Assembly: GCA_020847425.1 (NCBI GenBank)
Contig: JADLCC010000001.1
Span: 1-35,994, forward strand
Length of the DNA stretch: 35,994 bases
Reading direction: 5' to 3'
Source of the DNA: Saprospiraceae bacterium
GTDB taxonomy: Bacteria > Bacteroidota > Bacteroidia > Chitinophagales > Saprospiraceae
Below are positions 1 through 35,994 of this stretch, piece by piece (position 1 is the first letter of the stretch; every line of letters starts with the position of its first letter). Below the pieces are notes generated by a model. That model was given only the letters and a program-made list of their open reading frames with translations. It did not search any database and was not told the DNA's origin. Position numbers and translations under genes: made by a program.

Positions 1-987
1 CATCGGGCAATATAGTCTGAACTAGTATTTCCTCCTGCATCGGTAAAACCTCCGCCCACATATACGTCACTACCAGATGCTGAGGTTGCAAGGATATAGT
101 TATTCAGCCCGGAACTAAGTGCATTCCAAGCACTGCCATCCCATCGGGCAATATAGTCAGCAAGAGTATTTCCTCCTGCATTGGTAAAAGCTCCGCCTGC
201 ATAAATCTCGCTGCCATATATGGAAATCGCATAAACAGGGCTATTCAACCCAGTACCAAGCGCATTCCAGCCACTACCATCCCAAAAAGCGATTCTGTCT
301 GCATTAACAATACCGCCAGCATCGGTAAAATGTCCGCCAACATACACATCGCTCTCTGATATGGCAATAGCCTCGACAAAGTTATTTAACCCGGCGCCAA
401 GGGTATACCAGGCGTTGCCACTCCATTTGGCAATAAAATCGGCATTGGCGTTGCCTCCCGCGTTGGTAAATTGTCCACCAATAAACACATCGTCGCCGGA
501 CTCAGCAATAAAATAGACAGGGTTATTCAGCCCGGAACCAAGTGCATTCCAAGCGCTGCCATCCCAACTGGCAATAAAGTCGGCATTGGTGTTCCCTCCC
601 GCATTGGTAAAAATTCCGCCGGCATACACATCGTTACCAGATACGGCAATAGCATAAACAAGGTCACTAAGTCCGGTACCGAGTGCATTCCAGTTACTGC
701 CATCCCATCGGGCAATACAGTCTGCATTAGCGTTACCGCCAGCATTAATAAAGCCGCCGCCTACATACACATCGCTGCCAGATACTGTAATAAAAAAGAC
801 TTGACTATTAAGCCCCGTAGCGAGCGCATTCCAGGTGCTACCATCCCATCGGGCAATATGATCTGCATTAGCATTGCCCCCAGCATTGGTAAAATCTCCG
901 CCAACATACACATCGCTACCGGATACAGCAATAGCACGGACAGTGCCATTCAGTCCGCTTCCAAGCGCATTCCAGCCGGGCGCCACG
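1..987. repeat. Seven tandem 141-bp coding repeats
   Basis: The same landmark (the CCATCC of the WDG codons, followed by the next unit) ends just before 1, 142, 283, 424, 565, 706 and 847, so the period is exactly 141 bp (47 codons) through the whole visible array, without one indel. Units differ by scattered substitutions. The array continues past the left edge. Confidence 0.9.
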
Positions 988-1211
988 GGCATTGGTAAAA
1001 ATAAAAGCCCCTTACAATCGTCAATGATGGGAACATACCCGGAAAAATCTACTGCCCCAGAGAGGTTCCGGCAGTTTTGTAACTTTCCGGATGCGTCGAG
1101 CAAATTGGAAAGCGGAATATTTGATGGAGATGCATTTATTGGCAAAACCTGACAAAACAGGAGCATCAATCCTGCCAGAATTTTTGATTTGTTTTTTATT
1201 TGCTCGTTCAT
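1..1211 (-). CDS. Secreted 47-residue-repeat (beta-propeller-like) protein, 3' end outside the window
   Basis: This frame is open from an ATG at 1211 to the left edge, giving about 403 residues without a stop. The first about 27 residues are a signal peptide (basic MNEQIKNKSK, hydrophobic core, cleavage near INA-SPS). A short unique stretch with two cysteines follows. From about residue 75 come near-identical 47-residue units with the pattern ARWDGSxWNALGxGLN, then a strand ending SGSDVYVGG, then FTNAGGN. Such WDG/YVGG repeats are common in secreted Bacteroidota proteins and are expected to fold as beta-propeller blades; similar repeats can hit Rax2-type cortical marker models (from memory). 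The complete protein probably ends in a T9SS domain, which cannot be seen. It starts 12 nt downstream of the CopD-like gene, so it may be cotranscribed with it. The function is unknown; an adhesin or surface-coat role is a guess. The reading frame is certain. Confidence 0.85.
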   Translation of the reverse strand, partial: MNEQIKNKSKILAGLMLLFCQVLPINASPSNIPLSNLLDASGKLQNCRNLSGAVDFSGYVPIIDDCKGLLFLPMPVAPGWNALGSGLNGTVRAIAVSGSDVYVGGDFTNAGGNANADHIARWDGSTWNALATGLNSQVFFITVSGSDVYVGGGFINAGGNANADCIARWDGSNWNALGTGLSDLVYAIAVSGNDVYAGGIFTNAGGNTNADFIASWDGSAWNALGSGLNNPVYFIAESGDDVFIGGQFTNAGGNANADFIAKWSGNAWYTLGAGLNNFVEAIAISESDVYVGGHFTDAGGIVNADRIAFWDGSGWNALGTGLNSPVYAISIYGSEIYAGGAFTNAGGNTLADYIARWDGSAWNALSSGLNNYILATSASGSDVYVGGGFTDAGGNTSSDYIAR

Positions 1212-1223
1212 GGTAAGCAATTT

Positions 1224-1709
1224 TTAATACACTAATACCCCTCCTCTGGATAATACCACACCTAAAAACGCCATGAGCAAAGCCAATAAAAGATTGATAC
1301 GGCCAGACCAACGAGCGAGTTGTCGGAGTTGATGGTTGGGGCTATTTTGCAGCGTTTCCAATGCTTTTTTCCCTAAAAAGAAATCATGCACACCACTCAC
1401 CAACAGTATTACCAGAAAAATCAGGGATTTATACATGACCAATTTGCCATAGTCGCTACCCGAAAAAAAAGTCCAGGTCAGGGGAATCCCACGGAAGAGG
1501 AAGTTTGTCAAACCTGTCAGGAACAAGCCGAACAAAGCAATCCAGCCATAAAACCGGAAACGCAGACCCGTCCGGTAAAGCAAAGCGATTCGGTCGGGAT
1601 GATGCTTGATACCCGGCAGGATGATCAATGGGAGAAACAACATGCCGCCGATCCAGAATGCCGCCAAGATGACGTGTAAAAATACCGAAACCAAATAAGC
1701 AAGGCTCAT
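1224..1709 (-). CDS. CopD-like four-helix integral membrane protein
   Basis: This 161-residue protein is mostly hydrophobic. Membrane segments are visible at about residues 5-30, 51-72, 90-108 and 137-156, with a cytoplasmic-type basic loop around 113-135. A histidine in helix 1 (VFLHVILAAFWIGGM), a second in loop 3 (SGVHDFF) and the first-helix WIGGM pattern recall the CopD/DUF-type membrane domain of copper-resistance and haem-binding helical bundles. I recognise the fold class rather than a specific function. Its ATG overlaps the stop of the RIC gene by 4 nt (ATGA), which implies translational coupling, and the repeat protein starts 12 nt beyond its stop. A role in haem or copper handling linked to nitric oxide stress fits the context but is inference. 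Confidence 0.65.
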   Translation of the reverse strand: MSLAYLVSVFLHVILAAFWIGGMLFLPLIILPGIKHHPDRIALLYRTGLRFRFYGWIALFGLFLTGLTNFLFRGIPLTWTFFSGSDYGKLVMYKSLIFLVILLVSGVHDFFLGKKALETLQNSPNHQLRQLARWSGRINLLLALLMAFLGVVLSRGGVLVY

Positions 1710-2467
1710 GCGGGAAAGAATTCCTTTTCTAAAGTAATAGATTTTGGAAAAAGGATGTTGTTTTCAAGGTGTACGTGCTGGTGCAAGTCTTGCTCAAATT
1801 CCTGTAACTTGGCGTACAACACGCAATAAGAAGTGCAGGCATCCATCGGCGGCGTAAAATCATGACTCAGGCGGCGGATTTCCTCCATGTCGTTCCCGCT
1901 GCTTTCGTGCTCGGATTCCATCATGTGGATTGGATTTTCAACGGATCCAAAAAATGGTCGCGTGATACTTGTCCCATTGCGCCTGGAAGCAGCCATTTTG
2001 GCTATTTGTGGAAATAGCATAAGTTCTTCCTTGTGCATGTGCATCTGAAGTTCCTGCCCAACCGCTCTGAAAAGATTGGCAATTTCAATCAGTTCGGGAT
2101 GCCGTTCTCCATGAACCCGAGCTACTTTGGCACCCAGCTCATAGAGCATAGGCACAGACTCCGACACATAATTATGGTGCTTTTCGACGATATGAGCGGC
2201 AAGCGCATCAAGTTCCCAAATATCAAAGTTTTGGCCGGCATCGTCAGGTTTTTGATCCAGGGCGTTTAGATCATTTTGCACATTTTGAAGGTCAATGCCT
2301 TTTTGCCGACAGACTTCTTCTAATGGCTTTTTGCCGCCACAGCAGTAGTCAATACCGTACTTTCGGAAAACTTCGGCTTTTCGGTAGTCCGCTACCACCA
2401 TTTCGCCAACGTTGAGTGGTCGCTCTGCAACCGGAAGGGTTACCATGTTTGCTGGATGATTTGTCAT
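1706..2467 (-). CDS. ric: RIC-family di-iron protein, iron-sulfur cluster repair (ScdA/YtfE/DnrN type)
   Basis: The 253-residue protein has the two-part layout of the family. The N-terminal ScdA_N (DUF542) domain covers about residues 13-70 with the signature YGIDYCCGGKK at about 38-47. A hemerythrin-like four-helix domain follows, with ligand-type residues H92, H97/H98, H143, H145, E147/148, H181, E184, H187, H229/231/233 and E235. Family members repair iron-sulfur clusters damaged by nitric oxide or peroxide, using a di-iron centre in the cytoplasm. I chose the ATG at 2467. An in-frame TTG at 2488 would overlap a TAACTTTG promoter box, so it is unlikely. The Rrf2 regulator is divergent and the CopD-like gene overlaps the stop by 4 nt, which points to a stress-response operon. 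Confidence 0.93.
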   Translation of the reverse strand: MTNHPANMVTLPVAERPLNVGEMVVADYRKAEVFRKYGIDYCCGGKKPLEEVCRQKGIDLQNVQNDLNALDQKPDDAGQNFDIWELDALAAHIVEKHHNYVSESVPMLYELGAKVARVHGERHPELIEIANLFRAVGQELQMHMHKEELMLFPQIAKMAASRRNGTSITRPFFGSVENPIHMMESEHESSGNDMEEIRRLSHDFTPPMDACTSYCVLYAKLQEFEQDLHQHVHLENNILFPKSITLEKEFFPA

Positions 2468-2485
2468 TGCTTTTATAAATTTATG

Positions 2486-2548
2486 CAAAGTTAAAAATTA
2501 TATTTAAGACAAAATAGACTTAAATCTTAAATAAAGTTTTTAACTTTG
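2486..2548. promoter_or_regulatory. Palindromic divergent promoter/operator between ric and the Rrf2 gene
   Basis: The 23 nt at 2486-2508 and 2526-2548 are reverse complements at 21 of 23 positions, around a 17-nt centre. Each arm carries a TAACTTTG box (minus strand 2493-2486, plus strand 2541-2548) matching the Bacteroidota -7 consensus TAnnTTTG. The motif ATTTAAG/CTTAAAT occurs three times (2502-2508, 2519-2525, 2526-2532), and the first two form a perfect inverted repeat with a 10-nt spacer. A TTTTG at minus 2514-2510 could be the ric -33 element, although its 16-nt spacing is short. The Rrf2 protein is the likely binder; this is inference. Confidence 0.55.
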
Positions 2549-2635
2549 CCTGACAAGGTCAAAAAGAATGGCCTGCCGACAGGCAAAAGCCGGTAAGTCT
2601 CCGGAAAAGTTAATTTTTTTTACACACATACAACA

Positions 2636-3073
2636 TTGAAAGTACTATCAAAATCCAGCGAATACGGCTTGCGGGCACTGTTGTACATGGCAGGCAGGAG
2701 CGGCGAGCAAAATTTTGTGAGCATCCGAGAAATGTCAGAACATCTCAATATTTCTTTTCATTTCCTGACCAAAATATTGCAATCACTCACCCAAGCCGAA
2801 CTCCTGATCTCTTACCGGGGGCCGAGCGGCGGTGTAGCCTTCAACCGGACGCCAGATCAAATTTTGCTCAGCGATGTAGTGCATGTTTTGGAAGGAAGCG
2901 ATTTTTTTGACACCTGTTTGCTTGGCTTGCCGGGATGCGGCCGGGCGAATCCCTGCCCGATGCACGCTTTTTGGCAGGAAATAAGAGGCTCGTTGAAAGA
3001 AAAATTTGAAACCATCAGTCTCGCAGAAATGGGGACAACAGCGCAGCAGCGGAGTTTACGGCTAATTCCTTAA
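2636..3073 (+). CDS. Rrf2-family transcriptional regulator, NsrR/IscR-like with three cysteines
   Basis: The 145-residue protein begins MKVLSKSSEYGLRALLYMAG, the standard Rrf2 N-terminus, so the TTG at 2636 is accepted as the start; no in-frame ATG exists upstream. The winged helix-turn-helix spans about residues 1-75 (SIREMSEHLNISFHFLTKIL as recognition region, then the RGPSGG wing). Three cysteines, C94, C101 and C107, follow in the sensory loop (spacing 6 and 5), close to the C-X5-C-X5-C pattern of IscR and NsrR that binds a nitric-oxide or redox-sensitive iron-sulfur cluster. Divergent placement beside ric supports an NsrR-like role. The extra residue in the first spacing leaves the exact subfamily open. 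Confidence 0.88.
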   Translation: MKVLSKSSEYGLRALLYMAGRSGEQNFVSIREMSEHLNISFHFLTKILQSLTQAELLISYRGPSGGVAFNRTPDQILLSDVVHVLEGSDFFDTCLLGLPGCGRANPCPMHAFWQEIRGSLKEKFETISLAEMGTTAQQRSLRLIP

Positions 3074-3124
3074 TGCAAAAACTATCCTGCCTCGTCAGGC
3101 CTTCCGCACCTCCCCACTTCGCCT

Positions 3125-3321
3125 AAGCGCAACGCCGCCGCAGTGTCTCCGACCTGCGGCCAACGTATTGCGTGATAATTCACTTAAACGGATACCACAT
3201 CTTTAGGCACCATCTGGATTGGTACAATCCAGATGGCATGATGCTTAATTTGGATGGGACAATTGAATGGCACTGTGCACCTTTTGCCGCAGGTCGGAGA
3301 CACTGCGGCGACGCTGCGCTT
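3125..3321. repeat. Non-coding element with 36-bp terminal inverted repeats
   Basis: The 36 nt at 3125-3160 and 3286-3321 are inverted copies matching at 34 positions. Inside is a perfect hairpin, CCATCTGGATTG at 3210-3221 and its complement at 3225-3236, with a 3-nt loop. The nested symmetry resembles a MITE or REP-like element, though no target duplication is evident. This element is the main content of the gene-free stretch 3074-3459. The 87-codon open frame at 3172 crosses one repeat arm and has no recognisable domain, so it was not called. Confidence 0.6.
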
Positions 3322-3405
3322 GGGGTGGATAGGAAGGGGTGGAAGATATGGAAAGGTGGAAATAAATACCGCGTTGAAATCTGTTTGAGTTATTTTTCAT
3401 ACAAA

Positions 3406-3450
3406 TGCCTGATTATCAAGCCTGATAACGAATAACCCAAAACTGATAAC
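3406..3450. repeat. GATAAC heptamer element, copy 1
   Basis: A GCCTGATTATCAA-like lead sequence is followed in 7-nt phase by TGATAAC, GAATAAC, CCAAAAC and TGATAAC (3423-3450). It lies just past the stop (3460) of the minus-strand gene. Two further copies occur at 4811 and 5281, in the same position relative to minus-strand stops. Confidence 0.6.
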
Positions 3451-3459
3451 TACTTTCAA

Positions 3460-3762
3460 TCAGTGTTTCACCTGCAATTTAGCCAGCAACTCCGTCGAAA
3501 CGGGATTGGCATACACACCGTAAGCATCCACCAGCACACCCTTATGTCCGTCTTTGCCTTCAATGGCGTATAAAACCGAACTATCGTCGGGATTGGTGGC
3601 GCCTTCAAAACGGTGTACCTCCACAATTTCGAACTCTTCCGGCCGGAGTTCCAGTTCCAGACCAGCGCATACAACACAACTTTCTTTCAGGTTGAAGTCG
3701 TTGGTAAAACCGCGTTTGCGCAGGTCATCGATGGCTTCTACAAGGGCCGGGTATTTTTTCAT
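3460..3762 (-). CDS. Conserved Bacteroidota small protein (often labelled phosphoribosylpyrophosphate synthetase)
   Basis: From the ATG at 3762 the protein has 100 residues. It begins MKKYPALVEAIDDLRKRGFT, followed by NDFNLKESCVVCAGLE, EEFEIVEVHRFEG, DDSSVLYAIE and KGVLVDAYGVYA. I recognise this pattern as a short protein widespread in Bacteroidota. Database entries sometimes carry a PRPP synthetase name, but the protein is far too short and has no PRPP-binding motif, so I treat that name as a misannotation. The open frame extends 31 codons upstream, but the conserved start is MKKY. The paired cysteines in SCVVC could bind a metal. The function is unknown, and it is convergent with nothing obvious upstream. 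Confidence 0.8.
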   Translation of the reverse strand: MKKYPALVEAIDDLRKRGFTNDFNLKESCVVCAGLELELRPEEFEIVEVHRFEGATNPDDSSVLYAIEGKDGHKGVLVDAYGVYANPVSTELLAKLQVKH

Positions 3763-3884
3763 AGCCGGTATTTTTGGATACAAGTTAAGCCAAAAAAACT
3801 TCCGGGCAAGGAATATATCCCGTTTTTGGTTTCTTCTTATACCTTTAGGCATCACATTTTACTTGTAATCAGCCTTGTATCAAC

Positions 3885-4817
3885 ATGCCAAATCAAATCA
3901 ATTGGAATAAAATCGGGGTGTACATCCTTTTGACTTTCGGGATCAGCTGGACGATAGCGGGCATTATGTGGCTGCTTGGCATTTCACTGGGAAGCACAAC
4001 ATCCGTCATCCTCATTGCGGGGTTGTATATGCCCGGGCCTGCCCTTGCCACGTTTGTGCTTCAAAAATATGTGTACAAAGAAGGATTCCAGCAGTATGGC
4101 TGGCGTTTCGACAAAAAAGCATGGAAATGGCTGGTCGCTACACCCCTGCTATTTGTAGCCCTGATTCTTTTGACATTTGCCATTATCGGGATTTTAGGTA
4201 ACCTGCATATTGTGGAGCAATTCGGGCAACTGGATTTTTCACAGGAAGGATTTGACCGGCAGTTATCCGCACTACTGGACGAAAAAGTGGATATGGATAA
4301 TATTAATTTGCCATCCTTGCCGCCAAAAATCATGTTTCTGGCTTTTATCGCACAGGGAATAATTGCGGGCTCAACGGTGAATTTACCGTTTATGTTCGGT
4401 GAGGAATTTGGCTGGCGCGGACTCCTGCTCAGGGAAACACAAGCACTCGGGTTTGTTAAATCGAGCCTGTTTATTGGTATTGTCTGGGGACTCTGGCACC
4501 TGCCCATCGTACTCATGGGCCATAATTATCCAAGCAATCCTTATTGGGGCGTACTCATGATGTGCCTGTTTACAACAGCATTATGCCCGTTGTTCGCCTA
4601 TGTAAGGCTTAAAACAAAGTCAATACTTGGCGCATGTATGTTACACGGAATGATTAATGCCACAGGCGCCTTGTTTGTGCTATACGTTGCGAATGGAAAC
4701 GAATTTTTCAGTTCCATTGCAGGCTGGGCAGGTGTGCTGGCAGGGTTGATCATCGCTTGCTCGATCTATCTGCTGGATAAAAATTTCATTCGCGACTTTA
4801 GTAGTACCAATGCTTGA
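3885..4817 (+). CDS. CPBP-family intramembrane glutamic endopeptidase
   Basis: The 310-residue multi-pass membrane protein has hydrophobic segments at about residues 10-32, 38-60, 83-105, 150-172, 191-211, 220-242, 248-268 and 275-295. It carries the three CPBP (Abi/CAAX protease) motifs: EEFGWR at 173-178 (the EExxxR glutamate pair and arginine), WHLP at 204-207, and HGMIN at 254-258 (HxxxN). Members cleave substrates within the membrane. Bacterial ones act in prenyl-protein-like processing, bacteriocin immunity or unknown roles; the substrate here is unknown. The ATG at 3885 fits the family start. Its stop codon lies inside the GATAAC element at 4811 and faces the convergent DUF4296 gene. 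Confidence 0.92.
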   Translation: MPNQINWNKIGVYILLTFGISWTIAGIMWLLGISLGSTTSVILIAGLYMPGPALATFVLQKYVYKEGFQQYGWRFDKKAWKWLVATPLLFVALILLTFAIIGILGNLHIVEQFGQLDFSQEGFDRQLSALLDEKVDMDNINLPSLPPKIMFLAFIAQGIIAGSTVNLPFMFGEEFGWRGLLLRETQALGFVKSSLFIGIVWGLWHLPIVLMGHNYPSNPYWGVLMMCLFTTALCPLFAYVRLKTKSILGACMLHGMINATGALFVLYVANGNEFFSSIAGWAGVLAGLIIACSIYLLDKNFIRDFSSTNA

Positions 4818-4848
4818 TGATCAACACGGATAACCAATAACGAATAAC
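4811..4848. repeat. GATAAC heptamer element, copy 2
   Basis: TGCTTGATGATCAA is followed by GGATAAC, CAATAAC and GAATAAC in strict 7-nt phase (4828-4848). The last heptamer ends exactly one base before the stop codon of the minus-strand gene (4849-4851). The lead sequence contains the TGA stop of the plus-strand CPBP gene. Confidence 0.65.
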
Positions 4849-5178
4849 TTATTTCAGCATAGCCGCCGTATCCAGCAGTACTTGCGCCTGCTCCAGCAAT
4901 TCTTGCATTTTACCCATATCATTGGCGTAAATGCGCAGGTTCTTTTCGTGCTGTTCCTGCGTTAGTCCGTGCATTTGTAGCACCTGCTGAAAATACGCCT
5001 GCATCAGGCTGTCTTTATCATAGCCAGCAATACCGTTGGTAGCGGCATCTGCGATACTCAGGTCGGCAAGCACACGCGCCATTTTTTCATCTGAAACACT
5101 GGGGCGCTCAGCGGCATTCTGGAAATTACAACTTCCCAATAGTACAACAGATAACAGGAGCAGAATAAGAATTTTCAT
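4849..5178 (-). CDS. DUF4296 lipoprotein
   Basis: The 109-residue protein starts with a lipoprotein signal (hydrophobic stretch, lipobox LLGSC with the lipidated Cys at 17). The mature part has the DUF4296 pattern: KMARVLADLSIADAA near residues 33-47, a YFQQVLQMHGLTQEQHEKNL segment in the middle and a helical C-terminus. DUF4296 proteins are small envelope lipoproteins found mainly in Bacteroidota; their function is not known. The SixA-like gene lies upstream on the same strand, separated by 147 bp that include a heptamer element, so the two are probably not one tight operon. Confidence 0.82.
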   Translation of the reverse strand: MKILILLLLSVVLLGSCNFQNAAERPSVSDEKMARVLADLSIADAATNGIAGYDKDSLMQAYFQQVLQMHGLTQEQHEKNLRIYANDMGKMQELLEQAQVLLDTAAMLK

Positions 5179-5280
5179 GGATAGCGGTGGTGGTTAAGGG
5201 TTGAAAGGGGAGGAAAAAGCCATTTCAATTTTTCCTTTTCATCTGCGTGATTTAAACTACTGGACTAAATTCTTTGTAAA

Positions 5281-5325
5281 TGCTTGATTATCAACCCTGA
5301 TAACCGATAACTAATAACCGATAAC
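5281..5325. repeat. GATAAC heptamer element, copy 3
   Basis: TGCTTGATTATCAA, a near-palindrome centred on TTGATTATCAA, is followed by TGATAAC, CGATAAC, TAATAAC and CGATAAC in unbroken 7-nt phase (5298-5325). The array ends exactly one base before the stop codon of the minus-strand phosphatase gene (5326-5328). Confidence 0.7.
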
Positions 5326-5823
5326 TTACCTGTTCACCTCTTTAGGAAAATAACAGGCTTTCACCCGGCTGTTCCCTTCGTACATGTTTTTCCAGGTTTC
5401 CGCTTCGGTTTCAATCTGAACGATTCCACAGGTCGGAACGTTGTCTATAAAGTCATCGGAAAACAAATTGGCGACGTCGGTGAACGTGGGGTTATGGCCG
5501 AACAGGCAAACCACCCGGGCGGAATCCGGCAGACTGCTGATTATTTTGAGGATATCCGTAGGATCGGCCTCGTAAATATTTTGTTCCCGCAGCACCTGTT
5601 CATCTGCAATATCAAATTGTGCTGCAAAAAAAAGTGCCGTCGTCAGGGCGCGTTTGGCTGGACTGCTGACCAGCAAATCCGGTTGAACGCCAAGATTGGC
5701 AAGCATTTGGGCCATCATAGGCGCCTCCCGCTGGCCCCGTTCGTTGAGCGGCCGGTTGAAGTCGCGAAGGCCGGGATTATCCCAGCTCGATTTGGCATGG
5801 CGAATAAGAAAGAGGGTACGCAT
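5326..5823 (-). CDS. sixA: SixA-like phosphohistidine phosphatase (histidine phosphatase superfamily)
   Basis: The 165-residue protein starts MRTLFLIRHAKSSWDN, with the RHA motif of the histidine phosphatase fold (catalytic His at 9). It continues with RPLNERGQREAP, then SSPAKRALTTA (substrate arginine) and LFGHNPTFTD (second histidine). The length and the RHAKSSW signature match SixA, which removes phosphate from histidine on phosphotransfer proteins; the native substrate here is unknown. An in-frame ATG exists at 5868, but the ATG at 5823 gives the family N-terminus. A TACCTTTG box ends 5 nt before it, so the mRNA may be almost leaderless. The symbol is by similarity only. Confidence 0.88.
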   Translation of the reverse strand: MRTLFLIRHAKSSWDNPGLRDFNRPLNERGQREAPMMAQMLANLGVQPDLLVSSPAKRALTTALFFAAQFDIADEQVLREQNIYEADPTDILKIISSLPDSARVVCLFGHNPTFTDVANLFSDDFIDNVPTCGIVQIETEAETWKNMYEGNSRVKACYFPKEVNR

Positions 5824-5828
5824 GGCTA

Positions 5829-5836
5829 CAAAGGTA
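5829..5836 (-). promoter_or_regulatory. Possible -7 box of the SixA-like gene
   Basis: TACCTTTG on the minus strand matches TAnnTTTG and lies 5 nt upstream of the ATG at 5823. No clear -33 TTTG was found, so this rests on one box only. If it is used, it excludes the upstream ATG at 5868 as start. Confidence 0.3.
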
Positions 5837-5930
5837 CAGATAAGCGTTTGAAAACCAGGCCGATTCATCGTACATTTGAGGTTTCATTTTTGAAAAATAA
5901 TACTCCCCGAGCAGCTTCACCAAAATTGTC

Positions 5931-7622
5931 ATGCAACAAAAACTCTGGCTCAAAGACTTTGAACACCATATCAGCGCGCAAACCTGGAGTGCAGCTGATA
6001 TGCTCCTGCAAGCCGGAGCGGTGAAAAATTTAAGAGAGGTGGAAAAACATTTCTGGGTAGCCATGGTCAGTACTGATGAAGGCCACTACGAAACGGAAAT
6101 GATCATTTCTCCGCATAAAATCAAAGCTTTTACCTGCGAATGTTTTGGAGAAGGCCGCAGACTGATTTGTCCCCATATTGCCGCTTCCCTGCTCCGATTG
6201 AGGCAATTTCTGGATCAGCGGGCGGAAGAACGCCGGGTTAAGGCAGAACAAAAGGTGCACAAAGAACGCAGCCGTTTGACCGTACAGGATGCGCTTGAAA
6301 ATGCCACACCGGAAGCAATCACGGAGTTTGTGCTGGAATACGCCCGCCGCGACCGCGATTTTTCCCTGGCCTTAAAAACCTGGTTTGCCGGTTTGGTGAC
6401 GGTCGCCGAAAATCCATACCTGCTGGTGCTGGATTCGGTTATTCCAACTGGTAAAGTTTTTCGCGAGCCGGAATTTCGCCGCCTCCGCAAAACCCTGGAT
6501 GACATGAGCATGCAGGCAGAGGGTGCGTACAACCTCCATAATTTCCAGACCAGTTTTCAGGTGAATGCAGCAATTGTGCAAAAACTGGGTCCATTTTTAC
6601 CAAAAGCAGGTGAAAACCGGTACACAGCGCTGCTTCAATACTACCAGAGCGCTTTACAACACCTGATTACCCTGCAAAAAGATACCCATACTGCTCAGGA
6701 GTTGCGCGACGCGGTTTGGGAACTGCTTTTTGAACAAGGGCGTACCGGACTTACACCACCTGAAAGCGAACGGGAAGTGATCAGGTGCCTGAGCAGTACG
6801 GCGAAAGACGCTTCCAGGTTCGAACAATTCAATCGCCTTTTTGATGAAACGCCGGCGCCCGCACCTGCCTTTATCCTGCACCTCTTTATAGCGGCGCTGG
6901 CAGAACGGGGCGCCGCAAGTTCCGTCGTTCGGGTGCTGGAGGATTTTGGCGAGCAACCGGAAAAAGTCAAAAACGCCATCTTGGCGCTCTATTACCTGCA
7001 ATACTGGGAGGCCGTTACCCTGGCAAGCGAGGCTTTTTTGAAAAAAGAAGGTTTGTTGCCCGCCTGGCACCGCGAACTGGAGGATATCATGTTGTACATC
7101 GCCGAACAAAAAGGGGATATCAAGCGACAACAATTTCTGTTGCGGCAGCGATTTCTGCTTTCCGGTAGTTTTGAATTGTATGAAAAACTGAAACACCTTT
7201 CGGGTGCAGGCTGGCCTGCCATACGCCAGGAACTCGCATCGACACTACAAGCCAGAGGAGAACGGTATAAACTCGCAGCCATGCTCGCGCTGGATAAAGA
7301 CCTGACAGCCCTCGCACAGTTACTGGACCAGGAAGGCGATATTCGTCAGTTTCAGCGTTTTGAAACCCTTTTCCTTCCTGAAGAGCGCGCTTTTGTACGC
7401 GATCGTTATGTGGCACTGCTCGGCGACTACCTCGGCGAACATTTCGGGCAACCCGCCGCCGCATATGTACGACAACACCTCGCCACGCTTTTGCAAAAAG
7501 GAGAACCTGAACTGGTCAGGGAAATTATGCAATACATCACCGCCAGATATCCCGACCGGCCTTCACTGCCGGATGAACTGGCGGAGTTGTTCCCTAAAAC
7601 AAAAAGAAGGGTGCTTTTGTGA
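5931..7622 (+). CDS. SWIM zinc-finger protein
   Basis: This 563-residue soluble protein has a SWIM zinc finger near its N-terminus: C69 and C71 (TCECFG) with C80 and H82 (ICPHIA), the CxC...CxH pattern. The remaining 480 residues are helical and rich in Leu, Glu and Arg, with no helicase, nuclease or transposase motif that I can recognise. SWIM domains bind nucleic acid or protein partners in MuDR-type transposases, SWI2/SNF2 helicase neighbours and RAD51 accessory factors. Stand-alone bacterial members are uncharacterised. Its ATG at 5931 lies 107 nt from the divergent phosphatase start. Its TGA stop is part of the first unit of the heptamer hairpin at 7619. Confidence 0.82.
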   Translation: MQQKLWLKDFEHHISAQTWSAADMLLQAGAVKNLREVEKHFWVAMVSTDEGHYETEMIISPHKIKAFTCECFGEGRRLICPHIAASLLRLRQFLDQRAEERRVKAEQKVHKERSRLTVQDALENATPEAITEFVLEYARRDRDFSLALKTWFAGLVTVAENPYLLVLDSVIPTGKVFREPEFRRLRKTLDDMSMQAEGAYNLHNFQTSFQVNAAIVQKLGPFLPKAGENRYTALLQYYQSALQHLITLQKDTHTAQELRDAVWELLFEQGRTGLTPPESEREVIRCLSSTAKDASRFEQFNRLFDETPAPAPAFILHLFIAALAERGAASSVVRVLEDFGEQPEKVKNAILALYYLQYWEAVTLASEAFLKKEGLLPAWHRELEDIMLYIAEQKGDIKRQQFLLRQRFLLSGSFELYEKLKHLSGAGWPAIRQELASTLQARGERYKLAAMLALDKDLTALAQLLDQEGDIRQFQRFETLFLPEERAFVRDRYVALLGDYLGEHFGQPAAAYVRQHLATLLQKGEPELVREIMQYITARYPDRPSLPDELAELFPKTKRRVLL

Positions 7623-7729
7623 ATCGTGAGTCGTGAATCGTGAGTAGTACTTCGCTCAAGGCAAATGCTAATACTTGGGCAAAGTACCACTCACGACTCA
7701 CGACTCACGATTCACGACTCACGATTCAC
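7619..7729. terminator. Heptamer hairpin (CGTGAAT type) between convergent genes
   Basis: The left arm is four 7-nt units of the form GTGARTM (7619-7646), and the right arm is their complement (7703-7729, extended by AAGTAC at 7682-7687). About 27 bp pair perfectly at the base. The stop of the SWIM gene is inside the left arm, and the S8 peptidase stop (7733-7735) lies 3 nt beyond the right arm. The position suggests a bidirectional transcription terminator; there is no classical U-tract. Confidence 0.65.
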
Positions 7730-7732
7730 CAT

Positions 7733-10417
7733 TCACATCTTCAAAATCTTCCCTTTAAACACATACCCATCCCGCTGGGCGGACACCACGTACATTCCTG
7801 ACAACCAATCTTTTGTATTGATCGTTATGTCCTTAAACCGCCCTAAATGCGTGGCGCCGGACTGAACGACACGACCGTTAATATTACAAACAGTCCAGGT
7901 CCATTCACCGCAAGCGTCTTCCGGAAAAGCAATCCGGACAAAATCCCCGACCGGTTGCGGGTAAATCCGCAACTCCATAGTTTTCCTTGCCGTTAGTGTG
8001 TAGGGCAAAGGTTCTCCCAGCAGTTCGATACAATAGTCTTCCACCTGACCGTATTCAAACGATTCACAAGGAAGGGGCGTGGTATTCGTCAGGCTTTTAT
8101 ATTTCATCATTACCCGCATACGGGTGAGCCCCTGGGTTGTGAATGCAGGCGCAGTTATCTGTCCTGAAATGGGGGCGTCGTGGGCAAAACCGGGGTCGAA
8201 TGCCAGTTCATCCATGTCATTAAAATCGCCGTCCATATTATAATCAATAAAAACCCTGAAAAACTCTTTGAACGGCAGACCGACATAATCGGGTGTAATG
8301 GTCACGGGGTGCATACTGAGCGGCGCTATTTGAAGGATATTATCGGAAATACCGGTGAGGTTCTGATACCCGGAGCCGGCAATCCCGGAGTTGTGCGCCC
8401 AATCGCCGACAGACACGCTTTCAATCCATTCATAGTTGGATTGTCCACCTGTGGCAGCGCAGTAACTGGCATCCAGGCAGGAGCCGCAACCCGAGGTTTG
8501 AAAAACGAAGCTCGCTCCAAATAAGGTATAACCCGTATCACAAACGGACTGAAGTTGTAATTCATATTCCGTGCAGGGAAGCAAGCCTTCAATCTGATAA
8601 GCGCTGGAAGTCGTTTCACCGAATTCCCAACTGGAAACGCCAATGGCGCGATACCGGAGCCGGTAGGTATTGGCTGCGAGTACCTGTGGCCAGCTGATCG
8701 TACAATCGACAGAACCCAACTGGTTGATCTGTACCGAAACAGGGGGATTGCAACAGCCATCCGTGCTGAATACAAACGGTTCCGACCATTCACTCCATTC
8801 GCTTGCGGATGTACAATAGGCGGCAAGCGCAAATTCGTATGAGGAGCACGGGCTCAGGTTATCGAGCAAAAAAGGGCTTTGTACGTTTTCCATTACAGTC
8901 CATTCAGCACTGCCGGTAATGCGCCATCGCAGCCGAATCGACTGAAAATCAGCAATTCCTATCCAGTTCAGCAAGGCAGCATCGGCAGTTATCCCTGCAC
9001 TTTGCAGGTTAAACGGCGCTGGGCAGGCCGAACATTGGTCTTCGTATTGTTGTAATAACTGGAAAAGATGTAGCCCGCCCCCACTCACGGTGCGTCCGCT
9101 CAATGCTGGGATGGGCGTAACGCTCTCCAAAATCAAGTCCTTGACCCATAAGGCAGCGGCGGCCGGATCGCTTTTGGCCAGACTGATCAAATTAGGGCAG
9201 GGCGCTGCGTACAACAAACCCGCTGCACCGCTTACCTGTGGAGTGGCAAAAGAAGTACCGGAGAAATGGCCGTAACTATTATTACTGGCAGCGGTGTACA
9301 CGTCCTGACCATATGCACCCAGGTCGACATATTGTGCCCCCCATGCTGCATTTGCCGCTTTTTCATTATCGCTGCTGAGGCTGGTGACCATTACTAAAAA
9401 ATCGCTGGGGCAGGTAGACGGCAAATCGCCGGTTTCATCTACATCGACCGGAATATTAGCGGTAGAAGCAATACTCAGAATACCTGCATGGCCCATCGAA
9501 TCAAAGGCGGCGCACCAAAGCGGCGCATCATCGGGCTGGCCGTAATTCGCGCCCCAGGAACAATTGACGGCGACCACAAAAGCGCCTTCCTGACCATAGG
9601 TACTGTTGTACTTGTTCCTGGCCTGCCATACATAATCATAAGCCTCCAGTATAGCCGCTTCTGTCCCGCCTCCTGCGACAAACATGATTTTAACCTGCCA
9701 GTTGATTCCACTCACACCTATATTATTGTCTCCTTTAGCACCGATGATGGCGCTGACAGGTGTGCCATGTGCCGTCGAATTGCCTTGGATATTGTCGTTT
9801 TGGGTCCAGACATTCCAGCCCCTTCGGTCATCGGTGTACCCATTATTGTCATTATCCACCCCGTCGTTTGGGATGTCCGACCAATTGTACCAAAGGTTGG
9901 GGCTTATATCCGGGTGTGCTGACGCGAGCCCGCCATCGATCACAGCAACTACTATGGTATCGCCGGCCGGGCTGATACCTCCTGTGGTAATATCCCAGGC
10001 AGCAGTGGCGCCGAGGTCAGCGCCGACAGTACCGCCATTTTGCCCTGAATTTAACAATTGCCATTGTTCTGCAAAAAGCGGGTCATTGGGTGTGGTATTT
10101 CTGTTTTCGACAACATGGTTGAATTGAGCGGCGCTCACTTCGGGCTGCGCGCGAAGCCACAACAATAGTTTCATCGGTTCCACATCGCCTGAATCCGGCG
10201 ATAAAAGCCAGATATTCAATGATTTAGAAACTATTTTTTCAATAGAAACAGATTGGTGCAGCGATCTTTCGAATCGGTCCAGTATCACAACAGGCGTTAG
10301 CCCATCCTGCATCCTGACCAGCAAGCCACGGTTGTGTTGGGCATTTAACTGTACAATATGAGCAAAAAATAAAAATAAAATAATGAACACAGGCAGCGTT
10401 CTTAACCTTGCGTTCAT
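7733..10417 (-). CDS. Secreted S8 subtilisin-like peptidase with FN3, GEVED and T9SS type A domains
   Basis: From the ATG at 10417 the protein has 894 residues. A signal peptide covers 1-27 (MNARLRTLPVFII..., cleavage after NAQ). A propeptide-like region follows. The S8 catalytic domain spans about 130-450 with D161 (VVAVIDGG), H217 (STAHGTP), oxyanion N285 (VNCSWG) and S389 (SGTSFATP), so all catalytic residues are present. Two fibronectin III domains lie at about 472-645, and a GEVED domain at about 660-800 (IDYNMDGDFND, then FEYGQVEDYC). The last about 80 residues are a T9SS type A sorting domain (RIYPQPVGDFVRI, then GMYVVSAQ). It should be exported by Sec and then T9SS to the surface or medium and degrade protein. 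An upstream ATG at 10480 is possible but would bury the signal peptide. It diverges from the first giant gene. Confidence 0.93.
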   Translation of the reverse strand: MNARLRTLPVFIILFLFFAHIVQLNAQHNRGLLVRMQDGLTPVVILDRFERSLHQSVSIEKIVSKSLNIWLLSPDSGDVEPMKLLLWLRAQPEVSAAQFNHVVENRNTTPNDPLFAEQWQLLNSGQNGGTVGADLGATAAWDITTGGISPAGDTIVVAVIDGGLASAHPDISPNLWYNWSDIPNDGVDNDNNGYTDDRRGWNVWTQNDNIQGNSTAHGTPVSAIIGAKGDNNIGVSGINWQVKIMFVAGGGTEAAILEAYDYVWQARNKYNSTYGQEGAFVVAVNCSWGANYGQPDDAPLWCAAFDSMGHAGILSIASTANIPVDVDETGDLPSTCPSDFLVMVTSLSSDNEKAANAAWGAQYVDLGAYGQDVYTAASNNSYGHFSGTSFATPQVSGAAGLLYAAPCPNLISLAKSDPAAAALWVKDLILESVTPIPALSGRTVSGGGLHLFQLLQQYEDQCSACPAPFNLQSAGITADAALLNWIGIADFQSIRLRWRITGSAEWTVMENVQSPFLLDNLSPCSSYEFALAAYCTSASEWSEWSEPFVFSTDGCCNPPVSVQINQLGSVDCTISWPQVLAANTYRLRYRAIGVSSWEFGETTSSAYQIEGLLPCTEYELQLQSVCDTGYTLFGASFVFQTSGCGSCLDASYCAATGGQSNYEWIESVSVGDWAHNSGIAGSGYQNLTGISDNILQIAPLSMHPVTITPDYVGLPFKEFFRVFIDYNMDGDFNDMDELAFDPGFAHDAPISGQITAPAFTTQGLTRMRVMMKYKSLTNTTPLPCESFEYGQVEDYCIELLGEPLPYTLTARKTMELRIYPQPVGDFVRIAFPEDACGEWTWTVCNINGRVVQSGATHLGRFKDITINTKDWLSGMYVVSAQRDGYVFKGKILKM

Positions 10418-10723
10418 CTGACACAAGCCTGAGTCTTGAAATTCGGGTTCGGCACAAAATAGTACACTCAATTGATGCATTTTTTATCCATTAAAACGGC
10501 TGCAAAAATACCGTTTGAATGAGGGAGCGGTGTTAAAATTAAATAGAGCGTACATTTTTGTCAAAATATTGCAATTCGTTTTTACTTTACGCAGGCTTAA
10601 CAAAAACACACACTCCAAATAACTTTTGGGCTAACACTATTTTTTGTGTTGCTGACAAAATATTCGTGAAAGACGAATACCATTCAGCCAAATTAATTGC
10701 CGATGCTTAATTATTGGAAGTAC
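10418..10723. promoter_or_regulatory. Divergent promoter region of the S8 peptidase and giant protein genes
   Basis: This 306-bp AT-rich spacer encodes no recognisable gene. A TATTTTTG box on the minus strand (10503-10510) fits TAnnTTTG and could serve the peptidase; no convincing -33 element accompanies it. Close to the giant gene, a perfect 7-bp inverted repeat TATTCGT/ACGAATA (10661-10667 and 10673-10679, 5-nt loop) may be an operator or a leader hairpin. Confidence 0.35.
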
Positions 10724-13700
10724 ATGACTTTCACCCAAAAGAGTACTACTCGCAGCTGGAAGCTGATTATTCTATTCTTTTTTCTCTCTTCCACTGCTCT
10801 CCTCTCGCAGACACCTTGTGATTGCTCCAACTGTCCGCAATTTATGCCTGACGGTTTTACCGGAAGCTTTTATTTGAATGTGCAAAATGCATGCAACCCC
10901 ATACTCGGCCAAAACGGCCAGGCGGTATGTGGTGTTCGCCTGAATCTTGAACACGAATATATAGGCGACCTGCGTATCACGTTGACTTCTCCCGGCGGGC
11001 AAACCGTTACCCTTATCGGACCTGTCGGTTTTTTTGGTGGTACCGATTTTACCGAATGGGATGTGACCTTCGTGCCTTGTGCCACAGCGGCTGCGCCGGA
11101 CCCCGGATTTGCAGGCACTTGGAACAATAACCAGGCTTGGGGGCTCAACGGCAACTACAGTGGTGACTATCACCCCTCAATCGGTTGCCTGGAAAACTTT
11201 ACAGGCCCTGTAAACGGACAATGGACCATGACGGTATTTGACCAGCAGGCCATCGACGTGGGAACGTTTTTCGACTACGAGATCATATTTTGTGACCCTT
11301 CGTGTATCGACTGTTTCACTTGTGCAGCCAATGCAGGCGCATTGCCACAACCGGACGTTACAGCTTGTGAAGGTGCAGCCAATTTGAACCTGAACTTGCC
11401 ACCTACCTACACGGCTCAAAACCCTGCTCCTCCTGCATCCGATTATGATTACACTTATGTAATCAGCCGGAATCCCGGTGGCATCATTGTTGGCTACGAT
11501 CCCGACGCTGATCTCACCTCCTTCCCTCCCGGGTCTTATACTGTATGCGGATTGTCGTACCTGGTCGGTGAAGAACCCTTATTTCCGGCGCCGAACGGAT
11601 CATTAACCACCGCACAATTACTGGCACAATTGAACTCCAGTTCTCCGCCGTTTTGTGGTCGTATTACCAGTAACTGTGTTAACGTAACTGTCAATCCCGG
11701 CGTTAATGACATTGTGGTTTCAAAAGATTTGTGCGCGCCGCAATGTACCACTTTTTACGGTACAACATATTGCAATACAGGAACTTATGTAAAAAATTTG
11801 ACACAAAACGGCTGCCCGTATACAGCAACTTTATACCTGAATGTTATTCAGCCCATTACGATTAACATAAGGGATACGATTTGTGAAGGCAACTGTTCAA
11901 TAGAACCCGGCTTCCCAAATGCCTGTGCAGCAGGCGTATTCCTGCGCACGAAACCATCCACTCAACCGGATCAGTGTGATACCACCATCCGTTTGACCGT
12001 GGTACAATTGGTTACCAATGTAGTGATAGCCCCACCCCAGCAACTTTCGTGTACGCAAGGCACGGTCACCCTGATCAGTACCGGTTCAAGTCCCGGCAAC
12101 TATCAGTGGACTGCCAGCAATGGGGGGCATATTACAGGTGGGACTACCGGTACAACTGCAACAGTAGATGAACCGGGAACATATAAACTCAAGGTATGTC
12201 GAACCAATCCGAGTGGCGCTGCCTGTTGTGATTCCGCTACTGTAGTCGTCACGGAAGCAATAAGCACGTTAGCTGCGCCTACCTCCATCACAGGGCAGAA
12301 TCCGATATGTCAAGGAATAACTACGATATATAGTACGCCTGCCATAGCAGGCGCCACTTCTTACACCTGGACTTTCCCTCCGGGTGTAGTGGTCAACTCG
12401 GGCGGTACAACCAATTCCGTAAACGTCACCTGGAACAACAGCACCGGAGGCAATGTGTGCGTATTTGCCAGCAATAACTGCGGCCCCAGCACTACTTTCT
12501 GTATGCCAGTTACGGTCAACCCTTCCGTTGTAGCAACACAACCCCAGGGTAGCGCCACCGTATGTGGTAACACGACCGTCAATTACACCATTCCTGCCAA
12601 TCCGAACGCCAATTCCTACAACTGGACCGTGACAGGCGGTACGATTTCTTCCGGTCAGGGCACAAACAGTATATCCGTGCTTTGGGGTTCCGGCGCCACC
12701 GGCAACGTATGTGTGAGTGTGGTAGGCCCTTGCGGACCAAGTCCAAACATGTGTTTACCCGTTACCATCAGCAATCCACCTGCCACACCAGTTATCTCCG
12801 GCAATGGCATCGGTTGTGCCAGTGGCATGGGCACTTATGTTGTAGCACCAGTAACCGGCGCTACCTCTTACAACTGGACGGTAACCAATGGCACGATTAC
12901 CAGCGGCAACAATACCACTTCCGTACAAGTGACCTGGAATGCAGGTGTTTCCAGCGGCAGCCTTTGTGTCACTGCAAGTAATACCTGTGGCCCGAGTGGC
13001 CAGAACTGCTTCAACGTCACACTGAATCCGCCACCGCCACAGCCCGTTATTTCAGGCAATGCTTTGCTCTGTTCAGGCACTAATGGTAACTATTCATTTC
13101 CTGCCATCACAGGCGCCACGGGTTATGCCTGGTCAGTGACCGGCGGAACGATTGTTTCCGGCCAGAACACCACAAGCATCGTGGTAAACTGGGGCGCTGG
13201 CGCAGGCGGCAATGTATGTGCTTCAGCACTCAGTACCTGCGGCACCGGTCCACAGGCATGTTTCCCAGTCGTGGTGAATGCACTGCCCGTTGCAAATGCA
13301 GGCGCAACGGCATCAACTTGTGCGCTGACAATCAACTTACAGGCAGCCAACAGTGTTACCGGAAGCACGGGAGCCTGGACAACCGTTTCGGGGCCGGGTA
13401 CTGCCAATTTTGGAAATGCTTCCAGCCCGACTTCGAGCGTTACCGTCAGTCAGCCTGGCGCCTACGTATTCAGGTGGACCGAATCGAATGGCAGTTGTAC
13501 CGATGATGCCACTGTTACGATCAACTTCAATGCAAACCCAACGATCGGGCAGGTTTCAACACTTTGTGAAGGCACCAACCAAAATTATACGGTATCCTTT
13601 CAAATTTCCGGAGGAACACCTCCATATACCGTCCCTGGTGGAACAATTACTGGCAATGTATTTACTTCCAACTTCATCCAAAGCGGTTCATCTTACTCTT

Positions 13701-16700
13701 TTGTAGTGACCGATGCCAATGGTTGCGCTTCACCTGCCTCAACAGGAAGTTTCAATTGCAATTGTACCAGCGCGGCAGGGCAAATGAGTTTGCAAATCCT
13801 GTCTGCTTGCCAGGGAGGCAGTATCACTGCGCAGCATCTCGGCGGGGAAACACTCGACCTGAATGATGTTTCTTCTTACATACTGCACACCAACTCCGGC
13901 ACTACACTGGGACTTATTCTGGCTCAGAATACAACCGGTACTTTTAGTTTACAACCGGGCATGACTTATGAAACAACCTATTATGTTTCATTTGTTGTAG
14001 GTAATAACTTGAATGGAGTACCGGACCTGACAAATGACCTTTGTTTATCCGTTGCTCAAGGCCAACCCGTTATTTTCCATCAAACACCTGTACCCAATGC
14101 AGGTACGGATACTGAAATCTGCGGACTGACCATTTCATTGAACGGAAATGCCGGCACAGGAACCTGGACTGTAAGTTCAGCGCCGGCAAACGGCGTCCTT
14201 ACATTCAGCGACGTACAGAGCAACACCAGTAGTGTAACCGGCTCAGAATATGGCACTTATACCTTGGTGTGGACACTTGACAACAGTGGTTGTACTGCTG
14301 CTGACCAGGTGGATATCACGCTGAATGCATCGCCTGTTGCAGGTACGGCTACTCCAACCTGCGATCCAGCCAACGAAAATTATACGATCACGGTCCCGAT
14401 CAGCGGCGGCGAAGCGCCCTATTCGGTGAACGGTGTTGCCATTGTCGGCAATACGTTTGTATCTGCTGCCATTCCGAGCGGCCAGAATTATTCGTTCACT
14501 ATCACGGATGCAAATGACTGTGAGGCGCCGGTGCTGAATGGTAGTTTCAATTGCAGTTGCACCAGTGCTGCGGGGCAAATGGACCTCCAACCGCTGGATG
14601 CCTGTGAGGGCGAAAGTATTACGGCCAGCCATTTAGGCGGACAAACGCTGGATGGGAATGACGTTTCCGCATTCGTGCTGCATACCAATTCCGGTGCATC
14701 ACTTGGAACCGTAATCGCACAGAATACAACAGGGACTTTTAGTTTTCAGGCTGGAATGACGTACGGTACAACTTACTATGTATCCTTTGTAGTCGGGAAC
14801 AACCTGAATGGTTTCCCGAACCCAACTGATCTTTGTCTGTCTGTCGCTCAGGGACAACCTGTCGTTTTTTACCAAAACCCTGTATCCAATGCGGGTACCG
14901 ATGATGCGGTGTGCGGTTCTATTCTCAGCCTTGCCGGCAGCGGATCGGGTAGCGGACCATGGACCGTCAGCGCCAGTCCAGCCGGTGGCAACCTGGTTAT
15001 TACTGACCCGCAGGACCCGACAACCAGTGTAACTGCCTCATTGTCAGGACAATATACCTTAACCTGGACGCTCGAGCAAAATGGATGTACCAGTTCAGAT
15101 CAGGTTGTACTTACCTTTAATGACAATCCCAACCTGTCCGACCTGATTCGCACCTGCGACCCGGCAAACGAGAACTATACAGTAAGGCTTACTGTTGCCG
15201 GTGGCACGCCGCCCTATGATGTCAATAGCGTTACCATCGCGGATTCTGTATTTATTTCTCCTGCCATTCCAAATGGCAACACCTATCAATACAGTGTTAC
15301 CGATGCCAATGGCTGCACCATGCCGGATATTTCCGGCGCGTTCAGCTGTAATTGTGCAACAGATGCAGGCACCATGTCTGCATCGACACTAACAGCCTGC
15401 GACGGTTCGACGGTTACCGCTGTTGCCAACAACGATGTTGTGTTGGATGGCAACGACGTCACTTCGTTTGTGCTGCACAATGGAACAGGTCAAGCACTGG
15501 GCGACATTTATGCACAAAATACGACGGGCATATTCGGCATCCAGCCGGGAATGAACTTCGGTGTTACCTATTATATTTCCAGGGTAGCCGGCAATCCGAT
15601 CAACGGTTTCCCGAATCCACTGGATATTTGTTTTTCAGTAGCCCCGGGACAACCGGTGGTGTTCCTGGAAATACCACAGCCGAATGCCGGTACCGATGCC
15701 GCAATCTGCGGGCTCAGTTTCGACTTAAATGCCGTAACGAGCGGATTTAGCGGAACATGGACGCAAGTAAGCGGACCCGGAACTTCAACATTTGCATCAA
15801 CTTCCAGCGCAAGCAGTAATGTTACTGTTACGACATTCGGCGCCTATACATTCCAGTGGGAAGAAGTAAATGGCATTTGTTCTGCGACGGATGAAGTACA
15901 AATTACTTTTAATGAATCACCTTCGGTAAATGCTATTGATGAGGTCTGTAATGGTACCAATACGCAGTATACCGTTACATTCTCCGTCACAGGGGGTACC
16001 GCTCCGTACAGTGCTGTGGGCATTGCGGGTTCATTCAGCGGCAATAATTTCACTTCGATTCTATTGCCCAATAACTCGGCGTATTCCTTCACAGTAGCAG
16101 ATGCCAATGGTTGCGAAAGCGCGAACGTTACGGGCATCAAAAACTGCAACTGCCAAACGAATGCCGGCACAATGAATACGGCTCCCCTCGCTTTCTGCGA
16201 AGATCAACCCGCCGTTGCGACCTGGAACGATGATGCCACGACGGATGCCGATGATATTGTGTTGTTTATTTTACACAGCCAGTCGGGTTCGAGTGTAGGC
16301 ACTGTTTTCGCTACTTCCGACCAACCATCATTCACCTTTGGTCAGGGCTTGCAATTGGGTACGACCTATTACATTTCCGCAATTGCAGGCAATGACGTCG
16401 GAGGCGCCATTCAACTGAGCGATCCATGTTTATCCGTAGCGCCGGGTACACCTGTTCAATGGAAGCCATTGCCGACGGCCACCCTGAGCGGCGATGCGAC
16501 GATTTGTGAGGGCAGCAGCACTCCGCTTATTTTCAGTGGAACCGGAATATACCCCTTAACTGTTACGTATTCTGATGGAAGCGCCAACTATCTTACTGCA
16601 ACCATCAACAGCCAACAGGATTTACAACTCAATATTTCGCCGGCCGTTACCACTACCTATACGCTTATCAGCGTTTCCAGTGGAAACAACCCGGTTTGTA

Positions 16701-18034
16701 CCACCGATTTGAATGAATCCGTTACCATTACGACGAACCAGACGCTGACAGCCGGAACGCCCAACGAACCTGTAGAATTCTGCGTTGGCACCGCGCTACC
16801 GGTTCAACTGATCAATTTGCTGACCGGCACTGACCCTGGCGGGCAGTGGACAGAAATTTCCACCGTGCCCTCTTCGGCAGGCGGGTTTAATGCGCAGACC
16901 GGTACTTTCACTACAAATGGACAAGTGGCCGGAACCTATCGTTTCCGCTACACCCGCAGTTCTCCTGCGCCTTGTCCATCAGATGAGGCCGTTGTGGAAG
17001 TAGTGTTGCATCCGCTACCCGTTGCAGATGCAGGTGAGGATAAAGCATTGAATTGCAACCAGGTAACAACTACGCTAGGGGGGCTTGGCAGCAGTTCGGG
17101 GGCTGGTATTACCTATAGTTGGGACCAGAATGGCGCGCAGATCGGCGATACGAGAAACCTGCTGACTAGCGAAGCCGGCACATATACACTTGTGGTTACC
17201 AATGCTGCCGGTTGTCTGGATTCAGATATTGCTGTTGTCACGCTGGACAATGAGTTGCCTTATGCCGATATCATAACAGTCAAAGATGTACGGTGTTGGG
17301 GTGATAAAAACGGCAGTATTTCTGTCGATTCATTCACCACAACCCATCCTCCGGTATTGTTTTCTTTAAATGGCGGGCCGTTTACCAACCAAAAACTGTA
17401 CAGCGCCTTGTTGCCAGGAGAATACACCCTGACATTGCAGGATGCGAACGGTTGTGAATGGACAGCCGACTCACTTGTGGTGGAAGAACCGCCTCAATTG
17501 ATGATCGAACTGGGCGCAAATATTACCGTAGCGTTGGGCGATTCCGTTCATCTGGAGGCTTTGATCAATGTTCCATTTGCATTCCTGGACACCCTTTACT
17601 GGAACCCGGTGATGGATACGGCCAAAGCGAACACCCTGCACCAGGACTTTTTACCATTAACGTCCAATTATATCGATTTGCGAATTATCGATACCAACGG
17701 ATGCGCTATCAGCGACCGAACCTTAGTGGTTGTCAACCAGGAACGCAGGGTTTACATCCCAAATATCATTAAGATAGGAAGCGCAGAAAACGATGTGCTG
17801 ACTGTTTTTGGAGGGCGCGATGTAGCGGAAGTAGAACTGTTCCAGGTTTTTGACCGTTGGGGAGATCAAATGTTCCTGGAAGGTCCTTTTATGCCTAATG
17901 ATGTGACAAAAGGCTGGAAAGGGCGTTTTAAAGGCGTGGACGTAAATCCCGGGGTATTTATTTACACTGCGGTAGTACGGTTTATCGATGGTGAACGAAT
18001 CCTGTTTAAAGGAGACGTTACCGTTTTCAGATAA
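10724..18034 (+). CDS. Giant T9SS type B surface protein with N-terminal P domain and three repeat classes
   Basis: From the ATG at 10724 the protein has 2436 residues, with a signal peptide at 1-28 (ending ALLSQ). Residues about 30-195 resemble a proprotein-convertase P domain: EYIGDLRITLTSPGG, then NGQWTMTVFDQ and DVGTFFDYEI. Next come cysteine-rich segments, four PKD-like repeats of about 82 residues (SYTWTF / NGTITSG pattern), and three full 265-residue repeats plus a partial one starting CNCTSAAGQM. A SprB-like repeat (DVRCWGDKNGSISV) precedes a C-terminal CHU_C/T9SS type B domain (VYIPNIIKIG, FQVFDRWGDQMF, GVFIYTAVVRF). An ATG at 10703 is an alternative start. Proteins of this layout are exported by T9SS and often act as motility adhesins or surface filaments; the role here is inferred. 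No catalytic motif is seen. Confidence 0.9.
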   Translation: MTFTQKSTTRSWKLIILFFFLSSTALLSQTPCDCSNCPQFMPDGFTGSFYLNVQNACNPILGQNGQAVCGVRLNLEHEYIGDLRITLTSPGGQTVTLIGPVGFFGGTDFTEWDVTFVPCATAAAPDPGFAGTWNNNQAWGLNGNYSGDYHPSIGCLENFTGPVNGQWTMTVFDQQAIDVGTFFDYEIIFCDPSCIDCFTCAANAGALPQPDVTACEGAANLNLNLPPTYTAQNPAPPASDYDYTYVISRNPGGIIVGYDPDADLTSFPPGSYTVCGLSYLVGEEPLFPAPNGSLTTAQLLAQLNSSSPPFCGRITSNCVNVTVNPGVNDIVVSKDLCAPQCTTFYGTTYCNTGTYVKNLTQNGCPYTATLYLNVIQPITINIRDTICEGNCSIEPGFPNACAAGVFLRTKPSTQPDQCDTTIRLTVVQLVTNVVIAPPQQLSCTQGTVTLISTGSSPGNYQWTASNGGHITGGTTGTTATVDEPGTYKLKVCRTNPSGAACCDSATVVVTEAISTLAAPTSITGQNPICQGITTIYSTPAIAGATSYTWTFPPGVVVNSGGTTNSVNVTWNNSTGGNVCVFASNNCGPSTTFCMPVTVNPSVVATQPQGSATVCGNTTVNYTIPANPNANSYNWTVTGGTISSGQGTNSISVLWGSGATGNVCVSVVGPCGPSPNMCLPVTISNPPATPVISGNGIGCASGMGTYVVAPVTGATSYNWTVTNGTITSGNNTTSVQVTWNAGVSSGSLCVTASNTCGPSGQNCFNVTLNPPPPQPVISGNALLCSGTNGNYSFPAITGATGYAWSVTGGTIVSGQNTTSIVVNWGAGAGGNVCASALSTCGTGPQACFPVVVNALPVANAGATASTCALTINLQAANSVTGSTGAWTTVSGPGTANFGNASSPTSSVTVSQPGAYVFRWTESNGSCTDDATVTINFNANPTIGQVSTLCEGTNQNYTVSFQISGGTPPYTVPGGTITGNVFTSNFIQSGSSYSFVVTDANGCASPASTGSFNCNCTSAAGQMSLQILSACQGGSITAQHLGGETLDLNDVSSYILHTNSGTTLGLILAQNTTGTFSLQPGMTYETTYYVSFVVGNNLNGVPDLTNDLCLSVAQGQPVIFHQTPVPNAGTDTEICGLTISLNGNAGTGTWTVSSAPANGVLTFSDVQSNTSSVTGSEYGTYTLVWTLDNSGCTAADQVDITLNASPVAGTATPTCDPANENYTITVPISGGEAPYSVNGVAIVGNTFVSAAIPSGQNYSFTITDANDCEAPVLNGSFNCSCTSAAGQMDLQPLDACEGESITASHLGGQTLDGNDVSAFVLHTNSGASLGTVIAQNTTGTFSFQAGMTYGTTYYVSFVVGNNLNGFPNPTDLCLSVAQGQPVVFYQNPVSNAGTDDAVCGSILSLAGSGSGSGPWTVSASPAGGNLVITDPQDPTTSVTASLSGQYTLTWTLEQNGCTSSDQVVLTFNDNPNLSDLIRTCDPANENYTVRLTVAGGTPPYDVNSVTIADSVFISPAIPNGNTYQYSVTDANGCTMPDISGAFSCNCATDAGTMSASTLTACDGSTVTAVANNDVVLDGNDVTSFVLHNGTGQALGDIYAQNTTGIFGIQPGMNFGVTYYISRVAGNPINGFPNPLDICFSVAPGQPVVFLEIPQPNAGTDAAICGLSFDLNAVTSGFSGTWTQVSGPGTSTFASTSSASSNVTVTTFGAYTFQWEEVNGICSATDEVQITFNESPSVNAIDEVCNGTNTQYTVTFSVTGGTAPYSAVGIAGSFSGNNFTSILLPNNSAYSFTVADANGCESANVTGIKNCNCQTNAGTMNTAPLAFCEDQPAVATWNDDATTDADDIVLFILHSQSGSSVGTVFATSDQPSFTFGQGLQLGTTYYISAIAGNDVGGAIQLSDPCLSVAPGTPVQWKPLPTATLSGDATICEGSSTPLIFSGTGIYPLTVTYSDGSANYLTATINSQQDLQLNISPAVTTTYTLISVSSGNNPVCTTDLNESVTITTNQTLTAGTPNEPVEFCVGTALPVQLINLLTGTDPGGQWTEISTVPSSAGGFNAQTGTFTTNGQVAGTYRFRYTRSSPAPCPSDEAVVEVVLHPLPVADAGEDKALNCNQVTTTLGGLGSSSGAGITYSWDQNGAQIGDTRNLLTSEAGTYTLVVTNAAGCLDSDIAVVTLDNELPYADIITVKDVRCWGDKNGSISVDSFTTTHPPVLFSLNGGPFTNQKLYSALLPGEYTLTLQDANGCEWTADSLVVEEPPQLMIELGANITVALGDSVHLEALINVPFAFLDTLYWNPVMDTAKANTLHQDFLPLTSNYIDLRIIDTNGCAISDRTLVVVNQERRVYIPNIIKIGSAENDVLTVFGGRDVAEVELFQVFDRWGDQMFLEGPFMPNDVTKGWKGRFKGVDVNPGVFIYTAVVRFIDGERILFKGDVTVFR
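12283..13290 (+). repeat. Four tandem PKD-like repeats in the first giant gene
   Basis: Units of about 250 bp begin near 12283, 12530, 12782 and 13040. Each encodes the order: a cysteine-containing strand, ATSYxWTVTxGTI or its variant, NTTSVxVxW, then NVCVxAxNxCGPS. Boundaries are approximate because they were read by eye. Confidence 0.75.
13757..16480 (+). repeat. Tandem 795-bp (265-residue) repeats in the first giant gene
   Basis: Homologous units start at 13757, 14552, 15347 and 16145 (steps 795, 795 and 798). Each opens with C-x-C followed by AGxM, continues with LDxNDVxxFxLHxxSG and TYYxSxVxGN, then an NAGTD / TDEVxITFN half and a closing SFTVTDANGC. The fourth unit is cut short after about 110 residues. 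Copies 1 and 2 are closest in sequence. Confidence 0.85.
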
Positions 18035-18047
18035 TGATAAATGAATA

Positions 18048-18111
18048 CACTGTCGTTTAAATTTTATGAGATTTTTGCCTGGCAAACTATCATATCATTT
18101 AAACGACAGTG
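18048..18111. terminator. Perfect 15-bp inverted repeat after the first giant gene
   Basis: CACTGTCGTTTAAAT (18048-18062) is exactly complementary to 18097-18111, with a 34-nt loop that contains a smaller TTGCC-TGGCAA hairpin. It starts 14 nt after the TAA of the first giant gene and 177 nt before the second. A terminator is the simplest reading; a processing hairpin within one long transcript is the alternative. Confidence 0.55.
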
Positions 18112-18287
18112 CAATACAACTTTTTCCCAGTGGAACCATGTATTACCCCGGTTAACTGAAAAGGACATCTCCACCCAATTACATCTAATCTTTTTTTGCT
18201 CGCTTACTTTCTTTTTTTGTTTTGTTGCTATTGTGCAGCAAGGCTCACTTATTTATTTTATTAAAAGTTATCCAAACGAGGAATCTC

Positions 18288-21200
18288 ATGCACAAAAAAG
18301 TACTCTTCTCTCTTGTTTTACTTTTATTTTTCTGCTTGGAAGCGAAGTCACAGGTGACCCAGCCTTGCCCTAACCCGCCGCCGCAGGGAGGAAGCGCTTG
18401 TAACACGACGTGCGTGTATTGTGATTTTGACGGTTACAGCGGTACCAGTGGAGGTACTCCCTCAGTCGGCAATGTTATTTGTGGCCAGATCGTGATTCAC
18501 AATGACCAGTGGCTTGGATTTGTAGCCACTTCGCCATCTATGTCCGTAGAGGTAACCAGTAGTAACTGTGTACAGGGAGAAGGCGTTCAGATCGCTTTTT
18601 TTTCAAGTTGCACTGCTCCCGATGCGCTCGAGTGCAACCCGGGTTTTGTCAACGGGGAAGGTATCCCACTGGAATTGACGTATAATAGTTTTGTCCCCGG
18701 GCAGACCTATTTTTTAATGATCGACGGCTCGTTTGGTGACGTTTGTGACTTTGATATTGACATTACTTCGGGTTCCGTAACGCCCCCTCCTCCCGATTTT
18801 CCCGATCAACCGATAGGCCCTACGGCTCTTTGCCCTGGCGCAACAGCCGTTTATACGATTCCCCCGGTTGATAATGCCAGTTGGTACCGCTGGACCGGTC
18901 CTGCCGGCTCCAGGATCAATGGTTCGGCAACGAATACGCTCCAGATACCGGCTCCACAGGGTACTACAGTGACCATTACTTTCGGTAACACACCGCTGAA
19001 TGGGAATGTATGTGTAGGCGCAGGAAACGCCTGTTTTCCAGCCAATCAGGCCTGTTTGTCAGTTCAATTGACGCCGATTCCGGTAACGGTAAAACCACCT
19101 TTAACCCTGTGTTACGAAAATCGAGTGTTCACCAATCCGGAATCGCCATTTCAAACCATAACGCTTCCTGTGGGTAACACTACACTGAATGCTACATATG
19201 ACTCATACCTGGGTTGTGACAGCGTTGTGCGGCAAGTGATCACCGTACTGCCGCAAATCATCAAGAATCTGGGAACCAAATACGTTTGTCAGGGCAGTTG
19301 TTTTGTATTGAACGGGATCAGTTATTGTACACCGGGTCCGCAGCAACAGCCCCTCATTTACAATGATGTTTGTGATACCATACTATCTTTTAACATTGTA
19401 ATGATTCCTTCAGTGGCCAATATCCCGGCAGTACCGCAAATCGATTGCAGTATGCCGAATGTTACACTGAACAGTACCGGATCTACAACATCATCCGGTG
19501 CGACATACCGATGGACAAATGCTACGTGGACAACTTTAGGCACAGCGACTACACAAAATGTATCGGGTATCGGTACCTATAATTTGATTGTGACCACAAG
19601 TGTTTCGGGAACAACCTGCAGGGACACCGCTTCCGTTACCGTGTCCTCCACCGCAGCGTTTCCCGGCGCTTCCGCAAGCGGTGGCACTATTACCTGTACA
19701 ACCCCTAATGTCACCCTGCAATCCAGTTCCCCTTCTACAGGTGTGAACTACCAATGGAGTGGTCCGGGTATTACTCCGGCTAACCAGTATGTGCAAAACC
19801 CCACCGTTAGCGCTTCAGGGACCTATGTCATTTCGGTAACGAATCCCGGCAATGGCTGTACTTCAACAGCAACGGCTGTAGTTGTTCCCAATGACACCCT
19901 GCCTACCGCTACTGCAATTGGAGGTTCCATCAGCTGTACACAGCCGAGTGTTACCCTGGATGGCGGTTCCAACGCACCCAATGCAACGTATACCTGGGGT
20001 GGCCCGGGGATCAATGCCGGTAACCTGCACCAGGAAAACCCAACGGTGTTATCAGCCGGTTCCTATACTGTGACGGTCGTCAATCCTGCCAATGGCTGTT
20101 CGCAAACGACTTCGACCACTGTTAATCAAAACAATACGCCGCCCGTCGCCAGTGCGGGCAGCGACCAGGTAATCAATTGCCAGCAACTCAGCGTGACGCT
20201 CAATGGATCTGCCAGTGGCGCAGGCACTTTTCAGTACCTGTGGTCTGGCCCCGGCATTACCGCGGGCAATCAAAACCAACAGGCGCCTGTGGTTACCTCA
20301 GGCGGTACTTACATTTTAAATGTATTAAACACCTCCAATGGTTGTTCGGATAACGACACCGTTTTGATCTCTAATCTGGTCGCCGCACCAACGGCAAATG
20401 CAGGCGCCGATGGGGTGCTCAATTGTGGTACCCTCAGCCTGAACTTGAATGGCAGCGCTTCGTCACAGGGCGCCAACTTCACCGCCCTTTGGAGCGGCCC
20501 AGGCATTAATGCCGGCAATCAAAACGTTTATTCGCCACTTATCAACCAGTCCGGCGTCTATACGCTGACCATCACGAACACCACAAATCAATGTACGGCT
20601 ACAGACAATGTAACGGTTGTACTCAATAATACCGCACCGACTGTGAATGCCGGCACGGACCAAATCCTGACCTGCTCTTCTACCAATGGGATAAACCTCA
20701 ACGGCAGCGGGGCACCTGCGGGGATCAGTTATCTATGGACTGGAGCAGGAATCACTCCTGCAAACCAGGCGATCCCCAATCCGAATATCAGCCTGCCGGG
20801 CACGTATACTTTACAAGTAACAAATCCTGCAAATCAGTGTACTGCGACGGACCAGGTGGTTATTTCGCAGGATGCGAATGCACCGGTTGCCGGCGCAGGC
20901 AGTGACCAGGTACTGAACTGTACCATCACCTCGGTTACCATTGGATCGGCAAGCACGAGCACGGGCAGTGGTATCGGATACGTATGGACAGGACCGGGTA
21001 TCACAGCAGGCAATCAAAACCAATCCATGCCGGTTGTCGCAGATGAAGGCACTTACATACTGACAGTCAGCAATGTAAACAACGGCTGCGCAACCAGCGA
21101 CACCGTGCTGATTTCAGATCAGGTGGCCTACCCTACCGCACTTGCAGGTAATGATAGTACACTGAATTGTGTTGTATTGTCTATCACTTTGAATGGCAGC

Positions 21201-24200
21201 GCTTCATCACAGGGCGCTAACTTCACGGCATCCTGGAACGGCCCCTCCATCAATGCGGGTAACCAGAATTCCTACACACCGCAGGTTGCGCTACCTGGAA
21301 CATACACGCTTACGGTTACCAACAACAGCAACAACTGTAGCGCTACTGATCAGGTGGTAATCCTGCAAAACAATGCTTTACCTACGGTAAATGCCGGCCC
21401 CGACACCGTTCTGACCTGTACCACACCTAATGGAATTGCATTAAATGGCAGCGGCAGCCCTGCTACGATCAGTTACCTGTGGACCGGTCCCGGCATTACA
21501 GCCGGCAATGCCAACCAGGCAAATCCCACCATCAACGACCCGGGCACGTACATTTTAACGGTCACCAATACGGTCAATTTATGTACTGCAACAGACCAGG
21601 TGGTGATAACCGAAGATTCCGGTGTGCCGATGGCGGATGCCGGAGCGGATTTGACCCTCACCTGTTCCGTTACATCCGTAAATATCGATGCATCTGCTAC
21701 CACATCCGGTAGCGGAATCGTATATCAGTGGACAGGACCGGGCATTTCCGGCGCCAATGCAAGCGCTCAAAACCCGCAAAATATCGCACTTCCAGGTACC
21801 TATAACCTTACGGTTACCAATACGAACAACAGTTGCAGCAATACCGATATAGTGCTCATTTCCATCGACACCATTCGTCCGCTGTCTTCGGCAGGAGCAG
21901 ATCTTACCCTGAATTGCTTCAATAATACTACGGATACTCTAGATGCATCCGCCTCTTCAAGCGGGGCTAATTTTACCCTGCTCTGGACAGGCCCTGCCAT
22001 CACTCCGGCCAATCAAAGCCTGCCCAGCCCCGTTGTAAATCAGGCTGGTACATATACGGTGCTGATCACCAATACCATCAATAACTGTACCGCTGCCTCC
22101 GATGCTATTGTTGTAGCAGATACTTTGCCGCCCATTGCCGACGCAGGTGCAGATGGCATCATCGATTGTGCAAACAGCGCAGTTGCTATCGGCGGAAATT
22201 CTTCGTCTGGCGCCAGTTTTGAATACCTCTGGACGGGCCCTGGTATCGACAGCACCAACCAGGACCTAGCCATCTTGAGTGTAGACGCAGCAGGAACCTA
22301 TAACCTTGTAGTCAGCAATGTGACCAACGGATGTACATCTATCAATGACGTAGTTGTTGTGGAAGACCTGGTTTATCCGGTGGCAAGTGCCGGCGTCGAT
22401 ACTGTAATTACCTGTACCAATCCCAATATCATTCTGGATGGAACTGGTTCTTCCTCCGGAGCAAACATTCAATTGATTTGGAACGGTACCAGCATCACAC
22501 CGCAAAATGAAGACTCCCCTACTCCGGATGTTACAGCACCCGACAATTACATTTTAACCGTAACGAACAATATCAACCATTGTGTTACCAGAGACACCGT
22601 GGTAGTGCTGGAGGACAAAGTATTTCCAATAGCATTGGCCGGGGCGGATACCATCCTCGATTGCCAGACCACCAGCACCATTCTTGATGGTAGCGGGTCT
22701 TCCACCGGACTCTCCATGACTTATCTCTGGACAGGACCCGGTATTACCCCTGTCAATGAAACGCAACAAAATCCATCTATTGGTGATCCGGGAGCATACA
22801 CGCTGGTCGTAACCAATATGGATAATGGCTGCTCCGACCAGGATGATGTTCAGGTGAATGAAGATGTTGCATTGCCTATGGCCGACGCTGGAGCCGACCT
22901 CGTATTGGATTGTTTACAGCCGACGCAGCCTATCGACGGTTCCGCTTCCAGTACCGGAACGAACATCGAATACCTGTGGCAGGGCGCCGGTATCAATTCG
23001 AGCAACTTTAATGTTATCAGTCCTATGGTGTCTGATTCGGGCATTTACGTAGTAACGGTGACCAACAATCAAAACCACTGTACTGCCACCGATCTGGTTT
23101 TTGTGGGCATGAATGCTGATTTGCCCATTACCTCTGCGGGTACGGATCGCACCCTGACTTGCGCCACAGACACCCTGCAACTGGATGGCGCTTTATCACA
23201 ATCCGGTCCGACCATCACCTACGCCTGGAGCGGGCCTGGTATCGTCAGCGGCGAAGCATCGCTGAATTCGCCCAATATTTTTGAGCCTGGTAATTATACG
23301 CTCACTGTAAGCAATACAGCCAACGGCTGTAGCAATACCGACCTGGTCACTGTACTGCAGGATACGATACCGCCACTGGTGCTGGCCGGCGACGACCAGA
23401 CGCTGACTTGTGCCAACAGCACCACAGGGGTTACGCTCAGTTCAGCCGGATCGAGCAGCGGCTCCGAATTTCTGATACAGTGGAGCGGCTCCGGTATTAC
23501 GCCTGCCAACGATACTTTACCCAATCCGGTAGTAACAGGCGTCGGACCCTATGTATTATCCATAACCAATACGCTGAACGGTTGCACACAAACCGATGTG
23601 GTAGTGGTAGAACAGGATCAGGATGCGCCTACCTCGATTGCCGGAGCTGATCAAACCATTACCTGTGCCACAACTGAAGTATCGCTCGATGGCAGTAGTT
23701 CAACCTCCCCCAGTGGTATTTTGGAATACACCTGGAGCGGTCCGGGCATTACGGGTGTCAATCAGCACGATCCGGCTGTTTTGGTGAGCGCATCGGGAAC
23801 CTACACCCTGACCATCGTTAACCCGATTTCAGGTTGTCAGGCAGTTGATAATGTTGTGGTTAATTTAGATACGGCAACGCCAACTGCGGCAGCATCCGGC
23901 GACACCATTACCTGCCAGACGCCTACCGGAACCTTGAGCGCCAGCAGTACGGCAACCGGTGTTGTACTCTACACATGGGCTGGTCCGGGCATCAATACAG
24001 GAAATGCCAATCAAGCGATCTTGCAGGTCAATCAGCCTGGCAATTACATTGTCACGGTTACGGCTGCCAACGGTTGTACCAATGTAGCCACAGCCACCAT
24101 GGATGTGGATGAAAATTTCCCGGTTGGCGCTGCGGAGGGTGATCAATTGAATTGTTCCAATGGCGGTGTGGGAAGTATTTCCGGTACGGTCACTACACCG

Positions 24201-25382
24201 GGCGCGAGTTTCTTCTGGTCGGGTCCAAACGGATTTAATGCCACTACCCCTACGGTATCCATCACGGTAGCAGGCGTTTATACGTTCAATATTGTAGCCA
24301 CCAACGGTTGTATTAACCCGATACCGGTTACTGTTTCCGCTGATTTTACAGCACCAACCGTACTGGCTTCCGTACCCGGTAACCTGAATTGCAGTACTAC
24401 TTCGCTTTCAATTAACGGGGCAGGTAGTTCAACCGGCGGCTCGATTACCTATGACTGGACCACTGTGGGAGGCAATATTGTTTCAGGCGTCAACACATTA
24501 TCTCCGGTAGTCGATGCCCCTGGTACTTACACATTGGTCGTGACCAATTTGCTCAACGGTTGTACCAATACGGAATCGGTGGATGTCTTAAATGATCCGA
24601 ACATTCCCACTTCATTTGACCTTACAGTGCGTGATATCAAGTGTTTTGGTGATAAAAACGGCGTAATTGCAGTGAGCGGTGTCCAAGGTGGCGTCGAGCC
24701 GTTTGTGTATAGCCTGAATGGCGGCGCAGGCAGCACGATCGATCAATACATTGGTCTCGCAGCCGGTGAATACGCCATTTCCATGGAAGACGCCAACGGA
24801 TGTCTGCTGGATACCATCGTAAGCATATCGGAGCCGGCACAATTGCTAGCCGAACTGGGCCCCGATCTTACGGTGCACCTGGGCGACAGCGTCAGCATCC
24901 ATGCAGAGATCATGTACGAAACGCCGATTGCAGACGTAAAATGGAACCTTGCGCCCAATCGCGACTCGGCCGATTGCTGCACTTTCAGTTACAAACCACT
25001 GGAAACATACCGGCATGAAATTACCGTGCGCGATTCTAACGGCTGCGTAGCCCGCGATGTCGTTACCGTAACGGTCAGAAAGGACCGGCAGGTATTTATT
25101 CCTAACATCATCGACCTCAACAGCAACAACCCGCTATCTGCCACGCTGATGATACAAGGCGGAACGGATGTTGTGAAAATCAAAAAATGGCTGATTTTCG
25201 ACCGCTGGGGCAATGCTGTGTTTGAAGTCCGAGAATTCCTGCCCAACGATCCGGAATATGCCTGGAATGGTACCGTTCGCGGTCAAAAAGGGCAGCCCGG
25301 CGTGTACGTCTGGGCAGCAGAAATCGAGTTCCTGGATGGTCAGACGGAATTGTTCGAGGGAGACGTGACGATTATGCGGTAG
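18288..25382 (+). CDS. Giant T9SS type B surface protein built of about 21 Ig/PKD-like repeats
   Basis: From the ATG at 18288 (GAGGA 6 nt upstream, a rare clear ribosome site here) the protein has 2364 residues. The signal peptide is at 1-22 (MHKKVLFSLVLLLFF...AKSQ). A cysteine-rich globular domain covers about 23-165 (CVYCDFDGYSG, VPGQTYFLMIDGS). One PKD-like repeat and a linker follow. About 21 tandem repeats of 80-84 residues span about 375-2108, each with AGADxxLxC, then YxWTGPGIT, GTYxLTVTN and xNGCTxTD. A SprB-like repeat (DIKCFGDKNGVIAV) and a CHU_C/T9SS type B domain (VFIPNIIDLN, LIFDRWGNAVF, GVYVWAAEIEF) close the protein. It is paralogous to its neighbour through the last about 250 residues. 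Expected on the cell surface; an adhesin or filament role is inference. Confidence 0.92.
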   Translation: MHKKVLFSLVLLLFFCLEAKSQVTQPCPNPPPQGGSACNTTCVYCDFDGYSGTSGGTPSVGNVICGQIVIHNDQWLGFVATSPSMSVEVTSSNCVQGEGVQIAFFSSCTAPDALECNPGFVNGEGIPLELTYNSFVPGQTYFLMIDGSFGDVCDFDIDITSGSVTPPPPDFPDQPIGPTALCPGATAVYTIPPVDNASWYRWTGPAGSRINGSATNTLQIPAPQGTTVTITFGNTPLNGNVCVGAGNACFPANQACLSVQLTPIPVTVKPPLTLCYENRVFTNPESPFQTITLPVGNTTLNATYDSYLGCDSVVRQVITVLPQIIKNLGTKYVCQGSCFVLNGISYCTPGPQQQPLIYNDVCDTILSFNIVMIPSVANIPAVPQIDCSMPNVTLNSTGSTTSSGATYRWTNATWTTLGTATTQNVSGIGTYNLIVTTSVSGTTCRDTASVTVSSTAAFPGASASGGTITCTTPNVTLQSSSPSTGVNYQWSGPGITPANQYVQNPTVSASGTYVISVTNPGNGCTSTATAVVVPNDTLPTATAIGGSISCTQPSVTLDGGSNAPNATYTWGGPGINAGNLHQENPTVLSAGSYTVTVVNPANGCSQTTSTTVNQNNTPPVASAGSDQVINCQQLSVTLNGSASGAGTFQYLWSGPGITAGNQNQQAPVVTSGGTYILNVLNTSNGCSDNDTVLISNLVAAPTANAGADGVLNCGTLSLNLNGSASSQGANFTALWSGPGINAGNQNVYSPLINQSGVYTLTITNTTNQCTATDNVTVVLNNTAPTVNAGTDQILTCSSTNGINLNGSGAPAGISYLWTGAGITPANQAIPNPNISLPGTYTLQVTNPANQCTATDQVVISQDANAPVAGAGSDQVLNCTITSVTIGSASTSTGSGIGYVWTGPGITAGNQNQSMPVVADEGTYILTVSNVNNGCATSDTVLISDQVAYPTALAGNDSTLNCVVLSITLNGSASSQGANFTASWNGPSINAGNQNSYTPQVALPGTYTLTVTNNSNNCSATDQVVILQNNALPTVNAGPDTVLTCTTPNGIALNGSGSPATISYLWTGPGITAGNANQANPTINDPGTYILTVTNTVNLCTATDQVVITEDSGVPMADAGADLTLTCSVTSVNIDASATTSGSGIVYQWTGPGISGANASAQNPQNIALPGTYNLTVTNTNNSCSNTDIVLISIDTIRPLSSAGADLTLNCFNNTTDTLDASASSSGANFTLLWTGPAITPANQSLPSPVVNQAGTYTVLITNTINNCTAASDAIVVADTLPPIADAGADGIIDCANSAVAIGGNSSSGASFEYLWTGPGIDSTNQDLAILSVDAAGTYNLVVSNVTNGCTSINDVVVVEDLVYPVASAGVDTVITCTNPNIILDGTGSSSGANIQLIWNGTSITPQNEDSPTPDVTAPDNYILTVTNNINHCVTRDTVVVLEDKVFPIALAGADTILDCQTTSTILDGSGSSTGLSMTYLWTGPGITPVNETQQNPSIGDPGAYTLVVTNMDNGCSDQDDVQVNEDVALPMADAGADLVLDCLQPTQPIDGSASSTGTNIEYLWQGAGINSSNFNVISPMVSDSGIYVVTVTNNQNHCTATDLVFVGMNADLPITSAGTDRTLTCATDTLQLDGALSQSGPTITYAWSGPGIVSGEASLNSPNIFEPGNYTLTVSNTANGCSNTDLVTVLQDTIPPLVLAGDDQTLTCANSTTGVTLSSAGSSSGSEFLIQWSGSGITPANDTLPNPVVTGVGPYVLSITNTLNGCTQTDVVVVEQDQDAPTSIAGADQTITCATTEVSLDGSSSTSPSGILEYTWSGPGITGVNQHDPAVLVSASGTYTLTIVNPISGCQAVDNVVVNLDTATPTAAASGDTITCQTPTGTLSASSTATGVVLYTWAGPGINTGNANQAILQVNQPGNYIVTVTAANGCTNVATATMDVDENFPVGAAEGDQLNCSNGGVGSISGTVTTPGASFFWSGPNGFNATTPTVSITVAGVYTFNIVATNGCINPIPVTVSADFTAPTVLASVPGNLNCSTTSLSINGAGSSTGGSITYDWTTVGGNIVSGVNTLSPVVDAPGTYTLVVTNLLNGCTNTESVDVLNDPNIPTSFDLTVRDIKCFGDKNGVIAVSGVQGGVEPFVYSLNGGAGSTIDQYIGLAAGEYAISMEDANGCLLDTIVSISEPAQLLAELGPDLTVHLGDSVSIHAEIMYETPIADVKWNLAPNRDSADCCTFSYKPLETYRHEITVRDSNGCVARDVVTVTVRKDRQVFIPNIIDLNSNNPLSATLMIQGGTDVVKIKKWLIFDRWGNAVFEVREFLPNDPEYAWNGTVRGQKGQPGVYVWAAEIEFLDGQTELFEGDVTIMR
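19413..24613 (+). repeat. Array of about 21 tandem repeats of about 246 bp
   Basis: Repeat units of 80-84 codons run head to tail. By similarity, units 3-4-5 of the main series correspond to units 6-7-8, and 9-10 again resemble 6-7, which gives a 744-bp higher-order period (for example 20451 versus 21195). Outer units are more diverged than central ones. Confidence 0.85.
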
Positions 25383-25402
25383 AGGGCGCGCGTTTCCAAC
25401 GG

Positions 25403-25495
25403 GATTGAACATTGAAAATTGGGCATTGTACATTGAACATTTTTTGAATTTTTGATTTAAAAAATGTTCAATGTACAATGCCCAATTTTTAATGT
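25403..25495. terminator. Heptamer hairpin (CATTGAA type) between convergent genes
   Basis: Heptamers GATTGAA, CATTGAA, AATTGGG, CATTGTA and CATTGAA run in phase from 25403 to 25437. The 37 nt at 25409-25445 pair with 25459-25495 with one mismatch, leaving a 13-nt loop. It lies between the stop of the second giant gene (25382) and the stop of the convergent small membrane protein (25511). T-runs next to the loop and the position support a bidirectional terminator. Confidence 0.7.
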
Positions 25496-25510
25496 CCAAT
25501 TCTTATCCCC

Positions 25511-25852
25511 TCAAAACAACAGCGGCGCATTGCCCAATCCCACCTGCCAAACCAGGGCCACAACTGCAAGTACCGGATACAGCAGTTTGCGGACGATAAA
25601 TTTGACCAGGGCCCGGTCGGGCGTAAAACGCATCTTTTCCAGCAAATCGGTATAAAAGATACGGCCGTCCTCTTCCTGAAGACCGTGTTGCTCATTCATC
25701 AGGCAGCGACCGAATACGCCGAATTGTAGCATAACCAGTGCGTAAACGGGTAGCGATATTTTCCAGGAGAACAAAAAAGGAGCAACCCAGGCCAGCAGGG
25801 TAACGAATAAATGAAGCCAGAAAAGGAGCGAAGACTTTAACTTGAGTAGCAT
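25511..25852 (-). CDS. Small membrane protein of unknown function
   Basis: The 113-residue protein (ATG 25852) has hydrophobic segments at about residues 7-28, 32-50 and 92-108. Between them lies a polar loop with GRCLMNEQHGLQEEDGR and YTDLLEKMRF. The CLMNEQHG segment resembles a conserved motif in small Bacteroidota membrane proteins loosely like DUF2784, but I cannot assign a family. A GTG at 25873 in frame is an alternative start. It converges on the second giant gene across the heptamer hairpin. Confidence 0.65.
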   Translation of the reverse strand: MLLKLKSSLLFWLHLFVTLLAWVAPFLFSWKISLPVYALVMLQFGVFGRCLMNEQHGLQEEDGRIFYTDLLEKMRFTPDRALVKFIVRKLLYPVLAVVALVWQVGLGNAPLLF

Positions 25853-25979
25853 AAAATTGAACACTTTGTTCACAAAATGTATTCACAAAGTTCACATCAG
25901 GGCAAACCAAAGGTATGGAATCTGCATGCGATATGCGCCCACTGCGATGTTTCAAAATTTCAATTTTTTCGATTAATAA

Positions 25980-26024
25980 GTATTTAATTGAACCAAAAAA
26001 ATATTTTTTAATTCAATTAAATAC
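25980..26024. terminator. AT-rich hairpin after the secreted protein gene
   Basis: GTATTTAATTGAA (25980-25992) is perfectly complementary to 26012-26024, and the inner part (AAAAAAATATTTTTT) can also self-pair. It lies 9 nt past the minus-strand stop at 26033, as expected of a terminator for that gene. This is the only distinct signal in the gene-free stretch 25853-26032. Confidence 0.55.
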
Positions 26025-26032
26025 CATTTTAA

Positions 26033-26899
26033 TCAAAACTCCACCTCCATGTCCTTGATTACCCGGCCATCTTTTCCTTGTAACCGGACAATGTATTTCC
26101 CGGAAACAAGATTCCAGACTTCCAGGTGAAGGCCGCTTCGATGCTCGCCAGCAACCATCAATTCTTCTTTTGAGATATTAATAATGAACTTGCCATTGCT
26201 GTCCAGCAAGACCATCCGCACTTTTTCATCCTTTTCCAGGTAGTAACGAAGGTTGCCTTCCACCACCATTGCCTTACCCAGATCGGCTACCCGACCCGGA
26301 ACGTATTCCACCGTTTTATGCTTGATTTTGTAGCCGGGCACTTCTTTGCCCAACTGATCGGCTACGAATTTGGTCAACACCGGATCACCAATACTGCCCA
26401 GTGAATAACCGTTGGTAATGGCCCAAACGGCGGATTGCGCGGCGTGCTCGTTCATTTTTCCTTTTTCACCAATAAATTTCAACACATTACACAAAACCTG
26501 GGGCGCTATGGCAGATACGCTGAAAAGCGCGTCTTTGGCGGGTGAAATCTCCCCGGCTTGCGTACAAAAAGTGTGGAGCATTACTTCAACAGGCGATTTG
26601 CCCGTAACATTCACCCATTTTTCTTCCGCAACCACCAGGGTTTGTTGTGCGCTGTCGACCGGCGCCATGAGCTGGCCTATGGGAAACCGGACGCGCAAGG
26701 ATTGGCCACGCAGGTTTTTACAGGTAACTTTCAGGCACGCACCATGGTGGCCGCCGGTACCCTGAACCGTGACACTGATCAGTTTTTGGGACAACGCCTC
26801 TTGTACATCAAAGTTGCGTTGTTTGGTTTGTGGACTTTTTTGAGCGGGGAGGTTGGCAGCCAGGAGCAGAAATAGCAATAAAGCAGGAAGATGTCGCAT
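26033..26899 (-). CDS. Secreted protein of unknown function
   Basis: From the ATG at 26899 the protein has 288 residues with a signal peptide at 1-20 (MRHLPALLLFLLLAANLPAQ). The middle contains QGTGGHHGACLKVTCKNL, then VRFPIGQLM and two further cysteines (HTFCTQAG, QVLCNVLKF), then AVWAITNGYSLGSI. The C-terminal about 80 residues are beta-rich (KVRMVLLDSNGKFI, SGKYIVRLQGKDGR) and resemble a FlgD/T9SS-tail-like sandwich without being a clear sorting domain. I do not recognise the family. The frame opens upstream at a TTG, but the ATG gives the signal peptide. The TetR gene ends 98 bp upstream on the same strand. Confidence 0.7.
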   Translation of the reverse strand: MRHLPALLLFLLLAANLPAQKSPQTKQRNFDVQEALSQKLISVTVQGTGGHHGACLKVTCKNLRGQSLRVRFPIGQLMAPVDSAQQTLVVAEEKWVNVTGKSPVEVMLHTFCTQAGEISPAKDALFSVSAIAPQVLCNVLKFIGEKGKMNEHAAQSAVWAITNGYSLGSIGDPVLTKFVADQLGKEVPGYKIKHKTVEYVPGRVADLGKAMVVEGNLRYYLEKDEKVRMVLLDSNGKFIINISKEELMVAGEHRSGLHLEVWNLVSGKYIVRLQGKDGRVIKDMEVEF

Positions 26900-26997
26900 A
26901 TCGGAACGTTTGTTCTTCAAACGACAACTTGTTCATTTTCATGTGCAAAGGTTCGATTTTAGGGTCAAACAAAAAACACGCTCTAACGTGTGGTACA

Positions 26998-27675
26998 TCA
27001 AGGTTTCCGGATAGCGGAAAATACCAGGTGATCAAGAAAGTTGATGATATTATCTGTTTCCGGCGCATCTGAAAAATCCGTCAGACGGGGTAAATGCACC
27101 ATAAAAAAGTATTGAAAATGAGCCATTTCCACCAACGTACTGGCCAGCGAACGCGGATATTGATAGGCCGGGTTGTACTCCTGGAATAACGATGCGATCC
27201 GGCCACACAGGTCCTTGTACGGTTTGAATAAGTGATGTGAATTAATTTCTCCAACCTCCTTGTTCAGGTAAACTTTGCTGCTTTCCGCGATAACGATCTC
27301 GTACAACGCTTTTTTATCGAGGCCCGAATTGTCCATACCATCAGGCAATTCGCGCACCAGCAACTCGATCACCTTGCGTATTTTTTGTTCGGAATCCTCC
27401 ATATTCTGCAAAGAAAACACGACGAGGTATTCCAGAAAATTCCAGTACCAGTTCAGTATGTACAACAACAGCCTGTGTTTGTTTTCAAAATACCGGTAAA
27501 TACTGGCCTCGGTAGTACCTATTTCTTCTGCCAGTTTTTTAAAGGTAAAATGCTCGAAACCAAGTCGATACATGAGCGACAAGCCCTGCCGTACGATATT
27601 TCTGCCCAATTGCGTGTCTTCCGGGTCACGCAAAACCAACCCGTTACCCGGCTGAATACGAATCATAAATTGCAT
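26998..27675 (-). CDS. TetR/AcrR-family transcriptional regulator
   Basis: The 225-residue protein has an N-terminal TetR helix-turn-helix at about residues 22-70 (GLSLMYRLGFEHFTFKKLAE, then IGTTEASIYRYFENKHRLL). The rest is a helical ligand-binding and dimerisation domain with a hydrophobic C-terminus. Such proteins repress nearby genes until a small ligand binds; the ligand and targets are unknown. The ATG at 27675 is used. A near-consensus TTACTTTG box lies about 22 nt upstream. Candidate targets are the downstream secreted protein and the divergent small gene at 27927. Confidence 0.88.
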   Translation of the reverse strand: MQFMIRIQPGNGLVLRDPEDTQLGRNIVRQGLSLMYRLGFEHFTFKKLAEEIGTTEASIYRYFENKHRLLLYILNWYWNFLEYLVVFSLQNMEDSEQKIRKVIELLVRELPDGMDNSGLDKKALYEIVIAESSKVYLNKEVGEINSHHLFKPYKDLCGRIASLFQEYNPAYQYPRSLASTLVEMAHFQYFFMVHLPRLTDFSDAPETDNIINFLDHLVFSAIRKP

Positions 27676-27926
27676 GGATCAGTTTTTTTCGCTCAAAGTA
27701 AATACTTATTCGGGGAAAGAATCAAAAACGCGGCGCCCGGAAATATTGTTTTTACATATTAATTTTCTACCTATGCAGTAATTTTTTTTACCATGTAAGC
27801 GTTTACTCCCTTTCTGTCGTTTACAAAATGTTGAGATTCCCGTAGGGGTTTTGCTCAAAATTAATCCCTCCTCATTACCCATTTGACCCATACAATATTT
27901 ATTTTCTAATCAACCTCCATTGTTAT

Positions 27927-28241
27927 ATGACTAATCATCCCTCCCTTTCGGAAACCCTTTTTAGCCTGGCCACCAAAGGCTACCACATCGCAGACCTGGA
28001 ACACATGCCAATGCCTGAAGAAGCCATCCAATCGCATGACTGGCGGCTCGATGCATTGCACCATGTGAAGACTGGAAAAGACCGGGGCCCTCTTGCAGTT
28101 GTTATTGCTGTCTCCAGCGCACACAAACACCTCAAATTGGCTTTTGTGCGCGAATTGTTATCCAAACAGGACTTCTCACCACTAACATTACTTAAACGGT
28201 TGTTCCCGCAAAACCGCAAATCGGGCATTCATACGAGTTGA
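27927..28241 (+). CDS. Small conserved-type protein of unknown function
   Basis: This 104-residue soluble protein starts MTNHPSLSETLFSLATKGYH and contains DLEHMPMPEEAIQSHDWRLDALHHVK followed by AVVIAVSSAHKHLKLAFV. No known domain was recognised. Histidines are frequent, but no metal motif is clear. The ATG at 27927 follows a 250-bp spacer shared with the TetR gene, which holds no other gene that I accept. The coding potential looks real from amino-acid composition and the clean terminator downstream, but the call is moderate. Confidence 0.6.
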   Translation: MTNHPSLSETLFSLATKGYHIADLEHMPMPEEAIQSHDWRLDALHHVKTGKDRGPLAVVIAVSSAHKHLKLAFVRELLSKQDFSPLTLLKRLFPQNRKSGIHTS

Positions 28242-28247
28242 GGGATG

Positions 28248-28372
28248 GTTTATGGGTAATGGTTTATAGTTTATGGTTTATGGGTTTATAGTTTATTTGG
28301 CAGCTCAGTTGGGGAAATCTCTTCCAGGAGCAGCGAAATAAACTATAAACCCATAAACCATAAACTATAAAC
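28248..28372. terminator. Heptamer hairpin (GTTTATR type) after the small gene
   Basis: Units of the form RGTTTAT run from 28248 with one inserted G. The 37 nt at 28262-28298 pair perfectly with 28336-28372 around a 37-nt loop. Further heptamers continue to 28388. The element starts 7 nt after the stop codon of the small gene. The genes on either side point the same way, so here it would separate two plus-strand transcripts. Confidence 0.65.
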
Positions 28373-28415
28373 CCATAAACTATAAACCTTTTCCAACCCT
28401 TTCGGCAGCAATAAC

Positions 28416-28423
28416 TACTTTTG
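28416..28423 (+). promoter_or_regulatory. Possible -7 box of the DUF983 gene
   Basis: TACTTTTG matches TAnnTTTG and ends 19 nt before the ATG at 28443. No clear TTTG lies at -33. The preceding hairpin isolates this gene from upstream transcription, so a promoter is expected in this gap. Confidence 0.4.
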
Positions 28424-28442
28424 CGGCTCACTCCACCGTATT

Positions 28443-28850
28443 ATGCCTTATATACTTCAGAAGGGTTCCAAAACCCACAGTATTTTTCACCTGAAATGCC
28501 CGCGTTGTCAGGAGGGTGAAATGTTTGAAACCGGCAGTTGGTCGTTTGTCAAACCGTTTGAAATGCTGGAACGCTGCCCGAAATGCGACCTCAATTTTTA
28601 TCCTGAACCGGGATATTATTACGGAGCCATGTTTATTTCATACATCTGGACCGGCTGGTTTTGCCTGCTGTTTGTCGCCATATTCACCTGGGGCCTGGGC
28701 TGGAGTATCAATGCTGCATTCGGCGTGTTGATTCTCTTTATGATGGCCAATTTTGTTTACATATTTCGCATTTCCCGCCTGATGTGGCTGAATGTGAATG
28801 TGAAATATGATCCGAATGCGGTGGAGAAGTTTGGGAAAAGTGAATCGTGA
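28443..28850 (+). CDS. DUF983 family membrane protein
   Basis: The 135-residue protein has two CxxC pairs, C19/C22 (KCPRCQEG) and C45/C48 (RCPKCDL), which probably form a zinc ribbon. The FYPEPGYYYGAMFISY segment follows, then two membrane helices at about 62-82 and 86-106. This is the DUF983 layout: CPRCxxG at the N-terminus, CxxC, then two hydrophobic segments. The function is unknown. The stop codon TGA falls inside the second unit of the heptamer hairpin that follows, so the last residues (GKSES) are encoded within the element. Confidence 0.88.
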   Translation: MPYILQKGSKTHSIFHLKCPRCQEGEMFETGSWSFVKPFEMLERCPKCDLNFYPEPGYYYGAMFISYIWTGWFCLLFVAIFTWGLGWSINAAFGVLILFMMANFVYIFRISRLMWLNVNVKYDPNAVEKFGKSES

Positions 28851-28984
28851 GACGTGAATCGTGAGTCGTGAATCGTGAGACGTGAATCGTGAGTCGTGAG
28901 TCGTGAGTCGTGAATGGCATTTAGTTAAAAAAGACATTCTTCTAACAGAATGCTATTCACGACTCACGATTCACGACTCACGAT
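28840..28984. terminator. Heptamer hairpin (CGTGAAT type, second locus) between convergent genes
   Basis: Eleven consecutive in-phase units of the form GTGARWS cover 28840-28916. The right arm at 28950-28984 is complementary to the 3' half with two mismatches. The same word is used at 7619-7729. The element contains the stop of the DUF983 gene and ends 7 nt before the stop of the convergent T9SS gene (28992). Confidence 0.7.
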
Positions 28985-28991
28985 CACGCCC

Positions 28992-31900
28992 TCACCTAAC
29001 TACCACCAGCGGCTGCACCAGCACATCCTGCCCAGTAAGCATACGAACCTGGTAGGCGCCTGCGGGTAAGTCCTTGATTTCCAATGCGATATTCTGTTCC
29101 AATACCTGCTCGAAAGATTGTGTGCGCAGGATTTTGCCCGTTGCATCGGCAATACTCAGGTACAGTGGACGGGAAGTCGGGAATGCCACGGCCAGGGTGG
29201 CCTTTTCCTTGGCAGGGTTGGGGAAAACTTCTGCAAAAACACTTTCTTGCGGATCTCCGGTGCCGACGATTTCTGACAAGGTGAATGGAACACTTGTCAT
29301 ACAGCCATTTCCATCGGTCACCTGCAATACGTAATCGCCAGCAGGGGCGGCAGTAAGGTCTTCAGCGTTGACAAAAACCGTCCCGTTGCGCAACCAGACA
29401 TACGTGTATACACCGTTGCCACCGCTCACATCCACATAAATAGCGCCGTTGCTCTGGCCCTGAGCGGGCTGTTCGATGCTCGTCGGCACAACGGCTACCG
29501 GCGTCGGGGCTACCAATTGCTGCGAAATAACCGTCTCACAATCAACGGCATCTGTCACTGTAACCGTATACGTTCCGCCTGCGAGGTTTTGAATGGAACT
29601 GGTGGTGGCATCATTGGACCATGCATAAGTATAAGGTTCCACACCCCCTACAACATTTGCCGTGAGCGCACCGTCGGAATTGGCGGCGCATGTGGGCAAT
29701 TGTGCAGTCAGCGCAGCAACGAGGTTGCAACTGCCGACCAGGCATTCATCTACGATACCGACGACCGATTGTTCGCAGCCCATGGCATCCGTTACGACCA
29801 CCAGGTAAATATCACCGCTGGCCAAAGTTTGCCCGTCGGGCGTACCCTGAAACTGGTAGGGCGCTACGCCGCTGTTGGCATGTACCACGAGTTTGGCCAA
29901 ACCGGCGCCCAGGCAGTTTTCCTCTATTTCCAATGCCAGTGGCTGGAAGTCGGGCGGAGTCAGCCCGTTCAATATTTTTATACAAATGTCGCCGCTGTTC
30001 AAACCGGCAGCGCCATTCCAGGACGCGATTTGAACATAATAGGTTTGGCCTGCACTCAGGTTGCCGACCTGAATAAAACCGTCGCAACGCAGCGGGTTTT
30101 TAGCGCAAAACACCTCATTAAGGTTGTTACAGGCGCCTTGCCAGATGCTGAGTACATGTTCAAAAGTGGCGCCGCTGTTGATGCGCACGGAGCCGGAAGT
30201 CGGCGCAACAAATTTAAACCAGACGTCGCGGTCGGCCGAAACAACGCAGGACGGCTGTTTTCCCGAAAAGGCAGCATGAAGGTTATTCCCCGAAATGCAT
30301 TGACCGCCGATGGGTACAGAAACGGCAGACAGGCAATTGTCGTTTACCGGGGCGTCTGCTTGTTTGGTTTGTAACTGAGGGCAAATATTGCCTTCCACCG
30401 TAGCGAATGTCCCGGCAATTTGAACGAAGTATGTTTGACCGACATTCAGTGCAGGCATTTCCAACGCGCCGCCTTTGTGGTTGCCGGCCACTTCCTGCAG
30501 TGCAGCGCAAGTGCCCTGGTACAACGTAATGATGTCTGAAAAATCGGCATTGCTCCGGATTTCCAGCAGTTCACTTGCAGGCAATGCCGGCGCGGTGAAA
30601 CTGTACCATACATCTGCGCGTGCCAGGGTATTTAAGGATGGCAGGGGCTGCGCAGTGACAGCGTTCAAATTACTGATCGTCAGGCAGTTAGAATTTTGAG
30701 TTATGGCAGCAGCCGTCGTGCAGTTATCATTTGCCGGAGGAACAGGCGCAGCGGGCGCCTGATCGACATTGATACACAATGCGCCGCGGGGCACCCCGAA
30801 TCCGCCTTCCTGGCCGCTCACACGAATCAGGTAACTGACACCTGCCTGGGCAGTGAAATAGGTTGTTTCACCAATAAATCCGTGTTCATCGCGGTTGTTA
30901 CACAGCAAAGGCGCGGGCGCGGAACAGTTGCCCGTAAATATGGATACGACATCGTTAAAATCGGCGCGGGTGGTCACCCGAGCAAGCCCGTTGAAGGTTG
31001 CCTGCCATTTATACCACAAACCGGCTATACTTTTTTCCGTACAGGAGGCGGGCGGGCCGTCAAAAAGCGCCGTGCGGTTGTTGGCGGCAATACAATTGGC
31101 GCCGGTAAATATTTCCGTTGCATTGGAACAGAGGTCGTTGGCTGCCCCGGTTCCCGTAATTTTTACGTTATCAATACCGGCCCACCAGCCCCAGTCATTG
31201 CCATCCACATATTCAAAAACCACCCGCATCTGCTGGTTTCGATAAGCGGAAAGATCGAGCACAGCATGTACATACTGGGGGAAATAGGGTCCGCCGACAT
31301 CCCCATCCGATTCTCTTACGACAAATTCGTCGCCATTGCCATGTTGCACAATAACGGCTATCCGTTCTTTTACATACCGCAAAATCACGTCAAAATTGAG
31401 TTCATAATTGGCAAAATCCGATCCATCGAACCAGGGCGTAGCCAGCCGTACTGTGGAATATGGCGCATCCTGACCGACCAGGTCGTCGTCAAAAAAGGCA
31501 AAACAACTGCCATCCATGGAAGTGCCGCTGCTGTAGGCCTTGGAGGCAGTGTCGATGAGTCCGAAACTCCAGTCCGCATCGCCGGCAACAATTTCCGTTT
31601 CCCAGTCGACCGGTTTCTGACAAGCATTAAATGTTTCGGCTACCACATTGGTGCCGTTTCCAAAACCCCGAACGAGAATATTGTCGACTGCGGCCCACCA
31701 GGCAAATCCGCCCGCGTCGTCGTAGCGCAGGATAATTTGAGCCTGTGGTGAGTGGGTAATCAATGAAAGGTCGTATTTCAGGGTAAAATGGTCGGACAGC
31801 AGCGCGCCATTCCGCCTGTTTTTATCAAAATGTGCAAGACGCGTTTCTGTTACGCCGTCGGTGACCAAAACATCGAAATACTCCTCTGACTCATTCCAGT

Positions 31901-32234
31901 CGCGGTAATGCACATCCATGGTCAATTCGACAGTGCTGTGCTGGGAGGCATCGAAAGCCGGCGATTTAAAATCGATCACATAAGAAGGCGTATTGTCACC
32001 TGTCGCGTCGTCATCAATGATCAGGCAACAGGTACTGTCGATGCTTTGACCCAAAGCATCGTTGTTAGTGGAATAACCGACCAGCCAGACCGAGTTTTGA
32101 TTGCCGATGCTGCTCACCTGCCAGCCTGCGGGCAATGCACAGCCGTTAAAATCTTCGGACAAAAGCGTCACCTGGGATGTAAGCCGGGAAATGCAGCAGA
32201 AAAAAAGTAGAAAAACAACAATCCGAAAGCGCAT
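28992..32234 (-). CDS. Large multidomain secreted protein with T9SS type A domain
   Basis: From the ATG at 32234 the protein has 1080 residues with a signal peptide at 1-21 (MRFRIVVFLLFF...LTSQ). Two jelly-roll (choice-of-anchor J/MAM-like) domains at about 22-195 and 200-365 share the WWAxVDNILV/WWAGIDNVKI signature. Three repeats of about 130 residues at about 368-770 each begin xNDxCxxA and contain VWYxFxAP, then GQTYxVQI, like pre-peptidase C-terminal domains. Two SprB-like repeats follow (DGALTANVVGGVEPYTYAW, then NGAIYVDVSGGNGVYTYVW). The end is a T9SS type A domain (AEVFPNPAKEKATL, GAYQVRM). No catalytic motif was found. The start could be 32258. A binding or adhesion role is inference. 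Confidence 0.9.
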   Translation of the reverse strand: MRFRIVVFLLFFCCISRLTSQVTLLSEDFNGCALPAGWQVSSIGNQNSVWLVGYSTNNDALGQSIDSTCCLIIDDDATGDNTPSYVIDFKSPAFDASQHSTVELTMDVHYRDWNESEEYFDVLVTDGVTETRLAHFDKNRRNGALLSDHFTLKYDLSLITHSPQAQIILRYDDAGGFAWWAAVDNILVRGFGNGTNVVAETFNACQKPVDWETEIVAGDADWSFGLIDTASKAYSSGTSMDGSCFAFFDDDLVGQDAPYSTVRLATPWFDGSDFANYELNFDVILRYVKERIAVIVQHGNGDEFVVRESDGDVGGPYFPQYVHAVLDLSAYRNQQMRVVFEYVDGNDWGWWAGIDNVKITGTGAANDLCSNATEIFTGANCIAANNRTALFDGPPASCTEKSIAGLWYKWQATFNGLARVTTRADFNDVVSIFTGNCSAPAPLLCNNRDEHGFIGETTYFTAQAGVSYLIRVSGQEGGFGVPRGALCINVDQAPAAPVPPANDNCTTAAAITQNSNCLTISNLNAVTAQPLPSLNTLARADVWYSFTAPALPASELLEIRSNADFSDIITLYQGTCAALQEVAGNHKGGALEMPALNVGQTYFVQIAGTFATVEGNICPQLQTKQADAPVNDNCLSAVSVPIGGQCISGNNLHAAFSGKQPSCVVSADRDVWFKFVAPTSGSVRINSGATFEHVLSIWQGACNNLNEVFCAKNPLRCDGFIQVGNLSAGQTYYVQIASWNGAAGLNSGDICIKILNGLTPPDFQPLALEIEENCLGAGLAKLVVHANSGVAPYQFQGTPDGQTLASGDIYLVVVTDAMGCEQSVVGIVDECLVGSCNLVAALTAQLPTCAANSDGALTANVVGGVEPYTYAWSNDATTSSIQNLAGGTYTVTVTDAVDCETVISQQLVAPTPVAVVPTSIEQPAQGQSNGAIYVDVSGGNGVYTYVWLRNGTVFVNAEDLTAAPAGDYVLQVTDGNGCMTSVPFTLSEIVGTGDPQESVFAEVFPNPAKEKATLAVAFPTSRPLYLSIADATGKILRTQSFEQVLEQNIALEIKDLPAGAYQVRMLTGQDVLVQPLVVVR

Positions 32235-32463
32235 GATCTGTAATTTTGAAAGATCCATTTTGGGACTGAAAGGTAGGCATTCCACTTAATTTTTATACTT
32301 CAGAATTTGATAAATTTGAGGTCCAAAAAAAATCAGCAATAAATTCAGATTTAACACGCAGAATCGCAAAAACTTCTTTAATCTTGCTTCTTATTGAACC
32401 CGCCCCAAACCATCAAACCCTTCCAAATCGTCCACTTAACTTTTTCTTCATTTTTTCCGCCAT

Positions 32464-33963
32464 ATGCCCGTTCACGCCGATCTTACTGAAACAAGCCAGC
32501 AACAGGTCGCTTTCGCTCCTCCGCCTCCGGACACCCTGCAACCTTACACGCCCACATCCGACAAGCCCTGGAATGCCCAGCGCGTGATGCACCTGTACCG
32601 GCGACTGGGTTTTGGCGCTACGCTGGAGCAAATTCAACAGGGTTTACAAATGTCGCCTTCGGCATTGGTCGACCAGTTGCTCGATGCGGCTTTCGATCTG
32701 GATATTCCCGCCCCACCCTACTGGGCAGGTTATACCAATGCCGATTACGACGGCAACCAGGACCTGGTAGAGGAACACCGCCGGGAATTGCGCCACCGCT
32801 GGCTCAACGATATGCTGAGCGAAAGTATCCGGGCAAAAATGGCCCTGTTCTGGCACAACCACTTTGTTACAGAACTAAATGTGTATCAATGTAATTCCTA
32901 TATGTGGAGTTACTATTCCATGCTCCATGAATACGCATTTGGAAATTTCCGGGTTTTTACCCGAGAAATGGGTAAAAACCCGGCCATGCTCGATTACCTG
33001 AACGGCAACAGTAATATTGTTGGCAACCCCAACGAGAACTACGCCCGCGAATTGATGGAGTTGTTTACGATGGGTGAAAGCAACGGTTATTCCCAGGCCG
33101 ATATCGTGGAAATGGCCCGTGCACTCACAGGCTGGCAGGCGATGGCATACCTCTGTACGCCGGCTTTTTACAACGCCGATTTGCACGACAATCAGTCCAA
33201 AACGATTTTCGGGCAAACCAGCAATTTCAGTTTCACCACCGCGCACAACCTGATATTCACGGCGCGCGCCCAGCAGGTTTCGGAGTTTATCACGACCAAA
33301 CTGTATAAAAATTACGTCTACCAGCAGCCCGATGCGACGATTATTGCGGGCCTGGCGGACACCTTTAAAATGGAAGGCTGGGAGCTAATGCCTGTGCTGA
33401 AACAACTTTTCAAAAGCGAACATTTTTTTGAGGAAAAATTCATCAATGCACGCCTCAAAAACCCGCTGGAATCCATGATTCCGCTGCTCAAAAGTGCCGG
33501 CGCTACACCTGATCAGATTTTGCCCGACTGGTGGGATGCCATCGGCTACTGGTCGTATCAACTGGGACAGGAAATTCTGAACCCGCCGAATGTGGCGGGC
33601 TGGAAAGGACACCATACCTGGATCAATGAAAGTACGCTGACGGCGCGCTGGAATTTCAATTCCATCACGGCGTATTTGCTGACGCAGGACGACCAGTTGC
33701 GCGAAAACCTGCGCAATATTGCCATCGCACTGACCAACGAAAGCAATGACCCGGCGGTAATTGTGCCGACACTTATCGCGTTTTTTACCGGCCAGACACT
33801 CGAACCGATTTATCAACTGGGCGCCATTATCAATTTCAAGGCGGGTATTCCCGAAAACTATTTCCTGGATGGTTCCTGGAATTTGTACTGGGATGAATCG
33901 CCCGACCAGATTGTCAACTTGTTGTATTACCTGGTAAAAATGCCCGAGTTTCAGTTGACCTAG
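32464..33963 (+). CDS. DUF1800 domain-containing protein
   Basis: The 499-residue protein shows the DUF1800 pattern in order: RVMHLYRRLGFGAT near residue 40, KMALFWHNHFVT near 123, PAMLDYLNGNSN and NENYARELMELFTMG near 175-205, VEMARALTGW near 216, a FINARLKNPLESM block near 325, and EILNPPNVAGWKGHHTW near 370. No signal peptide is evident at the chosen ATG. DUF1800 proteins are almost always encoded beside DUF1501 proteins, as here with a 63-nt gap. Their biochemical role is not established; the pair is thought to act together in the envelope. The ATG at 32464 is preceded by a 230-bp divergent spacer. Confidence 0.93.
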   Translation: MPVHADLTETSQQQVAFAPPPPDTLQPYTPTSDKPWNAQRVMHLYRRLGFGATLEQIQQGLQMSPSALVDQLLDAAFDLDIPAPPYWAGYTNADYDGNQDLVEEHRRELRHRWLNDMLSESIRAKMALFWHNHFVTELNVYQCNSYMWSYYSMLHEYAFGNFRVFTREMGKNPAMLDYLNGNSNIVGNPNENYARELMELFTMGESNGYSQADIVEMARALTGWQAMAYLCTPAFYNADLHDNQSKTIFGQTSNFSFTTAHNLIFTARAQQVSEFITTKLYKNYVYQQPDATIIAGLADTFKMEGWELMPVLKQLFKSEHFFEEKFINARLKNPLESMIPLLKSAGATPDQILPDWWDAIGYWSYQLGQEILNPPNVAGWKGHHTWINESTLTARWNFNSITAYLLTQDDQLRENLRNIAIALTNESNDPAVIVPTLIAFFTGQTLEPIYQLGAIINFKAGIPENYFLDGSWNLYWDESPDQIVNLLYYLVKMPEFQLT

Positions 33964-34026
33964 CCCCCCTCAACAACCTCCACACTCAACCATCTCAACG
34001 TTTACAACTACACTCGCCTAATCCTC

Positions 34027-35646
34027 ATGTGCGAAAAACATAAACAACCCCGCCCCGGCGCTACACTCGACAACCAGGCAGCCCACGAAAACGACCACCG
34101 GCTGTGGTCGCGCCGTGATTTCCTGTCCGCTTCCGGCCTGGTCGGCGCAGGCGGTTTGTTGCTCGGAAAATTACCCGTACGCGCTTTCCAACCCAGTCCG
34201 CTGATGGCAGCGCTGGCCAACGGCCCGAACGACCGCATCCTGGTGCTCATCCGGCTCGATGGCGGTAATGACGGTCTGAACACCATCATCGAACGCGAAA
34301 ATCCGTTTTATTACAACATCCGGCCCAACATTGCCGTCCCGGAAAGCAACCTCTGGGCTTTGAGCAACGAGTACGGTATGCCCCTGGCAACCAATGCGTT
34401 ACAACCGATGTGGGAAGACGGCATGATGAAAGTGATATTCAACGTCGGGTACCCGGAGCCCAATTACAGCCATTTCAGGTCGTACGATATTATAGCATCT
34501 GCCAGCGATTCGGAAGAAGTGGTCAACAGCGGCTGGATGGGCCGTTTCCTCGACAACGAATACGCCGCGTTCCTGGATGCGCCGCCTACAGTGCCGCCGG
34601 CCCTGCAAATCGGCGTTCAATCGAACCTCGTTTTTAAATCAGATTCCGCCAATATGGCCCTGGCTGTCAGCAGCCCGGAGGAGTTTTATCAAATTGCGCA
34701 AACCGGTTTGTTGTACGACACCAGTTCGCTCGGCAATTCGCCCCGGGAACTGGAACTGGCCTATGTGCGCCAAACCGCCAATGCCGCTTTCCGGTACGCC
34801 CAGACCATCAAAGTGGCCTATTCCAAAGGCAAAAACCAGGTGGACTACCCTACCGACAACTATCTGGCCGAACAAATGGCTATTGTGGCACGCCTGATCA
34901 AAGGCAATCTCGGCACTCGGGTATTTATGGTGGAAATCGGCGGTTTCGATACACACGCCGAACAACTCGATCGGCACCCGCTGCTGCTCAACAGGCTGGC
35001 CACTGCCGTCAAGGCTTTTTACGAAGACCTGGCTATGGGAGACGATAACTTGCAGGACAAGGTTTTAGGCATGACGTTCTCCGAATTCGGCCGCACGATT
35101 TATGAAAACGGATCGCAGGGTACCGACCACGGCTGGGGCACTCCGATGATGCTTTTCGGCGGAGGCATCGGCAACGGATTTACAGGACAATACCAGGATC
35201 TGAGCAATCCAGACCCCTATGAAGACCCCGAATTCAGCATGGATTTTCGCGATATTTACGCCACTATTTTGCAGGACTGGATGGGCAACAACCCGGATCT
35301 GGTCAATTTTGTAATGGGCCAGCAACAAACCACCCTCACAGGGCTGGTGCCTGCTATCGCGCCAGTTATCGGTGACAACAATAAATGTGCGCTGTTGGGC
35401 CACAACCCACACCCGGGCGTTCCGGGTGTCATTGAAATCAAATACGCCATGATGCAAAACGGCCCGGTCCGGGTACAATTGCTCGACCAGGCAGGCCACG
35501 TGCTGCGCACCCTGCAAAATGAATACAAAGACATGGGAAGTTATATCCTGAATTTCCGGCCTTCCGACTGGTATGTAGCGCCCGGGAATTACCGGTACAG
35601 GCTGCAGGCGGGAGGGCAGGTGTTTCAGCGGGATTTAAAAATTTGA
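34027..35646 (+). CDS. DUF1501 protein with twin-arginine signal and FlgD-like tail
   Basis: The 539-residue protein has a twin-arginine-type signal at about 27-50 (SRRDFLSASG, then a hydrophobic AGGLLLGKLP). The DUF1501 body follows, with VLIRLDGGNDGLNT near residue 75, then FMVEIGGFDTHAEQ and MTFSEFGRTIYENGS, TDHGWGT, and MLFGGGIGNG. This fold is related to the sulfatase/alkaline-phosphatase superfamily; metal-type residues are the D in LDGGND, DTH, and TDHG. The last about 70 residues (PVRVQLLDQAGHVLRTL, APGNYRYRLQAGG) form a FlgD/T9SS-type-A-like beta-sandwich. The gene follows DUF1800 on the same strand. Export through Tat is predicted; the substrate is unknown. Confidence 0.93.
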   Translation: MCEKHKQPRPGATLDNQAAHENDHRLWSRRDFLSASGLVGAGGLLLGKLPVRAFQPSPLMAALANGPNDRILVLIRLDGGNDGLNTIIERENPFYYNIRPNIAVPESNLWALSNEYGMPLATNALQPMWEDGMMKVIFNVGYPEPNYSHFRSYDIIASASDSEEVVNSGWMGRFLDNEYAAFLDAPPTVPPALQIGVQSNLVFKSDSANMALAVSSPEEFYQIAQTGLLYDTSSLGNSPRELELAYVRQTANAAFRYAQTIKVAYSKGKNQVDYPTDNYLAEQMAIVARLIKGNLGTRVFMVEIGGFDTHAEQLDRHPLLLNRLATAVKAFYEDLAMGDDNLQDKVLGMTFSEFGRTIYENGSQGTDHGWGTPMMLFGGGIGNGFTGQYQDLSNPDPYEDPEFSMDFRDIYATILQDWMGNNPDLVNFVMGQQQTTLTGLVPAIAPVIGDNNKCALLGHNPHPGVPGVIEIKYAMMQNGPVRVQLLDQAGHVLRTLQNEYKDMGSYILNFRPSDWYVAPGNYRYRLQAGGQVFQRDLKI

Positions 35647-35648
35647 TG

Positions 35649-35850
35649 GAACAGGATTGGAAGGATTAAAAAAGGATTACCAGGATGCTCACGTTGAGTG
35701 GAAAATCCTGAATATTTTTTGAACAGGATTGGAAGGATTAAAAAGGATTACCAGGATGCTCACGTTGAGTGAGAAAACCTGAATATTTTAGAACAGGATT
35801 AGAAGGATTAAAAAGGATTGCCAGGATGCTCACGTTGAGTGGAAAATCCT
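35649..35850. repeat. Three direct copies of a 70-bp intergenic repeat
   Basis: Copies start at 35649, 35721 and 35791 (72 and 70 bp apart). Each begins GAACAGGATT, goes through AGGATTA words spaced 9-10 nt, and contains the small CTCA-CGT-TGAG hairpin. The third copy is followed by an inverted half-copy. The array starts 2 nt after the stop of the DUF1501 gene. Confidence 0.75.
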
Positions 35851-35879
35851 GGCAATCCTTTTTAATCTGTCTTGTCCTG
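35794..35879. terminator. Hairpin of the third 70-bp repeat and its inverted half-copy
   Basis: Positions 35794-35827 pair with 35846-35879 at 30 of 34 bases, with the inner 21 bp perfect and an 18-nt loop. Pairing degrades after about 35867, where a probable insertion sequence begins. A terminator function for the DUF1800-DUF1501 pair is plausible. Confidence 0.5.
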
Positions 35880-35994
35880 AAATAGCTTTACACAAAGCAC
35901 AGAATGTAAAGCAATGATCAGGATTAAAAAAGTAAAGCGTTCGAACCGTTACCCGGATGAATTGAAGCGCAAGATTGCGCAAGAATATCTTTCA
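35868..35994 (+). mobile_element. Left end of a probable IS3-type insertion sequence
   Basis: The stretch starts near a TG at 35868, where the pairing of the preceding hairpin arm breaks down. It carries a perfect 8-bp inverted repeat GCTTTACA/TGTAAAGC (35885-35892, 35905-35912) and then a transposase-like start codon. The exact terminal base and the rest of the element lie outside what can be proven here. Confidence 0.45.
35914..35994 (+). CDS. N-terminal fragment of a transposase (IS3 OrfA-like helix-turn-helix)
   Basis: The 27 visible codons from the ATG at 35914 read MIRIKKVKRSNRYPDELKRK, then IAQEYLS, to the window edge without a stop. The RYPDELKRKIAQEYLS pattern is the opening of many IS3/IS911-type OrfA proteins, in which a basic start precedes the first helix of the DNA-binding domain. 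The gene is cut by the window, so neither the family nor integrity can be settled. The inverted repeat at 35885-35912 directly precedes the start and may contain its promoter. Confidence 0.6.
   Translation, partial: MIRIKKVKRSNRYPDELKRKIAQEYLS

Follow-up and report, generated by a model that had tools for sequence, protein, structure and literature searches.

The gene ends of this Saprospiraceae genome carry modular, dispersed palindromic repeats whose arms are built from tandem 7- or 8-nt words, and we consider it probable that these repeats act as hairpin terminators or as barriers at mRNA 3' ends. In the window, by which we mean the whole stretch of 35,994 nt that was analysed, all seven heptamer sites of the preliminary description are present, and degenerate words mark a further junction:

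3407..3452, minus strand: degenerate single GTTATYR array with a CTTGATAATCAGG tail, near the 3' end of ORF 3460-3855 (-); from sequence
4811..4849, minus strand: single GTTATYR array with a TTGATCATCAAGC tail, between the stops of genes 3885-4817 (+) and 4849-5178 (-)
5281..5326, minus strand: single GTTATYR array with a TTGATAATCAAGC tail and without a second arm, immediately 3' of the stop of gene 5326-5868 (-)
7619..7737, no strand: GTGARTC hairpin between convergent genes 5931-7622 (+) and 7733-10480 (-); from TRF and sequence
25402..25504, no strand: ATTGAAC (CATTGAA) hairpin between convergent genes 18222-25382 (+) and 25511-25873 (-)
28245..28388, no strand: GTTTATR hairpin 3' of ORF 27927-28241 (+) and ahead of 28443 (+)
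28840..28988, no strand: GTGARTC hairpin between convergent genes 28443-28850 (+) and 28992-32285 (-); from TRF and sequence
33964..34000, no strand: degenerate CTCAAC-type words between tandem genes 32464-33963 and 34027-35646; by eye

The 7619..7737 hairpin consists of 5' arm words (7619-7645), a core stem (TACTTCGCTCAAG / CTTGGGCAAAGTA) closing a loop of about 19 nt, and 3' arm words (7686-7737). The hairpin form ascribed to these sites holds for the four two-armed ones. Their stems are 40-50 bp long, and none of 200 shuffles folded as stably at the RNA level (z = -10.8 for GTGARTC 7619-7737, -9.6 for GTGARTC 28842-28988, -14.4 for GTTTATR 28245-28388 and -15.3 for ATTGAAC 25402-25504). It does not hold for the three YGATAAC sites (~3407-3452, 4811-4849 and 5281-5326), which are single arrays of 3-4 units each without a second arm and show no folding of this kind (z = 0.05, -0.14 and -2.46, respectively); for the site at 3406, which has one degenerate unit, TRF at score 30 gave no report. 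The TGA stops of genes 5931-7622 and 28443-28850 each lie within a word of their arrays, and the minus-strand genes 7733-10480, 25511-25873 and 28992-32285 have their stops in the far arm or at most ~7 nt from it. A search of the window against Rfam returned no matches at the gathering threshold.

The same design recurs throughout a 0.80-Mb sample of the 5.9-Mb genome to which the window belongs. Period-7 arrays occur there at 203 per Mb and period-8 arrays, a second class beside them, at 69 per Mb, compared with 0-20 per Mb for periods 4-6 and 9-12. Eighty-one period-7 rows were found in the real sequence and four in a Markov shuffle, and those four (11,065 bases, presumably runs of N) recur at every period. 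Across the genome, an 18-mer of GTGARTC words with at most 2 mismatches has 664+617 matches, while its reversed control has 0+2. The shuffles and reversed-pattern controls exclude a chance origin of the arrays, and an assembly artefact is unlikely because metagenome-assembled genomes from other projects share the design.

Neighbouring arrays face each other in 104 of 125 pairs (this genome together with two relatives, G155 and G164), and in 99 of these 104 both carry the identical word, whereas random arrays of this genome share a word in 29% of cases. A stem score of at least 36 is reached by 93 of the 149 elements in our sample, as against 9% of ~150 random sites, and is absent from the other 56. 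The words are mostly C-poor and 7-8 nt long. The 5' arm is richer in G than in C in every one of the 158 scored stems, and the sense strand has more G than C in 197 of the 207 arrays whose edge lies within 30 nt of a stop (three genomes pooled). Closure of all reading frames by stop codons is not a general cause of this polarity, since in a hit-picked set of 32 G164 arrays the antisense strand closes all three frames more often than the sense strand (22 vs 14), yet the sense strand is the G-rich one in 30.

Inside the word arrays, the core stems are alike between elements while their loops diverge. In 25 elements the two arms match at 326 of 350 core bases (shuffles: mean 300, maximum 318); these pairs were preselected, since each arm had to fit the core pattern with no more than 2 mismatches (96 matches yielded 26 pairs), and the agreement could also stem from common descent. 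Variants of the repeat unit are hardly more alike within an element (identity 0.882, n = 17) than between elements (0.875, n = 144; P = 0.47), and copying from arm to arm by template switching, an impression gained from a few perfect stems, is hardly supported by the array counts. In GTGARTC stems the arms agree at position 5 in 0.688 of cases (shuffled 0.593, maximum 0.766) and at position 7 in 0.766 (shuffled 0.452, maximum 0.662), much of the latter because the innermost word is fixed. With that word removed, 35 of 57 agree at position 5 (reached by 934 of 5000 shuffles) and 41 of 57 at position 7 (111 of 5000), the latter a weak residual sign of arm copying.

Placement ties the elements to the ends of genes. 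Only 2 of the 149 elements lie within genes. Over the first 0.60 Mb, 97 convergent or tandem distances from array edge to stop codon fall between -60 and 400 nt; their median is 2 nt and their quartiles are -4 and 23. Arrays occupy 19 of the 40 convergent gaps of at least 60 bp, 52 of the 178 tandem and 10 of the 59 divergent ones; counted by gene end at the same gap size, 37 of 91 convergent and 64 of 231 tandem ends bear an array. Of 61 cases between tandem genes, 41 have the array nearer to the stop of the preceding gene than to the start of the next. Ten of the 93 hairpins fall between divergent gene calls, at least one of them because the gene caller, which overlooks small genes such as ORF 27927-28241, missed a gene. 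The expectation that unlike words share a period and a place at stop codons is borne out: the census shows the period-7 excess, and the stop distances show the association, whose absence would by the preliminary description have pointed to chance.

In related species, matching gene ends often bear words of another kind. At ~80% protein identity, G155 and G164 have either other words or ordinary T-tract terminators at orthologous positions. The 7619-7737 junction bears other words in the relatives, and at the 28840-28988 junction G155 has a GTGTTTR hairpin nested within degenerate GTGAGAR-type words. The 28245-28388 site corresponds by eye to ordinary hairpin plus T-tract terminators in both G155 and G164, and the 25402-25504 site to a GTTGATGA-word hairpin in G155 and a T-tract terminator in G164. 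At the 33964-34000 junction, G155 has GTTATYR, ATAAACC and CTCAAC words and G164 has ATAAACC and CTCAAC words. A word hairpin in the window thus stands against an ordinary terminator in a relative in three comparisons. Each species has amplified its own words: GTGARTC is counted 474+455 times in the window's genome, 168+163 times in G155 and 0-13 times in the remaining 40 of the genus's 42 genomes; GTGTTTR 412+429 times in G155 and 56+54 times in the window's genome; and GTTATYR 570+538 times in G164. These comparisons suggest that in this uncultured Saprospiraceae group the wording of gene-end signals is changing, with their shape and place retained.

In the anatomy behind the terminator or 3'-barrier function that we favor, the stop codon is followed by tandem G-rich, C-poor words of 7 or 8 nt and then by one side of the core stem; past the loop come the other side of the core and the words in reverse complement, which lead to the opposing gene's stop or to a spacer before the next gene. 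A transcript running past the stop codon would bear the word array; once the second arm is transcribed, core and words would zip into a long hairpin. This hairpin might end transcription, perhaps with Rho, and/or halt exonucleases that move 3' to 5' and keep transcription from running on into the opposite gene. Between convergent genes it would serve both directions. Rho is suggested because T-tracts are rare, and a Rho_RNA_bind match is present in the genome. A canonical hairpin plus T-tract was found at only 9 of 208 array-bearing ends in the three genomes (2/84 convergent, 7/124 tandem) with a detector that finds few terminators anywhere, and the longest T run up to 20 nt away from any of the four window hairpins is 5. 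At convergent ends canonical terminators occur at 2 of 84 with an array and 13 of 118 without (Fisher P = 0.027, with the two ends of a pair counted separately and so not independent), a weak sign of mutual exclusion confined to these ends; tandem ends show none (7/124 with arrays, 16/285 without). Transition mismatches in the stems at own stops are G-U 63 and A-C 71 (79 hairpins, 3808 pairs; P = 0.55), and without a G-U excess, no selection on sense-RNA pairing is detected. Because T-tracts are rare and G-U pairs are not preferred, the RNA-level function is one that we infer. The part of Rho and a spread of the elements by copying from locus to locus are likewise inferred. The preliminary description's selection on termination or on protection of mRNA 3' ends is plausible from the place of the elements and their replacement of ordinary terminators; the RNA pairing test was negative.

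A less probable but serious alternative is that these are selfish, REP- or MITE-like palindromes moved by a transposase, without function and surviving only where they do no harm, just past stops. MITEs carry terminal inverted repeats and duplicate their target site. Hundreds of dispersed copies, bursts of a single word per species and the scant sign of selection on array pairing would fit this explanation, as would the modular, nested and chimeric makeup of the elements. The genome also holds six Y1_Tnp (IS200/RAYT-type) matches, but at the one of these six loci whose flanks were read there is a different palindrome and no heptamer arrays. Selfish spread would also leave to be explained why the elements occupy the places of relatives' ordinary terminators, why the core stems are alike and covary while loops diverge, and why divergent gaps are used less than convergent ones.

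The word repertoire and strand rule suggest, as previously proposed, an active process that builds the arrays. A broader version of this idea, which we put forward only tentatively, is that the arrays are word-agnostic marks: a process would write G-rich 7- or 8-nt words in fixed strand sense on the stop side of core hairpins, and species would periodically swap their vocabulary at conserved ends while keeping place, polarity and hairpin. The unit of selection would then be the architecture (period, polarity and converging same-word arms) instead of the sequence.

It is rather unlikely that the elements work mainly on DNA, as cruciforms or as gyrase or nucleoid-protein sites that absorb supercoils between convergent genes, with any effect on transcripts secondary. 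Equal numbers of G-U and A-C mismatches are what one would expect if pairing matters on DNA, and the palindromes are symmetric on both strands; however, many unrelated words per genome are hard to square with one sequence-specific protein, and more than a third of the sampled elements have no clear stem. Polymerase slippage, by which ordinary 7-nt simple sequence repeats would grow in unconstrained gene-end DNA, is very improbable. Heptamers are over-represented in bacterial surveys, in parts of which slippage is proposed (PMC4060949, PMC4692102, PMC4679880), a few arrays are long and near-perfect (L093 1-112, L095, L115 and L120), and identical neighbors are slightly in excess at period 8 (0.248 vs 0.195, P = 0.004; 79 arrays). 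Yet adjacent period-7 units are close to shuffled order (0.238 vs 0.224, P = 0.15; 251 arrays), just one of those 251 arrays is perfect, GTGARTC units even alternate slightly (0.126 vs 0.167, P = 0.037; 61 arrays), and slippage predicts neither same-word converging arms nor the polarity rule. Finally, a telomerase-like reverse transcriptase (cf. DRT10) writing G-rich 7-8-nt repeats from RNA templates after stops would account for the word length, the C-poor words with their G-rich 5' arm and the resemblance of units to random draws from a degenerate word, but is scarcely credible, given that the ~89% complete genome has no RVT_1 match, by a search positive in 3 of 14 control genomes, and that DRT10 products are described, in the account consulted, as cDNA and not as chromosomal arrays (PMC12632851).

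If the terminator function is correct, a large fraction of the genes in this lineage finish in hairpins of nearly free sequence but set repeat length, strand bias and position, and terminators would constitute a fast-evolving class of dispersed repeats. Any theory of bacterial short tandem repeats has to account for the 7/8-nt period, the polarity seen in 158 of 158 stems and the near-random order of degenerate units, and these features may also bear on the unexplained heptamers of Xanthomonas and Nostoc. Sister species with different words at one gene end provide a natural comparative experiment.

Among known systems, the intergenic heptamer repeats GGGAATC in Xanthomonas and GGGGA(C/T)T in Nostoc (Rehm et al. 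2015, PMC4692102) come close: they are tandem, degenerate in unit and G-rich on the sense strand, lie mostly within 50 bp past a stop, some overlapping it, form 70-75 convergent inverted pairs per Xanthomonas genome, and differ in length and sequence among close relatives. Unlike the present arrays, they are treated in that report as one word type per genome and studied as G-quadruplexes (PMC4692102); here, a quadruplex motif occurs in 3 of 217 arrays of the window's genome and any GGG in 70, for example in some RATGAGG arrays. Stop-adjacent heptamers are thus on record for these two genera (PMC4692102); among the open-access literature matches listed, none describes such hairpins in Bacteroidota. 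In one survey table, heptamer repeats (7n3) score 0.75 for Bacteroidetes and 0.00 for most phyla (PMC4060949), and TAACTGA repeats are intergenic tandem heptamers of Beggiatoaceae, cyanobacteria and five Bacteroidetes (PMC4679880). The latter are reported as direct repeats of a single invariable word that, in the main species, mostly shortly precede starts (PMC4679880); the words found here differ and, between tandem genes, mostly lie nearer the upstream stop. Three tandem heptanucleotides in Calothrix receive passing mention (PMC4692102).

Cyanobacterial STRR heptamers share with our elements the presence of several words per genome, and are not known to have a gene-end hairpin architecture. 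An intrinsic terminator is a hairpin followed by a U-tract. Our elements resemble it in forming a hairpin directly past the stop and in sharing its position in relatives, and differ in their rare T-tracts, longer stems and repeated words. They also resemble REP, BIME and REPIN sequences, amplified families of palindromes that lie outside genes in hundreds of copies, either between them or past their ends (PMC2817692, PMC3733652, PMC3116915). In REP/REPIN the palindrome measures 20-40 bp and is accompanied by a GTAG or CGTC tag (PMC3733652), and the RAYT (Y1) transposase that goes with them is flanked by the same repeats. No link to a RAYT emerged at the one of six Y1_Tnp loci read here. The mostly extragenic elements of our sample are likewise numerous, with the difference that their arms are tandem 7- or 8-nt words in many families per genome, and the roles proposed for REP, BIME and REPIN in termination and mRNA stabilization (PMC2817692, PMC3733652, PMC3116915) are those that we propose here.

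Seven sites in the window are tandem arrays of 7-nt words:

about 3407, 4811 and 5281: YGATAAC words, each site a single GTTATYR array when read in the sense direction of the adjoining minus-strand gene
7619-7737: hairpin with GTGARTC arms
25402-25504: hairpin with ATTGAAC arms
28245-28388: hairpin with GTTTATR arms
28840-28988: hairpin with GTGARTC arms

The hairpin form proposed in the preliminary description held for four of these, whose arms are the tandem heptamers and whose predicted RNA folds were far more stable than shuffled sequence (z -9.6 to -15.3). It did not extend to the three YGATAAC sites, where RNA folding against shuffles revealed no comparable stem; all three GTTATYR arrays carry a similar tail (TTGATAATCAAGC, TTGATCATCAAGC and CTTGATAATCAGG). 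The window spans an entire contig of its genome (5,900,036 bases in 628 contigs, with 89.5% completeness and 3.8% contamination), and the gene at 32464-33963 shares 87-90% protein identity with its closest named relatives among the matches listed, Saprospiraceae/Bacteroidota MAGs. The same contig carries two adjacent giant ORFs (10697-18034 and 18222-25382; 2445 and 2386 aa, each about one fifth of its length) and, at its end (1-975), 6.9 copies of a 141-bp unit with 71% matches, coding repeats inside a script-called minus-strand reading frame. Directly 3' of the 34027-35646 stop, a 70-bp unit made of GGATT words occurs about three times over (35649-35851); orthologues of this gene end in GTTGAGGG words in G155 and GTTTATRR words in G164, two relatives at about 80% protein identity.

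The genome-wide scan called for in the preliminary description revealed a strong excess of the period of seven. With a fixed rule (15 of 18 positions equal at the tested lag), an unselected sample comprising the window and contigs C2-C81 (no more than 20 kb from each; 798,847 non-N bases) contained 203 arrays per Mb at period 7, 69 at period 8, 15 at 9, 20 at 10, 7.5 at 6, 5 at 12, 1.3 at 4 and none at 5 or 11. An earlier, more stringent scan of sequence shuffled by a first-order Markov model yielded nothing past the four rows found at every period. The sample held 149 elements, two of them inside genes, which extrapolates to approximately 1,100 in the whole genome. Unselected contigs of G155 (140 kb) and G164 (40 kb) had 315 and 99 period-7 arrays per Mb. 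The claimed proximity to stop codons was equally apparent: across the first 0.60 Mb, with a gene caller of our own, the median distance from array edge to stop was 2 nt (quartiles -4 and 23 nt; 97 distances from -60 to 400 nt). Among gaps of at least 60 bp there, arrays occupied 19/40 convergent, 52/178 tandem and 10/59 divergent ones, at least one of the last being a caller error, since the missed ORF 27927-28241 made the window's GTTTATR element appear divergent.

The elements share a polarity. In the three genomes, array neighbours no more than 220 nt apart had their G-rich strands facing each other in 104 of 125 pairs (the rest being same-strand, 12 and 8, or pointing away, 1), and 99 of the 104 facing pairs used an identical word, against 29% for random arrays of the window's genome. 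G exceeded C in the 5' arm of all 158 stems scoring at least 50; a further 207 arrays, counted because they lay no more than 30 nt from a stop, had G>C in 197, C>G in 6 and a tie in 4 when read in gene sense. Between the word arms sit a core stem and a loop. Cores recur: GGTACTTCGCCCAAG-like or GGCATCCAGTTAGAA-like with GTGARTC, CCGAGCGTGATGTCGG with RATGAGG, and GTGTGGTAACGCTTGG or TTTCAGGCTGG with GTTATYR. By eye, a CTTCGC core was found under GTGARTC, GTGTTTR and, in G164, GTTTATR arms, GTAACGCTTGG with both GTTATYR and GTGTTTTR, and TTTCAGGCTGG with both GTTATYR and TTATGAG; because similar cores occur under different words, the arms look like modules that can be separated from the cores. 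GCTTCGC/GCGAAGC cores recur under differing words in many elements, and d(GCGAAGC) is a DNA mini-hairpin of very high stability.

In 25 elements from a genome-wide list built on the core pattern (26 pairs among 96 matches, less one repeated pair; selected for both arms within two mismatches, Y positions free), core arms agreed at 326/350 positions, against a mean of 300 and a maximum of 318 in 5000 shuffles, with start-to-start spacings of 30-32 nt. Six of nine available loops were 20 nt long; across their inner 14 nt these averaged 37% identity, at most 71%. Word-arm variants, by contrast with the cores, agreed scarcely better within (0.882) than between (0.875) elements, with a weak sign of arm-to-arm agreement at GTGARTC position 7. 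One G155 element (L150, about 7720-7890) is chimeric: a GTGAATC unit outside the GTGTTTR array is mirrored in the opposite arm, the whole enclosed by an outer pair of degenerate GTGAGAR-type words.

Related species carry different words at the same gene ends. By eye, the 5931-7622 gene ends in GTGARTC in the window, GTGTTTR in G155 (83% identity), GATGAAY in G164 (79%), ATGATGT in G159 and TTATTTG-type words in G163, starting at the stop or a few nucleotides away; these are five of the 24 orthologues listed, and several others (e.g. L124, L125, L129 and L130) have no array and a next start within about 20 nt. At junction 25,382-25,511, G155 has a GTTGATGA-word hairpin and G164 a plain T-tract terminator; at 28,241-28,443 both have plain terminators. 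Where both genomes had word-built ends, words differed in 13 of 16 comparisons by eye (in one, L076, the words of the window's genome are 10-11 nt, not heptamers), one shared GTTTGATG, and two, at 33,963, shared a CTCAAC tail below different upstream words. Recovered orthologous ends numbered 22 in G155 and 19 in G164, with 12 and 10 array-free in both genomes and a few bearing an array in just one; they are examples rather than rates, since some G155 and G164 contigs were chosen for containing hits. Gene L087 3976-4825 of the window's genome, which had been paired with its neighbour's place, was left out.

A 3'-end role is the best reading in view of where the elements lie, their hairpin shape and polarity, and the ordinary terminators that relatives have at the same places; the elements are probably functional 3'-end hairpins or terminators. 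A long RNA hairpin would form after the stop, acting both ways between convergent genes, and would end transcription or protect the transcript 3' end; Rho, encoded in this genome, could provide release in place of the U-tract used elsewhere. Canonical terminators were rarer at convergent ends with arrays (2/84) than without (13/118; P = 0.027, paired ends counted separately), and alike at tandem ends (7/124 and 16/285); on shuffled sequence the detector reported 0/202 and 5/409, respectively. Stems anchored at a gene's own stop displayed no G-U preference (63 G-U versus 71 A-C mismatches), a result that speaks against a stem selected as RNA. It may follow that the elements are primarily dispersed repeats, with termination as an effect. 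That they are selfish repeats alone, a view to which these mismatch counts lend something, is less likely than the functional reading.

Simple slippage as the origin of the arrays is not supported, because units lack the order it would leave: neighbour-unit identity at period 7 was 0.238 against 0.224 in shuffled order, and one of 251 arrays was perfect (three genomes). Period-8 arrays were slightly high (0.248 versus 0.195), and GTGARTC arrays alternated slightly (0.126 versus 0.167). A search of this genome found no RVT_1 reverse transcriptase, which makes a DRT10-type writer resembling telomerase (PMC12632851) less likely. Six Y1_Tnp matches occur; at the one locus of the six whose flanks were read (L207 5445-5924, contig C79), a different palindrome, ACGTTGGGCCTCTCCGAGGC, is repeated ahead of the gene at 5200-5400, along with its complement.

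The vocabulary is broad and species-dependent. The commonest words in the sample were GTGARTC, RATGAGG, GTTATYR, GTGAGAR and GTGTTTR at period 7 and GTGTTTTR at period 8, with TTATGAG, GTTTATR, TTTTGCC-type and ATGATGA rarer; by eye, five or six positions are fixed and one or two free, chiefly for transitions. Where counts are high, the two strands are nearly equal. GTGARTC numbered 474+455 in this genome, 168+163 in G155 and between 0 and 13 in each of the remaining 40 of the 42 genus genomes, and occurred in 8 of 150 family genomes, this one included. GTGTTTR numbered 412+429 in G155, 84+85 in G164, 56+54 here and at most 5 elsewhere. GTTATYR, whose reversed control was not clean (as many as 170+153), reached 570+538 in G164, 466+486 in G155, 393+383 here, 277+277 in G190, 223+233 in G193, 100+66 in G169, 26+29 in G154 and at most 12 elsewhere. 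Among single stretches from 20 family genomes (two all N), several contained different words of 7-8 nt, such as GGACATT (G168), GAGTGTTT (G169), GTTTGAA (G170) and CTAACTG (G104), and others had no such words. In G093, of the same family, the reversed GTGARTC control matched 31+30, and the genome has its own heptamer, AGTGCTR, with nearly equal strands. A MAG titled Chitinophagales (UWPOB_CHIT9; L042) holds a 29-nt octamer array, ACTAAAATACCAAAACACTAAAACACTCA, in identical copies at 215-570, 2459 and 4280, spaced 109 nt four times and then again further on, a tandem repeat of octamer-bearing units.

Heptamer repeats have precedents. Those of Xanthomonas and Nostoc, as described by Rehm et al. 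(PMC4692102), are single-word repeats of unresolved function that often lie near stops in the sense orientation and sometimes form converging pairs; two further papers give a heptamer-repeat score of 0.75 for Bacteroidetes (PMC4060949) and place TAACTGA repeats chiefly before starts in their main species (PMC4679880). The elements described here belong with gene-end heptamer repeats, as a variant that is also built like a REP-type palindrome. Unlike the single-word repeats so described in Xanthomonas and Nostoc, they draw on many words per genome, and their words differ at orthologous ends.
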